Source: Solidesulfovibrio magneticus RS-1
GTDB lineage: Bacteria; Desulfobacterota; Desulfovibrionia; Desulfovibrionales; Desulfovibrionaceae
Assembly: GCF_000010665.1 (NCBI RefSeq)
Contig: NC_012796.1
Location: 4,612,001-4,676,000, forward strand
DNA length: 64,000 nucleotides
Direction of reading: 5' to 3'
Shown: positions 1 through 64,000 of the stretch, piece by piece
Position numbering within the stretch: the stretch's first letter is position 1
Layout of the letters: every line of letters starts with the position of its first letter
Notes under the pieces: generated by a model
Seen by the model: the letters and a program-made list of their open reading frames with translations, nothing else
Databases searched by the model: none
What the model was told of the DNA's origin: nothing
Translations under genes and position numbers: made by a program

Positions 1-417
1 TGCCCAAACCCTGACCGGGTGACTTCCGGCCTGCTGGAGCTGTTCATAAACGGAATTGAGCACGGGATGCTCGGCATCGCCTATGCGGAAAAAACCCAGC
101 TTATCCTCAGCGAAAGCTGGCTCGCGGAAGTGGAACGCCGGCTGGAGATGGATTGCTACCGCGACCGAAAGGTCGTTGTCGCGTTTGAACGCCGCCCTGA
201 CGAACTCGAGCTGACCATCAGCGACGACGGCCCTGGCTTTTCGTATCAATGTTATCTGGATTTTGACCCTGAACGGGCGTTGCATCCGCATGGCCGGGGC
301 ATTGCCATGACCTGCCTGTTCAACCTGGAGCATGTCGAATTCCTGGGGTGCGGCAATACAGTTCGCGTCAGAATCCGGCTGACTGAAAACGCTGATGAGA
401 ACGCTGCCGGCAAATAG
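1..417 (+). CDS. Anti-sigma-type ATP-binding protein (RsbW/SpoIIAB-like HATPase), 5' end cut by the window
   Basis: The open frame runs in from the window edge (a GTG at 19 is only an internal candidate start). The visible part has the GHKL ATPase signature: an N-box (ELFINGIEHG), a G1 box (DDGPGF) and a G2 box (HGRGI). This matches the serine-kinase/anti-sigma family that phosphorylates STAS antagonists. It converges on the response-regulator/PP2C gene, with 32 bases between the two stop codons. A STAS protein lies at 12826-13143, so a full partner-switching set is present. The substrate and the controlled factor are not visible. Confidence 0.8.
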   Translation, partial: CPNPDRVTSGLLELFINGIEHGMLGIAYAEKTQLILSESWLAEVERRLEMDCYRDRKVVVAFERRPDELELTISDDGPGFSYQCYLDFDPERALHPHGRGIAMTCLFNLEHVEFLGCGNTVRVRIRLTENADENAAGK

Positions 418-449
418 TTCCCGGCAGACCCACCCTGGCTATTTTCCAC

Positions 450-1619
450 TCAGGACGATTCCGGCAGAACCCCTTTGTATTCAAAAGCCAAGATGCTCAA
501 ATCATCGCCTGGGGGATGCCCGCCCGCAAAACCCATGGCCGCATCATACAAGCCCTGCACCAAGGCGGCGACGGGCTCTTTCTGCAGCGCCAACAACGTA
601 CCCTTGGTCCCTTCCTCCCCAAAGAATGCATTCGATGCGTCGGCAATTTCCTCCACGCCGTCGCTGCAAAACACGACTTTGTAGCCTGGAGAAAGCGCAA
701 CAGACTCCTGCCCGAAAGGCATAGCGCCAACCCCGATGACGGTTCCGGCGGTCGTCAACGCCGTCACGCCGGCATTCGGATCAACGACCATAGGGGAACA
801 GTGCCCGGCATTGCTGTAGGTCAACACGCCTGTCGCATGATTGAAAACAGCATAGACAATGGTAAAATGCCGTTTGAAACGCATGAGCGGAAATTCTCCG
901 TCAAGGATCCGCAACACTTCTTCCGGTTCCAGTATTCGCGGCGGCTTCACCGTATGGTCAGCTAGGATGCCGGTCGTCGCGTTCAACAATTGGTAGACAA
1001 GAACCGATACCATCGCCGCCGCCGGCCCGTGGCCGGCCACGTCGACCATGTAAAGACCAACTCGCTGCGCGTCCAACGGGACAATGTTAAAGACGTCTCC
1101 ACCGATTGCGTCGCAAGGAACAAACTGCCAGGCAAACTCCAGAGACCCTACTCCTATGAAATGCTTTGGCAAAAGGCTTTTTTGAATTTCCCCGGCCGCC
1201 AGTAGCGACGCCTCGATAGTTTCCATCGACTGCCGAAGACGTGCCTGCATCTCGAGTAATCGGACACCGACCTTAATTCTTGCCTGAAGCTCCAGGACGT
1301 TGAAGGGCTTTGTCAAATAGTCATCGGCACCGGCGTCCAGTCCCTTGGCAATGTCTTCCTTTGTTCCCAACGCGCTCAACAAAATCAGATAGGGTTGCTG
1401 CCTGGCATTGATGGCCCGTAAGCGGCGGCAGACTTCAACGCCGTCAATCTCGGGCATCATCCAATCCAGAATAGCCAGCTTGGGGGCGTCGGCTTGTTGC
1501 ATCGCCTGCCAGGCTTCGAGTCCATTCGTTGTCGCAACAACTTGGTAGCCCAGCTTTTCCAGACACACTGTCAGGATTTTGCGCGATGCCGGGTCGTCCT
1601 CTGCGATCAATATACGCAT
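450..1619 (-). CDS. Response regulator with PP2C (SpoIIE/RsbU-type) phosphatase output
   Basis: The product is 389 aa. Residues 1-115 form a complete receiver domain: acidic pair near residues 8-9, phospho-acceptor D52 in LAILDWMMP, and K104 in LTKPF. A short helical linker follows. Residues about 150-385 are a PP2C-type serine phosphatase with the acidic motifs DAIGGDV, VDVAGHG, SDGVEE and GDDLS. The open frame continues far upstream, but the start at 1619 is chosen because CAGGAGGCTCC lies just before it and the receiver begins there. Such proteins dephosphorylate STAS anti-sigma antagonists. It is a close relative of the PAS-PP2C protein at 54318-55730. Confidence 0.92.
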   Translation of the reverse strand: MRILIAEDDPASRKILTVCLEKLGYQVVATTNGLEAWQAMQQADAPKLAILDWMMPEIDGVEVCRRLRAINARQQPYLILLSALGTKEDIAKGLDAGADDYLTKPFNVLELQARIKVGVRLLEMQARLRQSMETIEASLLAAGEIQKSLLPKHFIGVGSLEFAWQFVPCDAIGGDVFNIVPLDAQRVGLYMVDVAGHGPAAAMVSVLVYQLLNATTGILADHTVKPPRILEPEEVLRILDGEFPLMRFKRHFTIVYAVFNHATGVLTYSNAGHCSPMVVDPNAGVTALTTAGTVIGVGAMPFGQESVALSPGYKVVFCSDGVEEIADASNAFFGEEGTKGTLLALQKEPVAALVQGLYDAAMGFAGGHPPGDDLSILAFEYKGVLPESS

Positions 1620-1788
1620 GGAGCCTCCTGACTGAAAAGCCTTTGGTCGTGCGCCTGTTCGCAGCAACAAGTCAGTATCACCGGCTCGTGTTGCAACGCG
1701 GAGGCGCTCCATGCGGCAACTCCGCCAATTTTCATCAAAGCACACCCGGCCGCCAGGGGGCGCGGCAGACGCCATCCCCTGCGCAGCA

Positions 1789-4700
1789 TTACCAGGCGAT
1801 AATTTCGACCCGACGGTTCTTTTCCCGATTAAACGGCGTATCGTTGGGGGATACCGGCATGGCCGAACCGAATCCATGGATTTGCACCTTCCCGGCGTCA
1901 ATGCCGTTTTTGACAAGGCCCTCGGCCACCGAAGCGGCCCGGGCTTGGGAAAGGACGGCGTTGGTGCCATATTGCCGCAGCAGGGCGCGACGCAGACGGG
2001 AATTATCTGTGTAGCCAATGACCAGGACGGAGCCGACGCCGGCGGCTTTGAGCCGCTGCGCCGCCTCGGCAATCTGCCCGGCCGCGTCTGGCGGCACGCT
2101 GCCCTGCTCCGAAGAAAACGGGATGGTGATCTTGACGGCGCCGGAGCCGGTCCTGGTTGCAGGGGCGGGCCCGGGGCCGGGCGCGGCCTCGGAGGTCTTG
2201 AGCGCGTCGAGTTTTTGCAAGACTGCAACAAGGTGGCCGGCCGTCTCGGCCCGGACGGCGGCGGCACCGGCGTCGGCCCCGGCCAGCCGTTCCTTGAGGG
2301 TCTCAAATTCGGCCAGGATGCGCGTTTGGGCCTCGTCGAGCATGGCCGGCGTCGCGGCAGGCGCGGCGGCGGCGACATCGGGGCCGGCCCCACGAGGCTC
2401 TGTGGGCCGGGCCGATTCCCGATAATACACCCAGCCCTGCACCGCCAGGAGCAGGACAAGGACGGCCGGCGCGAGCCATCGCCCGACCAGAAGCTTCTTC
2501 CCCGCGGCCTCCCCGGCTTCCAGCGCCGCGACCCGTGACCGCAGTCCGGTGGCTTCCTCGCTTGCCGCCTGCGCCCGGCTCCCGGCGGCCTGGGCCTCGC
2601 CCTCCAGGCGCTGCCCCTCGGCCTGGACCTGCGCCAGACGGGCTTCAAGCTCCCGGACACGGCTGCCTGCCTCACGGGCCTGCTCGGACAGCGCGGCCAT
2701 CTCCCCCTGACCCGCCGCCGCAGCCTGTTCCAGCGCCGCTTTTTCCCCGGCCAAGACCCGCAGGCGTTCCTCGGCCAGACCGGCCTTGAGGGCCAGCCGG
2801 CCGGCCTCGGCCGTCGCCTGGGCCGTTGCCGTCGCCTGCCGGCTGCCTGCCTCGCGGGCCTCGGCCAACTCGCGTTCCAGGGAATCCAGACGCGCCGCCG
2901 CTGCCTTGGCCGCCAGACGCGCCTGGGACAGCTCCCCGGCCATCGCCTCGCGTTCCTGTCTGGCTGCGGCCAGTTGTTCGGCACCGGCGTGGGCCGCCTG
3001 TTCCAGATCGGCAAGGCGCATCCGGGCCGCGTCCAGCTCCGCCAGCCGCTGCCCGGCCGTCTCACGGGCCGCCGCCTGTCCGCGCTCCAATCCGGCTATC
3101 CGCTCGCCCAGCGCCGCCGCCTCCAAACGGGCCCCGGACAGGGCCTGCTCGAAATTTTTGCCCTCTCGAACCGCCGCGTCCGCCCGGTCCTGGGCCAGGG
3201 CCAGCATGTGCTCCAGTTCGGCAAGGCGCGTTTGCAGCGCCGTTTTTTCCGAAACAAGCCCCTGGCGGTTCGCCTCGAAAGCCTCGGCCTCGCGTTCAAG
3301 CCGGCTTATCCGGGCCGCCGCCGCTACAGCAGCCGCGTCCTGGCCGGCGGCCACGACCCGGGCCTCGGCCAACTCGCGCTCCAGCGGTTGCAGACGCGCT
3401 GCCGCAGCCTCAGCCGTCTGGCGCACCCGGGACAACTCTTCGGCCAGGGCCTGGCGTTCCTGGACAGCCCCGGCCAGCCGCCCATGCAAATCCTTGGCGG
3501 CCCATTGCGCCTCTTCGCCGCGCTCCTGGGCAACGGCCAGATCGCCCCGGAGCCCAGCCGCCGTCCCCCGGGCCTCGGCCAGTTCCCGACCCAGATCGGC
3601 CATACGGTCGGACAGGGTCATAGCCTCAAAACGCGCCCCGGCCAAAGCGTCCTCAAGGGTCTTGCGCTCGCGGGCCGCTGAAGCCGCCCGTTCCTCGGCC
3701 AGGGCTGCCGCCTGCTCCAACGCCGAAAGCCGGGTCTGGGCGGCCAGGGCCGCGCCTTGCTGCCGCTCGGCAAGGCTGCGGGCCGACCCCAGTTCCCGCT
3801 CCAGCGCTCCCAGCCGGTCTTCCAGAGCCGTAGCCTCAAAACGCTTGTCGGCCAGGGCGTCTTCGAGCATGGCGCGCTCGCGGCCGGCCGCCGCCGCACG
3901 CTGCTCGGCCAGGGCCGCCGCCTGTTCTCGCTTGGCCAGACGCGCCATGGCCTCGGCAGCCGCCGTCCGATGGGCCTCAGCCTCCTGGCGCGCCGCAGCC
4001 AGCTCTTGCTCCAGGGAACCGAGACGGGCCGTCAGACGGATCAGGTCGGCCTGGGCCTTGGCCTTGGCGGCGGCCAGGACCGACTGGTCGGAAACCGCCG
4101 CTTGTGCCTGGGCAAGTTCGCGTTCCAGCCGCGCCGCCGTTTCCCCAAGGGTGTGCAGTTCGGCCCTGGCCCGGGCGCTGTCCGCTTCCAGGGCCGCGTG
4201 CCGCATAAGCGCCTCGTCCCGGGCCTGCTCGGCCTGTCGGGCGTCCTGCGTAAGACGCGCCGTCGCCTGGGTTGCCGCCTCCAGGGCCGCCTGGCTTTCG
4301 TCCATGGCCTCCCGGGTCGTTTGCAACTCCTGCTCGGCAACGGCCAAGGCCTGGCTGGCCCCGGCCGCTTCGCGGGCAAGGGCCTGCCGGCTGGCCAGCA
4401 ACGCCTCGTGTTCGGCCGCTGCCCTGGCCAGGGCCTCGCCTGCCGCCGCACGCTCGCCCAAAAGGACCGCCATCCGGGCCTCGGCGGCTTCCAGGGCGAC
4501 AAGCCGTTCCTGGGACAGGGTGATGGCCTGATCGCAAAGTTGTTCAATGGCGGCCAGACGCTCCGCGTCGCCAAGGCCCGGGCCGGCCGCGCCGGTCCGC
4601 TTGGCCAAGGCGCCTACGATGTCCTGAAATTGCTGTTTACGTGATTCCAGATCAACGGAGGCGTCGCGGGCGAGACGGGGTTCGAGCTTGTCGGCGATGG

Positions 4701-4797
4701 CCTGGACAAGGCTGCCGCCCAGGCGGGCACCGAATTCCCGGGCCAGGGAATGGAGTTTGCGGTCCGCTTGGGTATCCTGGGAATTGCTGCTTGTCAT
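1789..4797 (-). CDS. Giant coiled-coil protein with one membrane segment and a C-terminal OmpA-like domain
   Basis: The product is 1002 aa. After about 75 N-terminal residues, some 650 residues are almost pure Ala/Glu/Arg/Gln heptads (SMC/myosin-like). A single membrane segment at about 768-788 (APAVLVLLLAVQGWVYY) follows, then a Pro/Ala linker. The C-terminal ~115 residues are an OmpA/MotB-like peptidoglycan-binding domain (GYTDN, LSQARA, NREKNRRVEI). In the likely topology the long coil is cytoplasmic and the OmpA domain periplasmic. The start at 4797 is chosen because it begins a plausible globular N-terminus; the frame itself is open further upstream. It is probably one of the coiled-coil mad genes; I do not assign a number. 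Confidence 0.82.
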   Translation of the reverse strand: MTSSNSQDTQADRKLHSLAREFGARLGGSLVQAIADKLEPRLARDASVDLESRKQQFQDIVGALAKRTGAAGPGLGDAERLAAIEQLCDQAITLSQERLVALEAAEARMAVLLGERAAAGEALARAAAEHEALLASRQALAREAAGASQALAVAEQELQTTREAMDESQAALEAATQATARLTQDARQAEQARDEALMRHAALEADSARARAELHTLGETAARLERELAQAQAAVSDQSVLAAAKAKAQADLIRLTARLGSLEQELAAARQEAEAHRTAAAEAMARLAKREQAAALAEQRAAAAGRERAMLEDALADKRFEATALEDRLGALERELGSARSLAERQQGAALAAQTRLSALEQAAALAEERAASAARERKTLEDALAGARFEAMTLSDRMADLGRELAEARGTAAGLRGDLAVAQERGEEAQWAAKDLHGRLAGAVQERQALAEELSRVRQTAEAAAARLQPLERELAEARVVAAGQDAAAVAAAARISRLEREAEAFEANRQGLVSEKTALQTRLAELEHMLALAQDRADAAVREGKNFEQALSGARLEAAALGERIAGLERGQAAARETAGQRLAELDAARMRLADLEQAAHAGAEQLAAARQEREAMAGELSQARLAAKAAAARLDSLERELAEAREAGSRQATATAQATAEAGRLALKAGLAEERLRVLAGEKAALEQAAAAGQGEMAALSEQAREAGSRVRELEARLAQVQAEGQRLEGEAQAAGSRAQAASEEATGLRSRVAALEAGEAAGKKLLVGRWLAPAVLVLLLAVQGWVYYRESARPTEPRGAGPDVAAAAPAATPAMLDEAQTRILAEFETLKERLAGADAGAAAVRAETAGHLVAVLQKLDALKTSEAAPGPGPAPATRTGSGAVKITIPFSSEQGSVPPDAAGQIAEAAQRLKAAGVGSVLVIGYTDNSRLRRALLRQYGTNAVLSQARAASVAEGLVKNGIDAGKVQIHGFGSAMPVSPNDTPFNREKNRRVEIIAW

Positions 4798-4835
4798 GGC
4801 TGCCTCGGAAAAGGATATGACAACGGGCCTCGGAG

Positions 4836-5696
4836 CTACCCGTTGACCCGTTCCCAGATTTCCTGAAATTTTGCCAATTGCGCTTGCAGTTTGGCGTTTT
4901 GCGCCCGCAGCGACGCCACGAGTTCGGCGTCCGGCCCGACGGCCTGCGGCTCGGAGGCCGGGGAACGCGACGAGGCCTGCTGGCGCAGGGCGGCCAGTTC
5001 CACCAAGGCCTCCTGGAGCCGGGATTGCGTCTCCTCGGCCCGGCGGCCCTGGGCTGCCGCATGCTCTTCGCTGGTTGCCAGGGCCTTTGCGGCGTCCTCG
5101 CGTTCCTGACGCATGGCCTGCGCCTGGGCGGCAGCGCGAGCCTCGCCTGCGGCCAGGGCTTTTGCAGCGTCCTCGCATTCCTGTTGCAAAGCCGTTATCC
5201 GCGCTCCCGCGCTCGCCTCGCTTTCCGCCAGCATCCGCCCGGCGGCTTCAAGCTCCTGGCGCAGGGCCTGCGTCTGCGCCGCAGCCCGGGCTTCGTTTGC
5301 GCCCAGGGCTTTTGCAGTTTCGGCTCGCTCCTGTTCCAAAGCCGCTAGCCGCGCTTCCGCGTGCGCTTCGCTTTCGGCCAGCATCCGCCCGGCGGCTTCG
5401 AGTTCCTGTTGCAAGGCCGCCACCTGCGCCGTCAGGGACGGATCAGATGATTCAGGCCGGGACTCGGCCTCGCCGTCCTGGTCGGCCGTCGCCGCCGCCA
5501 GGGTCTGGCGCACCTGTTCTTCCAGGGCGGCATGGCGCGCCTCGGCCTCGCTCCGGGCCACCTCGACGCGGTCCAGATACTGCCCGACAATCCCCAGGGC
5601 CGCTTCCACGATCTCTTGGTGAAAGCGGTCTTCAAGGGCTTGTGTCAGGGCTGTCTCGGACAGATCCGGAGGGAGGGCGTCCGCGTCCTGGGCCAT
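4836..5696 (-). CDS. Coiled-coil protein with internal repeats
   Basis: The product is 286 aa. About 60 N-terminal residues (ALTQALEDRFHQEIVEAALG region) look globular. A long coiled coil follows, containing three diverged ~46-residue repeats around the motif EAAGRMLAESEA and KALAxxEARAAAQ. The C-terminus ends FQEIWERVNG, which resembles the end of the coiled-coil protein at 19324-20271. The ATG at 5696 is preferred over a GTG three codons upstream because GAGG sits 8 bases before it. It lies 38 bases upstream of the OmpA-domain coiled-coil gene and is probably co-transcribed. The function is unknown; the context suggests a scaffold. Confidence 0.75.
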   Translation of the reverse strand: MAQDADALPPDLSETALTQALEDRFHQEIVEAALGIVGQYLDRVEVARSEAEARHAALEEQVRQTLAAATADQDGEAESRPESSDPSLTAQVAALQQELEAAGRMLAESEAHAEARLAALEQERAETAKALGANEARAAAQTQALRQELEAAGRMLAESEASAGARITALQQECEDAAKALAAGEARAAAQAQAMRQEREDAAKALATSEEHAAAQGRRAEETQSRLQEALVELAALRQQASSRSPASEPQAVGPDAELVASLRAQNAKLQAQLAKFQEIWERVNG

Positions 5697-5767
5697 GGCC
5701 GTCACCTCGTCGTGCCGCAGCCAGACGGGCGGCTGGGGTCGAACCGTTGTCTCCCATGTCTCATGGC

Positions 5768-7798
5768 TCAGCCTCCGCGGACTTCCATGACCCGGCTGCG
5801 CGGCACCCCGAAACTGGGCCAGGCTGTTTCGGCATCCCGAAACAGCACCGGTGCCAGCAGGGAGCCCAGAAAGTTGGCCAGGCTCCAGCCCCCAAAGGCC
5901 AGATGCTTGCGGTCCAGAAAATACACCGGATCATGGATGGGCGGCAGGCCACGCATGGCCGCCGCTTCTAGCAGTTCCGGCAGGCAGGGCGTTTCCATGA
6001 ACCCGTAACGGGCCGAGAGCTGGTGGATGCCGCGTCCCAGGGGCCGCACGGTCAGCCGCTGCTCCTCGGGCACGCTCGGTTCGGTCGAGCGCGTCACGGC
6101 CAGCACCAGCACCTGCTCGTGCAGCACCTGATGCTGGTTGAAAAACCGCATGAGGGTCACGGGGATGCCGTTGTCGCTGCGGGCCAAAAAGACGGCCGTG
6201 CCCGGCACTCGGGGCGGGGCGATGGCCGCCAGATGGGCCAGAAACGGGTCCTGGGGACGGATGGTCTTGGAAAAAATGCCGCCCCACAACGCCTTTTGAA
6301 AGGATTCGCAGGCCATCATGCAGGCCATGAAAATAGCCGAGGCAAGCAGGATGATCCAGCCGCCGTCGAAGAATTTCATGAGGTTGGCCCCGAAAAAGAG
6401 CAGATCGAGCACCAGAAAGCCGGTGACGATGACGGCGGCGTTGCCCTCGGACCAGCCCCAGTTGTGCATGAGCACAAAAAAGAAAATGCCGGTGGTGATG
6501 GCCATGGTGCCGGTGACGGCGATGCCGTAGGCACCGGCCAGATTGACGGATTCCCGGAACAGCAGCACCAGGGCGATGCTGGCGCACATCATGGCCGTGT
6601 TGATGGCCGGGATATAGACCTGCCCGGAAACCGCCCGAGAGGTCTGCAGGATGTGCAGCCGCGGCAGATAGCCCAGGGCCACGGCCTGGCGCACCAGGGA
6701 AAACACCCCCGAAATCATGGCCTGGGAGGCGCAGATGGTGGCGAGGGTGGCCAGCAGCACCACCGGCAGGAGCAGGCCGTGGGGAACGATGCCGTAAAAC
6801 GGGTTGCCCATGATGGCCCGGTTGGCCAAAAGGCCCGCGCCCTGGCCGAAATAGTTGAGCACCAGGGCCGGCAGCACCAGGACGTACCAGGAAATGCGGA
6901 TGGGTTTGGCCCCGAAGTGGCCCATGTCGGCGTACAGGGCTTCGCACCCGGTGATGCAAAGGACCACCGCGCCAAGCACCGCCAGGCCAGCCAAGCCGTT
7001 TTCCACAAAAAATCCAATGGCGTAGGTGGGACTGAGCGCCAGCAGCACGCTGGGATTGGCCGCGACCTGGGCCAGCCCGCACAGCCCGATGACCAGAAAC
7101 CAGGCCACCATCACCGGGCCAAACAGCCGGCCGATGACCCCCGAGCCCCGCCGCTGGAGGTAGAAAAGCCCGCCCAGGATGGCGATGGTCAGCGGCAGCA
7201 CCAGCACCCCGGCCACGTGGGTGGCCACTTCCAGGCCCTCCACGGCCGAGAGCACCGAGATGGCCGGGGTGATCATGCCGTCGGCAAAAAAAAGCGCCGC
7301 CCCAAGCAGCGTGAAAAAAACCAGACTCGACACGGTATGGCGCGGCAACCGCCCGCCGCCCTGGCGCAGCAGGTGGAGCAGGGCGAAAATGCCGCCCTCC
7401 CCCTTGTAGTCGGCCCGCATGATAAACGTCACGTATTTGAGGCTGACGACCAGGGCCAGCGACCAGAAAATCATGGACAGGACGCCGAACACGTTTGTCT
7501 GGTTTGGGGCCACGGCGTGGTCGCCGAAAAAACAGGCCTTGAACGCATACAGGGGGCTCGTGCCGATATCGCCAAAAACCACGCCCAGCGCGCCAAGGGC
7601 CAGATGCAGGTTCATGCCCGGCCCGGCCGGCACGGGCTCGAACAGTTCATGGTCGATATGGTCCTTGGCGCAGGCGGCGGAACCAAACGACCGGCCGCCC
7701 CGGCCGTAATGCGTCAGAAAGTCCCCGACCATACCGTCGTCGCCGGGGGCGTCGGCCTGGGGGCGCTTTTTTGGGGAGTGTTCTTCTTTGAAATCCAT
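5768..7798 (-). CDS. kup: Kup-family potassium uptake transporter
   Basis: The product is 676 aa, of usual Kup/HAK/KT length. A ~65-residue hydrophilic N-terminal tail precedes the family signature LGALGVVFGDIGTSPLYA. About 12 membrane segments follow, then a ~150-residue C-terminal cytoplasmic domain. The tail is longer than in typical Kup proteins, which start close to the signature. Start 7798 is chosen because the frame upstream of it reads like non-coding sequence. A kup gene is a known resident of the D. magneticus magnetosome island, where it has been linked to magnetosome formation (recalled from published genetics). It is divergent from the AAA+ gene at 8113. Confidence 0.93.
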   Translation of the reverse strand: MDFKEEHSPKKRPQADAPGDDGMVGDFLTHYGRGGRSFGSAACAKDHIDHELFEPVPAGPGMNLHLALGALGVVFGDIGTSPLYAFKACFFGDHAVAPNQTNVFGVLSMIFWSLALVVSLKYVTFIMRADYKGEGGIFALLHLLRQGGGRLPRHTVSSLVFFTLLGAALFFADGMITPAISVLSAVEGLEVATHVAGVLVLPLTIAILGGLFYLQRRGSGVIGRLFGPVMVAWFLVIGLCGLAQVAANPSVLLALSPTYAIGFFVENGLAGLAVLGAVVLCITGCEALYADMGHFGAKPIRISWYVLVLPALVLNYFGQGAGLLANRAIMGNPFYGIVPHGLLLPVVLLATLATICASQAMISGVFSLVRQAVALGYLPRLHILQTSRAVSGQVYIPAINTAMMCASIALVLLFRESVNLAGAYGIAVTGTMAITTGIFFFVLMHNWGWSEGNAAVIVTGFLVLDLLFFGANLMKFFDGGWIILLASAIFMACMMACESFQKALWGGIFSKTIRPQDPFLAHLAAIAPPRVPGTAVFLARSDNGIPVTLMRFFNQHQVLHEQVLVLAVTRSTEPSVPEEQRLTVRPLGRGIHQLSARYGFMETPCLPELLEAAAMRGLPPIHDPVYFLDRKHLAFGGWSLANFLGSLLAPVLFRDAETAWPSFGVPRSRVMEVRGG

Positions 7799-8112
7799 GG
7801 CGGTACGCGCTGCTGGTGCGCGAAACAGCTTGATCCCTGCGGCCCCGTGCCGTTTGCGGGCCGGGAGACGGGACGAATTGTTCGGAATGCGGCACAGGCC
7901 ATTGAGGCCCTTTTTTCTAACAGGATTGCTTGCAAATTGAAAGCTGCCGCCGTCCGGGTTTCTCCCTGACGGGTGACAAACCGGAATGGGTGCGTCTTTG
8001 GCCTGGATAACCACGGACGCTTTGCGTAATGTGCGGCGCAAACCAGTTCCATACGGTTGCCGGCTGCAACACCCAACCCGCCAACATACCGCGCCTCTCC
8101 CCGGAAACCGCC
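7799..8112. other. Divergent intergenic region between kup and the AAA+ gene
   Basis: About 310 bases lie between two divergently read genes, so promoters for both should be here. I see no convincing -35/-10 pair and no small ORF with a ribosome binding site. A short ggcc palindrome followed by a T run lies near 7897-7918. Confidence 0.4.
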
Positions 8113-9696
8113 ATGCGCCAATTCACCCTGGACATCATTGACGAAGCGACCAGCCAACGGGAACGCCTGCTGCTGACAGCCAGGGAGGTCGACCGGCTGC
8201 GGCGGGAGGACGACGACACGCCCTTGTCCCTGCTCCTGGCCCGGCATATCGAGGCCCTGGCCCGGCAGCGCGGGTTTAGCCTGGAGGGCGAGCGGGCCAA
8301 GATCCGAGACGCGGCCCGAATGCTGCTCGTGGAAGAAGAGGCGGTCATCCGGCTGCATGCTTCCCCCCCGGCCGAGGCCGCCCCGGCAAAGACCGCGCCC
8401 GTCGAGGCCGCCCAGGTCCAGCCCCCCCCTTTCGACAACCCTTTGCCGCCGCTGTTGCTATGCCGCTACGACGACCCGATCCAGACACGCGACCGGCTCT
8501 GCGACATCCTGGCCCAGGCCAACCGGGTGCCTGTTTTCTGGTCAAGAACCCGGGGCCTGCAACTGCTGGACGCCTCGCGCCGCGCCGCCCTTGATGACGA
8601 CGTGCCCGGGGACGCCCTGCGCGATCCGGCCGCCCTGCTCGAATTCATCCTAGCCCGGCCCAACCCCCGCATCGCCTACGTTTTGGAAGATTTCCACCAC
8701 TACATCGGCGGCTCGGAGATGCTCGGCCCGGAATACGGACGATTGCGCGCTCTGCTTCGCGATCTCGGCGCAGTCCTGGCCCACCGTGAGGAAACCGTTT
8801 GCCTGCTGACGCCGGCAGGCTTTGAACTGCCTGAAGAACTGCAGGCCTATTTCACCCCGGCCTTTGCCGCCGGCCCCGCCGAAGCCGCCCTGCTTGGCCG
8901 CTACGGCACGCTGCTGACGGAGCAGCCAGCCCTGGGCCGGCTTAAGCCCGTCATCGGGGCCGAGGATTCGATCCAGCGGGTGCTGCAGGTGCTTGGCCGC
9001 ATGGAGGCCAACAACCCCTTGCTGGTCGGCCACCCCGGGGTCGGAAAGACCGCCGTGGTCGAAGGCCTGGCCCAGCGCATCGCCTCCGGTGCCGCCCCAA
9101 CCCTGGTGCGCGGCCGCAGGCTCTACGCCCTGTCCCTGGCCAGCATCGTCAGCGGCACCCGCTACCGGGGCGATCTCGAAGCCCGCATGGAGAGCCTGTT
9201 GCGGGAAGTGCTGCGGGAACGCGACAACATCATCGTGTTCATCGATGAAATCCACGTCCTGCTCCAGGCCGGCGGGGCCGAAGGCTCCATGGGCATCGCG
9301 GAAATGCTCAAACCGGTGCTGGCCCGGGGCCAGTTTCCCTGCATCGGTGCCACCACAGTCGAGGGCGAACGCCTCCTGGCCGCCGACCCGGCGCTGTCCA
9401 GGCGCTTCCAGAAAGTCTTGATCCAGGAACCCGACCGGGACCAGTGCCTGGATATCCTGCGCGGCCTGGCCCCCTGTTTCGAACGCCACCACGCCGTGGC
9501 CATCGCCGACGATGCCTTAAGGGCCGCCGTGGACCTGAGCATCAAGCATCTGCACGACTCCCGGCTCCCGGGCAAGGCTGTGGCCCTGCTCGACGGCGCC
9601 GCTTCCCTGTGCGCCCTGCGCGGTAAAAGCACGGTGCAGCTCATGGATGTTTTCGCTGAAATGGAAAAGGTCCGCCGCCACCAGGGCAGCCTCTGA
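8113..9696 (+). CDS. ClpA/ClpV-like AAA+ ATPase with a single ATPase module
   Basis: The product is 527 aa. The N-terminal ~115 residues are charged and helical. A Pro/Ala-rich linker follows, then an alpha/beta region (about 130-285) I do not recognise. The AAA+ module covers about 290-515. It has Walker A GHPGVGKTAVVEG (near 306), the ClpA-family RYRGDLEARME motif, Walker B IVFIDEIHVLL, sensor-1 region GATTVEGE and an arginine finger in SRRF. ClpA and ClpB carry two AAA+ modules; only a D1-type module is present here. It is one of only two plus-strand genes in the first 40 kb, apart from the edge fragment. A role as a remodelling ATPase for the coiled-coil or filament proteins nearby is inference. 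Confidence 0.85.
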   Translation: MRQFTLDIIDEATSQRERLLLTAREVDRLRREDDDTPLSLLLARHIEALARQRGFSLEGERAKIRDAARMLLVEEEAVIRLHASPPAEAAPAKTAPVEAAQVQPPPFDNPLPPLLLCRYDDPIQTRDRLCDILAQANRVPVFWSRTRGLQLLDASRRAALDDDVPGDALRDPAALLEFILARPNPRIAYVLEDFHHYIGGSEMLGPEYGRLRALLRDLGAVLAHREETVCLLTPAGFELPEELQAYFTPAFAAGPAEAALLGRYGTLLTEQPALGRLKPVIGAEDSIQRVLQVLGRMEANNPLLVGHPGVGKTAVVEGLAQRIASGAAPTLVRGRRLYALSLASIVSGTRYRGDLEARMESLLREVLRERDNIIVFIDEIHVLLQAGGAEGSMGIAEMLKPVLARGQFPCIGATTVEGERLLAADPALSRRFQKVLIQEPDRDQCLDILRGLAPCFERHHAVAIADDALRAAVDLSIKHLHDSRLPGKAVALLDGAASLCALRGKSTVQLMDVFAEMEKVRRHQGSL

Positions 9697-9726
9697 TTTG
9701 ACGGGAACCGTCGGGTCTTTGGCGCG

Positions 9727-10638
9727 TCAGGGAACAGGCGTTTCGAGAAAATGCGCCAGCGCCATGACGTCGTGCACAAACGGCGCGTCCGGCTCGGTCA
9801 AAAGCGCCGGGCGCATCCGCGCCGTGGCCCGCCCCACCGCCCCATCCTCCCGCACGCACAGCGTCCTGCCACCCTCAAGGCTTAAAAACCGCGCCATGAG
9901 ATTGCCGATCACCGTGCCGGCGTTGCGGTCGGCCTCCGTACGCACCCGGTTGACCACAATGACGGGGTCAAACCGCGCCAACACCTCCCGACCCTGGCGG
10001 ATAAGTTCGGCGTCGATGGAGGCGCCCTGGCGATAGAAGTCTTCCAGGGTCTTGAGATCGGGCCGCACGTCCGGGTCTTTGGACGCCTCCAGCAGATCCA
10101 TGAGGCCGGCGTTGCCGGCCTGCTTGAAAAACAGATGCAGCCGCCGGTAGGCCATGGACTTGACGTAGCTGTAAAGGCTCATGAGCGAGGGGATGTCGGG
10201 TGTGGTCACCAGCAGGCTGCGCCGGGCCATCAGGGAAAAGTCGATAACATTATTGGACACGCCCGCAGCCAGATCAAGCAGCAGATAGTCGCAGTCAAGG
10301 GAACGCAGGTGGCGCAGGAGCTTAATCTTGCGCTGATAGGGCAGCGAAGCGATGCCGGGAACGTTACCGCCGGCAATGAGCTGCAGCCCGGGCAGGCCGG
10401 TATCCAGGACAACGTCGGCCAGCGAAGCGACCTTGTTCATGAGAAAGTCGTCGAGGGTGTGGGGCACGTCGCGGATGCCGAAGACAAAATGGAGATTGGA
10501 GGAACCAAGGTCGAGGTCCGTAGCCGCCACCCGCCGGCCCAGGCGGCAAAGGGCCAGGGCCAGATTGGCCGAAATGGTGGTCTTGCCCACGCCGCCCTTG
10601 GGGCCGACCACGGCGACAATCATGGGCTGGCGCGTCAT
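9727..10638 (-). CDS. MinD/ParA-family ATPase (FlhG/CpaE ATPase-like)
   Basis: The product is 303 aa. The deviant Walker A motif GPKGGVGKTT is at residues 12-21. Further on are ATDLDLGSSNLH (switch I region) and LLDLAAG (switch II/Walker B). The ATG overlaps the stop of the receiver-like gene by four bases (ATGA), so the two are translationally coupled. No clear MinD-type C-terminal amphipathic helix is seen. Family members place protein complexes in the cell. Pairing with a receiver-like protein recalls TadZ/CpaE, in which both parts are in one chain. It converges with the AAA+ gene, with 30 bases between the stops. Confidence 0.9.
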   Translation of the reverse strand: MTRQPMIVAVVGPKGGVGKTTISANLALALCRLGRRVAATDLDLGSSNLHFVFGIRDVPHTLDDFLMNKVASLADVVLDTGLPGLQLIAGGNVPGIASLPYQRKIKLLRHLRSLDCDYLLLDLAAGVSNNVIDFSLMARRSLLVTTPDIPSLMSLYSYVKSMAYRRLHLFFKQAGNAGLMDLLEASKDPDVRPDLKTLEDFYRQGASIDAELIRQGREVLARFDPVIVVNRVRTEADRNAGTVIGNLMARFLSLEGGRTLCVREDGAVGRATARMRPALLTEPDAPFVHDVMALAHFLETPVP

Positions 10639-11192
10639 TGGCCACCGTCCCCGGGCAACCCCAGAAAGGACCGGAGGTCTGCTTCCAGCTGCCTGGCGTC
10701 GGCCACGGCGGATGGGAGGGAGTCTGCGGCAGGGGCGTCCTTGGACGGAACCATCACCGGCGTCGGCGCCGCAGCCTTGGCGGCCGCTGGTTGAGCATTG
10801 GCCGCTGCCGTCGGCGCGGCCGGACGCGACAGGCGCAAAGGCGCTTGGGCCACCCGCTCGGCCAGTTCCTCGGGATCAAGCTGCCCCGGCAGCAGGACCA
10901 CCTCGCCGGTGCCTTCTGGCAGCGGCAGGGTCGCCCCCCGTTCTCCCAGCACCAACGCGGCCACGCCGGCCCGGGCCAGAGCCGGACAACTCCGGGTGAA
11001 AAGCGACAGCTCTTCAGCCAGGGCGTCGACGGTGTCGAAAATGAGGATGTCGGGCGGTGAAGCGGCCACGGCAGCCATGGCGTCGCCGGCCCGCGCATGC
11101 AGCCCGGCCGTGAAGCCGTGTCGGCGCAGCTTGCGCACGGTCACGTTGCCGCGGATGGGATCGCAGGAAAAGATGACGACAGTCCGGCTCAT
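10635..11192 (-). CDS. Receiver-like (pseudo-receiver) protein partnering the MinD-like ATPase
   Basis: The product is 185 aa. Residues 1-110 have the alternating strand/helix pattern of a response-regulator receiver (TVVIFSCDP at the N-terminus, DILIFDTVDAL where the phospho-acceptor strand should be). The usual acidic pair after strand 1 and the conserved Thr/Lys are not clear. An Ala/Pro-rich linker and a short acidic/hydrophobic C-terminal helix (QLEADLRSFLGL) follow. It looks like the N-terminal half of a CpaE/TadZ protein encoded as its own gene. The function is inferred from the four-base coupling to the ATPase. Confidence 0.65.
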   Translation of the reverse strand: MSRTVVIFSCDPIRGNVTVRKLRRHGFTAGLHARAGDAMAAVAASPPDILIFDTVDALAEELSLFTRSCPALARAGVAALVLGERGATLPLPEGTGEVVLLPGQLDPEELAERVAQAPLRLSRPAAPTAAANAQPAAAKAAAPTPVMVPSKDAPAADSLPSAVADARQLEADLRSFLGLPGDGGQ

Positions 11193-11349
11193 ACGCCTTG
11201 ATCCGCCTGTCCCGACCGGAGACCTGGCCGGCTGGGCTGCATCGGTCGGCCCCCGCCCCGAACCGGGACACAGCCAGTCGGCGCTTCCCCTGCCGGGCCG
11301 GCAACGCCCGCCGCCGCCTGCCGGGAACGGCCGCTGGACACGGGTATGG

Positions 11350-12537
11350 CTAATCCGCCTCGGTCAGGGCCATGAGCAGGGCACCTTTGGCCGTGGCGTA
11401 GAGGGGATCTTCAGCCAATCGCACGCCCGAGATGGAGATCGGCAAATTGAAGCGCTCCAGGGCCTTGGCGAAGCGGTCATGGCAGCCCCGGGGCATGGCC
11501 GTGCCGCCGGAAAGGACGATGGGAACGGGCTTGGCGATTTTGGGCAGCTTGTCGGACGCGGTCAGAACGCGCTGCAGGGCACCGAGCAGCTTGTGGATCA
11601 CTTCGTCGTAGTAGATGTGCAGGGCCGTATGGATCTGGCCCTTGGGATCGCGGGACAGGTCGAGTTCCTCTTCCTTGATGCCCTTGATCTTGGTGGCCGG
11701 CTCGCCCACGGAAATGCCGGCCATGGTGTCGATGTAGTCCCCGGCCATCTGGAGACTGAACGTCACCACGGGAAAGGACAGGTAGGACAGGCAGACGTTT
11801 ATCATGCCGCCGCCCATGCTGACACCAAAGCCGGTGTAGTCATCCTCGCCCAGTTCCGACAGCACCGTGGCCATGCCCTCGTTGATGGAAACGGGGGAGT
11901 AGCCGAGGCTTTGCAAAAACATCTTGAGCACTTGTTCGTGGTACGTCACGGCACCGGGGGTCGGCGTCTCAACGGGTTCGCCGGGGATGCCAAAGCAGAT
12001 GGTCTCGCCGAAGCGCTTGGGCTTTTGAATGAGCGTGGACACCAGCGCCTGGACCACCTTGACGCCTTCCTTTTCGGACGGACTCAAGAGGCCGGCCTGG
12101 ATGGGCCGGCGGGTGCTGGTATTGAACATGTTGGCGAAGCTGTCGGCGGAATAGCCGATGATATAAAACAGATTGCCCAGCTCGAAAAAAATAATATCGT
12201 GGCTTTGCAGTATCTTGCGGGAAAACTTGGAAACCGGAACGGTAAAAAAAGCGTTGAGTTGATTGGCCATGTGCAGATGCCGCAGCCGATTTTGGGCCGA
12301 AACAATATGGCTAGTGCCGATGTCGAGTCCCACGGGACCGCTGGGGCGCTCCGCCCCATCCGGGCCGCCTTCGCTCTGATGGCCGATGGCCGGTTTCTGG
12401 GAGGCCGCCGCCGCCCGCTCCATGGACGCATCCTCCGGCAGGGAACCTCCCCAGGCCACATCGCCGTCCAGGGTGTTGCGAGCCGCATCCAAGCGTTCTT
12501 TTTGCTCGAATATGTTCGCCTTATCCTCTTGGGACAT
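11350..12537 (-). CDS. mad28: Mad28-like actin-family protein (second actin of the island)
   Basis: The product is 395 aa with a ~65-residue hydrophilic N-terminal extension not found in MreB or MamK. The actin/StbA fold follows: phosphate-1 loop GPVGLDIGTSHIV, phosphate-2 region GFGVSMGGGMINV, and adenosine loop PIVLSGGTAMPRG. The usual Asp of the phosphate-2 loop (D-x-G-G-G-T) reads Ser here, and the following Thr reads Met. Start 12537 has a GGGGGG run six bases upstream; a GTG two codons earlier is the alternative. D. magneticus has two island actins, MamK and Mad28; the extension and divergence fit Mad28. Confidence 0.75.
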   Translation of the reverse strand: MSQEDKANIFEQKERLDAARNTLDGDVAWGGSLPEDASMERAAAASQKPAIGHQSEGGPDGAERPSGPVGLDIGTSHIVSAQNRLRHLHMANQLNAFFTVPVSKFSRKILQSHDIIFFELGNLFYIIGYSADSFANMFNTSTRRPIQAGLLSPSEKEGVKVVQALVSTLIQKPKRFGETICFGIPGEPVETPTPGAVTYHEQVLKMFLQSLGYSPVSINEGMATVLSELGEDDYTGFGVSMGGGMINVCLSYLSFPVVTFSLQMAGDYIDTMAGISVGEPATKIKGIKEEELDLSRDPKGQIHTALHIYYDEVIHKLLGALQRVLTASDKLPKIAKPVPIVLSGGTAMPRGCHDRFAKALERFNLPISISGVRLAEDPLYATAKGALLMALTEAD

Positions 12538-12825
12538 CCTCACCCCCCCTATTGGCCCGAAAAAATTCCAACTTCACAGACTTCACGCCCAAGAGCAGCT
12601 ACTACCCTTGATGCCAAGCAATATCAAGCGACTTGTCCCAAACGCCCGTTTCAGGAAATCACCAACCCGTCCTTGCGCTTCAAGAGCGCCAGAGCTGTTT
12701 CTGCAAGTTGGCCAGGCCCGCTTGAAAACCATCCCTCTACGACGGCAAGCCCACTCGGTTGCCGTTTCCATCCAAAAGCAGGGACGGCCGCTATCCCGAG
12801 AGCAGCAAGCGAAAAGGACGAAAAA

Positions 12826-13143
12826 TCAGCTTGCCATGTGAAACAGTTTGTCGAATTTCACCGTGCTGAGTATTTTTGCGACTTCAGGCGAGCACATGAC
12901 AATAGTGATGTCGGCTGACGCTCCGCCGGCTCTTTCCCGCATCATGAGCAACATGCCCAGGGCGCTGCTGTCAAGATACTCCAGTCCTGACATATCGAGG
13001 ACAATTTTGACACCCGGCTCAAGATTGTCCTTATAGCTTTTACCAAAGTCTTCATAGGTGTAAATGTCGAAGCGCCCGGAGAGGGCAATGGTCAAAACTT
13101 TCTGGCCGGCATCCGTTTCTTGAAAGCTGACTTTTACAGACAT
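12826..13143 (-). CDS. STAS-domain anti-sigma factor antagonist (RsbV/SpoIIAA-like)
   Basis: The product is 105 aa, a single STAS domain of typical length. It has the signature DMSGLEYLDSSALGML; the second Ser of DSS (S60) aligns with the serine phosphorylated in SpoIIAA. It is the expected substrate of the HATPase kinase at 1-417 and of the PP2C phosphatases at 450-1619 and 54318-55730. Lying among scaffold genes, it suggests that assembly or expression of the island is signal-controlled (inference). The 280 bases downstream, before the Mad28-like gene, hold nothing I can call. Confidence 0.92.
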   Translation of the reverse strand: MSVKVSFQETDAGQKVLTIALSGRFDIYTYEDFGKSYKDNLEPGVKIVLDMSGLEYLDSSALGMLLMMRERAGGASADITIVMCSPEVAKILSTVKFDKLFHMAS

Positions 13144-13234
13144 ACACTTCCCTTTCGCACTGCGTGCCGCTCTATTGCAAGAAGCTGCCTCGTCTCTCTA
13201 ACACAAAACCACAAATGCGATCGCACATCACAGT

Positions 13235-13759
13235 TCATTTATTCAAGGCAATAGTCAGTTCAAACCGACTTTGCGCTTCCTTGAGCACTTGGTACGCCTG
13301 GCGCAACATGCCGTCCTGTTTTTCTCCGTAAGGCACGATGCGTTGCTTGTCACTCTGTATCCGCTGTAAACCGTTCTTGAGATCACCCAGCTTGCCAAGG
13401 ACCATGGCTCGCTCGTTGCCAAGCTCGACCAGTTCCGCATCCAGCAATTTCTTAAGCACTTTGCTGGCGCGCGTATCGGACGCCGCCTTTCGCAATCGCT
13501 TTGTAACATCGTTGATCTGTTCGATGCATGCGCTTTTTTGCGTCTCCAGAAGTCTGATTTCTTCGGTGAGATGGGCCTGTTTGTCCCACAGCGCGCGCAT
13601 CCGCTCGCCTAAAGCGGCGATTTCCTGGTCAACGGACAGCCCGGCTGCGTCATATTCCGCAATTTCCTGGCGCAAAGCCTCAATACGCTCCTGGTAGAGC
13701 GACTCCAATGGGGCCATGTCAAGGGAAACCGTATCCCTTTCGCGCTGCATTCCGTCCAT
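13235..13759 (-). CDS. Small coiled-coil protein
   Basis: The product is 174 aa, mostly coiled coil (LYQERIEALRQEIAEYDAAG to the C-terminal QVLKEAQSRFELTIALNK). Start 13759 is chosen over the upstream in-frame codon because GGGGAGGGAGC precedes it directly. The sequence upstream, 13850-13975, is AT-rich and probably holds the promoter. It stands just upstream of the STAS gene in the same direction. I recognise no family. Confidence 0.7.
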   Translation of the reverse strand: MDGMQRERDTVSLDMAPLESLYQERIEALRQEIAEYDAAGLSVDQEIAALGERMRALWDKQAHLTEEIRLLETQKSACIEQINDVTKRLRKAASDTRASKVLKKLLDAELVELGNERAMVLGKLGDLKNGLQRIQSDKQRIVPYGEKQDGMLRQAYQVLKEAQSRFELTIALNK

Positions 13760-13906
13760 GCTCCCTCCCCTGCCGGTCCCCGCCCGCGGATCCTGTCCGG
13801 AATCGACCGGGAGTGTTTGCCCGGCAAAGCCGGCTCCTGATCCATACACAAACGTTATGCAAACATAAATACTTCTGGACGCAGCCTAGCGTGGCATTCA
13901 CACCCA

Positions 13907-13936
13907 AACATACCTGCTTGGCGTGAATAAAAACAA
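13907..13936 (-). promoter_or_regulatory. Possible sigma-70-type promoter
   Basis: On the minus strand, TTGTTT at 13936-13931 and TATGTT at 13912-13907 are separated by 18 bases, within an AT-rich island (13850-13975) that stands out from the GC-rich surroundings. It would serve the coiled-coil gene starting at 13759 and perhaps the STAS gene. Judged by eye only. Confidence 0.3.
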
Positions 13937-13996
13937 TAAATTCAAAACATTCATGTCTGAAAAAGCATAACGGCAATGGCCGAACAGCAACACTGT

Positions 13997-14833
13997 CTAC
14001 CCGTCTGCGACGTCGCCCGGGCCCGGCCGGCTGCCTGGCTCCCGCGTATCCCGCAGCCGCTCCTGAAATTCCATCATGGATTGCTGCGCATCCTTAAGCG
14101 CCTTGGCTGCTTTGAATTTCTCTTCCAGGGCCAGCTGCAGATCGCACTCCAGATCCTTGACCCGGGCCTTGCCCTCGGCCGCGGCCTGCTCCAGCCCGGC
14201 CGCCCTTTCTTCAAGCACCTTGTTTTTCTCCAGAATCGTGCCAAGGCGCGTTTCCAGAAACTGGATCTCGTCGATAAGCTCCTTGCGCTCGCCTTCCAAC
14301 TCCGCCACCCGGCCGCGCAACTCGGCAAGGACCGCGGCGCTTTGTTCCTGGCTGCGCTTCATGCCGCGCAGGCGAAGCTCCGCCTCGTTGCGTTCTTCAA
14401 GGAGCTGGTCGATGCCCATCTGCAGCTCCCGCCGCAACGGCATTTCATCCTCCAGGCGGGCCACCGCGGCCTGAAGCTTGTCCCGTTCGCCGCGCAGGGA
14501 GACGATGCGATCCTTGGCGTTGTCCAGGTCACGTTCCAGCAGGGAGTTGATGTCCAGGACGTGGGAAAGCTGCCCTTCCATGCTTTTGATGATACCAAGC
14601 ATGTCCTCGACGGTTTTTCCAAGGTCGATCCCGGCCCCGCCGTTGAGGATCGCCGTCGTCTCCTTGCGGATCGTGTGCAGCATGGCGTCCATGGCCGAGC
14701 CCGGCCGGGGATTGTCAAGCACGTCCGGAGCGGCGTGCCGGCCGGCCAGACGCTTTGTCGCATCGAGCACGGCCGTGGCGCCTGCAGCGCATTTTCCCGG
14801 CATCCCCTTGTCGTCAGCTTTAAAAAGGGCCAT
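13997..14833 (-). CDS. Coiled-coil protein
   Basis: The product is 278 aa. About 95 N-terminal residues are only weakly coiled, followed by an unbroken coiled coil to about 260 (SMEGQLSHVLDINSLLERDL onward) and a Gly/Pro-rich tail. GGAGGGG lies just before the ATG at 14833, which supports that start over the longer open frame. It overlaps the upstream coiled-coil gene by 14 bases, so it is very likely coupled to it. Its role is unknown; it belongs to the scaffold series of the island. Confidence 0.75.
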   Translation of the reverse strand: MALFKADDKGMPGKCAAGATAVLDATKRLAGRHAAPDVLDNPRPGSAMDAMLHTIRKETTAILNGGAGIDLGKTVEDMLGIIKSMEGQLSHVLDINSLLERDLDNAKDRIVSLRGERDKLQAAVARLEDEMPLRRELQMGIDQLLEERNEAELRLRGMKRSQEQSAAVLAELRGRVAELEGERKELIDEIQFLETRLGTILEKNKVLEERAAGLEQAAAEGKARVKDLECDLQLALEEKFKAAKALKDAQQSMMEFQERLRDTREPGSRPGPGDVADG

Positions 14834-15431
14834 GGCCCCTCCGTAATTCCTGCCTTTTCTGGTAGTAGGCAAGCTTGAATTCCAGCTCCGCGTTGCGGAC
14901 ATGGTCGGCGATGTGCTTAAATTCCCGGGCCGTGCCCGCAATCTTGTCGTCCAGGCGGTCCTTGTCCCGCACAGTGCCCGGCACCGTGGCCTTGACCGAC
15001 GCCACATGGCTCTGAAGCGCTTCCAGCTCGCCGCGCAAAAACTCCACCTGGCGCACCGCTTTCTCGATCTCCTCCAACCGCGCACGCAACAGCCCCGCCG
15101 CCGCCACCAAAGCGCCTTCCTGCTCGGCCTTCTCGTCGTCCAGGTCGCCAAGCTCCCGGATCAAAAACCGTCTTGCTTCGAGCAGTTCCTGCACCGAAGC
15201 CTGCAGATGGGCCTCGATCCGGCAAAGTTCCTCCAGCCGGACGCGCTTGGCGGCAAGGCTTTCGGCCTTGCTGTTGCACGCCTCCCGCAGCGTCCGATAG
15301 ACGTCCTTGAGTTCGGCCAGGGTGGCGTCCTGCCCCCCTGCGCCGTCCGCAGTCCCGTCCAGACCGTTGTCGTGCGGCGCCTGCGCCCCTGCTCCCGGAC
15401 CGGCCGGGTCAACTTGCTTTTCCGCCGTCAT
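14820..15431 (-). CDS. Coiled-coil protein, start uncertain
   Basis: The product is 203 aa from the ATG at 15431 (GGAG nine bases upstream). A TTG at 15536, immediately after the HEAT-repeat gene's stop, would add 35 low-complexity residues and remains possible through coupling. Residues from about 40 to the end are coiled coil (TLAELKDVYRTLREACNSKA through RNAELEFKLAYYQKRQELRR). It overlaps the next coiled-coil gene. No family is recognised. Confidence 0.7.
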   Translation of the reverse strand: MTAEKQVDPAGPGAGAQAPHDNGLDGTADGAGGQDATLAELKDVYRTLREACNSKAESLAAKRVRLEELCRIEAHLQASVQELLEARRFLIRELGDLDDEKAEQEGALVAAAGLLRARLEEIEKAVRQVEFLRGELEALQSHVASVKATVPGTVRDKDRLDDKIAGTAREFKHIADHVRNAELEFKLAYYQKRQELRRGHGPF

Positions 15432-15541
15432 ACCAAACGCTCCGTCGGGTCGGCCACGGCCGCCCGGTTCCCTGGGAGCGAACTGCCCGCGCAAGGGCAC
15501 CCCCTGGCCGCCGGCTGTCCGCGTCTCATCGTGCAATCACC

Positions 15542-16990
15542 CTAACTCCACTTGTAGCGCATGCCCAGCGACGGCTCCGCAGCGTCGGCGTCCTGTTCCG
15601 GCGCCTTCTCCTGGGCCATCTCCGGGCTGCCAAAGATCGTGGTGTCAAAGGGAGCCGGCTCGACTTCCTCGGCGGCGGCGGCAACGGTCGCGGCCGGTTC
15701 CTGTTCCGGTTGCGCCGCTGCCTCGGGCGCATCCGAAGACCCGGCGTCGGGCTGGACCGCGTCCCGGGCCATGGCGGCGTCCGGGCCGGAACGCTGGCGC
15801 TGCCACCAGTTGAGCGTTTCGTTGATGGCTGCTTCCAGGGTGGTGCCGGAGGCGGTCACGTCAAAGGCCAGATCCTCGCCGGAGATGCCGCGCACGGCCT
15901 CCAGGGCCTTTTCGCGAATCTCCAGGACGTTGTCGCCAAGGAGCTTGATCAGCGGCAGAACGGCGTTGGGGTCGTTGAGATTGGCCAGGGCCGAGACCGC
16001 GCCCTTGCGCACGCTGTCGTCCTCGTCGCGCAGGCACTGCACCAGGGCCGGTACGGCGTCGGGATAATCCTTCCAACCAAGGAAGGTGACGCCGGTGCGC
16101 CGCACTTCCGGATGTTCGTCGCGAAGGGCGGCGATCAGCATGGGGGCCGCCGTGTCCTCGTCGCCGAGCTTGTACAGGCCGCGCAGGCAGGCCATGCGCA
16201 CCCGATAGGCGGGGTGGGCGGCGAACTCGGTGAAAAGGTCCAGGGCCCGGGCGTCGCCGAGGTTGATCAAGGCGTTGATGATCTCGGTGGTTAGTTCTGG
16301 ATCGTCCAGCCGCGCCGCGGCCAGCAGTGCCACGACCGCTGCCGGCATGCCGGACTTGCCCAGTTCGGCCGCCGCCAGCATTCTGATTTCCAATTCCTCG
16401 TCCAGCAGATCCTCAGCGATCTTGCGGAAGGTCGCCTGCTGGGAGGGGCTGTCGAAGACGGCTTTTTTGGCCGTCCGGTCGATCACGGCCCGAAGGTCGG
16501 CCACGGTGGTTTTCTCGATGCGTCCGGCCCCGGCCTTAGCGGCCGCCGGCCGCTCGGCCTGGGGTCTGGCCTTGCGCGGCGACGTCGAAGCCTCGTTTTT
16601 CTGGCTCTTGAGGCGCTCAATTTCGGCCTCGTATTCCCGGATGTCCGCGATCAACTTCTGGATCGATTCCTTTTCCAGCGTGCTTTCCGGATCCTGGCCA
16701 TGCACGCTTTGCTTGCCGATGGCTACGTAACGCAGCTTGATCTGCTTTTCGTACTCGCGGATCTGTTTGTCATACTCCCGGGCCTTGCCCCTGGAAAAAA
16801 GCCCCGCCCCCGAAGCCGCGGCCTTGCGGCCAAGCCCGGGCAGCTCGCCGAGCTTGCCGGCCACCGAACAGACGCCCTCCACCGCCCCGGAAGTCTTGTC
16901 CAGGGCAAAGGCCACGGCCCGTCCGCCGGCGTTGAGCGCCGCCGCCATTCCTTTAAGCACTATTGAGCGAGAGCTCATGGCGTCTTCCAT
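15542..16990 (-). CDS. HEAT-repeat protein with a helical N-terminal part
   Basis: The product is 482 aa. Residues 1-70 are Gly/Ala-rich (MAAALNAGGRAVAFALDK), possibly membrane-associating. A coiled coil spans 70-130 (YDKQIREYEKQIKLR, EIERLKSQK). Residues 165-370 are PBS-lyase/HEAT-type repeats (LINLGDARALDLF, LIAALRDEHPEVRRTG, LVQCLRDEDDSVRKGA, LIKLLGDNVLEIREKA). The tail is acidic and Ala/Pro-rich. CAGGAGGAAT supports the ATG at 16990. HEAT arrays are protein-binding scaffolds. It sits upstream of two coiled-coil genes in one operon. Confidence 0.82.
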   Translation of the reverse strand: MEDAMSSRSIVLKGMAAALNAGGRAVAFALDKTSGAVEGVCSVAGKLGELPGLGRKAAASGAGLFSRGKAREYDKQIREYEKQIKLRYVAIGKQSVHGQDPESTLEKESIQKLIADIREYEAEIERLKSQKNEASTSPRKARPQAERPAAAKAGAGRIEKTTVADLRAVIDRTAKKAVFDSPSQQATFRKIAEDLLDEELEIRMLAAAELGKSGMPAAVVALLAAARLDDPELTTEIINALINLGDARALDLFTEFAAHPAYRVRMACLRGLYKLGDEDTAAPMLIAALRDEHPEVRRTGVTFLGWKDYPDAVPALVQCLRDEDDSVRKGAVSALANLNDPNAVLPLIKLLGDNVLEIREKALEAVRGISGEDLAFDVTASGTTLEAAINETLNWWQRQRSGPDAAMARDAVQPDAGSSDAPEAAAQPEQEPAATVAAAAEEVEPAPFDTTIFGSPEMAQEKAPEQDADAAEPSLGMRYKWS

Positions 16991-17032
16991 ACGATTCCTC
17001 CTGCAGATGCGATTGGATGGTCACAAGGCGGA

Positions 17033-18244
17033 TCATGCAGCAGGCCTGTCCGCCGGATTCACTGCAAGCAATGCAGCTGAGCAAGTCTCAAATTCCACAA
17101 TAATCCGGCCAAGCGCGTCCCGTTCGCCGACTGCCTCGTCGCGCAGCTGCGCCAGACGTTTTAAAAGTGCGCCCCCCTGGTCAAGCACAAGGGCATTGCA
17201 GCGGGCTTTCTCCTCCTGGGCCTGGCGTTGCGCCTCAAAGGCCGCCAGGGCCTGTTCGTACCCAGCACCTTGCAAAAGATCCGCCAGACGCTGGTCCAGG
17301 GTTGCCTGCCGCTGCCGCGCGGCCAGGGCCTCGGCCTCGCGCACGGCCAAGGCGGCATCCAGGGCGTCCAGGCCGCCGTCCAGGCCGGCCTGGGCGTCCC
17401 GGGCTTCGTCGCGCTGGCCGGCAAACTGCGCGGATGCGTTTTGCGCCGCCAAAATTTCCTGCTCAAGCGCCTCGGCCGACCGGTCATCGGGCACATCCCC
17501 GAGGGCCAGGGTCTCTTCGGCCAATTCCTGTCGCCGCAAAGCCAGCCGGTCCTTCTCCTGCCCCAGCGCGTCCCACTGGGCGGCCAGAGCGGCCAGACTG
17601 CGGTCAATGCGGTCGATGTCCTCGCGCATGTCACTCATATAGACGTCCAGACGCACCTGCATTTCCTGCTGGATGCCCTGCACGACGCCCTGATCGAGTT
17701 GGGCCGGCACCAATCCGGCGATGATGTCCCGGGTCGATGCGGCAACCTGGAGCTCGTCCTCCAGCCGGGACGCCTTGGCCTGCAGCGACGCGGCCAACGG
17801 CGCGTATTCGCTTTCCCTGCGGCGCAGGTCGTCGAGAAGCGTCTCCTTCTCCCGCAGCAGATCGAGTACTTCGCCGTGCTCCCTCTCCAACCGCGCCGAC
17901 TCTTCCTCCAAGGCCCGCAGGCCCGCGCCCATCCCGGCCAGGCTTTGGTCCAGGGCCTCCAACTGCGCGGCAAGGGCGGCCTTTTGCTCCCGAATCGCCG
18001 TGTTGCGCTCTTCAAGCTGCGCAACTTCAGGCTCCAGGGAGGCCACGTCTCCTAACACCTCGCCGCGGCGCGCCTGGGCCACCTCGATCTGGTCCTTGAC
18101 GTATTCCAGATCGCGCTGCAGCTGCCAGATCTGCGGCGTATACAAAGCCCCGTCGTTTCGCGCCTGCAACTGCGTCCCGACATCTTCCAGGATATGGCGA
18201 AATCGCTGCCCGACCTCCGGGCGCTGCGTCCACTGCTTTTTCAT
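17033..18244 (-). CDS. Long coiled-coil protein
   Basis: The product is 403 aa. A short N-terminal region (RPEVGQRFRHILEDVGTQL) is followed by coiled coil over nearly the whole length (YVKDQIEVAQARRGEVLG to about residue 385). CAGGAGAA lies before the ATG at 18244. The helix is interrupted near 180-215 (VPAQLDQGVVQGIQQEMQ). It lies 43 bases downstream of the next coiled-coil gene and 42 bases upstream of the HEAT gene, so it belongs to the same operon. A structural role is inferred from composition and context only. Confidence 0.75.
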   Translation of the reverse strand: MKKQWTQRPEVGQRFRHILEDVGTQLQARNDGALYTPQIWQLQRDLEYVKDQIEVAQARRGEVLGDVASLEPEVAQLEERNTAIREQKAALAAQLEALDQSLAGMGAGLRALEEESARLEREHGEVLDLLREKETLLDDLRRRESEYAPLAASLQAKASRLEDELQVAASTRDIIAGLVPAQLDQGVVQGIQQEMQVRLDVYMSDMREDIDRIDRSLAALAAQWDALGQEKDRLALRRQELAEETLALGDVPDDRSAEALEQEILAAQNASAQFAGQRDEARDAQAGLDGGLDALDAALAVREAEALAARQRQATLDQRLADLLQGAGYEQALAAFEAQRQAQEEKARCNALVLDQGGALLKRLAQLRDEAVGERDALGRIIVEFETCSAALLAVNPADRPAA

Positions 18245-18287
18245 CCGACATTCTCCTGGGCGGGGCAGGGCCGCGTGCGCGCGGCCT

Positions 18288-19331
18288 TTAGCGCAAAAAT
18301 TGTCCGACTGCGGCGATACGAACGACCTGCGCCTGGGCGGCGGCGCGCTGGCCGTCAAGGACAAGCAACTCCTGCGCCGCGGCTTCGAGCCCGGCCTCCA
18401 GGGCCCCAACCTCGGACTCGCTAGCCGTTAGCGCCGCTTGCGCCGCCTGCGCTGCGTCCTGGGCCCGCTGGCACACGGCCAGGCGTTGGGCCTGGGCGTC
18501 TGCCGCGGCAACGGAAGCGGTAAGCTCCGCTTCAAGAACCACAAGGCAGGCCTGCCTGGCGTCGCGCTCTGCCTGCCCATGGCGCAGGGCCGCCTGGCTC
18601 TCTTCACTTTCCATGCGCAGCCGGTCGCGATCCGCCTGGGCCTTCGCAAGTTCGGCCAGGAGATCAAATATGCGCCTTTTCCCGGCGACTTCCGCGGCCA
18701 AGGCGGCAACTTCCTGGCGCGCCCCCTCCAACGCGGCGTTGCCTTGGACCACCTCGCCCTGGATTGCGTCGCGCTGGGTGATCATATCCCGGTAGCGCAT
18801 GGCGACGTCGTTGAGTTCCGCCTCAATGCGTTCCCCATCCAGGGAGGCGCGGGTCAGGCGCTGGGCGATTTCACTGACCAGTTGGAGCTTGCTCTCCTCC
18901 AGCGCCGCCAGACGATCCTGTTGCTCCTCGACCTCCCGCTTGAGCGCTTCCAGGCGCTTTGCCTGGGCATCCGCCTTGGGCGCAATCTCGGCCAGCCGTC
19001 GGTCAAGGGTCTGCCTGTCGGCGCGCAGACCGCGCACCAGCTCCTGCACGCGCCGATAGGCCTGCTTTTGCGGTTCCAGCCGCGTCTCGGCCCCAGCCAG
19101 ACTGAGGCGCAGCCGGTACAGTTCGTTTTGGAGCAGCTGGAACTCCCGCTTGGCCACCACGCGCCTGATGCTCAGCTGCTGCAACAACTCATTGGCAACG
19201 CCGTGCTCCCGCGTCAGATGCTCCAGGCGTTCCTGCTCCTGCCCCAGCCGGGCCAGCAGGGCGTTGTACCGCTGGACCGGACTTTCGGCTTCAGGGGAAG
19301 ACGCGCCGCTCCTGGATTCGCTATCAGGCAT
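18288..19331 (-). CDS. Long coiled-coil protein
   Basis: The product is 347 aa and coiled coil from about residue 20 to 320 (YNALLARLGQEQERLEHLTR, LKREVEEQQDRLAALEESK). The ATG at 19331 overlaps the stop of the preceding gene by eight bases, which supports this start. The frame stays open much further upstream, but that part is out of frame with the real neighbour. No family is recognised. Confidence 0.75.
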   Translation of the reverse strand: MPDSESRSGASSPEAESPVQRYNALLARLGQEQERLEHLTREHGVANELLQQLSIRRVVAKREFQLLQNELYRLRLSLAGAETRLEPQKQAYRRVQELVRGLRADRQTLDRRLAEIAPKADAQAKRLEALKREVEEQQDRLAALEESKLQLVSEIAQRLTRASLDGERIEAELNDVAMRYRDMITQRDAIQGEVVQGNAALEGARQEVAALAAEVAGKRRIFDLLAELAKAQADRDRLRMESEESQAALRHGQAERDARQACLVVLEAELTASVAAADAQAQRLAVCQRAQDAAQAAQAALTASESEVGALEAGLEAAAQELLVLDGQRAAAQAQVVRIAAVGQFLR

Positions 19332-20271
19332 TGTTGGCGATCCTCTCCCAATGCTCCTGCATCCTGGCGAGCTTGGCTTCGGCTTCGGCCTTTTCCGCAA
19401 TCGCCTTGTCCCGGGCCTGGGCAGCTTCCAGGAGTTCACTTTCCAGTCGGGCCATGCTGCGCGCCATGTCGTCGTAAAGGCGTTTGGAATCCTTTTCGAA
19501 CTGCTGCTTCTCCCGAATCGCGGCCTGGGCCTGGGCCACGGCTTTCTCCGCCGTATTCTGGGCGCGATCGTACTGCAAAAGGGCTGCGTCGCGTGCCTCA
19601 AAGGCTTGGCGGCATCGCTCCTCGGCTTCGGCCAGGAGGCGGTCGCCCTGGGCCTGGGACTCGGCCAGGGCGGCGGCCAGGCGGTCGCGCTCGGCAGCAG
19701 CAGCCCCCGCCTGCTCCCGCAAGGCCTCCAGTTCCGCGCCCTGGGCCGCGAGATCGGCCAAGGCCCGGGCGGCGGCGGCCTCGGCCGCGTTTCGCGCCTG
19801 CCCCGCCTCCTCCTTCTCCCGCAGAGCAGCCTGGGCGGCTTCTTCCAGGGCGGCGAGGCGGTCGCGCTGCGCGTCGCGCTCCAGTTCGGACTGCAGCAGC
19901 TGGCCTTCCAGGGTTTCCATAATGGCGGCCCGCACGTCCCGGGCCTGGGCGGCGAGGTCTGCTTCACCTGGTGCGGCGGTGCCTGCGGCGGCGGCTGCCG
20001 TTGCGGCCACGGTGCGAAGACCTTCCAAGGCCCGGGCCACGTCTGCCGGCGTTGCGCCCCGCAGACGCTGCCAGGCCAACGCCCCTTCGATTTCCGGGAC
20101 GGCGTAGGCGGCAATGACAGCCTCGCAAGGGCCTGTCCCGGCCGACTCCCGGGCCTGGTCCAGGCCGGAAACGACCTCGACGGCGAAAAACCGGCCAAGC
20201 AGGCCCGTCAGGCGCTCCTGCACCGCCGGCTCGGCCTCCAGCACGAGGAGTCTGTCCTTAATCTTGGCCAT
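19324..20271 (-). CDS. Pseudo-receiver fused to a coiled coil
   Basis: The product is 315 aa. Residues 1-75 resemble a response-regulator receiver (DRLLVLEAEPAVQERLTGLL, then CEAVIAAYAVPEIEG), but the phospho-acceptor position is not an Asp. Residues 105-310 are Ala-rich coiled coil. The C-terminus ends MQEHWERIANNA and resembles FQEIWERVNG of the protein at 4836-5696. GAGG precedes the ATG at 20271. It may be a signal-insensitive docking domain on a scaffold (inference). Confidence 0.65.
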   Translation of the reverse strand: MAKIKDRLLVLEAEPAVQERLTGLLGRFFAVEVVSGLDQARESAGTGPCEAVIAAYAVPEIEGALAWQRLRGATPADVARALEGLRTVAATAAAAAGTAAPGEADLAAQARDVRAAIMETLEGQLLQSELERDAQRDRLAALEEAAQAALREKEEAGQARNAAEAAAARALADLAAQGAELEALREQAGAAAAERDRLAAALAESQAQGDRLLAEAEERCRQAFEARDAALLQYDRAQNTAEKAVAQAQAAIREKQQFEKDSKRLYDDMARSMARLESELLEAAQARDKAIAEKAEAEAKLARMQEHWERIANNA

Positions 20272-20498
20272 GCCCGCCTCGCTCCCCGCCCAGGGGGACC
20301 GCACGCTGCGCAAACGCTTCCATATACTGCCCCCTTCCCTGCCCAATTAGTCCGCAACGTTACCGCCCGCAAAGCGCAGGTGCAACGCCGGCGCAAGGCG
20401 CTTGCCGCATCTCCGTAAAACTCCGAAGGCCATTTCGAAGACGCCTTTTTCCTTGCGGACCAGAGGCGCTTTCCGCCTCCGCCCGCCGGGAGATGATC

Positions 20499-20837
20499 TC
20501 AGGCCGGCTGCGCACTGGCCTCGGATCGCGGATACAATCGGGCTTCGCGTTCCTGCTTGGCCTGGGACAATTCCGCATCGGCCTTGTCGAATTCGACGAA
20601 CAGCTGGCTTAGATCCTCGTCGCTGAAGAGTTCGTTATGCGGATGGCGTCGCCGCAGGCTGACCGTGCGCTGGCCGATGCGGGCATAGGATTTCGTGCGA
20701 TCCTTTTCCAGACAGTGAATGCGGTAGGTCAGCGAAATTCCCTTGGTGGAATTTTTCAGCCAGCCCAAAAACTCTTCAACGGTCTCGACAAAGCGATCAC
20801 CGGCATGTTCCAGTTTGTAGCGGGTATTTTCTTCCAT
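20499..20837 (-). CDS. Small hypothetical protein next to mamK
   Basis: The product is 112 aa, charged, with no membrane segment. Its middle (YRIHCLEKDRTKSYARIGQR) could form a small beta domain; the C-terminal third is helical and charged. GGAGGAC lies before the ATG at 20837. It follows mamK by 59 bases in the same direction. The 227 bases after it, before the next gene, hold a GAGGCG/CGCCTC hairpin at 20463-20479 without a T run. The function is unknown. Confidence 0.65.
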   Translation of the reverse strand: MEENTRYKLEHAGDRFVETVEEFLGWLKNSTKGISLTYRIHCLEKDRTKSYARIGQRTVSLRRRHPHNELFSDEDLSQLFVEFDKADAELSQAKQEREARLYPRSEASAQPA

Positions 20838-20896
20838 GGCGTCCTCCGCGCATTGTCGTCTAACGGCGTTGTCCCGCCTGCGACAGGTAGGTTGTC

Positions 20897-21952
20897 TTAA
20901 TCCTTTCGCAGCTCGTCCCAATAATCCGAAGGCATATCCTTGCAAAGCAGAAGTCCGCCGTTGGCTCCGGCGTATAGCGGCTCTTCCACCCGGCTCACCT
21001 TGCCATACCCCAGATGCTCCTGCATGTAGGCTTCAATCAGCCGGGCCATGCCGCCGATCTGGCTGCCGCCGCCGGCCAGCACGACGTTTTGCTTGAGGGA
21101 ATCCTGGAATTCCGGATCAAAGGAGGCGACCAGCGACCGGATGCCGCCCACGATGTCCGGAATGATAGACCGGCAGGCCTCGTGCAGCGCATCGGTGACG
21201 TCCACCGACGTAGGCTTGCCCTTTATGGGCAGCAGGGCCATCACCCGTTCCCCTTTCTCGGAAATGGTGGCGTTTTCCTCTTTGACCCGTTTGACCATGT
21301 TGAGTGTGACGTCGACTTCGGCATGCTGGGTCTTGATCAGGTCCAGCAGCACCTCGTCGATATGGTCGCCGGCCTTGGTCAGGGTGATCTGGTCCGCTTC
21401 GGTGGGGATGACCCCCGACATGCGGCACAGGTCCACGGTGCCGGCCCCGATGTCCACGATCAGGGCGTTGTTGAGGATGCCCAGGCCGTAGGCCACGGCG
21501 AACGGTTCGGACGTGATCATCACGTCGTCGAGGATGCCCTTGGTGATTTCAATCAAGGTTTTCTTGTTCTGGGTGCTGGCCAGGGCCGGGGCACCGATAA
21601 CGGCCCGCACCACCTGGGCCTGGGGCGACTCCTTGCGCACAAGCCCCACAAGATGGTGGAGCAGATCCCGGGCCACGCCTTTGTAGCGTTCAAATTCCGC
21701 CGAGCTGAGATCCTGGAGATTGGAAAATTTGAGCATACCCTTTTCAAAAGGGCGCCGCATCTCCAGAGCCAGCCTGTTTTTGGCCGCTTCTTCGCCAAAG
21801 ACGACATCTTTGCCCAGCAACTTTTTGGAGATGGCGTCCTTGGGGTAACCGACAATGCTCGAGATGAACGTCCGGACTCCGTTGTCGCAGGCGATCACGC
21901 TTCGGGACGTGCCCAGGTCGATCCCGATGTTCAGCACGTTGCTTCCGGACAT
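20897..21952 (-). CDS. mamK: MamK, magnetosome actin
   Basis: The product is 351 aa, the usual MamK length. It has the actin phosphate-1 loop NIGIDLGTSRSVIA, the phosphate-2 loop ALIVDIGAGTVDLC with its Asp intact, and the adenosine loop NVVLAGGGSQIGG. MamK polymerises into cytoplasmic filaments that organise the magnetosome chain. The start at 21952 (MSGSNVLNIG) has AAGGAG upstream; an in-frame ATG nine codons earlier is less likely. It contrasts with the divergent actin at 11350-12537. Confidence 0.93.
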   Translation of the reverse strand: MSGSNVLNIGIDLGTSRSVIACDNGVRTFISSIVGYPKDAISKKLLGKDVVFGEEAAKNRLALEMRRPFEKGMLKFSNLQDLSSAEFERYKGVARDLLHHLVGLVRKESPQAQVVRAVIGAPALASTQNKKTLIEITKGILDDVMITSEPFAVAYGLGILNNALIVDIGAGTVDLCRMSGVIPTEADQITLTKAGDHIDEVLLDLIKTQHAEVDVTLNMVKRVKEENATISEKGERVMALLPIKGKPTSVDVTDALHEACRSIIPDIVGGIRSLVASFDPEFQDSLKQNVVLAGGGSQIGGMARLIEAYMQEHLGYGKVSRVEEPLYAGANGGLLLCKDMPSDYWDELRKD

Positions 21953-21979
21953 AGATATGGCTCCTTCGGCTGTCTGCAC

Positions 21980-22522
21980 CTATCCAGCAGAGCGAATCAG
22001 TTTGTTTTCGACCATGATGGCGCGCAGCACGGCCCGTCGGGCGTCATCGACCTCCGCGCCCGCACGCGGCTCGTTGACGGCGGAGGCCGGACGCACGCCG
22101 AAGCGTTCCAGTTCGGCCAACCGGTCTTCCAGATGCGACACGCGCTGTGCAAGTTGGGCAACCGCCGGATCAGGCGACGGCGCGGCGGCGGGTTTGCGAC
22201 GGAAAAGGCAGGCCGTGCCCCGGCCGAGGGCACCAAACGGCCTGGCCACGCTCCGGCCCACCGGAGCCAGAGCCCGGGCCGCGCAACTCCCGGTGGCGCT
22301 CACCCCCCGGACCACGAGGCTGGCCGACTTGAGCCCCGCATATTCGACCGATGCGGCGGAATAGCGTGCGGCCCGGGCAGCCGCCTGGGTGGTGCACGCG
22401 GCACCCCGGGCGACGGCAAGGCCGGTGCGTTTGACCAGGCTTCCGGCAACGAGGGCCGAATACACGATGGTCGCCTGGGAATACCCGCCTATGTCGCCTT
22501 CGGTTTCCTGGCATGCCGTCAT
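21980..22522 (-). CDS. Ala-rich hypothetical protein upstream of mamK
   Basis: The product is 180 aa. Residues 10-110 are Ala/Ser/Gly-rich with regularly spaced Arg/Lys, suggesting amphipathic, membrane-surface helices of phasin-like character (ATIVYSALVAGSLVKRTGLA). A short coiled coil (LAQRVSHLEDRLAELERFG) is near 125-143. The stop lies 27 bases before the mamK start, so the two are probably co-transcribed. No named family is recognised. It could bind the magnetosome membrane or MamK (inference). Confidence 0.65.
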   Translation of the reverse strand: MTACQETEGDIGGYSQATIVYSALVAGSLVKRTGLAVARGAACTTQAAARAARYSAASVEYAGLKSASLVVRGVSATGSCAARALAPVGRSVARPFGALGRGTACLFRRKPAAAPSPDPAVAQLAQRVSHLEDRLAELERFGVRPASAVNEPRAGAEVDDARRAVLRAIMVENKLIRSAG

Positions 22523-22582
22523 GTGAGGGGCTCCGTTTTATTGTCTATTACCATGGTATGGTCACCTGTTTCTCGCGGAAAA

Positions 22583-23323
22583 TCAAGTGTCCCGCCGCCG
22601 CAGAAGCCAGCGGCCCAGGCGGCCCAGGCGGCCCGTTCCGGCCAGCCCATCCGCCGGCTGCCGCCCCCCCTGCCCGCGGCTTGAGCCGCTCCAGACCCGG
22701 ATGCCCCCGGCAATGGCCGCGTCCAGGGCGATGCAGGTTCCTTCGCACTCCACCACCAGGCACGGCTGGCGCTGGCGCAAGACGATCTCGGCTCCGGGGC
22801 GGATCTGCAGCCCGTTTAATTTGTGCAGCCGGCGGTTGTCCCGGCAATCGATATAGGCCACCCTGGCACGCTGCCCCAACTCCAGATCCGCAAGCGGACT
22901 CACGGCATGCCGTGCGGTGCGGTCAAAGCTGTGGCAGCACTCCCCTTCCGGGATGGGGTTGCCGTGGGGGCATTTGCGTGGATGGCCCAAAAGGGTGCAC
23001 AGCCCGTCAACGAGTTCCGTCGTGACGATATGCTCGAATTCGCAGGCCCCCTCTTCCAGATTGCGCCCGCCGAACACGTCATAGAGCAGCCGCTCGCCGA
23101 TGCGGTGGGCGCGGATGATCCGTTCGGCCCGCTGCCGTCCGGCAACCGTCAGAGCGATCTGGTCGCCGGCCGGTTCGCACGCAACCAGTCCGCCCCGGAC
23201 CAGGGCTTCCAGGTGCCGCTTGTCCAGTTCCTGGCACAACGTCTCGGCCAGGACGGCCAGACCGCTTTCGCCGCGTTCCGCCATGACCCAGAGTTTTTCC
23301 AGATATTCGTCTTGATAGTTCAC
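22583..23323 (-). CDS. DtxR-family regulator fused to a FeoA-like domain
   Basis: The product is 246 aa from a GTG at 23323 (AGAGGAAG seven bases upstream). Residues 1-65 are a winged helix (LAETLCQELDKRHLEALVRGGLV). Residues 70-135 are the metal-binding/dimerisation region of DtxR/IdeR proteins (CEFEHIVTTELVDGLC, CPHGNPIPEGECC). Residues 155-235 are a FeoA/SH3-like domain (LADLELGQRARVAYIDC, LNGLQIRPGAEIVL). It follows feoB by 52 bases, so it is probably its partner and iron-dependent regulator. FeoA is normally a separate ~75-residue protein. Confidence 0.85.
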   Translation of the reverse strand: MNYQDEYLEKLWVMAERGESGLAVLAETLCQELDKRHLEALVRGGLVACEPAGDQIALTVAGRQRAERIIRAHRIGERLLYDVFGGRNLEEGACEFEHIVTTELVDGLCTLLGHPRKCPHGNPIPEGECCHSFDRTARHAVSPLADLELGQRARVAYIDCRDNRRLHKLNGLQIRPGAEIVLRQRQPCLVVECEGTCIALDAAIAGGIRVWSGSSRGQGGRQPADGLAGTGRLGRLGRWLLRRRDT

Positions 23324-23375
23324 GCCTGCTTCCTCTGTGTCGTTGTCGCAATGGGTGCGATCCTGCAACCCCGGC

Positions 23376-25343
23376 TCATGCCTGTCCATACCACTGCAAC
23401 AAAAGATTGAGGACCGAGCACGAAGCCAGGGCCGCCAGATTCACGGCAAAAAAGATCGTCATGGAACTGCGCGCCCCAAGCACCTTGGTCATGGCCATTA
23501 CATTGGCAAAACACGGGATAAACATGGTGGTCAGGGTCACGGCGATGATGCTTTGCCGATAATCGAGCTGACCCTTCCGTATCAGTTCAATGATGAGCGC
23601 CGCGGCCGCCTCGTGTCGGGCCAGAAGAAGAATGACTGCGTCCAGCATGGAGGCCGGCAGGCCGAGAAATTTTTCCAGCACCGGGCCCAGAACGGTTTTG
23701 AGCCCCTGCAGGATGCCCAACCTGTCCAGGGTGAACAGGGACAAAGCGGCCAAGATGAACACGCCCAGGGATTCATCGAGAAACAGGTACAGGCGGTGCA
23801 CGGTCTTTCGCAGCACTGCCTTGGGCTGGGGAATGCGGATCGGCGGCAACTCCAGGATAAAGCCCTCAGCTTCCTCGGTATGGGACAAAAACCGGTTGAG
23901 CAGATACCCGGCCGCCAGTTCCACCACGACAAGCGCCAAGGAGGAGATGAAAAAGGCGCTCAGGCCCATCCGGCCGATGATGCTCATATTAAGGCCCATC
24001 TGGCCGGCGCAGGGGATGGCAAAGGCGATTAGGAAAATTGTGATGAATCGTTCCCGCTTGGACGCAATGGTGCGCGCCGTCAGCGTGGCCATGGTCTTGC
24101 AGCCAAAGCCCAGCACCAGTGGCATGATGGCCGAGCCGCCAAGACCCAGCCGGCCGAGGATGCGCCGGGTCAGCACCGAAAGGTTAGGCAAGTAGCCCAT
24201 GTCTTCCAGCGTATTGAATACCAGATAGAACACGGAAAGGATGGGCAGTACCGTCAGCAAGGCATTGGCCAGCCCCATGGACAGCACGCCGTAATCGCCG
24301 ATGAGAAAATCCGTCCAAAAGCCCTGCGGCAGGACGCCGGAAAGATACGCATGAATAGGATTCCACACCCGGGCGTTTAACAACTCCGCGATGGCGTTGG
24401 CGCCGTCGACCACTAAAATGAAAGTGACATAGAGAATCGAAATCAAAATTGGCGGACCAAAAACCAGCGAGCGCGACATTCGGGCAACGAGCTGCAGGAT
24501 GTCGCGGTCATGGCGCGAACGCTGCTGCACCAGCAAGCGGCAGGTTGCGTCGATCCACTGGTTGGCCCCATTGGTCAGAAGGCTCAGGGCGTCGCCGGGA
24601 AGCGCCCGGGCGGCGGCAGCGGCGGCCAAGGCGGGCGAGTTGTCCGAAGGGGCCGGCCCGGCCGGAAAAAAATCCGCAACAGCGCCCCCCAGCAGCACAT
24701 GCCGGGCTGCGGCGCCCGGATAGGGGCAATCGACCGGCAAGGAAGCCGCCACAATCTCCAAGGCCGCGCCAAGGGCTGCGCCGTGGTCCAGGCCCTCGGG
24801 CCGGGCCGGCCGGGCCTGGGGCAGAGCCTGGGCCAGCAGACTGACGTCATCGGCCCCGCCGCGCTGTTCCACCACAGGCACGCCCAGGCGATCGGCCAAG
24901 CCGGGTGCGTCGATGGTCAGGCCCCGGTTGTTGGCCTCTTCCACCATGTTGAGCGCGACGACCATGGGCAATCCCAGGGTCTGCACTTCGAGCAAAAGCG
25001 ACAACGATTGTTTGAACCGGTTGGCGTCCAGGCACAGGATGGCGATGATCTGCCCCGGGGCCGCAAGCGCCTCGCGCACAGCCTCCCCCCGTGACAGGCT
25101 GGCGAAGAGGTCCGTGAAGCCCGGCGCGTCGACGATTTCGTAAGGGTCGTCGGTCACCAGCAACGGGGCGCGTTCCAACTCAAGCGTGGTCAGCGGAGCA
25201 TTGGCCACGGCGACATACCGGCCGGTAAGCCTCGTAAAAAGCGTGCTTTTCCCACTGTTTGGCAAGCCAAGGAGGACCGCTTGCGTCGGTTTTGCTGCAG
25301 ACGTTGACATCTTACTCTCTTTGATGGGAGGAGGAAAAGGCAT
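23376..25343 (-). CDS. feoB: FeoB-type ferrous iron transporter of the magnetosome island
   Basis: The product is 655 aa, shorter than E. coli FeoB. The N-terminal G domain has G1 GLPNSGKST and G3 DAPG. The G2 region reads NAPLTTLE instead of the usual NxPGVTVE, and G4 reads NMVEE where FeoB normally has N-[MK]-x-D. The membrane part has the two Gate-type regions, with GFGCKTMATLTARTI and IPCAG in the first and LFIPCFANVMA in the second. AAAGGAGAGG supports the start at 25343; an ATG 11 codons later is the alternative. A dedicated FeoB (Mad17 in the mad nomenclature, from memory) supplies iron for magnetite in this group. Confidence 0.92.
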   Translation of the reverse strand: MPFPPPIKESKMSTSAAKPTQAVLLGLPNSGKSTLFTRLTGRYVAVANAPLTTLELERAPLLVTDDPYEIVDAPGFTDLFASLSRGEAVREALAAPGQIIAILCLDANRFKQSLSLLLEVQTLGLPMVVALNMVEEANNRGLTIDAPGLADRLGVPVVEQRGGADDVSLLAQALPQARPARPEGLDHGAALGAALEIVAASLPVDCPYPGAAARHVLLGGAVADFFPAGPAPSDNSPALAAAAAARALPGDALSLLTNGANQWIDATCRLLVQQRSRHDRDILQLVARMSRSLVFGPPILISILYVTFILVVDGANAIAELLNARVWNPIHAYLSGVLPQGFWTDFLIGDYGVLSMGLANALLTVLPILSVFYLVFNTLEDMGYLPNLSVLTRRILGRLGLGGSAIMPLVLGFGCKTMATLTARTIASKRERFITIFLIAFAIPCAGQMGLNMSIIGRMGLSAFFISSLALVVVELAAGYLLNRFLSHTEEAEGFILELPPIRIPQPKAVLRKTVHRLYLFLDESLGVFILAALSLFTLDRLGILQGLKTVLGPVLEKFLGLPASMLDAVILLLARHEAAAALIIELIRKGQLDYRQSIIAVTLTTMFIPCFANVMAMTKVLGARSSMTIFFAVNLAALASCSVLNLLLQWYGQA

Positions 25344-25383
25344 GCCTCTCCTTTCTGCGCATCCTTAAACCAAACGGTATTCC

Positions 25384-25809
25384 ATGGCATATGAGATCGA
25401 CGAAGCCTGCGTCGGGTGCAGCGCCTGCGCCAAGAAATGCCCTGAGGGGGCCATCTCCGGCGAACCGAAAAAGCAGCACCAAATCGACTCGCTTTTCTGC
25501 GTCGATTGCGGCGTCTGCTTCAACACCTGCCCCCGGGGTGCCATCCTTGATCCAAATGGCCGGCGTTCTCCCAAAAAAGGCAAAAAATCAGAACTCAAAG
25601 CCAATATCCAGGACACTATCTGCGCCGCCTGCAAGACCTGCCTGCTGCATTGCCCCCAAGGGGCCATCAGCGTGGTCAAAAAAGGAATTTTCCGGAGTCT
25701 CAAATGCCAGGTGGACCCCCTCGTGTGCGTCGGCTGCGGGGCCTGCCAGAATCTTTGCATCACCGGAGCCATCACTCTTCGCGACCCTGATCAGGCAGAT
25801 ACGCCTTGA
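25384..25809 (+). CDS. Polyferredoxin with four [4Fe-4S] motifs
   Basis: The product is 141 aa. Four C-x2-C-x2-C-x3-C motifs are visible: CVGCSACAKKC, CVDCGVCFNTC, CAACKTCLLHC and CVGCGACQNLC. Sixteen cysteines could hold four [4Fe-4S] clusters. There is no signal peptide, so it acts in the cytoplasm. It is read divergently from feoB (40 bases between starts) and its 3' end overlaps the opposite-strand zinc-ribbon gene by 38 bases. It could deliver electrons for iron reduction or to the NapH-like mad6 protein (inference). The ribosome binding site is weak. Confidence 0.88.
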   Translation: MAYEIDEACVGCSACAKKCPEGAISGEPKKQHQIDSLFCVDCGVCFNTCPRGAILDPNGRRSPKKGKKSELKANIQDTICAACKTCLLHCPQGAISVVKKGIFRSLKCQVDPLVCVGCGACQNLCITGAITLRDPDQADTP

Positions 25810-26044
25810 AATAGTAGCCGCATTTCGGACAGCAACTGACGACTTCCCGGGCCGAGGCGGCGTACACGCCACAAAGCAGCACGAAGACGCCGATGACAAG
25901 GCCACCGAAAAGGCTCAGCAGCACCCCCCCGGCAATCACCCAGTACGGCCAATTGCCTTCGTACTTGCGGATGCGCAGGATATCCATGGGCGTGTCACAC
26001 TGGTTGCACGGTACCCCGGCTTTGCGCTCTATTTTCGTGGCCAT
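25772..26044 (-). CDS. Small membrane protein with a zinc-ribbon-like four-cysteine site
   Basis: The product is 90 aa. CNQC near residue 13 and CPKC near residue 73 flank one or two membrane segments (YWVIAGGVLLSLFGGLVIGVFVLLCGVY). The two CxxC pairs on either side of the membrane hairpin could join in one zinc- or iron-binding site. GGGGCGGGA precedes the ATG at 26044. It is the last recognisable gene of the long mam operon. I do not recognise a named family. Confidence 0.7.
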   Translation of the reverse strand: MATKIERKAGVPCNQCDTPMDILRIRKYEGNWPYWVIAGGVLLSLFGGLVIGVFVLLCGVYAASAREVVSCCPKCGYYFKAYLPDQGREE

Positions 26045-26057
26045 TCCCGCCCCCAAG

Positions 26058-26381
26058 CTAGTGCAGCTTCTTTTTGATGTCGCCAAGGCCCATGGTCAGG
26101 CCCAGGGCGCCGCCGACCACGCCGGCAATCTTGGTGACCACGCCGGCCAGAATCAGTTCCCCGGCGCTGGCCACCACGGCAATGGTGGCAATACCGGCCA
26201 AAAGGCCCACGCCGCCGCCAATGACGACCTTGGTCCCCACCGACAGCACGTCGGACACCCCGACCTGCCGGGGGGCTTCCAGGGCATCTTCCAGATACTC
26301 GGCATCGGGCTTGGCCGCCCGGCCCTTTTGCGACCGTATGGCCGCCACCCGGCTTTCGTAGGATTGGGCGTTGTCGATCAT
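26058..26381 (-). CDS. Small Gly-rich membrane protein, paralogue of its upstream neighbour
   Basis: The product is 107 aa. A hydrophilic ~40-residue N-terminus is followed by two Gly/Val-rich membrane segments with GxxxG-like spacing (VVIGGGVGLLAGIATIAVV, VTKIAGVVGGALGLTMGLG) and a basic tail (IKKKLH). The membrane part aligns with that of the protein at 26385-26774. It lies three bases downstream of that gene. Gly-rich membrane proteins such as MamC/MamD/Mms6 are common on magnetosomes, but I cannot claim homology. Confidence 0.7.
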   Translation of the reverse strand: MIDNAQSYESRVAAIRSQKGRAAKPDAEYLEDALEAPRQVGVSDVLSVGTKVVIGGGVGLLAGIATIAVVASAGELILAGVVTKIAGVVGGALGLTMGLGDIKKKLH

Positions 26382-26384
26382 GTC

Positions 26385-26774
26385 TTAGCTCCCGTTCAGG
26401 TAAAAGGGCGGAACAAAGTGTTTCCGCTTGCTCTCCGGCTTGGTTGCTTTGGTTTCCTCTTCCCCGGCCACCACGACGTTGGTCACGGCCCCGGCCATGC
26501 CCGCGCCGGTGACGACCTTGGCCACCAAGGCCATTTCAAGGGCGGCCTTGAGCCCCACCACCCCGGCGGCGGCCAGTCCCACAAAGGAAGTGGCCAACCC
26601 GACACAGGCCCCAAAGGCCAGGGTTTTGCCGACTTTTTTGGGTTTGGCAGGCAGATGCAGCCAATCCGGGCAATGCAGGCGGTTGTCGCCGTTCATGAAT
26701 TTATGGTGCAGATTACACACTTCGGGACTGTACCCACGGATAGGACAGGCCTTGCAGGGATTTTCCGGTTTCAT
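26385..26774 (-). CDS. Small membrane protein with a Cys/His-rich N-terminus
   Basis: The product is 129 aa. The N-terminal 35 residues hold CKAC, a further Cys, an HH pair and another Cys (EVCNLHHKF, LHC), which looks like a metal or Fe-S site. Two Gly/Ala-rich membrane segments follow (KTLAFGACVGLATSFVGLAA and VTGAGMAGAVTNVVV), then a basic tail. The ATG overlaps the mamM stop by four bases (ATGA), so translation is coupled. It is a paralogue of 26058-26381 in its membrane half. The function is unknown. Confidence 0.72.
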   Translation of the reverse strand: MKPENPCKACPIRGYSPEVCNLHHKFMNGDNRLHCPDWLHLPAKPKKVGKTLAFGACVGLATSFVGLAAAGVVGLKAALEMALVAKVVTGAGMAGAVTNVVVAGEEETKATKPESKRKHFVPPFYLNGS

Positions 26775-27676
26775 GCTTGCGCCCCACACATCGTACGCGC
26801 TTTTACAGGCTTGAAATTGACATGGACGTTTTCAAAGTCGTCCAGAGCCGCCAGCAGCGCGCTGCGTACCGCATCGGCAATGCGGCGGCCATCCGAAACT
26901 GTGTTGGCCGGGTCGACGAAGATGTCTACGTCGGCCCAGACCTTTCTGCCCATCTGCTTGGTCTTGATGCGCCCCACGTCGGTCACGCCGGCCACGCCCA
27001 AGGCTATAGTCTCTATACGCTCCTCATATTGCTCATTGACCGAATGGTCCAGCAGTCCCCGCACCGCTTCCAGGAAGACCTGGAAAATGATCTTGGCAAT
27101 GAGCGCGATGACAATCAGGGAGCCGATGTCGTCCAGGACCGGCACGCCGACCCACGGCCCCACGGAACACAGCCCGACCACGGCGGCGGAATACATACCG
27201 GCCCGGCTGGCCCAGGCATTGGCCAGGATGGTCTGGCTCTTGGCCTGATGGGCCACGCATTGCAGATAGCGAAACATGCGCTCATTGACGATGACCGAGA
27301 CCACGGCCACGAGAAACGGCGTAAAATCGGACTGGGCCGTTGGCGTGCCGAAAATATCCTCGATGTCGTAGACCGTCAGGATCGTGGTGGCGGCCGCGAA
27401 AAACAGGCACGTAAAAGCGGCGGCCACGAATTCCACCTTGCCGTAGCCAAAAGGGAAATCGTCATTGGCCGGCTTGGAACTGACTTTCTGGGTCAGGATC
27501 ATCATGCCGGAACCGATGATGTCGCAAAGCGACTGCAAGGCAATGGCCAAACAGGCCTTGCTTCCGGTTGTGACGCCGACAGACCCTTGCAACACCGCCA
27601 GGAAAAGACTCGTCCACAAGCCTATCCAGCCGACGTTATTGACGCATTTGAGGCAATCCTGACAGACTTTTCGCAT
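26771..27676 (-). CDS. mamM: MamM-like cation diffusion facilitator with altered metal site
   Basis: The product is 301 aa. A Cys-rich N-terminus (CQDCLKC), six membrane segments and a C-terminal cytoplasmic CDF domain are visible. MamM-like traits include the MRK start, SSKPANDDFPFGYGKVEF and VWADVDIFVDPANTV. The TM2 motif reads LAIALQSLCD where MamB and other CDFs have ADAxHSxxD: the first Asp and the His are lost, D52 is kept. The TM5 motif reads AWASRAGMYSA where MamB has AWxxRSD, so that Asp is lost too. MamM normally stabilises MamB and helps iron enter the vesicle. The assignment as MamM rather than MamB is by comparison with the second CDF at 36106. Confidence 0.82.
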   Translation of the reverse strand: MRKVCQDCLKCVNNVGWIGLWTSLFLAVLQGSVGVTTGSKACLAIALQSLCDIIGSGMMILTQKVSSKPANDDFPFGYGKVEFVAAAFTCLFFAAATTILTVYDIEDIFGTPTAQSDFTPFLVAVVSVIVNERMFRYLQCVAHQAKSQTILANAWASRAGMYSAAVVGLCSVGPWVGVPVLDDIGSLIVIALIAKIIFQVFLEAVRGLLDHSVNEQYEERIETIALGVAGVTDVGRIKTKQMGRKVWADVDIFVDPANTVSDGRRIADAVRSALLAALDDFENVHVNFKPVKARTMCGAQA

Positions 27677-27679
27677 AGT

Positions 27680-27952
27680 TTAATCCAAGATATCGTCGAC
27701 GTCAGGCAATCTTTTCCGGCTGCCATGTTTCTTGCGTTCCAGAAGCAATCGCCGCTTGAGTTCCTCTTCCCGGGCCACGCCGATGAAGTGGCGGATGAGA
27801 AATCCGGCCACTCCGGCGATGGCAATAACAAAAATCAGACGGATCTGGAGTTCCTTGCCAAACACCAGATGCACCGGCACATGGTCGAAGTTGTTGATGG
27901 TGAAAAGCACCGCCACAACGGTCAGGACCACTGTCACTATCGTTCTTAACAT
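27680..27952 (-). CDS. mamL: MamL-like small membrane protein (LapA/DUF1049-type)
   Basis: The product is 90 aa. Two membrane segments (IVTVVLTVVAVLFTINNF and IRLIFVIAIAGVAGFLIRHFIG) are followed by a strongly basic amphipathic helix (EELKRRLLLERKKHGSRKR) and an acidic end. This is the layout of LapA-domain proteins and of MamL, whose basic tail acts in magnetosome membrane invagination in Magnetospirillum. The stop lies three bases before the mamM start. The MamL identity is by architecture, as sequence in this family is weakly conserved. Confidence 0.62.
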   Translation of the reverse strand: MLRTIVTVVLTVVAVLFTINNFDHVPVHLVFGKELQIRLIFVIAIAGVAGFLIRHFIGVAREEELKRRLLLERKKHGSRKRLPDVDDILD

Positions 27953-28012
27953 CCAGCGTGCTCCATTGCGAGAAAAGCAGTCACGTCACCGTCTCTCCTT
28001 GGCTCCCCCATT

Positions 28013-28408
28013 TCACTGGACCGGCCCGCTGTAGGCGCGAATCCCCTGGCTGCCCGCCGCCAGGCCGGCCGCGCCGCCGGGCAGGGGCTGCCAGCCCTGC
28101 TCCCGAAACGGAGCGGCCGGCTGCTCCCGCACCGTCGAGGTCTGGCCGGGCAAAGGCTGCCAGGACGGCTGGGTCAGGGCCGCCGGATGGTAGATCAGCG
28201 GCTGCGGTCCCATGCCGGGTTTCCATTCCAGCCCCGGAGCGACAATGGGCCGGGTCAGGGCCGCCGCCACCAGGGCCTGGGGGCTCTGGGGCTTTTTCTT
28301 GGCATTGGACAAGACAACGACCACGATCAGGGCCAAGACGGCGAATACGCCCAGGATCCAGACGTAGACGTTGGAATCAGTTATGAATGCAAACATCCGC
28401 TTTGGCAT
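28013..28408 (-). CDS. Single-pass membrane protein with Pro-rich WQPLPG motifs
   Basis: The product is 131 aa. One membrane segment lies near residues 10-30 (VYVWILGVFAVLALIVVVVL), followed by a Pro/Gln/Ala-rich tail with SWQPLPGQ and GWQPLPGG. GGGAGC nine bases before the ATG at 28408 supports this start over the longer frame. It overlaps the 3' end of mad6 by 32 bases. The same [W/F]-x-PLP motif occurs in the linker of the mamEO-like protein. It is possibly one of the mad genes (mad7 by position); not assigned. Confidence 0.68.
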   Translation of the reverse strand: MPKRMFAFITDSNVYVWILGVFAVLALIVVVVLSNAKKKPQSPQALVAAALTRPIVAPGLEWKPGMGPQPLIYHPAALTQPSWQPLPGQTSTVREQPAAPFREQGWQPLPGGAAGLAAGSQGIRAYSGPVQ

Positions 28409-29237
28409 CACGCAACGCTCCCTCGTCAAAAGGCGTAACCAACCTGACATGCCCGCACCGGGTGCATTCCAGACAGCGGATGCACTCGCCGGAATTATGC
28501 TCCAGGGCGACGTCGAGTTCCATGGGACACTTGGCATCGCACACCCGGCAGTTGTCGCAGTGGGGCGACACTTCCAGGCGGATCAGACTGAAACGGTTAA
28601 ACAAGGCAAAAATAGCCCCCAGCGGACACACGGCTTTGCAAAACGGACGCCGGGCCAGGACAAACCAGACGAGACAGACCGCCAGGATGGCCAGTCCGGC
28701 ATAAAACTGCGGCCCGGGCGTGCCCGGCAGCACCGGCTGGCCGGTGAGGGGGTTGACCGGATCCCAGAGAATCCACGGTACGCCGGCGGTGAGGGTGCCG
28801 GCCGGACAGAGCTTGGAAAACCAGGTGTCGCCGGTAAAATACGGCAGGGCCATGGCCACGATAACCAGGAAACCGTACTTGCCATAGCGCATGAACCGGG
28901 GCGTCTTGAACTTGGGGCTGGGAATCTTGTGCATCAAGTCCTGAAGAAAGCCGAAGGGACAGACCCAGCCGCAGGCCATGCGCCCGACGGTAAACCCCAC
29001 AGCCGACAGGATGCCAATGAGCAGATAGGGCACGGCCCGAATGGCCATGAAATGCTGCAGCGTCCCGATGGGACAGGAAAAAAGCGCCCCAGGACAGGAA
29101 TAGCAGTTGAGATAGGGCACACAAATGCCCTTCAGGGGATTGGAATTGACTGTCCGCGTCAGCGCCGCCCCAACAAAGCTGTTGCTGAGCACCGAACTGG
29201 CCAACTGTATTGCCGCCCTGAAACTGGGAAGCTGCAT
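28377..29237 (-). CDS. mad6: Mad6, NapH-like membrane iron-sulfur protein
   Basis: The product is 286 aa with four to five membrane segments. It carries the NapH/polyferredoxin motifs CGWVCPFG and CKAVCPLG on the membrane part and two C-terminal [4Fe-4S] motifs (CDNCRVCDAKCP and CIRCLECTRCG). Further cysteines near residues 39-55 (CVPYLNCYSCPGALFSCPIG) are additional to the usual NapH set. NapH-type proteins carry electrons across the membrane. In the island it may exchange electrons with the periplasmic/lumenal magnetochromes (inference). The Mad6 name follows the published description of a NapH-like Mad6, recalled from memory. Confidence 0.82.
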   Translation of the reverse strand: MQLPSFRAAIQLASSVLSNSFVGAALTRTVNSNPLKGICVPYLNCYSCPGALFSCPIGTLQHFMAIRAVPYLLIGILSAVGFTVGRMACGWVCPFGFLQDLMHKIPSPKFKTPRFMRYGKYGFLVIVAMALPYFTGDTWFSKLCPAGTLTAGVPWILWDPVNPLTGQPVLPGTPGPQFYAGLAILAVCLVWFVLARRPFCKAVCPLGAIFALFNRFSLIRLEVSPHCDNCRVCDAKCPMELDVALEHNSGECIRCLECTRCGHVRLVTPFDEGALRDAKADVCIHN

Positions 29238-29309
29238 GAAACACCTATTCCTCTAAAACCTTTCTTAACGGGGAGCGAACTGGCCCACCGGGCCGGTTGG
29301 CGCGCCGCC

Positions 29310-29714
29310 TCAGCCGCCGGCAAAGGCGGCCTGGGTCGCGGCGGCCGGGGCCAGGCTGCGAAACTGCGCAGGCGTGCCGCAGGTTGGGCAGACGACGGTT
29401 TTTGCGCCGGGCTGCTGGGGCGCGCCCACCGCGCCATGGACCGGGCACACATACTGCCCGCCGGGACAGGGTGCCGCAGTCCTGGCCGCCGGCGCGGGTA
29501 CAGGCGCGCCAGGCGTGGCGGCCAGCATGATCTTGTTGGCCGTGGTCATTTCCGTGGACCAGTGGGAAAAGCCGAAAATGCCCCAGTAAAGGGCCGTGGC
29601 CACCGCAGCCGAGGCCACAACGCAGCCGGCAAAGACCAGAAGCGAACGAACGGGCACTTCGTGGCTGATCTCACGCCCGGGCGAAGCTTCCTGCAGATCG
29701 TCGAATGCTTCCAT
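29310..29714 (-). CDS. Membrane protein with CPVHG/CPTCG metal-binding-like motifs
   Basis: The product is 134 aa. A ~25-residue N-terminus, one membrane segment (LLVFAGCVVASAAVATALYWGIF), the motif HWSTEMTTA, and a soluble tail with GQYVCPVHGAVG and VVCPTCGTPAQF are visible, ending ATQAAFAGG. The motif YVCPVHG recalls the YxCPMHP heavy-metal-binding motif of P-type ATPases and copper proteins. It has a clear paralogue at 48905-49294. The start at 29714 is chosen on TGAGGAA six bases upstream. It may be one of the mad genes; I do not assign a number. Confidence 0.75.
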   Translation of the reverse strand: MEAFDDLQEASPGREISHEVPVRSLLVFAGCVVASAAVATALYWGIFGFSHWSTEMTTANKIMLAATPGAPVPAPAARTAAPCPGGQYVCPVHGAVGAPQQPGAKTVVCPTCGTPAQFRSLAPAAATQAAFAGG

Positions 29715-29802
29715 GATGTTCCTCACGCTTTTTTATGCGCCCCAGGGGCGGGACGCGCGCCGTGCACAGCCGGTCGGGCTACCCGAGCCCGATGCAGGAG
29801 CC

Positions 29803-29922
29803 TCAGAGGGTCGCTCCGTTGTACCACGTTTCCCGAAATTCGCCCTTCCACAAGCCGATGCCGACGAACACGAGGCTGCCCGTCAAGGCGATGGCGACAA
29901 GGCTGGTGACAAAAATCCGCAT
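29803..29922 (-). CDS. Small single-pass membrane protein (39 aa)
   Basis: A 39-residue frame starts with ATG at 29922, with AGGAGGGGCGG directly upstream, one of the best ribosome binding sites in the operon. One membrane segment (VTSLVAIALTGSLVFVGIGLW) is followed by KGEFRETWYNGATL. It sits exactly in the gap between the mamE-Nter-like gene (10 bases) and the CPVHG gene (88 bases). Small single-pass proteins are common in mam operons. The function is unknown. Confidence 0.65.
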   Translation of the reverse strand: MRIFVTSLVAIALTGSLVFVGIGLWKGEFRETWYNGATL

Positions 29923-29931
29923 CCGCCCCTC

Positions 29932-30789
29932 CTAGCGCGCCTGTCCGGACAGGAGCGCGCCGGCGTCGTTGATGGGCACGGCAAAGCCGATGCCTGAATA
30001 GCGATGGTCGGGCATGACGCTGGCCATGTTGATGCCGACCACTTCGCCGCGCAGATTGACCAGCGGCCCGCCGTCGTTGCCCTCGTTGACTGCAGCGTCG
30101 GTCTGGATGAGGTCGGGATAGCGCACCCCGCCGATATTGATCTTGCGGCTGTCGCTGCTGACGATGCCCATGGTCACGGTGCCGGCAAAGCCGAAGGGAT
30201 TGCCCACGGCGAAAACGATGTCGCCCACGCCCAGGCTGTCGGAGTTGCCCAGGGGCACGGCCGGGAAGGTCTTTTGCGAGCGAATCTTGAGCAGCGCCAG
30301 ATCGGTCTTGGTGTCCACGCCGATCACGTCGGCCAGCACCTGCCGGCCGGCGTCGCCGGCCAGGGTGACCTTGACCAGGGTCGCCTTGCCCACGGTCTGG
30401 AAGGTGGTCAGCACATACCCCCGGTCATCGACGATGACGCCGGAACCGGTGGATTCCGAGGGGCCGCCCGACGGGGTCAGGTAGGCCACGCCGCCGGTGG
30501 GCTGGCCCTCGCCGCCGGGACCGGGTTTGGTCACGCGGACCACGGCAGGCTGCACCAGGGCCAAAATCCGGTTCACACCGTCGCGCATGCTCGGGGCATT
30601 GCCGGCGGCCGCGGCCCCGGCGGAAAGCTGGATGGGCGCGGCCGGGGTCGGCATGGTCGGGATCAGATCCTGGTTCAGATAGCCCCGAAACACCGTGAAG
30701 TTGGTGGCCAGGGAGGCCACCAGCAAGGCCCCCACGAACAGCGCCGGCCAGAAAAGGCTTTTGACCTGGAATTTTTTATTCTTTTTCAT
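29932..30789 (-). CDS. MamE-Nter-like trypsin-fold protein without a catalytic triad
   Basis: The product is 285 aa. A membrane anchor at 12-31 is followed by an HtrA/trypsin-like domain at about 75-280. The catalytic His position reads Gln (Q131 in VLTTFQTV), D163 is kept (KTDLALLKI), and the Ser position reads Asp (D239 in NEGNDGGPLV). It should therefore be an inactive protease, as described for MamO in Magnetospirillum. The ATG overlaps the mamEO-like stop by four bases (ATGA). Deltaproteobacterial MTB have MamE-related pieces called mamE-Nter, mamEO and mamE-Cter; this fits mamE-Nter. Confidence 0.82.
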   Translation of the reverse strand: MKKNKKFQVKSLFWPALFVGALLVASLATNFTVFRGYLNQDLIPTMPTPAAPIQLSAGAAAAGNAPSMRDGVNRILALVQPAVVRVTKPGPGGEGQPTGGVAYLTPSGGPSESTGSGVIVDDRGYVLTTFQTVGKATLVKVTLAGDAGRQVLADVIGVDTKTDLALLKIRSQKTFPAVPLGNSDSLGVGDIVFAVGNPFGFAGTVTMGIVSSDSRKINIGGVRYPDLIQTDAAVNEGNDGGPLVNLRGEVVGINMASVMPDHRYSGIGFAVPINDAGALLSGQAR

Positions 30790-33161
30790 ATCAGATTGGC
30801 TATCCGCAAGATCACCGCGCAGGCGGCCATGGCCGAGGCCATGACGCCGCACGCCCGGGCACGGGTGTTCGTTTTAAGCGACTGCAACAACAGGCCGCCC
30901 ATGGAGCCCACAAGCGCCGCGGCGCACAATTGCACCAACATGGGCACGTCGTACTGGCCGACCACGGCATGGCCCAGGTAGCCAAACAAACCGACCACGG
31001 GCGTCATGACTGCGGCCACGGCGGCGGCCACCGGCAGGGGAATCCGGAACACGGTCATGACCATGGGCAAAAGAAGCCAGCTGCCCGACGCGCCGAGCAG
31101 GCCGCCCAGGCCGGCGGCCACCAGCACGCAGGCGGACAGGGAGGCCAGTCCCAGGACATACGGCTCGCCGCCGTAGACCGGGCGCCAGGCCAGCCCGCCC
31201 CGGTCGCGGCGTCCGCCCCAGACGGATTCCAGGGCCGGGTTGCGTGAAAAGAGCATGGCTGCCAGCAGCAGGCAGGCCGCCAGCCCCATGGGCAGATAGG
31301 TCGGGTCGAGAAAGGCTGCGCCAAACGCCCCGCCAAACGCCCCCAGGGCGGCCGGCGGCAGGACAACGGCAAAAAGGCGCAGGTCGATGCAGTCGGACCC
31401 GTCAAAGCGCACCATGGCCGGCAGCCCGACCACGGCCAGCATGAGCAGCGAAGCGGCGCAGGCCATTTCCAGGCCCAGACCGTGGAAAAGCAGGATGGGC
31501 ACGAACAGCAAGCCGGCGTCAAAGCCGATGGCCGTGGCCAGCAGTGCGGCCAGCAGCACGGCGGCGTACGTGACGTAGGGCGCGCCGCCAAGGCTTTTAA
31601 GGCCCGGTATCCTGGCCACAATAGTATTCCAGGCTACTGTGGTAGGCCCGGCCACGGGCTTTTCATTGATCATCACATGGCAGGTGTCGCAGTTGCCCAG
31701 GGGTGGATGCGGCATGGTTGACTGCATGTTGACCACGAGCTTTTTGGTAATGACGTGGCAGGTGGTGCAGTCGGAAAAGGTCTTGTGTGTGGCGTCGTTG
31801 GGCGGCGTCTTGTTGAGATCCACCGGCTCCTTGGGATTGGGCGGCGGCGGCAGGGCCGGCGCGGCGGCGGCGGCGGTCTGGAGCGCGCCGGCGACGGCAG
31901 GCGCGGTCATGACCGTGGCAGGCAGGGGCATAAATCCCGGCTGAAGCGCGCTCTGACCCGGCGACGCGGCAACCGCTCCCCCGGCCGGGGGAGCCTGGGG
32001 CGCGGCCCCGGGCTGGCGGGGGGGAATGCCGGCAAACGGCGGCTGGCCCGCCGGGTTTGCCCCGGCCGCTCCCTGGGTCTGGACAGGCAAGCCCTGGACC
32101 GGCTGGGCGGCAGTTGGCAGCGGCTGGCCGACGGGCAAGGCGTCGGGCGGTACAGCAGCCGGCTGGCCGACGGCGGGCAGCGGCTGGGCCGGTTGGCCGG
32201 CGATGGTCAGCGGCTGGCCCGCCGGCCCCGGGTTCGGCAGAGCCTGGGCCGGCAATGCCGCGCCCGGCTGGGGCCGGACCGGATTGACGGCGGCCGCGGG
32301 AGCTGGCTGATCGGGCAACGGCTGGAACCCGGGCCGCAGACCACCCTGGGGCCCGACGGCGGTCGGCGTTCCGGCCGCAACCGGCGTCCCGGTCGCAGCC
32401 GGCGTGCCGGCCGGGGCGGAGCGGATGGTGGGCACTGCCCCGATGGTGCGGGAAATAAAATGCTTGGCCCGATTGATGGGAATGGTGAAGGCGATGCCGG
32501 TATAGGCGTTTTCGGGAGAAAAAATGGCGGCGTTTATGCCCACGGCCACGCCGTTGAGATCAAGCAGCGGGCCGCCGCTGTTGCCCTGGGTGATGGCCGC
32601 GTCGGTCTGGATCATGTCGCGGTAGGCCACGCCGTTTATCATGAGATTGCGGTGCAGGCCGCTGACGATGCCGAAGGTGGCCGAATGCTCGTAGCCGTAG
32701 GGGCTGCCGACGCTGACGACCCAGTCGCCGACGGCCAGTCCGGCGGCATCGCCCAGGGGGGCCGGGCGCAAGGCGGCGGCCGGCTCGATCTTGAGCAGAG
32801 CCAGATCGTTGTCCACGTCCTCGTCCACGATGGTCGCCGGCAACTCCGTTCCCGAGCCGTTCCAGAGCGCGACCGTGACGCGTTCCCCGGACCGCACCAC
32901 ATGGGAGTTGGTCAGGATGTAGCCGCGTTCGTCCACGACGAGACCCGATCCGACGCTTTCAAACCACATTTCGCCGCCGCCCTTGAGCATCTGGCGCTTT
33001 TGCGCCTTGACGCTCGCCACCGAGGGTTTGATGGCCGCCAACGCTTGGCGCACATCAGCCTGCAGTTGATCCAGGACCGCCGCGGCCCCCTGGCACTGGG
33101 CCGCCTGGAGCCAAAGCCCCAGGCAACACGCCGCCGTCCAGACAATCCGCCATGCTGCCAT
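30786..33161 (-). CDS. MamEO-like fusion: HtrA protease, magnetochrome and TauE-type membrane domain
   Basis: The product is 791 aa. A signal peptide/anchor (1-26) is followed by an HtrA-like protease (about 45-240) with an intact triad: H87 in LTNSHVV, D119 in DNDLALLK and S195 in QGNSGGPLL. A Pro/Gln/Ala-rich linker (~250-440) holds PGFQPLPDQ and PGFMPLPA. A magnetochrome with two CXXCH motifs (CTTCH, CDTCH) is near 465-495, and a TauE/SafE-like domain of about eight membrane segments runs from ~530 to the end. MamE has protease, magnetochrome and PDZ; MamO has protease plus TauE. This chain joins features of both. It lies one base after the mamE-Cter-like gene. Confidence 0.88.
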   Translation of the reverse strand: MAAWRIVWTAACCLGLWLQAAQCQGAAAVLDQLQADVRQALAAIKPSVASVKAQKRQMLKGGGEMWFESVGSGLVVDERGYILTNSHVVRSGERVTVALWNGSGTELPATIVDEDVDNDLALLKIEPAAALRPAPLGDAAGLAVGDWVVSVGSPYGYEHSATFGIVSGLHRNLMINGVAYRDMIQTDAAITQGNSGGPLLDLNGVAVGINAAIFSPENAYTGIAFTIPINRAKHFISRTIGAVPTIRSAPAGTPAATGTPVAAGTPTAVGPQGGLRPGFQPLPDQPAPAAAVNPVRPQPGAALPAQALPNPGPAGQPLTIAGQPAQPLPAVGQPAAVPPDALPVGQPLPTAAQPVQGLPVQTQGAAGANPAGQPPFAGIPPRQPGAAPQAPPAGGAVAASPGQSALQPGFMPLPATVMTAPAVAGALQTAAAAAPALPPPPNPKEPVDLNKTPPNDATHKTFSDCTTCHVITKKLVVNMQSTMPHPPLGNCDTCHVMINEKPVAGPTTVAWNTIVARIPGLKSLGGAPYVTYAAVLLAALLATAIGFDAGLLFVPILLFHGLGLEMACAASLLMLAVVGLPAMVRFDGSDCIDLRLFAVVLPPAALGAFGGAFGAAFLDPTYLPMGLAACLLLAAMLFSRNPALESVWGGRRDRGGLAWRPVYGGEPYVLGLASLSACVLVAAGLGGLLGASGSWLLLPMVMTVFRIPLPVAAAVAAVMTPVVGLFGYLGHAVVGQYDVPMLVQLCAAALVGSMGGLLLQSLKTNTRARACGVMASAMAACAVILRIANLI

Positions 33162-33162
33162 G

Positions 33163-34791
33163 CTATTGTCCGACGGCCGGGGTCAGTCCCTGCTGTTCGT
33201 ACAGGGCGACGCTGTCGAGCACCGTTCCGACCACGCCGCTGTAGACCGAGACGCCGGCGGCCTGGAGGGCCGCCGTTGCGGCCGGGCTCATGTCGCTGCA
33301 CACCAGCCCGCCCACGCCGTATTGGCGCAGGAGCTCGGGCAGAGGGGTGCGGGTATTGAGTTCAACCACGGCATAGGCCTGATTGGCCAGGTCGACGAGG
33401 ATCACGGCCTGGGCCTTGGCCTCGGAAGCCACCGTGGCGTTGACGCTTTTTTCCGGCGACAACACGCCGATGATGCCCGGCGTCGTGGCCGCCACCTGGC
33501 GGAACTTGCGGTCCACGCCGGTCTTGAGCTGGGTGCCCTGGGGCGTGTAGCCCGGCGGCGGCACCGAGACGAACAAATGCTTGTTGGCCCGCACCACTTC
33601 CACGGCCGCGCCGGCCTGCTGCCGGGTGGCCTGGATGAAGGTGTCGAGGTCGGGGGTGGCCATGCCGTTTACGGCCACGATCACATCGCCAGTCTGGAAG
33701 CCGACCATGCTGGCCTGGCCTTCCACTTCGTTGACGAGAATGCCCTGCATGTCCTGGGGCAGGCCCAGGGAGACGATGTCCTTGGGTTTGAGCTGGGCTG
33801 CGTCCATGCCGATCCAGGTGGCCGACAGCGTCACCTTGGCCGGGGGAATGAGCGGAATCTGGGGCGGCGCGGCCGGCCGTGCGGCCAGGGTCACCGAGGC
33901 TTCCACGGGGTTTCCCCCGCGCATGACCGAAAGGCGCAGGCTCTGGCCGATGGCCGCCTTTTCCACGGAGGCCTGGAACTGGGCCACATTGCTGATGCGG
34001 GCGTTGCCCACCCGGCGGATCATGTCGCCAACGGCCAGCCCGGCGAGCTGGGCCGGCGAATTGGGGGCCACGTGGCTTATAAGGACGCCCTTGTCGTCGG
34101 GCAGATTGAATTGGATGCGCATGATGGCGTCCACGTCCTGCACGTCCAACCCGACCCAGGGCGTCTTCTGGATAACGCCGACATCCAGGCCAAGGGGCGC
34201 GTTTTCCAGGGTGATGTGGGTGGATTTCTGCACCCCGGCCCGGCTGTAGACCGCCTTGACCGTCTCACCGGCCCGCTTGCCGCCGAGGATGCGGCCCACT
34301 TCGGCGGGACCGGCCAAATCGGCGTTGTCCAGGCGCAACAGGACGTCGCCGGCCTTGATGCCGGCGGCAGCCCCGGGGGAACCGGCGACCACGATGTTGA
34401 CCAGCGCCCCACGCCCGGCGGCAAGGCCCAGGCCAGCGGCCGTCTGGGCCGGCAGGTCGCTTAGGCTCAAGCCCAGATAAGGCCCGCCTTGAGCAATGAG
34501 TTGCATTTGTTCGTTGCCGATTCCGGCAGGGAAACTGATGATCGGATCGCCGCCCGGGGCAGGGCCGGGCGCGGGCATGGCGGTTTGGGCCGCAGCCGGG
34601 AAAATCTCCCTTCCGTCCTCGCCGGCCTGAGGGCCGATGCCGGGCGCGCCGACCCATTTGATCATGATGGCCAAAAGCACCAGCACGCAGGCCAGCATGA
34701 GCGCCCCGAACCAGACCAGCAATCTGTCCGAGGCCACGCGGCCACGCTTGGGACAACCAGGTGCGTTTAATTCTTCAAAAGTATCTGACAT
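33163..34791 (-). CDS. MamE-Cter-like protein: three PDZ domains and a NifX-like domain
   Basis: The product is 542 aa. One membrane segment is near 25-46. Three PDZ-like domains follow (about 95-200, 205-310 and 320-415), each with the hydrophobic-GxPAxxAGxxxGD pattern (AGSPGAAAGIKAGDVL, APNSPAQLAGLAVGDMI, QASMVGFQTGDVI). Residues ~430-535 resemble the NifX/dinitrogenase-cofactor family (VILVDLANQAYAVVELN, GVGGLVCSDMSPAATAAL, VYSGVVGTV). There are no protease and no CXXCH motifs. GGAGAG precedes the ATG. It is probably the PDZ partner of the split MamE system. Confidence 0.82.
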   Translation of the reverse strand: MSDTFEELNAPGCPKRGRVASDRLLVWFGALMLACVLVLLAIMIKWVGAPGIGPQAGEDGREIFPAAAQTAMPAPGPAPGGDPIISFPAGIGNEQMQLIAQGGPYLGLSLSDLPAQTAAGLGLAAGRGALVNIVVAGSPGAAAGIKAGDVLLRLDNADLAGPAEVGRILGGKRAGETVKAVYSRAGVQKSTHITLENAPLGLDVGVIQKTPWVGLDVQDVDAIMRIQFNLPDDKGVLISHVAPNSPAQLAGLAVGDMIRRVGNARISNVAQFQASVEKAAIGQSLRLSVMRGGNPVEASVTLAARPAAPPQIPLIPPAKVTLSATWIGMDAAQLKPKDIVSLGLPQDMQGILVNEVEGQASMVGFQTGDVIVAVNGMATPDLDTFIQATRQQAGAAVEVVRANKHLFVSVPPPGYTPQGTQLKTGVDRKFRQVAATTPGIIGVLSPEKSVNATVASEAKAQAVILVDLANQAYAVVELNTRTPLPELLRQYGVGGLVCSDMSPAATAALQAAGVSVYSGVVGTVLDSVALYEQQGLTPAVGQ

Positions 34792-34820
34792 GCCAACTCT
34801 CCGGCCGTGCTACGAAGCCG

Positions 34821-36092
34821 TCAATACAGGGTCTGCGGCGAGGTTCCCGGCAGGGCCTGGGCCTGGCGCCGGGGGGCGGCGACAGCCTGGGGCAGCCCCG
34901 GCTGGACCGCCGGCCCGCCGACGGCCACGGCCCGGGTCGGGGTCAACTGCCCGGCCTGATAGGCGTTCAGGATGTCCTGCACGCCGCCGGTGACGCCCGG
35001 ATAGACGACAATGCGCTGGGAACCCAGGGTGGTCAGGGCTTCAGGGGTGAAATTGCCGGCAATAGCCACGCCGATTCCGAGATTCACCATGAGCTGGCTG
35101 GTGGCCACGCCGTGGCCGGGCACGCCGGCATTTGGGTTTGCCTCCACCCGGTAGGAGCGACGGGCCTGATCAACCAGGAGGTAATAAGGCGCGGACTCGA
35201 ACTGGGGTGACACCTGGGCCGTCAGGTCCGGGGTCGTGGCGGCGATGACCACCAACGCACCGCTGACCTGGGGCGCGGCCGGCTGGGGGGGGGCCGGTTT
35301 GGGGACGGCCGGGGTGGTCAGGGCCGCCAGGTTGGCCGGCAGGGAAATAATGAGGTTGCGCGAGGTCTTGCCCCGATAGATATTGCACTTGACGTCCGCC
35401 CCGGGCTTTAAGCCGTTGATGGCGGCTTCCAAGGCAGCCACATTGGCGGTCAGGGTCTTGTCCACCCGCACGATCTCGTCGCCGGCGGCGAAGCCGGCCT
35501 TGTCGGCCAGGGAGCCGGGGGCCACGTCGAGGACCAGCAGGGCGTCCTCCTTGACCAGCTTGTATTTGGCGACCATGGCGTCGGTGACCGGCTGCACGGA
35601 CAGCCCCAGAGAGGCGGCGGTCAGCCAGTCCAGGGCGGCGGCCTGGGCCGGCGCGCCGGCGGCCGGCTTGTCCACCCAGGTTCCGTTGGGCTGGAAGCCG
35701 TCGAGCACCTGGTGGCACAGCATGCAGTTGCCCCAGTCCTTGTGGGTCATCTTCTGGGCGATGGTGATAGGCGGCCCCTGCATGACCTTGGACACGGGCG
35801 CGCCCGCGCCGGTGGTGACGTGGCACTTGTTGCAGTTGCCCCAATAGGGATGGGTGGCTTTGGTCTTGACGTCCACGGGCGGTCCCATGGGCGTTTTGGC
35901 GGCGATCATGCGCGCCCCGCCCCCGGGGCCCTGCATGGGGCCGCGGTGCATGGGATTGGGACCGGGGCTAGCAAACGATCCGGGGCACTGCCGCCACAAG
36001 GTCCAGCCCACGATAATAACCACCAGCACGCCGACGACGATCAGGGCCGGCTTGAACTGGCGCATGCAGAAATCTTGTTCAAACTGTTTCAT
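34821..36092 (-). CDS. mamP: MamP-like protein: double magnetochrome, PDZ and NifX-like domain
   Basis: The product is 423 aa. A membrane anchor at 14-32 is followed by two magnetochrome CXXCH motifs (CNKCH at 87-91, CMLCH at 123-127, both after GNC), a PDZ domain at about 155-255 (VAPGSLADKAGFAAGDEIVRV), and a NifX-like domain at about 275-385 (YYLLVDQARRSYRVEANPN, GHGVATSQL, VYPGVTGGVQDIL). MamP in Magnetospirillum has PDZ followed by two magnetochromes and acts as an iron oxidase; here the order is reversed and a NifX domain is added. The end is Pro/Ala/Gln-rich. It lies 13 bases after mamB. Confidence 0.8.
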   Translation of the reverse strand: MKQFEQDFCMRQFKPALIVVGVLVVIIVGWTLWRQCPGSFASPGPNPMHRGPMQGPGGGARMIAAKTPMGPPVDVKTKATHPYWGNCNKCHVTTGAGAPVSKVMQGPPITIAQKMTHKDWGNCMLCHQVLDGFQPNGTWVDKPAAGAPAQAAALDWLTAASLGLSVQPVTDAMVAKYKLVKEDALLVLDVAPGSLADKAGFAAGDEIVRVDKTLTANVAALEAAINGLKPGADVKCNIYRGKTSRNLIISLPANLAALTTPAVPKPAPPQPAAPQVSGALVVIAATTPDLTAQVSPQFESAPYYLLVDQARRSYRVEANPNAGVPGHGVATSQLMVNLGIGVAIAGNFTPEALTTLGSQRIVVYPGVTGGVQDILNAYQAGQLTPTRAVAVGGPAVQPGLPQAVAAPRRQAQALPGTSPQTLY

Positions 36093-36105
36093 AAGCGAGC
36101 CCCAT

Positions 36106-36981
36106 TCATCCTTCGGCGGGGTTAAGAACGACTGTAATCCTGGTCTTCATGCCCAGGGCATTGGCCACGGCGGCCCGGGCCTTGGCCTTGACCGCCTCGC
36201 CAGCCTCCAGGCTCAGATCGGCAGGGACGACGAGAATCAACTTGAGTTCCAAGGTCGGGCCAAGCTCGCGGCCCATGATCTGGCGCACCGAAACAACGTT
36301 CTCCAGACCTTCCAGGGCAGAACTGATGGCTTCCATGATTTCAGCCGGCGGCGCCTCGTCCATAAGCTTGAGCACGGACTCGTAGATGGACTCGATGCAC
36401 AGCTTGAGGATCATCACGCCGACCACGAAGGCAGCCAGGGGGTCCATGAAGGAAAAACCCATCATGGCCCCGATGACGCCGATCAAAACAGCGACGGAAG
36501 CGTAGACGTCGGAACGGCTTTCCCAGGCTTTGGCCACCATGGAGGGGCTGTTGATCTGGGTGCCGGCGCACACGCTCTGGCGAAACATCAGTTCGTTGAT
36601 GACAATGGCAAACACCGCCCCCCACAAGGCGAACCAGCAGGGATGCACCCAACGCCCGGCCACGATCGTGACGTAGCCGTCATGCATGATGTAGAGGCCA
36701 ATGACGAACAGAAACAGATAAATGGAAATAGCCACCAGATACTCGGCCTTGCCGAAGCCGTCCGGGTATTTGGCGTTGGGCTGGCGGGCGGAAATCTGCA
36801 GGCCGATCATCATAACGAAGGTGGCCAGCAGATCGGCCACCGAATGCACAGCGTCGGCGATGAGCCCCTTGCTGCCGCCCACAAAGCCCAGATAGGCCTT
36901 GAGCGCGATCATCATGACGTTGCCCGCGACGTTGACCAGCCCCACCGACCGGGCGCACTTTTCACATGCCTTGTATTTCAT
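36106..36981 (-). CDS. mamB: MamB, magnetosome cation diffusion facilitator
   Basis: The product is 291 aa with six membrane segments and a C-terminal CDF domain. MamB-like traits are the N-terminal CEKC, INELMFRQSVCAGTQINSPSMV and KAWESRSDVYASVAV. The TM2 metal motif ADAVHSVAD (D43, H46, D50) and the TM5 Asp are intact, unlike the MamM-like CDF at 26771. It transports iron into the vesicle and is needed for invagination in Magnetospirillum. The start overlaps the stop of the 43-residue gene upstream by four bases (ATGA). Confidence 0.92.
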   Translation of the reverse strand: MKYKACEKCARSVGLVNVAGNVMMIALKAYLGFVGGSKGLIADAVHSVADLLATFVMMIGLQISARQPNAKYPDGFGKAEYLVAISIYLFLFVIGLYIMHDGYVTIVAGRWVHPCWFALWGAVFAIVINELMFRQSVCAGTQINSPSMVAKAWESRSDVYASVAVLIGVIGAMMGFSFMDPLAAFVVGVMILKLCIESIYESVLKLMDEAPPAEIMEAISSALEGLENVVSVRQIMGRELGPTLELKLILVVPADLSLEAGEAVKAKARAAVANALGMKTRITVVLNPAEG

Positions 36982-37109
36982 TGATCTTCTTTTTCGTTTT
37001 GCTCGGCATCAATACGACGTTCTAGGTTCGTGGCCCCGCGGTACAGCACAACGGTCAGGACCAGGGTGGTCACAGCGATAAGAAGTCCTATCAGGTGCAT
37101 GGTTGTCAT
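36978..37109 (-). CDS. Small single-pass membrane protein (43 aa)
   Basis: A 43-residue frame runs from the ATG at 37109. One membrane segment (HLIGLLIAVTTLVLTVVLY) is followed by a charged helix (NLERRIDAEQNEKEDQ). It is joined to mamB by an ATGA overlap, which argues that it is translated. The ribosome binding site (CGGGAA) is moderate. A start 20 codons upstream is open but less likely. The function is unknown. Confidence 0.65.
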   Translation of the reverse strand: MTTMHLIGLLIAVTTLVLTVVLYRGATNLERRIDAEQNEKEDQ

Positions 37110-37137
37110 AATATTCCCGACGTCAGAGTTGTGCTCT

Positions 37138-37638
37138 TTAAAAAACGTAATGACCTTTAAGCATGGCAAACAGCATCACGAAAAACAGCAGTTGCTGGGT
37201 ATGCAGGATATAAATGCCTTTTTTGACATGCCCGGGCTGGTATTTGATCCACATGAGAAAGCCGCAAAACGTCAACAAACCCATGAGGGTCAGGGCCAGC
37301 ATCAGCCAATAGTTGCCCCAAAGCGCGATATAGCAGTGCACGCAGGCCACCAGAAACGACAGCGTGTTAAGCCAGATATGGTAGACCAGCAGCCGGTTCA
37401 TGAACGACTGCACGCCCTTGATGCGGTAGTGCAGCAACAGTCGCTTGAAGGGGAAATACACGTTGGCGGCCAAAAACAGCACCATGCTCAGATTGCCCGT
37501 GCCGGTGGCAAAATTATAATCCGACAGCCACGCATACAAAAAAGACAGAACCAGAAAGACCGCCAGATAGGTCAGCCGCGTCCGGACCGGTCCCCAGCCC
37601 CACAAGGGCAGCGTGTGCAGATACGATTCCGTTGTCAT
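37138..37638 (-). CDS. Polytopic membrane protein, possibly a b-type haem (ferric-reductase-like) protein
   Basis: The product is 166 aa with about five membrane segments. Histidines are placed as in bis-haem membrane reductases: H-x13-H within one segment (HIWLNTLSFLVACVH) and a second pair in the last segments (GHVKKGIYILHTQQ to LKGH). The pattern resembles the ferric-reductase-like transmembrane domain, but no NAD/FAD domain follows. With Mad6 and the haem c proteins it would complete an electron route across the membrane (inference). It stands between mamQ and the 43-residue protein. Confidence 0.68.
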   Translation of the reverse strand: MTTESYLHTLPLWGWGPVRTRLTYLAVFLVLSFLYAWLSDYNFATGTGNLSMVLFLAANVYFPFKRLLLHYRIKGVQSFMNRLLVYHIWLNTLSFLVACVHCYIALWGNYWLMLALTLMGLLTFCGFLMWIKYQPGHVKKGIYILHTQQLLFFVMLFAMLKGHYVF

Positions 37639-37656
37639 GACCGCTTGCGCTCCAGC

Positions 37657-38403
37657 CTAGTAACTGATGGGCGTCAGCACCTGGGCGTCCTGGGTCGCCT
37701 TGAAGTAAGGCGTCATCCTAAAGCCAAAGCACAGTGCAAAAAAATTCGAGGGGAACTTGTCCACGTAATTGGCGTAGGCCAGGATGGCTTCGTTGAACTT
37801 GACCCGCTCCCCGGCCAGATCCTTTTCCACTTCCACCAGGGCGGCCATGAGGCTCTGGAAATTGGCTGAAAGCTTGAGATCGGGGTATTGTTCGGCCACG
37901 GCCAACAGCCGGGCCAGGGCGGCGGAGGACAGCCCGGCGGCTCCGGCCGGAGCAGTCCCGGCCGGGGCGGCCGGGCCGGCGTTTTTCAGCAATTCCTCAA
38001 CGGCTCCCGGATTGGCCCCTTCGCCGCCAAGGGCCGTGCGCAGCTTGACGATTTCGGTCAGGACGTTTTTCTCGTAATGGGAATAGTCCTGCAAGGCCTT
38101 GGCCAGATTGATGGAAATGTCGTTTCGCCGCTGCATGAAGACGTCCACCTGGGCCCGCGACTTCATGACGTCGTGCTCCACGCCGATAAGCGTGTTGTAA
38201 TAATAGATGGTCGCCGCTGCCAAAACCAGGAAGCAAAAGCCCAGGAGCCAGCGCAGGCGGACATCCATGGGCATCTCGGCCACGGCTCGCAGGCGATAGC
38301 CCAGCTCGTCCCAGAAAGCATGCCGGGGCGCTTGGCGCGGGGCGAGGTCGTACTTCTTCCCGTAGGCCTCAACGATGATGTCGGTCATGCGTTTCGTCTT
38401 CAT
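37657..38403 (-). CDS. mamQ: MamQ, LemA-family magnetosome protein
   Basis: The product is 248 aa. A cytoplasmic N-terminus of ~50 residues precedes one membrane segment (WLLGFCFLVLAAATIYYYNTLIGV). The LemA helical domain follows (EHDVMKSRAQVDVFMQRRNDI, QDYSHYEKNVLTEIVKLR, LAGERVKFNEAILAYANYVDKFPSNFFA), broken by an Ala/Gly/Pro-rich insert at 130-160. MamQ is needed for magnetosome membrane invagination in Magnetospirillum. LemA proteins normally start directly with the membrane segment; the longer N-terminus is typical of MamQ. Confidence 0.9.
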   Translation of the reverse strand: MKTKRMTDIIVEAYGKKYDLAPRQAPRHAFWDELGYRLRAVAEMPMDVRLRWLLGFCFLVLAAATIYYYNTLIGVEHDVMKSRAQVDVFMQRRNDISINLAKALQDYSHYEKNVLTEIVKLRTALGGEGANPGAVEELLKNAGPAAPAGTAPAGAAGLSSAALARLLAVAEQYPDLKLSANFQSLMAALVEVEKDLAGERVKFNEAILAYANYVDKFPSNFFALCFGFRMTPYFKATQDAQVLTPISY

Positions 38404-38427
38404 GGCTTGCGTCCGAAAGCTCCCCGG

Positions 38428-38763
38428 CTACTTCAATGTCCGCACGCCGTGGGCCACGGAAATGACGCCGAAAAGCACCAGGGCGATGGGCAGCACGCCG
38501 TACAGAAAATCCATGGTGGCAATGTATTCGTCATACCAGCCGTAGCCGCCCACGGCGAGCATCACCACGGCCACGAGCAGATTAATCTTTTTATAGCGCG
38601 TCTTGTCAAAGACCACCGACAGCAGGGCCAGCATGCCTATGATGATCATGATGGGCTGCAGGGAACCCTTGAAGACGCCGACAACCAGCGGGCTGTAATA
38701 ATAGGTGAAAAACAACCCCAGCCCGAAGACCGCCAAACCAGACAATAAGTGACCAAACCGCAT
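38428..38763 (-). CDS. Small polytopic membrane protein (Mad2-like by position)
   Basis: The product is 111 aa with four predicted membrane segments (LLSGLAVFGLGLFFTYYYS, IMIIIGMLALLSVVF, NLLVAVVMLAVGGYGWY, GVLPIALVLFGVISVAHG). Its second half has a hydrophobic pattern like MamI, with short charged loops. It lies 44 bases after the triple-CXXCH cytochrome gene and 24 bases before mamQ. No general family is recognised. In the mad nomenclature the gene at this place may be mad2; I am not certain. Confidence 0.68.
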   Translation of the reverse strand: MRFGHLLSGLAVFGLGLFFTYYYSPLVVGVFKGSLQPIMIIIGMLALLSVVFDKTRYKKINLLVAVVMLAVGGYGWYDEYIATMDFLYGVLPIALVLFGVISVAHGVRTLK

Positions 38764-38807
38764 GGTGACCTCTTTTTTCGCCGTGAAACGTTGTGGCGTC
38801 CGCCCCG

Positions 38808-39767
38808 CTACCTGGGGGCTCCGGCGTCTATCCAGGCCAGGAACACCCGGGTGTCCGGCCCTGCGAAACGGTGCATCGGCCCGCCCGGCTCCACAAGCGT
38901 CTTGAGCAGACCGTTGTCGACATACATCTTGACGTCCTCATAGGTGGTCATTTTCCGAAACGGCCCCAGGTGGCAGCGCAGACAATCCTGGGCCATAAGC
39001 CCTTCGATGGTCCCGGTGTAGGTGAGATCGCCCGGTGCGACCTGGCCTCCCGCCCCCGGCGGACAGGCGAACTGCCCGCCCCCGCCGCCGCGTCCCGGCT
39101 GGCCGGGTTGGCCCGGCTGCCGGGGCTGGCCGCCGCGGGTGGGCTGGTTGAAGGCGGCGGCCGCCCCGCCGATGCGCGGCGGATTTTCCGGCGCGCCGGC
39201 GTCTATCCAGGCCAGGATGACGTCGGCGTCGGCCCCGGCGAAGCGGCGCATGGGGCCTTGCACCATGGCGGCGAGCATGCCGTTGTCGACAAAGGCCCGC
39301 ACGCTGTCCCAATCCGTCAGATTGCGCGTGGCCCCGGAATGGCAGCGGGCGCAATCCTTCTGGATAATATCACGAATGGTGGACTCGTAATACACCTTCG
39401 CAGTGGTCTGGGCGACGGTGGCCGCCTGGGCACCCGGCTGGGCCTGGCTCCTGGCACCGGCCCCGGGGGCGCGGCGCATCGCGCCGGCGTCGGCCCAGGA
39501 AATGATCGTGCCGGCGTCGGCCCCGGCGAACTGGCGCATCATCGAACCGACCATGGCCGAAAGCATGCCGCTGTCGGCATAGGCCTTGATCGCGTCATAG
39601 CTCATCAGGTTGCGCATGGCACCGGAATGGCAGCGGGAGCAATCCTTCTGGACGATGTCACGGATGGTCGGCTCATAATACACCGGCGCGGCCGCTCCGG
39701 CGAACCGGTCCGCAAACGACGGCACCAAAAAAATCGCCGCAAAGACCAAGACAAACGCAAAACGCAT
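38808..39767 (-). CDS. Secreted c-type cytochrome of three tandem repeats
   Basis: The product is 319 aa. A signal peptide covers residues 1-20 (MRFAFVLVFAAIFLVPSFA). Three ~75-residue repeats, separated by Pro/Gly/Ala linkers, each have a CXXCH site (CSRCH, CARCH, CLRCH) and the pattern YYExTIRDI, RNLxxYD, GMLxAMV, FAGADA, WxDAGA. The repeat resembles the short cytochrome domain of planctomycete-type proteins. A single-repeat paralogue is encoded at 49641-50165. It is probably periplasmic or lumenal with three haems, in line with redox control of iron. It may be mad1 by position. Confidence 0.85.
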   Translation of the reverse strand: MRFAFVLVFAAIFLVPSFADRFAGAAAPVYYEPTIRDIVQKDCSRCHSGAMRNLMSYDAIKAYADSGMLSAMVGSMMRQFAGADAGTIISWADAGAMRRAPGAGARSQAQPGAQAATVAQTTAKVYYESTIRDIIQKDCARCHSGATRNLTDWDSVRAFVDNGMLAAMVQGPMRRFAGADADVILAWIDAGAPENPPRIGGAAAAFNQPTRGGQPRQPGQPGQPGRGGGGGQFACPPGAGGQVAPGDLTYTGTIEGLMAQDCLRCHLGPFRKMTTYEDVKMYVDNGLLKTLVEPGGPMHRFAGPDTRVFLAWIDAGAPR

Positions 39768-39799
39768 GGCACATCCCGGGAACGACGCGGCAGGCCGCA

Positions 39800-40597
39800 T
39801 CATTCCTCATCACTGTCCTGACTGCGCTCCAGCTCCATGACCTTCGTGAAATGTTCGGCCGCCGTCTTATGGTCGTCCTTGCGCACGTTCATGAAGCCAA
39901 GGTGCTGGTGGTATTTGATCTCTTCCGGATCGAGATCCACGGCCTTTTGCATGGCCTCGATGCCTTTTTCCAACTGCTCGTCGCCGTCGTAGGCCAGACC
40001 GAGCAGATAGTAGGCCCGGGCGTCCTCGGGCTTCTCCGCCACCACGGCCTCAAGCACGGGCAGGGCCAGCTTGTACTGCTTCATCTTGAGCAGCACGGCT
40101 CCCTTGCGGTAGCTGGCCATGAAGTGGTTGGGGCGCAGCTTTAAAACCTTGTCGAAAACCGTGACCGCCCGCTGGTAATCGCCAAGGTTGGCCAGGGCAA
40201 TGCCCATCTGGTAAAGCGGTTCCGGGTCGTTTTTCTCGTGGCGCGCCCATTCCTTCAAGTAGCGCAGGGCTTCCTCGGGGGAACCGCGACGCAGGCAGCG
40301 CTGGCTGATATTGCGGTACAGCTTGGCCTTGTCCCGGGGCGTGAGACTAAACAGGCCGTTGTACCAGTCCAGCGTCCGGTTGAGCAGCCGGCCGCTGAGC
40401 AAAAGAAGGGAATTCCAGTAAAACGTCGAGGAATCCTCAACGCTGGATTCCATGTTGGCGACGTTTTTCTTGGCTTTGGCCGCCTTCTTGCGCCCGACAG
40501 GGGCACCTTCACTGGCGGAAAGCTCGTCGTCGTCAGGAACAATGTCCTCGATATCCTCCAGCTGCGGCTGCGCAACTGTTTTTTCCCCCTTACCCAT
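39800..40597 (-). CDS. mamA: MamA, TPR scaffold protein of the magnetosome surface
   Basis: The product is 265 aa. A charged N-terminal extension of ~45 residues precedes TPR motifs from about residue 95 onward (EALRYLKEWARHEKNDPEPL, MGIALANLGDYQRAVTVFDKVLKLRP, GAVLLKMKQYKLALPVLEAVVAEKP, AMQKAVDLDPEEIKYHQHLG). MamA coats the cytosolic face of magnetosomes and self-assembles through its TPRs. The start at 40597 has GAGGAGG upstream and overlaps the mamI stop by eight bases, so an upstream in-frame ATG is rejected. The N-terminal extension is longer than in Magnetospirillum MamA. Confidence 0.93.
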   Translation of the reverse strand: MGKGEKTVAQPQLEDIEDIVPDDDELSASEGAPVGRKKAAKAKKNVANMESSVEDSSTFYWNSLLLLSGRLLNRTLDWYNGLFSLTPRDKAKLYRNISQRCLRRGSPEEALRYLKEWARHEKNDPEPLYQMGIALANLGDYQRAVTVFDKVLKLRPNHFMASYRKGAVLLKMKQYKLALPVLEAVVAEKPEDARAYYLLGLAYDGDEQLEKGIEAMQKAVDLDPEEIKYHQHLGFMNVRKDDHKTAAEHFTKVMELERSQDSDEE

Positions 40598-40784
40598 GTA
40601 CGTCCTCCTCGTCATCGCTGACGCTTTTTTGCGGAACACAACCGGCCAGGGCGGCAAGCAGCCCCCCGATCATACACAGCAGGGGCAGACCCCCCTTCAC
40701 AACGTCCATGACATAGTAATACATGTCATATATGCCCCAGAGCCCCAAGGCGATACAGAGCAATCCCAAAACGATGGGCGTCAT
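40590..40784 (-). CDS. mamI: MamI, small magnetosome membrane protein; first gene of the mam operon
   Basis: The product is 64 aa with two membrane segments (IVLGLLCIALGLWGIYDM and LPLLCMIGGLLAALAGCV) joined by VVKGG, and an acidic tail (SDDEEDVHG). This is the size and layout of MamI, required for vesicle formation. GGGAGGAAGGGGA directly before the ATG at 40784 selects this start over one seven codons upstream. It is the first gene of the run that continues to about 25772. Confidence 0.85.
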   Translation of the reverse strand: MTPIVLGLLCIALGLWGIYDMYYYVMDVVKGGLPLLCMIGGLLAALAGCVPQKSVSDDEEDVHG

Positions 40785-41002
40785 TCCCCTTCCTCCCTCG
40801 GCCATGCCACGTCCAGGCTTTGCGCCGGCTCCGGGGCCGGCAGACTCGAACGCTCATGACATAATGCCGAAAAGCCTGTGCTGTCCAGGCGTCAATCCTT
40901 CACGGACCGCCGCCGCGCCCAACCCCGGGCAGAAAGCTGCAGGGCACAGCCAAGCCAGTACCTGTCTATATCGAAAAACAAATTCACCGTATCAGTCAGT
41001 TA
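40785..41002 (-). promoter_or_regulatory. Upstream region of the mamI-led operon, bounded by an IS200-type element
   Basis: About 215 bases separate mamI from the left hairpin of the IS200-type element. The operon promoter should lie here. On the minus strand there is a TTGACG but no well-spaced -10. No start site is claimed. The insertion sequence may have cut off distal regulatory sequence. Confidence 0.35.
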
Positions 41003-41082
41003 CCCCCGGCAAAGCCGGGGGCATGAAAGACAATGAACCGCTCAAAGCGGTTTAAGAGTGAGCCGGCTAAAGCCGGCAACCG

Positions 41083-41294
41083 CTAAACCAGTTTCAGTTG
41101 CTCCAACCGACGATCTTCCTGCTCTTGGTTCCTGATGTATTCTCGAACAAGAGCCTCATCCAGACCGACGGTTGAAACAAAGTCTCCACGTGCCCAAAAG
41201 CTTTGGCCAACAAAGTTCTTTCGCCGTCCCATAAAGTTCCTGGCCAAGTGGATCGCGCTCTTACCTTTGATGTAACCAACTACCGAAGCTACTT
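41083..41294 (-). pseudogene. IS200 TnpA, C-terminal half
   Basis: The frame reads SVVGYIKGKSAIHLARNF, GQSFWARGDFVSTVG and DEALVREYIRNQEQED, the C-terminal part of IS200 transposases including the catalytic Tyr in REYIRNQ. It has no start of its own because of the IS1380-like insertion. Confidence 0.87.
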
Positions 41295-42946
41295 CCTGAA
41301 TCCGTAAGCAGTTTCAGTTCAACTTGCTTTGTAGGTGCAGTTCTTTGTTGAAAAAAATGAAATATTTTAGTATATTGACCTTGTTGGTCTAAACAGACGT
41401 CTTTCACCCGCGAGGTGCGCCGCATGGGAAAGTTGGCTCTTGAGATCACCGAGGAACCGATCATCGGCAATGCCGGGCTTGCAGCCATGGGCGAACTCAT
41501 GCGCATCAGCGACATCGACTCCACCTGCGCCAAACGGGAGTCCGCGAACTATCAGGTTGCTGAGAAGGACATTCTGCGGTGCCTTGGCGGTCTCATCGGA
41601 ATCGGTAAGGTAGGTTTCGACCATGTGCGGCAATTCAAGAACAGCGATTTCTTCGCCACAGCCCTGGGCGTTGGTCGTGTACCGTCGGAGGCCACTTTGC
41701 GGCAGCGCTTCGAGGCCATGAGCCTTGATCACGACGTCCATGACGCCATGCCCATGTGCTCTGTACGCATGCTGCGCAAGCTGGATTTCAAGCCCCGGCA
41801 CGTTAGTGTGCCGCATTTTGTTGGCGTGCGGATCGACACGGATTCCACCATCCTCGACAACAGCGACACCAAGAAGGAGGGCATCGCCAAGGGCTACAAC
41901 GGAGTTCTCGGCTACGCCCCGGTCTGCTCGTTTCTCGAAGGCGGTCTGATTGTAGGAGCCAAGCTTTGTCCGGGGAGCCACCATCCCCTGCATGAAGGGG
42001 CCTTGGACGTCCATGCCGGAGTCCGTTCGCGGGTGCGCAAGCTGACCAAGGCTCGCCTGCTCTGGGTGGACGACGCAGCCTTCGATGATGTGGCACTCAT
42101 GGCGGTGCGGCATCAGGCCGGTGACAGCTTTATCACCCGCCACAATCTGCGCCGGGAAAAACCCGAGAACTTGATCAACTTGGCCATGAACGAAGGGCAA
42201 AGCCAAACTCCCAGACCCGGCAAGACCGTCTACACGGGTTGCACCCGCCGGGACCGTGAAGGCATCGGATCTGTCCGGCTGGTCTACGAGGTGATCGAGA
42301 GAACCAGCAAGAAAGGGCAGACCCTGCTCTTGCCGGAGTACAAAGTCTTCAGCGTCTGGACGAACCTCGAGAAGGTATCCGATGCCGACATCCTGCGGTT
42401 GTACCGCGACCGGGGTACGTGCGAGCAGTACTTCGCGGAGCTGAAAAGCGAACTCGACCTGGAGCGTCTTCCGTCCGGAAAGTTCAGCGTCAACGAGTTG
42501 TTCTTCCAACTCGGGGTCCTGGTAAACAACATGCTGCGCGTGCTGGGCGAGTCGCTTCTCGACTCCGGGATCATTGGGCTGAAGAGGGCAACGCGCCGCC
42601 GGTTGCGTACCATTATGCAGGGGATAATGTACTTGGGCGGTCGGTTCGTCCGGCATGCGCGGCGAGTTGTCGTGAAGGTGGTGTCCAACGGCGGATTCGG
42701 CGAAGCGCTTGTCGGCATGCAGAGACGGTTGGCGCAAGCCTAGAAATACGCGGAGAAAATTCCGTATCCGGGAGAGGTGCGCCCGAAAATCGTTCAAATC
42801 CACCCTGACCTCTGCTCCAAAGCCGAAATCAGGGAAAAAGCATCCCATGATCGGTTGGGGCTGGGTAGAAAGGGCTGAAAGGACCATTGAAAATCACCTT
42901 GTCGGTGGCAAAGAGAGATTTCAAGCTACGCGGCTACGGATTCAGG
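41295..42946 (+). mobile_element. IS1380-like insertion sequence, copy 1 (intact)
   Basis: The ends CCTGAATCCGTA and its inverted copy (TACGGATTCAGG) bound 1652 bases. The six-base direct repeat CTACTT flanks it at 41289-41294 and 42947-42952. It carries one intact transposase gene. A very similar second copy, same orientation, lies at 45224-46876. Confidence 0.88.
41424..42743 (+). CDS. IS1380-family transposase, intact
   Basis: The product is 439 aa. A helix-turn-helix-like N-terminus is followed by a DDE catalytic core; likely acidic residues lie in VGVRIDTDSTI, LLWVDDAAFDD and RGTCEQYFAELKSELDLE. GAGG precedes the ATG at 41424. IS1380-like transposases are of this length. The frame is unbroken, so the element may be active. 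Confidence 0.87.
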   Translation: MGKLALEITEEPIIGNAGLAAMGELMRISDIDSTCAKRESANYQVAEKDILRCLGGLIGIGKVGFDHVRQFKNSDFFATALGVGRVPSEATLRQRFEAMSLDHDVHDAMPMCSVRMLRKLDFKPRHVSVPHFVGVRIDTDSTILDNSDTKKEGIAKGYNGVLGYAPVCSFLEGGLIVGAKLCPGSHHPLHEGALDVHAGVRSRVRKLTKARLLWVDDAAFDDVALMAVRHQAGDSFITRHNLRREKPENLINLAMNEGQSQTPRPGKTVYTGCTRRDREGIGSVRLVYEVIERTSKKGQTLLLPEYKVFSVWTNLEKVSDADILRLYRDRGTCEQYFAELKSELDLERLPSGKFSVNELFFQLGVLVNNMLRVLGESLLDSGIIGLKRATRRRLRTIMQGIMYLGGRFVRHARRVVVKVVSNGGFGEALVGMQRRLAQA

Positions 42947-42952
42947 CTACTT

Positions 42953-43169
42953 CATATTTGGGAGGAATGGAGATGAGCATGTGGACATGGTCGGGCATGA
43001 GATGGCCTTCGACCACCCTACTCTCCTTCTGACGGGCTAATTCCCGCAGGATTTCCCCCATATACACGCGAAGTTGACCATACAAAACCTTTTTTCTGAA
43101 CTTGGGTATCCAAACCACGTGGTACTTGCAGTCCCATACCGAGTGGCTTAGGCTTTCGTAGATGTTCAA
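42953..43169 (-). pseudogene. IS200 TnpA, N-terminal half
   Basis: The frame reads SLSHSVWDCKYHVVWIPKFR and then GHLMPDHVHMLISIPPKYEVA, with the HUH motif (HVH) of Y1 transposases. It meets a stop just inside the IS1380-like element. The initiation codon appears to be TTG at 43169. Confidence 0.87.
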
Positions 43170-43327
43170 CGGAAGCCTCCGTCTGCTTGAGCTTTGAGCG
43201 GTTCAAGCGATGGAGGCTTCGCATTCCCGGAACTGTCAAACTATGGGAGTCCCCCGGCAAAGCCGGGGGTTTACCCGTGATTATTATTAATTTTAAGTAA
43301 ATTACTGTTGCATGTCAACGCCTGCTC

Positions 43328-44783
43328 TTAACAGCGTGTTGAAAAACTCCGCCAAGTGACCGAGAATCCAGCCATCGCGGTTCCGGAGGTGATCTGATGG
43401 GGCTTGGCCGTCAGGGTGATCAGCAGGGGACGATGTATCTGGCCTGGGATGAGATTCCTCGGTCTCGTGGGCACGCTTTTTACGATCGTCTCCAGCAGAC
43501 TCTCCGGAAAGCCGCCTTCGATGGTTTCGCCGAGAAGCTGTGCAAGCCCTTCTATTCCGACAAGGGGCGTCCCTCCATTCCGCCTGGCCGGTATTTTCGG
43601 ATGCACCTCGTGGGGTATTTCGAGGGCATCGACAGCGAGCGCGGCATTGAGTGGCGCTGCGCCGATTCGCTTTCCCTCCGGGATTTTCTCCAGCTTTCGC
43701 CCAAGGAGTCTGTGCCGGATCATTCCTCGCTCAGTCGGACACGGTCCCGTCTGCCGCTGGCGACCCACCAAGAGGTTTTCACCTGGGTTCTCAAGGTGCT
43801 CAGCAAGGATGGCTTGGTCCTTGGAGGCCGCATTGGCGTGGACGCTTCGACCATGGAGGCCAACGCGGCGCTCAAAACCATCGTGCGCCGGGACACGGGT
43901 GAGAGCTACCGCAAGATGCTCCTGCGCATGGCTAAGGAGAGCGGCATCGACTCTCCGACGGATGAGGATCTGGCTCGCATGGACCGCAAGCGCGTCGGCA
44001 AGACGCTTTCGAACAAGGACTGGCAGTCGCAGGTCGATCCCGAGGCGAAGATCGCCAAGATGAAGGATGGCCGAACGCATCTGGCGTACAAGCCGGAGCA
44101 CGCGGTGGACCTGGACACCGGCGCGGTCGTGGCGGTCGAGGTGCATGAAGCGGACAAGGGGGACACTTCGACTCTGCAAAAGACGCTGAAAGCCGCTCAA
44201 GAAAGTTTGCGACGGGTCACTTCCACACCGCCATGCCCGGACGATCCTGCGGAACTGGTCGCGGACAAGGGCTATTTCTCCCGGGATGTCCTCAAAGACC
44301 TGGACGGAGGGCCATGGCGGACGAGAATCGCCGAACCCAAGCGCAACGGCCTGAACTCCTGGCGTGGCGATCATGAGGCGCGGCGCGCCGTGTACAACAA
44401 CCGAATCCGGATATCGTCGATGGTCGGGAAGGCCATGGGAAAACAGCGGACGGAACTGGTCGAAAGAAGCTTCGAGCATACGCTGGACCGGTCTGGCGGT
44501 ATGCGCCGGGTCTGGCTCCGGGGACGGGAGAACATCCAGAAACGGTATCTGCTCCATGTGGCCGGTTTCAATCTCGGCCTGCTGATGCGGGTCAAGACCG
44601 GCCATGGCACCCCCAGGGGCTGGGCCAGTGCCTGGCTTGCGCTCATTTGGCCCAATCAGCATCCCTCAATGGCCTATTTGGCCATCGTCATGGTGGTCGA
44701 AGGACGATGCTGTGGAATCATGCCCATCGCCGTCATCTGCGGGGGAGAATAGCCGGAAACAGCTTTTTGCAACGGCCTGTTAA
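43328..44783 (+). mobile_element. IS1182/IS5-like insertion sequence
   Basis: Imperfect inverted ends (TTAACAGCGTGTTG at the left; the complement of the right end reads TTAACAGGCCGTTG) bound about 1456 bases with one transposase gene. TTAA is present at both ends and may be a target duplication. It lies between the IS200 relic and the second IS1380-like copy. Confidence 0.75.
43397..44752 (+). CDS. DDE transposase (IS4/IS5 superfamily, IS1182-like)
   Basis: The product is 451 aa, intact, with GGAGGTGATCTG before the ATG. Family traits: GRPSIPPGRYFRMHLVGYF near residue 57, the first catalytic Asp in IGVDASTMEANA, the second in LVADKGYFS, and the C-terminal RENIQKRYLLHVAGFNLGLLMR typical of IS1182-like proteins. 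Its first ~10 codons resemble a stretch at about 61305-61336 on the minus strand. Confidence 0.88.
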   Translation: MGLGRQGDQQGTMYLAWDEIPRSRGHAFYDRLQQTLRKAAFDGFAEKLCKPFYSDKGRPSIPPGRYFRMHLVGYFEGIDSERGIEWRCADSLSLRDFLQLSPKESVPDHSSLSRTRSRLPLATHQEVFTWVLKVLSKDGLVLGGRIGVDASTMEANAALKTIVRRDTGESYRKMLLRMAKESGIDSPTDEDLARMDRKRVGKTLSNKDWQSQVDPEAKIAKMKDGRTHLAYKPEHAVDLDTGAVVAVEVHEADKGDTSTLQKTLKAAQESLRRVTSTPPCPDDPAELVADKGYFSRDVLKDLDGGPWRTRIAEPKRNGLNSWRGDHEARRAVYNNRIRISSMVGKAMGKQRTELVERSFEHTLDRSGGMRRVWLRGRENIQKRYLLHVAGFNLGLLMRVKTGHGTPRGWASAWLALIWPNQHPSMAYLAIVMVVEGRCCGIMPIAVICGGE

Positions 44784-45217
44784 CCACCTGCCCTTCTTCG
44801 ACGCCTGCCAAACGGACCGTCCCTGTATAACATTCGAAATGCTGCGGAGAAAACGAACGGGGACGCCCACTCTAAAAGTTTATAATTACACGAAATATAT
44901 GAAAAAAACGATTGCCAAACAGGTTCGATCAAAACCAGCAGGCCGATCGCGCTCCGAAAGCCCCTGGCAACGGCTGCGAAATTCCAAAAATAAAACCACA
45001 AGCATCCCTGCGCAAAATCACAGCAGCATGGCCCGGCGCGGTTCGCCATTGGCTTGATAATGGAAATCAGTTGTTCATTTTTGCTTTATTTTGCAGTCCG
45101 ACATGCGGAGCATAAACTGCAACGCAGCAAATTATGAAATAAATTACACAAATATTGAAACCATTTTACAACAGTAAAAACGTTCAATTCGGCCACAACG
45201 TTGTTTACTGGGCAAAG
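44784..45217. other. AT-rich stretch between two insertion sequences, no gene called
   Basis: About 430 bases, clearly more AT-rich than the surroundings. A 52-codon frame from an ATG at 44899 has no ribosome binding site and no recognisable content. It is probably remnant sequence trapped between mobile elements. Confidence 0.5.
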
Positions 45218-45223
45218 GACTAC

Positions 45224-46876
45224 CCTGAATCCGTAAACAACTTCAGTTCAACTTACTTTGCCGATACAGTTTGTTGTTGAAAAAGATGAAATATTTTAGC
45301 ATATTGACTTCGCAGGTCTAAGCAAACGTCTTTCACCCGCGAGGTGCGCCACATGGGAAAGCTGACTCTTGAGATCACCGAAGAACCGATCGTCGGCAAT
45401 GCCGGGCTTGTAGCCATGGGCGAACTCATGCGCATCAGCGGCATCGACTCCACCTGCGCCAAACGGGAATTCCCGAACTATCAGGTTGCTGAGAAGGACA
45501 TTCTGCGGAGCCTTGGCGGTCTCATTGGAATAGGCAAGGTGGGTTTCGACCACGTGCGGCAATTCAAGAATAGTGAGTTCTTCCTGACAGCCCTGGGGCT
45601 TGGTCGTGTGCCGTCGGAAGCCACTCTGCGCCAGCGTTTCAAGGCCATGAGCCTTGATCGGAACGTTCACGAAGCCATGCCCGTGTGCTCTGTGCGCATG
45701 CTGCGAAAGCTGGATTTCAAGCCCCGGATCGTCACCGTACCGCACTTTGTTGGCGTGCGGATCGACACCGACTCCACCATCCTTGATAACAGCGACACCA
45801 AGAAGGAGGGCGTCGCCAAGGGCTACACCGGGATTCTCGGCTACGCCCCGGTCTGCTCGTTCCTCGAAGTCGGCCTGATTGTTGGAGCCAAGATTTGTCC
45901 AGGGAGCCATCACCCCCTGCATGAAGGGGCCTTGGACTTCCATGCCGGGGTCCGCTCGCGGGTGCGCAAGCTGGCCAATGCCCGTCTGCTCTGGGTGGGC
46001 GACACGGCCTTCGATGATTGGGCACTCAATGGCGGCGCGGCTCAAGGCCGGGGACAGTTTCATCACTCGCCACAATCTGCGCCGAGAAAAACCAGAGATT
46101 TTGATCAACCTGGCCATGCACGATGGACAAGTTCATTCTCCCAGGCCCGGCAAGACCGTCTACACGGGAAGCACCCGCCGGGAACGTGAAGAAATCGGAG
46201 ATGTCCGGCTGGTGTATGAGATGACCGAGAGGACCAGCAAGAAAGGGCAGACCCTGCTCTTGCCAGAGTACAAAGTCTTCAGCGTCTGGACGAACCTCGA
46301 GAAGGTGTCCGATGCCGACATCCTGCGGTTGTACCGAGACCGGGGTACATGCGAGCAGTATTTCGCGGAGCTGAAAAGCGAACTCGACCTGGAGCGCCTT
46401 CCGTCCGGGAAATTCAGCGTCAACGAGTTGTTCTTCCAGCTCGGGGTCCTGGTAAACAACATGCTGCGCGTGCTGGGCGAGTCGCTTCTCGACTCCGGGG
46501 TCATTGGGCTGAAGAGGGCAACGCGCCGCCGGTTGCGCACTATTATGCAGGGGATGATGTACTTGGGCGGACGGTTCGTCCGGCATGCGCGGCGAGTTGT
46601 CGTGAAGGTGGTGTCCAACGGCGGCTTCGGCGAAGCGCTTGTCGGCATGCAGAGACGGTTGGCGCAAGCCTAAAAATACGCGGAGTAACTTCCGTACCCG
46701 GGAGAGGTGTGCCCGAAAATCGCTCAAATCCACCCTGACCTCTGCTCCAAAGCTGAAATCAGGAAAAAAGCATCCCATACTCGGCTGGGGCTGAGCAGAA
46801 AGGGCTGAAAGGAGCATCAAAAAGCACCTCGTCGGTGGCAAAGAGAGATTTCAAGCTACGCGGCTACGGATTCAGG
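45224..46876 (+). mobile_element. IS1380-like insertion sequence, copy 2 (transposase frameshifted)
   Basis: It has the same ends as copy 1 (CCTGAATCCGTA and TACGGATTCAGG), spanning 1653 bases, and is flanked by the direct repeat GACTAC (45218-45223 and 46877-46882). It is one base longer than copy 1, which accounts for the frameshift in its gene. Confidence 0.88.
45353..46673 (+). pseudogene. IS1380-family transposase with a one-base insertion
   Basis: The frame matches copy 1 from MGKLTLEITEEP to about 46020. An extra A then occurs in CTCAATGGCG, where copy 1 has CTCATGGCG. The rest (FITRHNLRREKPE to GMQRRLAQA) continues in another frame to 46673. The product is therefore split and probably inactive. 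Confidence 0.88.
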
Positions 46877-46882
46877 GACTAC

Positions 46883-47321
46883 GCTTATCCCTGCTCCGGG
46901 AGCCGCTCTTTGGGCCGCCGGCGGGTGCCGCCGGGACTTGCGACCCGCCTTAAAAATACGCAATGCCGCTTGCCCCTGGCCGGGCCTGCGCCACAGGCCG
47001 CACAAACCAGGCACCCCAACAATAACCAGCGTTGCATTACCCCACACGCCGACCAGTCTTTGCTCGTTCTGTTGCGCTTTGACCGGCCGCATCCGCCTGG
47101 CGAAGGAGGAACGGCCTTTGGCGTCGGTGGACTGCCGCCACGGGCAGCCGGCAAACCGCCGGTGCACCGGCGTTTGACAGCCCTTGCTTTGGACAGCCCT
47201 GCTTTGGACAGCCCTTGACGCAATGCAGCCGATCACCCATAATATTTTATTGGAAAAGACGACAGGCCTCGCGGCCTGTCGTTACCCGCCATGCCAACGC
47301 CAACCAGAAGTCAAACGAGCA
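46883..47321. other. Spacer before the sigma-54 activator gene; short tandem repeat and hairpin
   Basis: No supported gene is seen. A ~15-base unit, TTGGACAGCCCTTGCT, is repeated about three times at 47173-47216. A perfect inverted repeat ACGACAGGCC/GGCCTGTCGT lies at 47259-47282, 40 bases before the activator start; it has no T run, so it may be an operator-like or RNA-hairpin site rather than a terminator. Confidence 0.45.
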
Positions 47322-48647
<1,326 letters not shown>

Positions 48648-48673
48648 AACGCGCCGTCTAGCCCACCGAATCG

Positions 48674-48696
48674 GGCGCATTTCGCGTCTTTTTTTT
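48674..48696 (+). terminator. Rho-independent terminator after the sigma-54 activator gene
   Basis: A five-pair stem GGCGC/GCGTC with an ATTTC loop (one G-T pair) is followed by eight T at 48689-48696, 26 bases after the stop codon. Confidence 0.6.
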
Positions 48697-48904
48697 CTGC
48701 CTGAGCAATATCGCCTTGTCAACTAGCTGATATTATGGAATTATAACAAACGGAATAGATTTTGCATTAATTGAAAGCTGTCTCGGCATCGACGCCGGGT
48801 GCCTCGGCTGGACGCTTCCGTCATGGACAGCCAAGCCCAACGGTTCGGCACCGCTTCCGGGCGGTGCGGCACAACCCTGCAACCACGCTGTAAGGCGGGA
48901 TTTC

Positions 48905-49294
48905 ATGCGGTATTTTCTCAAGGACAGAGCAACGGAATTTGAAAGCTACATCGGTGTCCAGCCCAAATCCTTCGCCATCTTTTTCCTGGCCGTGGCCCTG
49001 GCCGCCGCCGCCGCCACAGGTGTGTACTGGTCCGTTTTCGGCTTCAAGCACTGGAACACCGAGATGACCACGGCCCAGCGTATCCTCCTGGCCGCCGCGA
49101 CCACGCCAGCCCAGGCCCCGGCCGTGCAAAACGCCGGCGCAACCGGCCAGTACGTCTGCCCGGTCCACGGTGCCGTGGGCATGCCGCGTTTTGACGCTGC
49201 GGGCATACCCCGCTGCCCGGTTGGCGGTGAAGTCATGCAGTTTGCCGGCCGCCCCCTGGCCACCGCGACTGCGGCGGCCTTTGCCGGTGGCTGA
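48905..49294 (+). CDS. CPVHG-motif membrane protein, paralogue of the mam-operon protein at 29310
   Basis: The product is 129 aa. One membrane segment (FAIFFLAVALAAAAATGVYWSVF) is followed by HWNTEMTTA, GQYVCPVHGAVG and a second Cys site (RCPVGGEVMQF), ending AAFAGG. It matches 29310-29714 over the whole length, but the second CxxC has only one Cys. After the TGA the same frame stays open to 49507 and ends again in AAFAGG before an identical GGTGGCTGA. It may be part of an outlying magnetosome gene group. Confidence 0.75.
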   Translation: MRYFLKDRATEFESYIGVQPKSFAIFFLAVALAAAAATGVYWSVFGFKHWNTEMTTAQRILLAAATTPAQAPAVQNAGATGQYVCPVHGAVGMPRFDAAGIPRCPVGGEVMQFAGRPLATATAAAFAGG

Positions 49295-49507
49295 GGCGCA
49301 GCGCCTGTCGGCTCGGGGAGCCGACTCAACCAGAATGCAGGGACCACCGCCGCCGCGCCCCTTGGGCAAAACGCCCGCGAGACCATGATGGACGCCACCC
49401 AGGCCGTCGCCGCCCGCCCGGCCGCCGGGGCAGCTACCGCCCCCATGGGCCAAAACGCCCGGGAAACCCTCATGGATGCGACCCAGGCGGCTTTTGCCGG
49501 TGGCTGA
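49295..49507 (+). repeat. In-frame continuation after a TGA stop, with repeated GQNARETxMDATQA units
   Basis: The frame of 48905-49294 continues past TGA for 70 codons to a second TGA at 49505-49507. It encodes NQNAGTTAAA, then two units of GQNARET[M/L]MDATQA, then AFAGG. Both stops lie in the same sequence, TTTGCCGGTGGCTGAGG. It looks like a duplication of the gene's 3' end, or a gene cut by a premature stop, or a readthrough extension. Confidence 0.6.
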
Positions 49508-49640
49508 GGAGGCGGCTCCTAAGCGATCCGGCGGATCGCACACCGTTTCCATGTCCACCCCGTCACCCGGCCCTGGCCGGCAGAACGCCCATCGGCCGTC
49601 ATTGCTCCACGAATCCTGCGACCCAGAGGAACCGTCTTCC

Positions 49641-50165
49641 ATGCAACGCCAGCAAAACCACGCAACTGCCGACAGCCGGGGCCTCGTCTGGGTGGTGCTG
49701 GCGGCCAGCGCCACCCTGGTCGTCCTGGCCGCCATCCTGGCCAACACCGGCAACAGCCAGCCCCCCCAGGCCATGGTGGCCGCCGGCCTGAACGGCCGCA
49801 CGCCGGGACTTGCCCGCCAGCCCGGAACAGGACTGCGGGCCGCTGCCGCCGCCATGGTCTACTACGAACCAACCATCCGCGACATCATCAACGCCGATTG
49901 CAGCCGCTGCCACTCCGGCGCGGCCCGCAATCTCATGGACTACGACAACCTCAACGCCTACGCCCAAAGCGGCATGCTCTCGGCCATGGTGCAAGGCCCC
50001 ATGCGCAATTTCGCCGGTGCCGACGCCGACGCCATCCTGGCCTGGGTGGATGCCGGAGCGCCGGAGAAAGCCCCGGCCAGGACAGCCACCGCCGCCGCCC
50101 TGACCACCCCGCGCTACGCCTGCCCGCCGCCGGCCGACCTTGGCGTCTGGAAACCCTTGCCGTAG
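49641..50165 (+). CDS. Membrane-anchored single-CXXCH cytochrome, paralogue of the triple-repeat cytochrome
   Basis: The product is 174 aa. One membrane segment (VWVVLAASATLVVLAAILAN) is followed by one cytochrome unit: YYEPTIRDIINADCSRCHSG, RNLMDYDNLNAYAQSGMLSAMV and FAGADADAILAWVDAGAP. This is the same unit as repeat 1 of 38808-39767. GAGGAA lies nine bases before the ATG at 49641. It probably holds one haem c on the outer face of the membrane. It follows the CPVHG-protein paralogue. Confidence 0.82.
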   Translation: MQRQQNHATADSRGLVWVVLAASATLVVLAAILANTGNSQPPQAMVAAGLNGRTPGLARQPGTGLRAAAAAMVYYEPTIRDIINADCSRCHSGAARNLMDYDNLNAYAQSGMLSAMVQGPMRNFAGADADAILAWVDAGAPEKAPARTATAAALTTPRYACPPPADLGVWKPLP

Positions 50166-50230
50166 ACCATAGGCGGGGGCACGGTATTTTCGTCCACCGG
50201 CGTCCCCGCCAAACGACGAAAGGATACCGC

Positions 50231-50302
50231 ATGCATATCTTGGTTTTTCTTGTTCTCGCTGTTATCTGCTTTTACGTCGGGAAGAAATTCTTTTCCAAAT
50301 GA
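50231..50302 (+). CDS. 23-residue single-pass membrane peptide
   Basis: A 23-codon frame has AAAGGA eight bases before its ATG. Almost the whole peptide is one membrane segment (HILVFLVLAVICFYVG) ending in KKFFSK. Its TGA overlaps the ATG of the next gene (ATGA), which suggests coupling. Too short for family assignment. Confidence 0.5.
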   Translation: MHILVFLVLAVICFYVGKKFFSK

Positions 50303-51237
50303 GCCCGCCCCTGCCCCGACGGTTGTTGCGTCCGGGCCGTCAGGGCAAGGCTCCATCGATCATGCGAGGCGCCATGGGCAAGGCCAAGACCGGACAGACG
50401 CCGGGCAACCGGCTGGCGACCGGGAACTTCCGGGGGGAACTCGGCTCCTGGGGACTCGCCGTTGCCCTGGCCTTTGGCCGGCGGCTCCTGGCCCGCCCGG
50501 CGGCCGGAGCCTATCTGTCCGGACTCGCCGACCGCTGTTTCGCTCCAGGCGGCGCGCCGGCTCCGCCTCCCCCCCAGGCCGGCGCCCTGGCCGACGGCGT
50601 CGTGTCCCTCTTGCGCCGCACCGGCCCCTTTCCCGGCCGCATCGGCGTCGACGGCCTGCCGGGTAGCGGCAAAAGCAGCCTGGCCGCCGCCCTGGGCGAA
50701 CGCCTCTGCCTGGACGTCGTGTGCCTTGACCACACCAACCTGGACAAGCCCCGGGACTTACATCGGCCTTTCGCCATCCACGAACACCACCGCCTGCTGC
50801 GCACCCAGGACATCGCCCCCCTCGACGCCATCATCTACATCGACGATCCGGTCGAGGCGGCCATGGCCAGGGTACTCACGCGCAAACGCGGGGCCTATCT
50901 GCTGGAGATTCTGGATTTCACCCTGCACAAGCGCATAGGCGATCTGGCCTTCGCCCTGGCCGACGGCCTAGCCCTGACCGTCCCCGGCAGTGCGGTCCGG
51001 CTGAAACGGCGCCCGGCCGACGGCTACCGCCACAGGCAACGCATCGACGACGCCGTTGCCGAGCGGGGCGGCGACGCGGCCGGACGCAGCCTGGAGGAAG
51101 CGCTGTTTCTCCTGGCCGGGCTGGCCCCGCGCCACGGATTTACCGCCTATCTCAATGCCCAGGCCCTGACCGCTGATCTTTTCGGCGCCTTGGCCGACTG
51201 CCTGCCGGGAAGCGTCTTGGGCCGACGCGGCCGATGA
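50299..51237 (+). CDS. P-loop kinase-like protein
   Basis: The product is 312 aa from the coupled ATG at 50299; an ATG at 50374 with GAGG close before it is the alternative. Walker A GLPGSGKSS lies near residue 120, and a second strand (LDAIIYIDDP) near 175 has the look of a Walker B or nucleoside-kinase acid motif. The fold resembles uridine/adenylylsulfate-kinase-like P-loop proteins. The substrate is unknown. It overlaps the PAP2 gene by four bases. Confidence 0.65.
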   Translation: MSPPLPRRLLRPGRQGKAPSIMRGAMGKAKTGQTPGNRLATGNFRGELGSWGLAVALAFGRRLLARPAAGAYLSGLADRCFAPGGAPAPPPPQAGALADGVVSLLRRTGPFPGRIGVDGLPGSGKSSLAAALGERLCLDVVCLDHTNLDKPRDLHRPFAIHEHHRLLRTQDIAPLDAIIYIDDPVEAAMARVLTRKRGAYLLEILDFTLHKRIGDLAFALADGLALTVPGSAVRLKRRPADGYRHRQRIDDAVAERGGDAAGRSLEEALFLLAGLAPRHGFTAYLNAQALTADLFGALADCLPGSVLGRRGR

Positions 51238-51743
51238 GGCTGCTCTTGACGGGCGTTGCCAGCCTGGACCGCCGCGTCGCCGCCTGGATGGCCCGGGTCC
51301 GATCCCCCAGGTTGACGCGTTTTATGCGGCTGGCGACCCAGCTCGGCGCTGCCCCCCTCTGTCTGACGACCTACGTCGCCGCGTTTTTTCTGTCCGGGCC
51401 AGTTCTGGCGGCTTCCGCCCTGGCCATGGCCCAGACGGAAGCACTCCTGTTGCCGGCCATGGCCGCCCTGCGTCTGCTCACGCGCCGCCCCCGCCCGCTG
51501 CCAGCGGCCCGTCCCTGCCTTTTCCCCTGGAACCGCTCTTCCTTTCCCTCCTGGCACGCCGCCAGGACGGCCATGATCGCAACCATCCTGACCGCCCATA
51601 TCCCGGGCGCGGCCGCGCCAGCCTGGACGGCCGCCGCCCTGGTCTGGATCAGCCGAAGCTATCTGGGGCGGCATTATATAAGTGATATCGTGTGCGGCGG
51701 GCTGCTCGGGGCGGCGGCGGCAGCGGCCCTGGCGGCGGCATAG
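51234..51743 (+). CDS. PAP2-family membrane phosphatase
   Basis: The product is 169 aa with about five membrane segments. The three PAP2 motifs are present: RLLTRRPRP, SSFPSWHAAR (usual PSGH reads PSWH) and SRSYLGRHYISD. Such enzymes dephosphorylate lipid phosphates such as undecaprenyl pyrophosphate or phosphatidic acid. The ATG overlaps the kinase stop (ATGA), so the two may act on one pathway. Confidence 0.87.
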   Translation: MRLLLTGVASLDRRVAAWMARVRSPRLTRFMRLATQLGAAPLCLTTYVAAFFLSGPVLAASALAMAQTEALLLPAMAALRLLTRRPRPLPAARPCLFPWNRSSFPSWHAARTAMIATILTAHIPGAAAPAWTAAALVWISRSYLGRHYISDIVCGGLLGAAAAAALAAA

Positions 51744-51889
51744 GGTCGGCAACCGGTCGCAGCGGCGCCTGGGCGCAGTCGGCGGCGCGTTCCAAAGCGG
51801 CGGGCGCCAACACGCCGACGCCGCCCCGCTTTGTCGCCGGAGCAGTCTCCACGGAGCCTCCGGGCAGCCTCGGGATCAGGGAAGAAAAA

Positions 51890-52807
51890 TCAGAAATTAA
51901 AGAACATGAGCTTGACGCCCATGAAGATGAAAACCGGAACGAGCAGCAGCAGCAAGGCCTTGTCGCCTATGAAGTTGGAGAGCCTGGCCCCGAACTGGGC
52001 GCCGACCACGGCCCCGATGGAAAGGCAGATCGACGTCTTGTAGTCCAGGTCGCCGTCGACCAGCAGCGGGATGAGGGTGAAGCCGGCGTTTACAGCCGTG
52101 ATGAAATGCGAGGTGGCGGTGGCCACATGGACGGGAAAGGCCAGCACATAGACGAGCACCGGCACCTGGATAAGTCCGCCGCCGATGCCGAGCAAAGTGG
52201 AAACCGCGCCGATAATGGCGGTTAAGATGATGCCGAGCTTTTCATTGACCGCGTAGGCATAGCGGTTGCCGGACCTGTCGGTAATGACCCGCTGGACCAG
52301 CGTCGTCTCCGGCTCCTCCATGGCGTCCAGAAAGTCATCGTCAAGGGACAGCCGCGAATGCCCGCTCTTTTTATTCCCTGGCCGGAAGCGTTTGGGGAAC
52401 ATCCCCCGGGAACCGGCAAAACGTGCGCCGTAGGGGCGCAAAAAGATATACAGGGCCAGCAGGACCAGGAAAAAACCAAAGATGAAGGAAAAGACATTGA
52501 TTTTGATATAATGGAGGGCCACCACGCTGAGCAGGGCACCGGGGATGGCGGCCAGGGAGAATTTTATGCCGCTGACCAGATCAATCCTGCGCTCCTTGAG
52601 ATAGGCGATGGTGCCCGAGGCGGTGTTGCAAAAAACGACCAAGACAGAGACGGCCACTATGGTCGGCGTGTCAAACCGGTACAGCGTCGCCAGCATCGGG
52701 ACGAGGATAGGGCCGCCGCCGATGCCGACCAGGGTGCCATAGCAGCCGACCAGCAGGCCAAAAAGAAGGAGTCCGACAATTTCGAGCACCGAGCATACTC
52801 CAGGCAA
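51890..52807 (-). CDS. TauE/SafE-family membrane transporter
   Basis: The product is 305 aa with eight membrane segments in two halves, each with the Gly-rich TauE signature (GTLVGIGGGPILVPML and STLLGIGGGLIQVPVL). A hydrophilic loop lies between (about 125-185). The family exports sulfite, sulfonates or other anions. A tauE gene was reported as magnetosome-related in D. magneticus (recalled from published genetics), and the mamEO-like protein ends in a related domain. It converges with the PAP2 gene. Confidence 0.88.
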   Translation of the reverse strand: MPGVCSVLEIVGLLLFGLLVGCYGTLVGIGGGPILVPMLATLYRFDTPTIVAVSVLVVFCNTASGTIAYLKERRIDLVSGIKFSLAAIPGALLSVVALHYIKINVFSFIFGFFLVLLALYIFLRPYGARFAGSRGMFPKRFRPGNKKSGHSRLSLDDDFLDAMEEPETTLVQRVITDRSGNRYAYAVNEKLGIILTAIIGAVSTLLGIGGGLIQVPVLVYVLAFPVHVATATSHFITAVNAGFTLIPLLVDGDLDYKTSICLSIGAVVGAQFGARLSNFIGDKALLLLLVPVFIFMGVKLMFFNF

Positions 52808-52945
52808 ACGCTGCCGGGCAGGCTATCACCATTACTTGCGGCCAAAAGGATCAGAAACAATGCAGACCAGGTAGTTCCAGGCGGTGCTGCTGTTGCAACA
52901 CGACACCAAGCCGGCCGGTCCCCTCGGGCAGGGACCGGACCGGGC

Positions 52946-53281
52946 TCACTCCCAGGCCCCCCACCGATCCATGACGAGTTTCCAGACCGCCTGCAAGGCC
53001 GGGGCGCGGCAGGGTTCGACACCCGTGGCTTCGGTCTTGAAATTCGCGTAATCTAGTGAGTCGGCCGTCTGGGCCAGATACGCGGCCAGGGCCTGCTGCG
53101 GCAGAATGGCCCGGAAGGCGTATTCAGAGTCGCCATGTTCGATGATTTCCGCCCTGGCCCCGAGCTTGCCTAGCAGCCGTTCCAGATCCGCCCGGCTTTG
53201 CGCCCTGACAGCCAACTCATCTTCACTGCAATGCCGACTTTTGACAATGCTGAAAAAGCCGTCCGTCGTAAAAATCCACAT
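52946..53281 (-). CDS. Hypothetical protein of a small conserved type
   Basis: The product is 111 aa and soluble. The start MWIFTTDGFFSIVKSRHC and AVRAQSRADLERLL belong to a widespread small bacterial protein type that I recall only as uncharacterised. It follows the EcsC gene by 12 bases in the same direction. Confidence 0.7.
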   Translation of the reverse strand: MWIFTTDGFFSIVKSRHCSEDELAVRAQSRADLERLLGKLGARAEIIEHGDSEYAFRAILPQQALAAYLAQTADSLDYANFKTEATGVEPCRAPALQAVWKLVMDRWGAWE

Positions 53282-53293
53282 CCGGGACTCCGT

Positions 53294-54103
53294 TTAATTG
53301 GTTTCTTCCGTGCTGCACGATCCTTGCCGGATACGCTGATACGCCCGGCGCACCGGTTCCTCGCCGTACAGGGCCTCCAGGCGTCGGACGATGAAGTGGC
53401 CCCGGGCCACATCCTGAAAGTGGCCGATAAAGATATAATTGACTGTCGCGCCCCCGACCGCGCCCAGAAGCGGCACGGACTGGGCGGCGAACTTCTCCGA
53501 AAGGCGCAGCGAAAAGCGTTCGGCGATGGTGGCCGTAAAGCGGCCAAGGAGGGTTCCGGCCTCGTCGCTGATCCCCCGCACGGCCAACAGGGCGGCGATC
53601 TCGGGGAGGTTTTGCGACAGCAGGGTTCGGATGGCATAATAGCCCGGCACAGCCCCGTCCAGCCGGGTTCCGCCGCTGAGGGCGAAAACCTTAAGGCATT
53701 CCAGCCGGACTTCGGGATCATCGAGCAACGCGCCCTGGCTGCGGGCGATATCGGCGATGGAACGCAGCATGACCACGGTTGAAATCGGGGCTTCCACGGC
53801 CAGCCCGGCCAATCCGCCCAGGCCGCCGACAAACCCGCCGGCGGTCACGCAGCCTTTATGAAAGATGTCGGAAGCCTTCCGGCGCGGCTTGTCGCCAAGG
53901 GTCTGCAGGGCCACGTTCTGGGCCTTGCGCAGACAGTCCTGGGTGATGGAGTTGATCTTGTCCTTGGCCTTTTGCGGCAACAGCGACAAGGCCGTCTCGA
54001 TGGGCAGGCCCAGGGCGTCGCAAAGGCGCATGGCCAGCGGCTTGGTCTCAAGCAACTCGCAGGCCAGGGCAAGCTGGCCCATGTCCACGTCCGTCATACG
54101 CAT
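53294..54103 (-). CDS. EcsC-family protein
   Basis: The product is 269 aa. A helical N-terminal part precedes the Gly-rich hydrophobic region GCVTAGGFVGGLGGLAGLAVE and PISTVVMLRSIADIARSQG, typical of EcsC-family proteins. Later hydrophobic helices (LLGAVGGATVNYIFIGHFQDVARGHF) also fit. EcsC proteins are peripheral or membrane-associated with poorly known roles. The start is uncertain; no clear ribosome binding site precedes 54103. Confidence 0.8.
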   Translation of the reverse strand: MRMTDVDMGQLALACELLETKPLAMRLCDALGLPIETALSLLPQKAKDKINSITQDCLRKAQNVALQTLGDKPRRKASDIFHKGCVTAGGFVGGLGGLAGLAVEAPISTVVMLRSIADIARSQGALLDDPEVRLECLKVFALSGGTRLDGAVPGYYAIRTLLSQNLPEIAALLAVRGISDEAGTLLGRFTATIAERFSLRLSEKFAAQSVPLLGAVGGATVNYIFIGHFQDVARGHFIVRRLEALYGEEPVRRAYQRIRQGSCSTEETN

Positions 54104-54317
54104 CGCAAAACAATAACGGATTGGGCCTAAAAGTCCAGTGAAAGGCCGGTTTCCAGCTCCGAAACGCCAGATGGGCGGACCTTTTAAACATGCGCGCGTC
54201 GCCGGCAGACGCCTCACAGGGGTTCAAACGCCCCCCTCGCGACCGGGAGCGCCTTTGCGGCCAGCGCCCCGCACAGACCATCGCCGTCCGGTGCAGGCTG
54301 CGCCCCGTCTGCACCGG

Positions 54318-55730
54318 CTATCCCCTGTACACGAAAGCCAGGATGCTGCAATCATCAGCCGGCGGCGTCCCGGCGGCAAACTGCACAATGCCGTCGTACA
54401 GTCCTTGGACCAACTCCGCCACGGACGCTTCCCGCAGCGCAAGCAGCGTCTCCCGCAGCCTTGCTTCTCCGAAAAATTCCTGCGCCGGATTGCGCATTTC
54501 CTCGACCCCGTCGCTGCACAACACGACCTTGTCGCCGGGAGAAAGGACCACGGTCTCCTGCCCAAAAGGCATCGCCCCAAGACCGATCACCGTTCCGGAA
54601 ACGTCAAGGGTCCTGAAACTGCCCTCCCTCGTGAGGAGGATCGGAGGGCAATGCCCGGCGTTACTGTAGGTCACAGCCCCTGAAGCCAAGTCCAAAACCG
54701 CGTAAACAATCGTAAAATGTCGCCCAAAGCGCTTCAGCGGAAATTCCTTGTCCAGGATGTCCAACACTTCCTCGGGATCGCGGATCCTCGCCGGATCCGA
54801 TGCTGCATCCAGCAAAATCCCGGTATGCGGGTTCATGAGTTGATACACCAGCACAGAAATCATGGCCGACGGCGCGCCGTGGCCGGCCACGTCAACCACA
54901 TACAGGCCGATGTGCGCGGCATCCAGTGGAACGGCATTGAGTATGTCGCCGCCAATGGCGTCGCAGGGCCTGAACTTCCAAGCAAATTCCACGCTCTCGA
55001 CCGCCGGCAGGGCGCGAGGCAAAAGACAGTGCTGCACTGTCCCGGCAGCCCGGAGCGACTCGTCAATTTTTTTCTGCTTGTCGAGCAAATCGAATTTCTG
55101 CCGTTCACTGTCGGTCACATCATAGAGAATGAGAAGGGCCATCTCCTCGCCGCGAAACGTTATCTGCCGGGTAGTGAGCTCAAAATGACGCTCCTCTGCC
55201 ACGCCATTGACAAAGAAGGTATGGACAAATTTTTCTTTGTCCGCCGGTATTTTCCTGATCATCGTGGCCAGAACGTTGCCGCGCAATTGACACTGGCTGC
55301 AGTGGCTTGTTTCACCGCAACGTTTATTTTCCGCACTGGCGAACGAACACTTCAGGGCATTGCCGCAGCGTACCCCCAAGGCCGATGCGCGGTCCTGGCC
55401 GAACAGCGATTGATAGGCGTCATTTATTTCTTGAATTTCCAAATTCTTATCAGCCACCAGAACAACGGCCGGAATGTTGTCAAAGAGTATATTGAGAAAA
55501 GCGTTTGACTCGCGTAAATCGATTATGTCCAGAGCCACTGCAGCCTCACTTGTAATATTTTCAACGGCGTCGCAGAATCCGTCTGATACGCTTATTGACA
55601 ATGCCGCGACAAGCGAAAAGATTTCCTGCCATACAACCCCATTGCGCCGTCGCCCCCTCCCACAGGAACAGGCGAAAGCCCCTGCCCGGCTTCGCGGACC
55701 AGCCACGCCGGACAGGCCTACCGGCGACAT
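54318..55730 (-). CDS. PAS-domain PP2C (SpoIIE/RsbU-type) phosphatase
   Basis: The stop is at 54318; the start is not certain (ATG at 55730 used, a GTG at 55781 is also open). A PAS domain begins with FLNILFDNIPAVVLVADKNL and carries a Cys group (CGNALKCSFASA, KRCGETSHCSQCQLRG). A short coil (DKQKKIDESLRAAGTVQ) leads into a PP2C domain with DAIGGDIL, VDVAGHG, SDGVEE and ADDCSILA. The phosphatase half is very close to that of 450-1619. It probably feeds the same STAS switch with a redox or ligand signal (inference). Confidence 0.85.
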   Translation of the reverse strand: MSPVGLSGVAGPRSRAGAFACSCGRGRRRNGVVWQEIFSLVAALSISVSDGFCDAVENITSEAAVALDIIDLRESNAFLNILFDNIPAVVLVADKNLEIQEINDAYQSLFGQDRASALGVRCGNALKCSFASAENKRCGETSHCSQCQLRGNVLATMIRKIPADKEKFVHTFFVNGVAEERHFELTTRQITFRGEEMALLILYDVTDSERQKFDLLDKQKKIDESLRAAGTVQHCLLPRALPAVESVEFAWKFRPCDAIGGDILNAVPLDAAHIGLYVVDVAGHGAPSAMISVLVYQLMNPHTGILLDAASDPARIRDPEEVLDILDKEFPLKRFGRHFTIVYAVLDLASGAVTYSNAGHCPPILLTREGSFRTLDVSGTVIGLGAMPFGQETVVLSPGDKVVLCSDGVEEMRNPAQEFFGEARLRETLLALREASVAELVQGLYDGIVQFAAGTPPADDCSILAFVYRG

Positions 55731-55950
55731 CTCCGGCCGCCAAATGAAATCATGGAGTTCGAAGCTCGCGAACAACGACACCGCGCGCTGGGAACAATTC
55801 CCTTTGGAGCGCCGGTAAACAACCGGCGTTCATGGCGAGCCATGGCGGCTCCCGGCCTTTGGCGCAAAACCTGTCCGGGGGGCTGTACTCTTCGGCGGGG
55901 GGATTTCAAGGCGCGAACAACCGAAAAACAGCGGCTTTGGAAGCACAGCG

Positions 55951-56778
55951 CTAGGTCGTGTCGACATTATCTGAGCCAGCCCGCTATCGCCGCAACATGC
56001 AGGAACGACAGATACGCGATGCCCAGCTTGTCGTATCGGGTCGCGATTCGCCTGAAATGCTTGATTTTATTGAACATGCGTTCGATCGCATTTCTCTCTT
56101 TGTAGATATAGCGGTCATAGTCTCGTGATGTCTTTCGATGAGAGCGGGCCGGGATAACAGGCTCAGCGCCTTTCGATATGACGGCATCTACTATCGTTTG
56201 TGAGTCGTATCCCTTGTCTGCAATCACAAAATCTGCTTGTTAATTTTCTATTAAAGGCACAGACTGGGCATAGCCTGATTCATTGCCACCTGTAAGAATA
56301 AATCTTGTTGGACATCCCAAAGAATCTGTTGTAGCATGAACCTTGGTTGAGAACCCACCTTTTGATCTACCGAATTTCTGTGACTGCTGCCCCCTTTGCG
56401 CCAGCGGCATGTTGATGCGCTCGAATAATGGTGCTGTCAATCATAAGCCATTCCGTATCCGCATCGGCAGCCAAAGTGTTGAATATCATTTGCCAGACAC
56501 CATTCTTAGACCATCGAATAAACCGTTTATGCACCGTTGACCATTTCCCGTAATTGTCTGGCAAGTCTCGCCAAGGTGCACCAGTCTTTGCAATCCACAT
56601 CACGGCATCGATAAAAAGTCGATTATCCTCTGCCGTTCTTCCTCGGTCACCGGCTTTCCCGGGTAGAGCGTCTTTTATCTTATCCCATTGTTCGTCAGTA
56701 ATTGTATGTCGAAGTGCCATTGCATTCCTCCTGTCGAGAGGAATAGCATGGGCCAGACCAAATGTCGACACACCCTAG
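55951..56778 (-). mobile_element. IS5-family (IS427-like) insertion sequence
   Basis: Inverted ends (GGTCGTGTCGACATT at the left; AATGTCGACACACC at the right) are flanked by CTAG on both sides (55951-55954 and 56775-56778), a usual target for this group. The element is about 820 bases. Confidence 0.85.
55967..56720 (-). pseudogene. IS5-family transposase with a frame change and an in-frame stop
   Basis: ORF A starts MALRHTITDEQWDKIKDAL and carries the first Asp in WLMIDSTIIRAH. The frame changes at a G run (GCAAAGGGGGCAG), a normal programmed-frameshift site for IS427 elements, and continues as GRSKGGFSTKVHA. In this second part a TAA interrupts PLIEN/QADFVIADKGYD. The last part (NAIERMFNKIKHFRRIATRYDK) has the conserved Glu. 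The TAA makes the element non-functional. Confidence 0.85.
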
Positions 56779-56830
56779 CATCGACCGGCCCGGCGGCGCA
56801 GGGCCTGGGAGTTGCGCGACCCGGCAGGCG

Positions 56831-58110
56831 TCAGCAACGCGGCGCAAGCGAGGCGAGCAACTGTTCCGTTACGGCGCCTGCCTGCATAAAAAGCTGCGCG
56901 GCCGTCGGCAAAGGGATACCGATGCTTTTCAAATGGCGCTGGGCCTTGGTCCAGTCGTTGCACCTAACGGCGTCCAACAGCAAGGTAAACTGGGCAAGCG
57001 GCTCTTTCTCGTCGCGCATGAGCGCATTTTTGACCACGGCCATAAGGGGCATCTCATTGATGTGTCCTTCATCTTCTGGCCCATGACCGCATCCACGTTA
57101 TGCAGGAGGCCAAGGAGATACAGAGTGTCGGTGTCCGGGCCTTTGGCGGCCAGCCGATCGCCGAGTAGGCTGAGGAATACGGCGCTGTGCAGCGTCCGGT
57201 AGGAAAGCTCCCGGCCCACGTCACTGGCGTCCGTGTCGGCCAAGATGGCGGTCATGGCCCACTTTTTGAGCGCGTTCAACCCGATGAGGGCGGCGGCCCG
57301 GGTCAGGGAATCGACCCGCCGGCCAAGGGAAAAGGCGGCGGAATTGACAAAATGCAAAAGCCTGACCGTGAGGGCTTGGTCCGTGGAGATGACGTCCACG
57401 ACCCTGGAGAAATCCACGTTCTTCTCCATGAGCAGGCGTTGGATATTGAAGCGGGCCAACCTGTGCGAAGAGAGTTTTTTTCCAACAATATCTTTTAGAT
57501 AAGAAAAGAAGAACCCCTGAAAGTAATCGAAGCCAAGAAACCGGCATCCCTCAAAAACATCCCAGGTTTCCACCCGGGAGGCGATCAGCTTGATGTCCAT
57601 CCGGGAAAGCGATTTCCTGATCCGGGCCAGGGACTTGCCGTCGATCTCGTTGACCGGGATTTTCAAAAACGCGGCAATCGCCGCCAGACTACCGGCCGCT
57701 GGCGCGTCCGGGGCGTAGTTGTCGATGACAAAACGATACCCGGCGGCCCGCAGATCCCGGCAGGCGGCAAGCAATCCGTCGTCAGCATCGATGTCGCCCG
57801 GAATTTCCAGAAGAACCCGATCCGCAGGCAAGGCAACCACCGCCTGCGACATGATGTTGTCGTTGCCGACATTGATGGAGAGCAGGCTGTTGGTGCCAAG
57901 TCGCCTGGTTGCGAGGGAAAAACCGTCGGCAATCATCTTGTTGGTCGCGTCGGCGTGGCTGGCAAACGCCGCGCATTCATCGTTTATGCATTGGCGAAAC
58001 AACAGTTCATGGGCAAAAACATGCATTGACTTGGTAAATATTGGATGGCTGGCGATGACATAGTTGTCCGGGAATTCGGCGGGCACTGTTGTGTCGTCAA
58101 TTGCGTGCAT
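56831..58110 (-). pseudogene. EAL-HDOD (YuxH-type) signalling protein with a frameshift near the 3' end
   Basis: Residues ~30-200 are a degenerate EAL domain (HELLFRQC, RVLLEIPGDI, RFVIDNYAPD, IKLIASRVETWDVF). Residues ~205-350 are an HDOD domain (VDVISTDQALTVRLLHFVNSAAF). At about 57066 one base (a C in GAC-CAC) seems to be missing: the frame goes wrong after MGQKMKD, while another frame continues sensibly (HINEMPLMAVVKNALMRDEKE) to a stop at 56831. It is either a recent loss-of-function mutation or a sequencing error. Such proteins bind c-di-GMP pathways. Confidence 0.82.
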
Positions 58111-58167
58111 AGTTAACCCAACTTTTCATTCTGCAAGGCAATAGTATATAATTGTCAATAGTTCGGA

Positions 58168-59898
58168 TTATTGCCAAGACTGATCGTCGCGCTGAAAGAG
58201 CTTCAACGCCGCTTGGGTTGAAGCATGCCGCCGCACTCCTTCCTGGAGGCTGGTTCGCCTCTGGAGGATGTTCTCCTGGAACAGCCTGAGGTTTTCTGAA
58301 AAGTTCTCATAAAATTCATTAAGTTGGCTGCTGGCGTGCTGCCCCACGGCCGTATAGAGACGCAGCCGGCCGGCCTCCAGTTGCAACGCGACGTCTTCCA
58401 GAAATTGCCCTCGCTGCCACAGGAGGGCACCGCCCGCCACAGCCGCGCCCACAGACGTGATGAGCCCGCCCGTGACATCAAAGGCTGCGCCCTTGAGGGT
58501 CACGGCGAACACCGTGCCGGCCACCGCCAGGGCTCCTCCGGCCAAGGCCTTTGGCCCCAGCCCCGCCACGGCCGCGAACTCTCCGGCCAACGCCGTTTGG
58601 CGGTCGAGGGCCAAAGCGTCGAGCAAGCCGGCCAGAGCGTCGAGGATCTCTCCCCGGCGCGCCGCCAGGGCATCGGCCTGGGGCCAATGGCCGGACAGGC
58701 GCAGCAGGTTGACCGAATCGCGCATGAAACCCAGCCGGGCTTCGACGTCCTCGAGGATTTTGCCGGACCAGGCCGCGGCGATGGCTTCCAGGTCGTTGCC
58801 GAGATTTTTGGCAAAGGCGTCGCCCAGGGCGCGCAGTGGCGGGTTTTTGCCTGCTGCGCCGTCGCGCTTCACAACACTGCCGACGGTTTTGCCGACCATG
58901 CCGGCCACGGTCAGTTCCTGGCGCAGAGCGTCCAGAAACGCTGCCGCCGCCCGGCGGTAAGCCTGATCCGTCTCGTCGGCCAAGCGGTCAGCCTGACGCT
59001 TGGCGGCGTCGAGGAAGCCGGCGAGGCGGGCTCCCACCGCTTCAACCCCGGCGTCATCGGCGTGCAAAGCCTGTTCCCGGTCCTCCAGTTCCCGTGAGAG
59101 GACATCAAGCATGATAAGACCCGCGTGTCTGGCCGCAGCGAGCTTGGCTGCGAGGAGGCCATCGGTGGAGGCCAGGGCCGACAGTAAGCGGCGCAGCGCG
59201 GCGGGTCCGTTTTCCGGGGTTCCCGCTGCCGCTTCGGTCGTCCGGTACAGGCGAGGCTGACCCAGCCCCCGGGCTTGAAGCATGTCCCCAAGCCGCTTGG
59301 AGTTGGTCGCCAACTGCTCGGAACCGGCCAGTTCCGCCCTGTCCAAAAGGACAATGACGCCGTCTCCGAAGGCGGTGCGCAGCGCGTCGAAGAGTTCCCA
59401 GACCGAACGGGAGTAAGGATTGAGGGCGGAAAAGACGAACAGCAGCAGGTCGGATTCGCAGGCCAAAGGGCTGCCCAGGGCGGCCGGCCAGCCAGAAACA
59501 CCGGCCAGACCGGAAAAATCCGCCAGCACAAGGCCCTCGGGGAGGGCCTCAGGTCCGGGCGAGCGCGTGGCCGGGAGGCCGATCCGGGTCCACACCGCCT
59601 CAGCCTGCCGGCCCAGAAGGCGGATGGAAGGCGTTGCGTCGGTGTCGCCAGGGCGCGTGGGGGGGATAGGGGCAGATGGGTCAGCCCAAAGGGCGTCGAC
59701 TAAGGCGCGGGTGTCGGCCGCCGGGTCGCCGGCCGCCACAATCACCAGGGGCCGGGCGAGGTGGCCGCGCAGGAGCTGGGCGTCGCGGGCCAGAGCCTCG
59801 CTGCCGTAGGCGGCGGCAAGGCCGCACAGGCGGTCGAGCAGCCCGGAAAGCTGCGAAAATCGCCTGAGCAGCGGCGAGCCAAGCGAGGTATCGTCCAT
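58168..59898 (-). CDS. Dynamin-like protein with a degenerate nucleotide-binding loop
   Basis: The product is 576 aa. Residues ~50-210 resemble a GTPase core with LVLADFSGLAGV (G3-like DxxG) and VIVLLDRAEL (G4-like), but the P-loop position reads AAGDPAADTRALVD with no GKS/T. A long helical region follows, then a Gly-rich hydrophobic hairpin (LAGGALAVAGTVFAVTLKGAAF, GGLITSVGAAVAGGALLW) near 455-500 and a final helical stretch. This is the layout of bacterial dynamin-like proteins, which remodel membranes. AAGGAG supports the ATG at 59898. Confidence 0.7.
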   Translation of the reverse strand: MDDTSLGSPLLRRFSQLSGLLDRLCGLAAAYGSEALARDAQLLRGHLARPLVIVAAGDPAADTRALVDALWADPSAPIPPTRPGDTDATPSIRLLGRQAEAVWTRIGLPATRSPGPEALPEGLVLADFSGLAGVSGWPAALGSPLACESDLLLFVFSALNPYSRSVWELFDALRTAFGDGVIVLLDRAELAGSEQLATNSKRLGDMLQARGLGQPRLYRTTEAAAGTPENGPAALRRLLSALASTDGLLAAKLAAARHAGLIMLDVLSRELEDREQALHADDAGVEAVGARLAGFLDAAKRQADRLADETDQAYRRAAAAFLDALRQELTVAGMVGKTVGSVVKRDGAAGKNPPLRALGDAFAKNLGNDLEAIAAAWSGKILEDVEARLGFMRDSVNLLRLSGHWPQADALAARRGEILDALAGLLDALALDRQTALAGEFAAVAGLGPKALAGGALAVAGTVFAVTLKGAAFDVTGGLITSVGAAVAGGALLWQRGQFLEDVALQLEAGRLRLYTAVGQHASSQLNEFYENFSENLRLFQENILQRRTSLQEGVRRHASTQAALKLFQRDDQSWQ

Positions 59899-60349
59899 GG
59901 ACACTCCTTGGCCGGGGTAGCGAAGACCTGCCCAGCCTTGCTCTGGTCAAGGATTGAAGCCGAAAATGCAAGGGGCGTCCAGGATCTTGGGCAGATATCG
60001 CAGCCGGCGCAGCAAAAGTTATCTGGCCGGTGGAACTGCCGCAGCAAGCGAGGCGGGGCTGCGGCACGCGGGATTGATTGCCGACGGACAGGGCGCGCAC
60101 CCGGACGGCAAAGCCGCTGGCGCGGCGGCCAGATTCCAAGGGAACGCCTGTTGCGGACACTATGGCGAGAGTCGATGGGACGTCAATACAAAGCCCCGGG
60201 CGCAAGAAACGCCAAGCCGGGCCTCGGGCGAAACCATGACGAGGCATCCGATGCCCGGCCCCGGGCAAAGAGGGAAGCATCAGGCCGCGCCCAGCAGTGA
60301 TGCCTGCCCGGCCATGGACAGGAGGCCTCCTGACAGGCCTGCGTTGGCG
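59899..60349. other. Spacer without a supported gene
   Basis: About 450 bases between the dynamin-like gene and a small membrane protein gene. Open frames exist on both strands, but none has a ribosome binding site or recognisable content. The dynamin-like gene's promoter should be near its left end. Confidence 0.5.
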
Positions 60350-60676
60350 TCAACGATTGGCGCGGTACAGCGTGGCGTGCCAGGCGGCCAGGGCGATGAA
60401 GGCAACACCCAACGCGGCGTGGGCCTTGAGGGTTTTTTTCCCGCCAAAAGCTGTGGCGGCAAGCAGCACAAGACCTGTTCCCAAGGCGCTTTTTACCATG
60501 CCGCGCAGTTGCTTGCGAGAGATGGCTGGGCTTGGTGCCGGGGCGGCGTGGGTCGTGGCATGAATCCGGGGGTGCGAGGTCGCGCAAGCTTCCGGGGCCG
60601 GGTTCGGCCGGAGTTGAGCGCCTAAGGAGGCGACAGCACAAGTCCGGTTTGCTTTGACGGCAAGAGTTGTCGGCAT
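60350..60676 (-). CDS. Small membrane protein with conserved-looking histidines
   Basis: The product is 108 aa. A hydrophilic N-terminus precedes two membrane segments (VKSALGTGLVLLAATAFG and KAHAALGVAFIALAAWHATLY). The paired His in the last segment (H-x14-H) recalls small b-haem membrane domains, but evidence is thin. TGAGGATT seven bases before the ATG at 60676 supports the start. Confidence 0.5.
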   Translation of the reverse strand: MPTTLAVKANRTCAVASLGAQLRPNPAPEACATSHPRIHATTHAAPAPSPAISRKQLRGMVKSALGTGLVLLAATAFGGKKTLKAHAALGVAFIALAAWHATLYRANR

Positions 60677-60763
60677 GCAAATCCTCAATAAACAGTGTCC
60701 AGTGTTCTGTCCCAAACAAATCTAGCGGCATTATGGGCCGCCTGATATCCGCCAACCGCTTCG

Positions 60764-61201
60764 TCAGGAGATAGCCGCCAGGGGGAGAGCCTTGGAAACG
60801 ACAGGGGTCACCATGTGGTCGGCAAAAGCGCCCAGGAAAGCGCCCGGCACCAAGCCGCCAATATGACGTCCGGCTGCCAGCAGCAGGGGCCGGGTGCCCG
60901 GATGGACGGCCAGCAGCGCCACGCCCACGGCCAGGGACAGATACAGGGCGACTTTCTTACGCCGCGCCGCCCGCTGGGCCAGACTGGTTACCCCGCCGGA
61001 GGGCTCAAAGTCCATAAGGAGGTCGTCATCGGTGTCATCGAACCGTGCCGCTTCCAAAAGAAGCCGCCTCTCGCGGATTCGGTCTTTCCTCGTTTCATAG
61101 GCGGCTTCATCGAACGCATACGTGGAACGAAGGGTCTGGATGTCACTAAAACAGGCTGACAATGACTCGGATGCGGGGGAGTAGGAAGTAAAAGAGTACA
61201 T
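60764..61201 (-). CDS. Hypothetical membrane protein
   Basis: The product is 145 aa from the ATG at 61201 (GAGAGG before it). An acidic, helical N-terminus (DEAAYETRKDRIRERRLLLE, DDTDDDLLMDFE) is followed by two hydrophobic stretches (VALYLSLAVGVALLAV and GGLVPGAFLGAFADHMV). The frame is open upstream to 61336, but that part resembles the start of an IS transposase gene and is probably unrelated. No family is recognised. Confidence 0.5.
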   Translation of the reverse strand: MYSFTSYSPASESLSACFSDIQTLRSTYAFDEAAYETRKDRIRERRLLLEAARFDDTDDDLLMDFEPSGGVTSLAQRAARRKKVALYLSLAVGVALLAVHPGTRPLLLAAGRHIGGLVPGAFLGAFADHMVTPVVSKALPLAAIS

Positions 61202-61748
61202 GGGGGCCTCTCGTTGGAAATATTTGTCTCGGCCGAGAACTTGATACGGATATTGATAATCAAAGTCAATAAAGTTGTAGCCCTCAGACCCGAAAAAGCT
61301 CCCCCCCTGATGATCACCCTGGCGACCAAGTCCCATGCCCTACTTCCTACCGCCGGACAAAGCGATTCTCGATCTGTCAGATCACTCACTTTTCCAGCGG
61401 ACTGCGAGTTCCTTCTGCCGATAACTGGACCTTTGGGCATGTATGGACCGCATGTATGGACCGCACCCCGATGGCAAGAGATTTCTGACGCCTTCCAGGT
61501 TGAATGCAACCATGTATCCGGCATGTCGGGCATGGCCCGCTGCCCCGATGGAAATCCGCGCTTGCGCTCCTCATCATTTCATCGGCCTTCGATGGCCTTT
61601 GTCCAAATCAGGTTTTTCGCAAGCCGGTTCGACCTGTCGTGCCATCAATCATCTCTTGTCGCATCCAATGGGTAGGAAATTCTGAACAGTTACCCTGCCG
61701 ACGCCACAACCATCGCCTCACTTTTTCGCCAAGGCTTGAGGCTGTTCA
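61202..61748. other. IS debris, no intact gene
   Basis: About 550 bases without a supported gene. On the minus strand near 61305-61336 the frame MGLGRQGDHQGG matches the first residues of the IS1182-like transposase at 43397 (MGLGRQGDQQG), and GATCGAGAATC further upstream resembles that element's left end. It may be the remnant of a related insertion. Confidence 0.4.
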
Positions 61749-62763
61749 TCATGCTGCCTCCTTATAGGCCTCCCCCTTGGCCAGCACAGCCCAGACTATT
61801 CGGGCGGTCTTGTTGGCCCGGGCCACGACTGCCCGATTCATGCCCCGCCTGTCGCAGATGGCTCTTAGCCATTGGCTCCTGGCATCGTTCCCGCTACTAC
61901 CTCGGTAGGCCACAGCCCTGGCTCCATGGATCAGCAGAGTCCGCAGGTAGATGTCACCCCTTTTGCTGATGCCTTGAAGCTTTGTTTTGCCCCCCGAAGA
62001 GTTTTGTCGAGGCACCAAGCCCAGCCAGGCAGAAAACTCCCGTCCGTTCTTAAATTCCTTAGCCTGGCCCACCGCCGCCACAATTGCCGTGGCGGAAAGA
62101 GGACCTATGCCGGGAACCTTCAACAACCTCATGCACTCTGCGGACTGCTTGCAGATGGCGGCGAGTTTGGCGTCGTAGGCAGCGACCTTCGCATCAAGTT
62201 CGACCAATTCGGAGTAAAGGTCGGATAAATAGTCCTTCTCAAGGAGGGTCTGGTTGTTATCCATATCTTCAATGATTATGGGCAACATCGTTCGCAGATG
62301 CCGTATTCCCTGCGGCATGGCGATTCCCAACTCAAGGAGCAGGCCCCTCGTTTGATTGGCCAGGGCCGTTCTGTTGCCTACCAACCGATCTCGGATACGG
62401 TGTAAGGCCTGGATATCCTCTCAATGCTCTTGGTTGTGACGAAGCGCATGCTGGGACGACTGACAGCCTCGCAGATTGCTTCGGCATCATTGGCGTCGTT
62501 CTTGTTCGACTTGACGTAGGGCTTCACGAACTGAGGGCTTATCTGCCTGACCGTGTGACCGAACTTCCCGATCTCCCTGGCCCAGTAGTGTGAGCCCCGC
62601 AGGCTTCCATCCCCACAAGGCAAGGCGGAAGGTTGACGAAGAAGGAGAGCACTCCCTCCCGAGAAAGCTGTTTCTTGAGAACGACTTTGCCCTGCTTGTC
62701 CACGCCATGCACCTGGAAATACCGCTTTGCCAGATCAAGACCAACAGTGGTAATAATTGCCAT
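61749..62763 (-). pseudogene. IS110-family transposase, broken by two frameshifts
   Basis: The N-terminal part (TVGLDLAKRYFQVHGVDKQG, first Asp of the DEDD site) runs from 62763 to about 62595, then changes frame (HYWAREIGKFGHTVRQISPQFV, NKNDANDAEAI) to about 62395. It changes again (RTALANQTRGLLLELGIAM) and ends at 61749 with the C-terminal Transposase_20 region (LLKVPGIGPLSATAIVAAV, GREFSAWLGLVPRQNSSGGK). Two frame changes make it inactive. Confidence 0.87.
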
Positions 62764-63324
62764 GGGCCCGCCTCCTTTCCTGTCTCGTTTGAGTGAAGTC
62801 AGCCGAGACTAGGGGGTATAAGGGGGCGCGGTCCATACCATTATTACAAAACCGTCTTCAAAACAATTCATCCCGGCGGACCCTAACGACCAAGGCTGGG
62901 CTTTTGGGCTTTTCAAGACAGCCCTCAATATTAAATTGGGCCGCAGCACGCTCCCCCCTCCTGCCTCTTCACATTGGCTTCCAACGCAGCGATCGACGTC
63001 GCAAATCCTATCTCTATCGCAAACTGCCAGGCCGACCGGCGCGCCGACGCCGCCTGCGACCTTCCACATTCCGTTCGGCTAACTTGGCGTTGCCTTCCAT
63101 TGATTCCGCCTCAGATCCCGCGTTCTCCATATTGGCGCAAATTAATTACCGGCCTGTTCTCCAGAAAAGTTGATGGGCACCTCCAATAATTAAACACAAA
63201 AAAAATCAGCAAGATAAAAATATTTTCTCTTCGCCACCCGAAAAGTCGCGATGCGCCCCTGTTTGTCGCGCTGTAAGCGGTCAATCAGGCCCTTCTTGTG
63301 TGGGCCGCAGGCGGCAGGTTAAGC
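62764..63324. other. Spacer between IS110 and IS66 remnants, no gene called
   Basis: About 560 bases. A 126-codon frame on the plus strand has no recognisable content, and the second half is AT-rich. The IS110 and IS66 element ends are not resolved. Confidence 0.5.
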
Positions 63325-64000
63325 TCAGGCAAGTATGATAAGGCTTTGAGGATCGATGTACTGAGGTAGGAGGGCCTTGCGTTGGGCGTCAGTGGTTGCC
63401 GCCGGCAAGTGCTCGAAGAGGTGGCGCAGATAGCGGTATGGCTCCAGCCCGTTGGCCTTGGCCGTTTCGATGAGGGAGTAGATGGTGGCCGAGGCGTCGG
63501 CTCCGCGCGGATGGCCTGAGAACAGCCAGTTTTTGCGGCCCACGGCAAAGGGACGGATGGCGTTTTCGGCCAGGTTGTTGTCCGGACGCAGTCGGCCGTC
63601 TTCCAGATAGACGACGAGCCGGTCCCACCGCTTGAGGGCATAGCCGATGGCCTTGCCGAGCAGACTCTTGGGCGGGGTGGTGGCGGCGCGGGCATCGAGC
63701 AGCGCCTTAATCTTGTCCAGGATCGGCCTGGATTTTTCGGCTCGCAGGACCTTGATCTGCTCCGGATTGAGCTGCTGCTTTTCGGCTTGGTGCTCCACGC
63801 CGTAGAGTTTGCCGATCAGATCGAGGACGGCATGGGCCGTGCCGCCTTTGGCCTTCTTGCCAGTGGACTTCTCGACCTCGACGAACTTGCGCCGGACATG
63901 GGCCAAGCAGCCGAGATGGCGCAGGCCTTCCCGTTCGCCCAGGGCCTCATAGCCGCTATAGCCGTCGGTCTGCAGATAGCCTTTGAAGTCGCCCAGAATT
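63325..64000 (-). CDS. IS66-family transposase (TnpC), cut by the window edge
   Basis: The C-terminal ~225 residues are visible; the 5' end lies beyond 64000. Family signatures are LQTDGYSGYEALGEREGLRHLGCLAHVRRKF at the edge (given here only as motif region 63895-63985), LGKAIGYALKRWDRLV, LAENAIRPFAVGRKNWLFSG with the catalytic Glu in NLAENAIRP, and NGLEPYRYLRHLFEHLP. The visible part is intact. Confidence 0.9.
   Translation of the reverse strand, partial: ILGDFKGYLQTDGYSGYEALGEREGLRHLGCLAHVRRKFVEVEKSTGKKAKGGTAHAVLDLIGKLYGVEHQAEKQQLNPEQIKVLRAEKSRPILDKIKALLDARAATTPPKSLLGKAIGYALKRWDRLVVYLEDGRLRPDNNLAENAIRPFAVGRKNWLFSGHPRGADASATIYSLIETAKANGLEPYRYLRHLFEHLPAATTDAQRKALLPQYIDPQSLIILA

Follow-up and report, generated by a model that had tools for sequence, protein, structure and literature searches.

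The window analysed here, 64,000 nucleotides of DNA dense in magnetosome genes, raises the question of which magnetosome island it represents, and of where the two actins that it encodes, MamK and Mad28, come from. The magnetosome island of RS-1 was reportedly described by Nakazawa in 2009. The window (4612001-4676000) maps to the single RS-1 chromosome of 5,248,049 bp, on which the published island of the sulfate reducer Desulfovibrio (Solidesulfovibrio) magneticus RS-1 (Rahn-Lee 2015; PMC4287615) occupies 82 kb, from 4607747 to 4689778. At the published substitution positions the reference base is present in 21 of 21 cases, against 14 of 21 for the best of 4000 slid registers, so that chance is excluded. 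The island runs beyond both ends of the window, its outer borders and group IV lying outside, and we found that it is bounded at both ends by 2.4 kb direct repeats of IS66 (2,447 bp, 100% identical), whose edges lie no more than about 75 bp from the published borders. The locus matches the published description in coordinates, bases, genes and borders, with no difference besides the limits of the window, and the domains found suit each gene in turn. We consider it nearly certain (probability about 0.98) that the window holds group I and, on its right, genes of groups II-III of this island, which is already known, so that its confirmation adds no novelty. The synteny with D. magneticus proposed as a check in the initial annotation is borne out, and the island kup was a correct clue to that species because the strain is RS-1 itself.

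Two other explanations of the locus receive almost no weight. Similar genes occur in the family, with MamK at 78% and Mad6 at 72% in genome G399, and 75% and 67% in G417, which would suit the island of another Desulfovibrionaceae strain close to RS-1, hence a new member; this is refuted by the match at all 21 RS-1 positions and by the agreement of the repeat borders. That the island is partial or has decayed, the cell having ceased to make magnetosomes, would be in keeping with the transposase-like ORFs that interrupt the locus and with the published ease of its loss in culture, but the core genes are open frames, RS-1 is magnetic, and published microscopy refutes this reading for the strain.

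The interval first described as a nearly complete island of about 40 kb (450-40784) corresponds to group I; for that group the description stands, whereas the island is larger and the genes of groups II-III (at 47.3-55.5 kb of the window, named by locus-tag order) were left out, among them tauE, right of 40784, which published work found necessary for magnetite. All genes named there were found as open frames in their place (NCBIfam, Pfam and published alleles; Table 1). Almost all lie on the minus strand, as had been noted: 38 of the 40 genes kept by the caller, or 39 of 41 once mamE-Nter, removed by its overlap filter, is restored, the plus-strand exceptions being the AAA ATPase and the ferredoxin-like gene. 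No tRNA and no Rfam family at the gathering threshold was found in the window.

Table 1. Features of the window (positions in the window; "by order", named from gene order).
Feature	Position	Strand	Evidence or remark
Response regulator + HATPase_c_2 protein, 3' part	1..417	+	HATPase 22-25 bits, below cut-off 27.4 (Pfam); whole ORF L022:7468-8418
Response regulator + SpoIIE/PP2C phosphatase	450..1619	-	Pfam 118 (SpoIIE) and 96 bits
Coiled-coil-like protein with OmpA domain, 1002 aa	1789..4797	-	OmpA 46.5 bits; coiled coil by eye
Coiled-coil-like protein	4836..5705	-	No Pfam match
kup (DMR_40800), potassium transporter needed for normal magnetite	5768..7798	-	K_trans 561 bits; published alleles inside
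AAA ATPase	8029..9696	+	AAA, AAA_lid_9; within 10 kb of mad28 in L082, L099, L117
ParA/MinD-like ATPase (Mad29 by order)	9727..10638	-	CbiA/ParA; order of strain FSS-1
Response-regulator-like protein	10635..11192	-	By eye; no Pfam match
mad28, curvature-dependent actin	11350..12537	-	Pfam Volactin
STAS-domain protein	12826..13143	-	STAS_2/STAS; within 10 kb of mad28 in 5/10 Desulfobacterota-type island loci
Coiled-coil-like protein, mad26 by order	13235..13759	-	
Coiled-coil-like protein, mad25 by order	13997..14833	-	
Coiled-coil-like protein, mad24 by order (unsure)	14820..15431	-	
HEAT-repeat protein, mad23 by order	15542..16990	-	
Three coiled-coil-like genes, mad22, mad21, mad20 (unsure)	17033..20271	-	By order only
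mad10, magnetite-binding protein	20499..20837	-	Order as FSS-1; function published
mamK	20897..21952	-	NCBIfam MamK
mad11 by order	21980..22522	-	
mad30 by order, DtxR/MntR-type metal-sensing + FeoA domains	22583..23389	-	Pfam 79 and 46 bits; NCBIfam MntR/DtxR 66-68 bits, below cut-offs
feoB (mad17 by order)	23376..25343	-	FeoB_N, Gate, FeoB_C
Ferredoxin-like protein (mad9 by order)	25384..25809	+	Cysteine pattern by eye
mad8 and mad7 by order	26058..26696	-	
mamM, cation diffusion facilitator	26771..27676	-	Pfam 111 bits; NCBIfam MamM best, below cut-off
mamL	27680..27931	-	Published alleles inside
Third mamI-like gene, by order	28013..28396	-	
mad6	28377..29192	-	Fer4_5; published allele inside
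mad4 by order	29310..29714	-	
mamE-Nter by order	29932..30852	-	Trypsin_2
mamEO, protease + magnetochrome + TauE-type domain	30786..33161	-	
fmpA, PDZ domains + Nitro_FeMo-Co	33163..34737	-	Published alleles
fmpB (mamP-like), 2 magnetochromes, PDZ, Nitro_FeMo-Co	34821..36092	-	Published frameshift positions inside
mamB	36106..36981	-	Five published alleles, four of them substitutions
mad2	37138..37638	-	Published alleles
mamQ	37657..38403	-	LemA; published alleles
Second mamI-like gene (MamI-2)	38428..38763	-	NCBIfam MamI 41.6 bits, cut-off 80
mad1, cytochrome-like	38808..39767	-	Published allele
mamA	39800..40597	-	NCBIfam
mamI-1	40590..40784	-	NCBIfam
Transposase-like ORFs between groups I and II	41424..46189	+	Region published
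PAS + sigma-54 activator (DMR_41220 by order)	47322..48647	+	
mad5 (DMR_41230 by order)	48905..49294	+	
tauE (DMR_41280), required for magnetite	51890..52789	-	TauE 154 bits; published alleles
EcsC-family protein (mad12, DMR_41300 by order)	53294..54097	-	
PAS + SpoIIE/PP2C phosphatase (DMR_41310 by order)	54318..55538	-	
IS66 transposase piece, by place the copy left of group IV	63325..63906	-	94.9% to flanking repeat over 732 bp

Against curated NCBIfam models, MamK (491 bits, cut-off 400), MamA (312, cut-off 200) and MamI-1 (86.6, cut-off 80) pass, whereas MamB (226.5) and MamM (208, both cut-off 350), MamQ (112, cut-off 250) and MamI-2 (about 42) find their own magnetosome model as best match but below cut-off. 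MamL had no NCBIfam match and takes its name from published allele positions. Pfam recovers two CDF transporters, a trypsin-like MamE and MamEO, the latter with a TauE fusion, LemA (MamQ), Fer4_5 (Mad6), FeoB, K_trans (Kup) and TPR (MamA). The magnetochrome (MCR) model scores 54.9 bits in FmpB (cut-off 30.4) and 24.8, below cut-off, in MamEO, with three matches in the RS-1 genome and none in 14 control genomes. The joint presence of mamA, B, E/O, I, K, M, P-like and Q, of mad1, 2, 6, 10, 23, 25, 26 and 28, and of MCR-domain proteins places the cluster in the Desulfobacterota type, as had been proposed; homologues of mad10, 23, 25, 26 and 28 are found together in other islands. Several mad names were assigned from gene order alone, and we infer these names, an iron-sensing role for Mad30 and a signalling module formed by the STAS/SpoIIE genes.

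In the portion of the FSS-1 description available (PMC7951924), the cluster has the same order (mamI-1, mamA, mad1 ... mamK, mad10, mad23, mad25, mad26, mad28, mad29) but, unlike RS-1, is given without mad20-22, mad24 and mad27 and without transposases within 10 kb of either end. Alphaproteobacterial (Magnetospirillum) islands have mamA, B, E, I, K, M, O, P and Q in common with RS-1, whereas the Desulfobacterota type lacks mms genes and mamS and has the mad genes in addition.

Magnetosomes in RS-1 cells are published (PMC4287615, PMC12748827), and the bullet-shaped magnetite predicted from the genes agrees with the tooth-shaped magnetite ascribed to RS-1 in the part of PMC4287615 available. 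Published deletions of the island abolish magnetosomes, mutants of kup, mamL, mad6, fmpA, fmpB, mamB, mad1, mad2, mamQ and tauE have a weaker magnetic response or none, and the chain is disturbed when mad10, mad20, mad23, mad25, mad26, mad28 or mamK is deleted. In a working model drawn from print and from knowledge of protein families, MamQ, MamL, MamI, MamB and Mad2 would help to form a membrane compartment; MamB and MamM (CDF), and perhaps FeoB and Mad30, would manage iron; redox control and crystal growth may be set by MamE-type proteases and by FmpA and FmpB, two magnetochrome/PDZ proteins, with Mad1 and Mad6; Kup would move potassium and TauE probably an anion, both putative cargoes; and Mad10, the coiled-coil proteins Mad20, 23, 25 and 26 and the actins MamK and Mad28 would assemble the crystals as subchains along the positively curved cell side.

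Concerning the two actins, Mad28 belongs by curated cut-off to the Pfam Volactin family (252 bits, cut-off 35), as do the ten relatives scanned (221-289 bits), and gave no Pfam match to MreB at E 0.01. The best NCBIfam match of Mad28 and of most relatives scanned is the MamK model, at 27-44 bits (29.8 for RS-1) where the cut-off is 400. Run as a profile against the PDB, the Mad28 alignment returned, at weak E-values, one MreB chain and three named 'Actin-like ATPase', which we take to be MamK. Volactin is an archaeal cell-shape factor. Its model matched three of the 14 control genomes (E. coli, T. maritima and H. volcanii), once above cut-off, presumably in H. volcanii. Mad28 is likened to the volactin of Haloferax volcanii (PMC10869688) through its score on this model, and differs from it in placing magnetosomes.

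In 37 of 80 loci we found relatives of Mad28 (52-61% identity) that share a location unconnected with magnetosomes; they are mostly from Desulfobulbaceae/Desulfurivibrio among those named, and are possibly new. Each of the 37 has at least one of three shared neighbours (an HrpA helicase, a pentapeptide-repeat protein and a class-A PBP), and four of the genomes also hold a MamK-like pair. No mam or mad gene lies in the flanks examined, which reach at least 9.9 kb on both sides in 17 of the 37, save for a MamEO protease-domain match in L110; this absence is partly due to selection, since the loci were picked, outside Nitrospirota, among those showing none or almost none, and the independent part of the case is the shared neighbours and the tree. 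Three further loci likewise show no island gene in the flank examined: L144 and L151, kept apart from the 37, and L085, a short contig whose genome has a magnetochrome.

The tree of 74 rows (69 of the 80 loci plus RS-1, L013, L014, L015 and the island copy in L168) leaves out 11 loci, mainly short or truncated ones, and contains no volactin, MamK or MreB. The stand-alone rows form one group with support of 82/85 and the island rows group at only 44/74, so that the order of branching is uncertain. When Desulfobacterota island copies were used to train a profile of the N-terminal helix, the best Nitrospirota island copy scored 11.5 bits and the best stand-alone one 4.7, the rest being mixed below 6.5 bits with no clean split. 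A helix pattern matched 14 of 31 island rows and none of 35 stand-alone rows; it is a hint and no test, because it was written after viewing the sequences. More than half of the island rows fail it, RS-1 included; on inspection, some of these carry a looser version, and no such helix is seen in at least five Nitrospirota rows.

The statement that this gene combination occurs only in magnetotactic bacteria holds for the combination but not for single MamK-, Mad6- and Mad28-like genes. Mad2 is present in 9 of 20 genomes compared, all nine with magnetochrome, and within the genomes tested both behave as exclusive to magnetic bacteria, marking the same genomes; proteins like MamK (one above the NCBI cut-off), Mad6 and Mad28 are encoded in genomes that yielded neither. 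For 50 of the 80 loci the genome was searched for magnetochrome; the other 30 are recorded as Nitrospirota except L079, L082 and L141, whose genomes seem covered by a separate magnetochrome test. Failure to find magnetochrome in a metagenome bin is a weak argument that the cell is non-magnetic: L084 carries island genes beside mad28 and yet no magnetochrome match in its genome.

These data lead us to suggest tentatively, at somewhat under even odds, that both chain actins predate the magnetosome: Mad28 would be a volactin-class actin whose kin form a magnetosome-free chromosomal cytoskeleton in Desulfurivibrio and relatives, some with a MamK-like pair elsewhere, and which islands recruited for the positively curved side, many island versions gaining an N-terminal amphipathic helix absent from the stand-alone ones. 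It seems unlikely to us that Mad28 instead arose inside magnetosome islands and that the stand-alone copies are leftovers of lost ones. Such an origin would accommodate the stand-alone copies in two genomes with a mam cluster (L090/G462 and L102/G473) and the MamK model as best NCBIfam match, though at low score. However, a further Mad28, of 38% identity and in a separate island, is present in one of these genomes, G462, and the stand-alone copies have their neighbours in common, flanks almost free of island genes and a group of their own in the tree, though at modest support. One earlier study sought leftover cluster genes in non-magnetic Nitrospirota and, in the part of it available, reports none (PMC9376291); the relatives reported here belong, where named, to a different phylum.

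For tooth-shaped magnetite, the RS-1 island is a standard model. Should working kin of Mad28 and MamK exist in magnet-free bacteria, neither protein could safely be used to mark magnetotaxis in metagenomes, and the origin of organelle-positioning actins would become testable in Desulfurivibrio.

The window occupies positions 4612001-4676000 of a chromosome of 5,248,049 bp, and its reference letter matches at 21/21 of the genome coordinates of base substitutions in RS-1 mutants listed by Rahn-Lee and co-workers (PMC4287615), against 14/21 for the best of 4000 slid registers. This identifies the source as Desulfovibrio (now Solidesulfovibrio) magneticus RS-1. In print, the island spans 82 kb (4607747-4689778) with 2.4 kb IS66 direct repeats as its borders, and transposons and repeats divide it into four groups, I-IV (PMC4287615). 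At the island ends we found a pair of IS66 repeats of 2,447 bp (100% identical), whose inner edges lie at most about 75 bp from the published borders, plus an IS66 piece at 63.3 kb of the window (94.9% identity) that fits the published copy left of group IV. A tyrosine-recombinase-like ORF, recognised by eye, starts where the left repeat ends on its inner side, at the island's left border. The island is already known, and the initial annotation, which had read window 450-40784 as a magnetosome gene island, was correct and well argued; domain searches agree with its gene list. This interval is group I as far as the published text tells, and the genes that the paper assigns to groups II and III, including tauE, lie further right, at about 47.3-55.5 kb by locus-tag order.

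Published alleles gave the names kup, mamL, mad6, fmpA, fmpB, mamB, mad2, mamQ, mad1 and tauE, and family cut-offs gave MamK, MamA and MamI-1, while MamB, MamM, MamQ and MamI-2 have their own models as top match with scores under the cut-offs. The names mamI-3, mamE-Nter, mad4, mad5, mad7-12, mad17, mad20-26, mad29 and mad30 follow order only (after strain FSS-1, PMC7951924, or locus tags). Particles are absent in tauE mutants (PMC4287615). This gene is distant from mad28 in RS-1, yet lies within 10 kb of it in 2/10 Desulfobacterota-type islands and 1/31 other loci, which supports tauE as a true island gene.

An outline of the mechanism comes from a published screen and deletion work, in which proteins rich in transmembrane segments take part in the early stages, and Mad10, Mad20, 23, 25, 26, MamK and Mad28 are chain organisers (PMC4287615; PMC12748827). 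Mad30, named by order, is in print a FeoA homologue for iron transport. Pfam recognises no DNA-binding domain in it, but a DtxR-type metal-binding and dimerisation domain precedes its FeoA domain, so that it may be an iron-sensing regulator. Also in the island are components of a signalling system of the partner-switching type (HATPase plus response regulator, two SpoIIE phosphatases, STAS). The STAS gene lies near mad28 in 5/10 Desulfobacterota-type island loci, and no link of the magnetosome with partner switching or a STAS domain was found in the open-licence literature.

Coordinates of features in the window and in other loci (L; L022 is the left border region of the RS-1 island, the rest are in other genomes)
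Feature	Location	Remark
Partner-switching type parts	window 1-417, 450-1619, 12826-13143, 54318-55538	
Tandem repeat	window 5104-5431	150 bases, 2.2 copies, within coiled-coil-like gene 4836-5705
mad28	window 11350-12537 (-)	
mad30	window 22583-23389	
tauE	window 51890-52789	
Tyrosine-recombinase-like ORF	L022:3808-4707	
Tandem MamK-like actins	L160:9881-12734, L161:8732-11390, L162:8272-11060, L163:2273-4990	
tauE near mad28	L079:11541, L082:11408	Desulfobacterota-type islands, 64% and 52% identity
tauE near mad28	L125:4158	other locus, 36% identity
Second, island Mad28 of MAG_22309_dsfv_022	L168:7130-8374	38% identity to RS-1 Mad28
Stand-alone Mad28 relatives	L083, L087-L098, L100-L103, L106-L110	included among 37 loci

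The initial annotation held that this set of genes occurs only in magnetotactic bacteria. A search of 395 sampled genomes of the phylum, with a limit of E 1e-10, gave Mad28 matches in 13, with the magnetochrome domain in 5 and none in 8, although in one of these 8 (G222) the Mad28 match is short and at a contig end. Mad2 was found in 9/20 genomes, all 9 with magnetochrome, and the other 11 showed neither Mad2 nor a magnetochrome match above cut-off. Six magnetochrome-negative genomes have Mad6-like proteins (38-49% identity), and four such genomes, where Mad2 was also not found, have MamK-like pairs (37-42%). One protein of the pair in genome G195 (L160) exceeds the NCBI MamK cut-off (459 bits vs 400), and apart from the pair itself, RS-1 queries gave only matches of response-regulator and sigma-54 type in the surrounding 20 kb. 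The two actins in L161 and L163 are separated by a small protein that has a hydrophobic stretch at its N terminus and a coiled-coil-like body (by eye). Judged from these distributions, it is the combination of genes that marks magnetotaxis, and the claim of exclusivity does not extend to Mad28, Mad6-like or MamK-like genes taken singly.

Mad28 scores 252 bits on the Pfam Volactin model and has no MreB match at E 0.01, and the ten relatives scanned reach 221-289 bits on Volactin; the model matches 3/14 control genomes, one above cut-off. As a counterpoint, NCBIfam ranks the MamK model first for Mad28, with 29.8 bits vs a cut-off of 400. The serine that Mad28 has in its second phosphate loop, where aspartate is usual (Awal 2023, PMC10653835), corresponds to S240, invariant in all 13 aligned proteins whether magnetosome-linked or not, and is thus no adaptation to magnetosomes. 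A heptad-like helix at the N terminus occurs in 14/31 island rows vs 0/35 stand-alone rows, by a pattern composed after inspecting the sequences, whose strict version RS-1 Mad28 fails; in a published truncation, loss of residues 1-30 leaves no filaments (PMC12713370).

A GTDB genome scan with a Mad28 alignment gave 118 relatives, and in 37 of the best 80 the gene stands apart from magnetosome genes, with 52-61% identity to RS-1 Mad28. The flanks available there contain no match to kup, AAA, Mad29, STAS, Mad26, 25, 23, 10, MamK, Mad30, FeoB or TauE, an absence that is partly by selection and with both flanks reaching 9.9 kb in just 17/37; the sole RS-1 matches are of response-regulator type (L110, L134) and a MamEO protease domain (L110). 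Mad29, in contrast, lies near mad28 in 8/10 Desulfobacterota-type and 15/31 other (mostly Nitrospirota) loci. Independently of selection, at least one of an HrpA helicase, a pentapeptide-repeat protein and a class-A penicillin-binding protein is a neighbour at 37/37, the helicase in 32. By title, the carriers are Desulfobulbaceae, Desulfurivibrio or Desulfurivibrionaceae (12, including Desulfurivibrio sp. AMeS2, L106), Desulfobacteraceae (1) and genomes whose titles go no further than 'Deltaproteobacteria' or 'Proteobacteria' (24). Magnetochrome is absent above cut-off from 35/37 genomes, several having short sub-cut-off matches. The two exceptions, MAG_22309_dsfv_022 and MAG_22204_dsfv_001, are bins that Uzun 2020 (PMC7449369) published as carrying magnetosome gene clusters, and each has a mam cluster plus a stand-alone copy, which in MAG_22309_dsfv_022 shows 60% identity to RS-1 Mad28. 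In the Mad28 tree 35 stand-alone rows lie apart (support 82/85) from 33 island rows (44/74), a split that is suggestive only.

Among open-licence papers, none of the volactin papers found has a magnetosome title or appears among the mad28 papers listed, and the terms Mad28, MamK and magnetotactic are absent from the Haloferax volcanii volactin paper (PMC10869688). Identifying the island is by itself of low interest, since it was already known; any novelty would lie only in the relatives of Mad28 and MamK.
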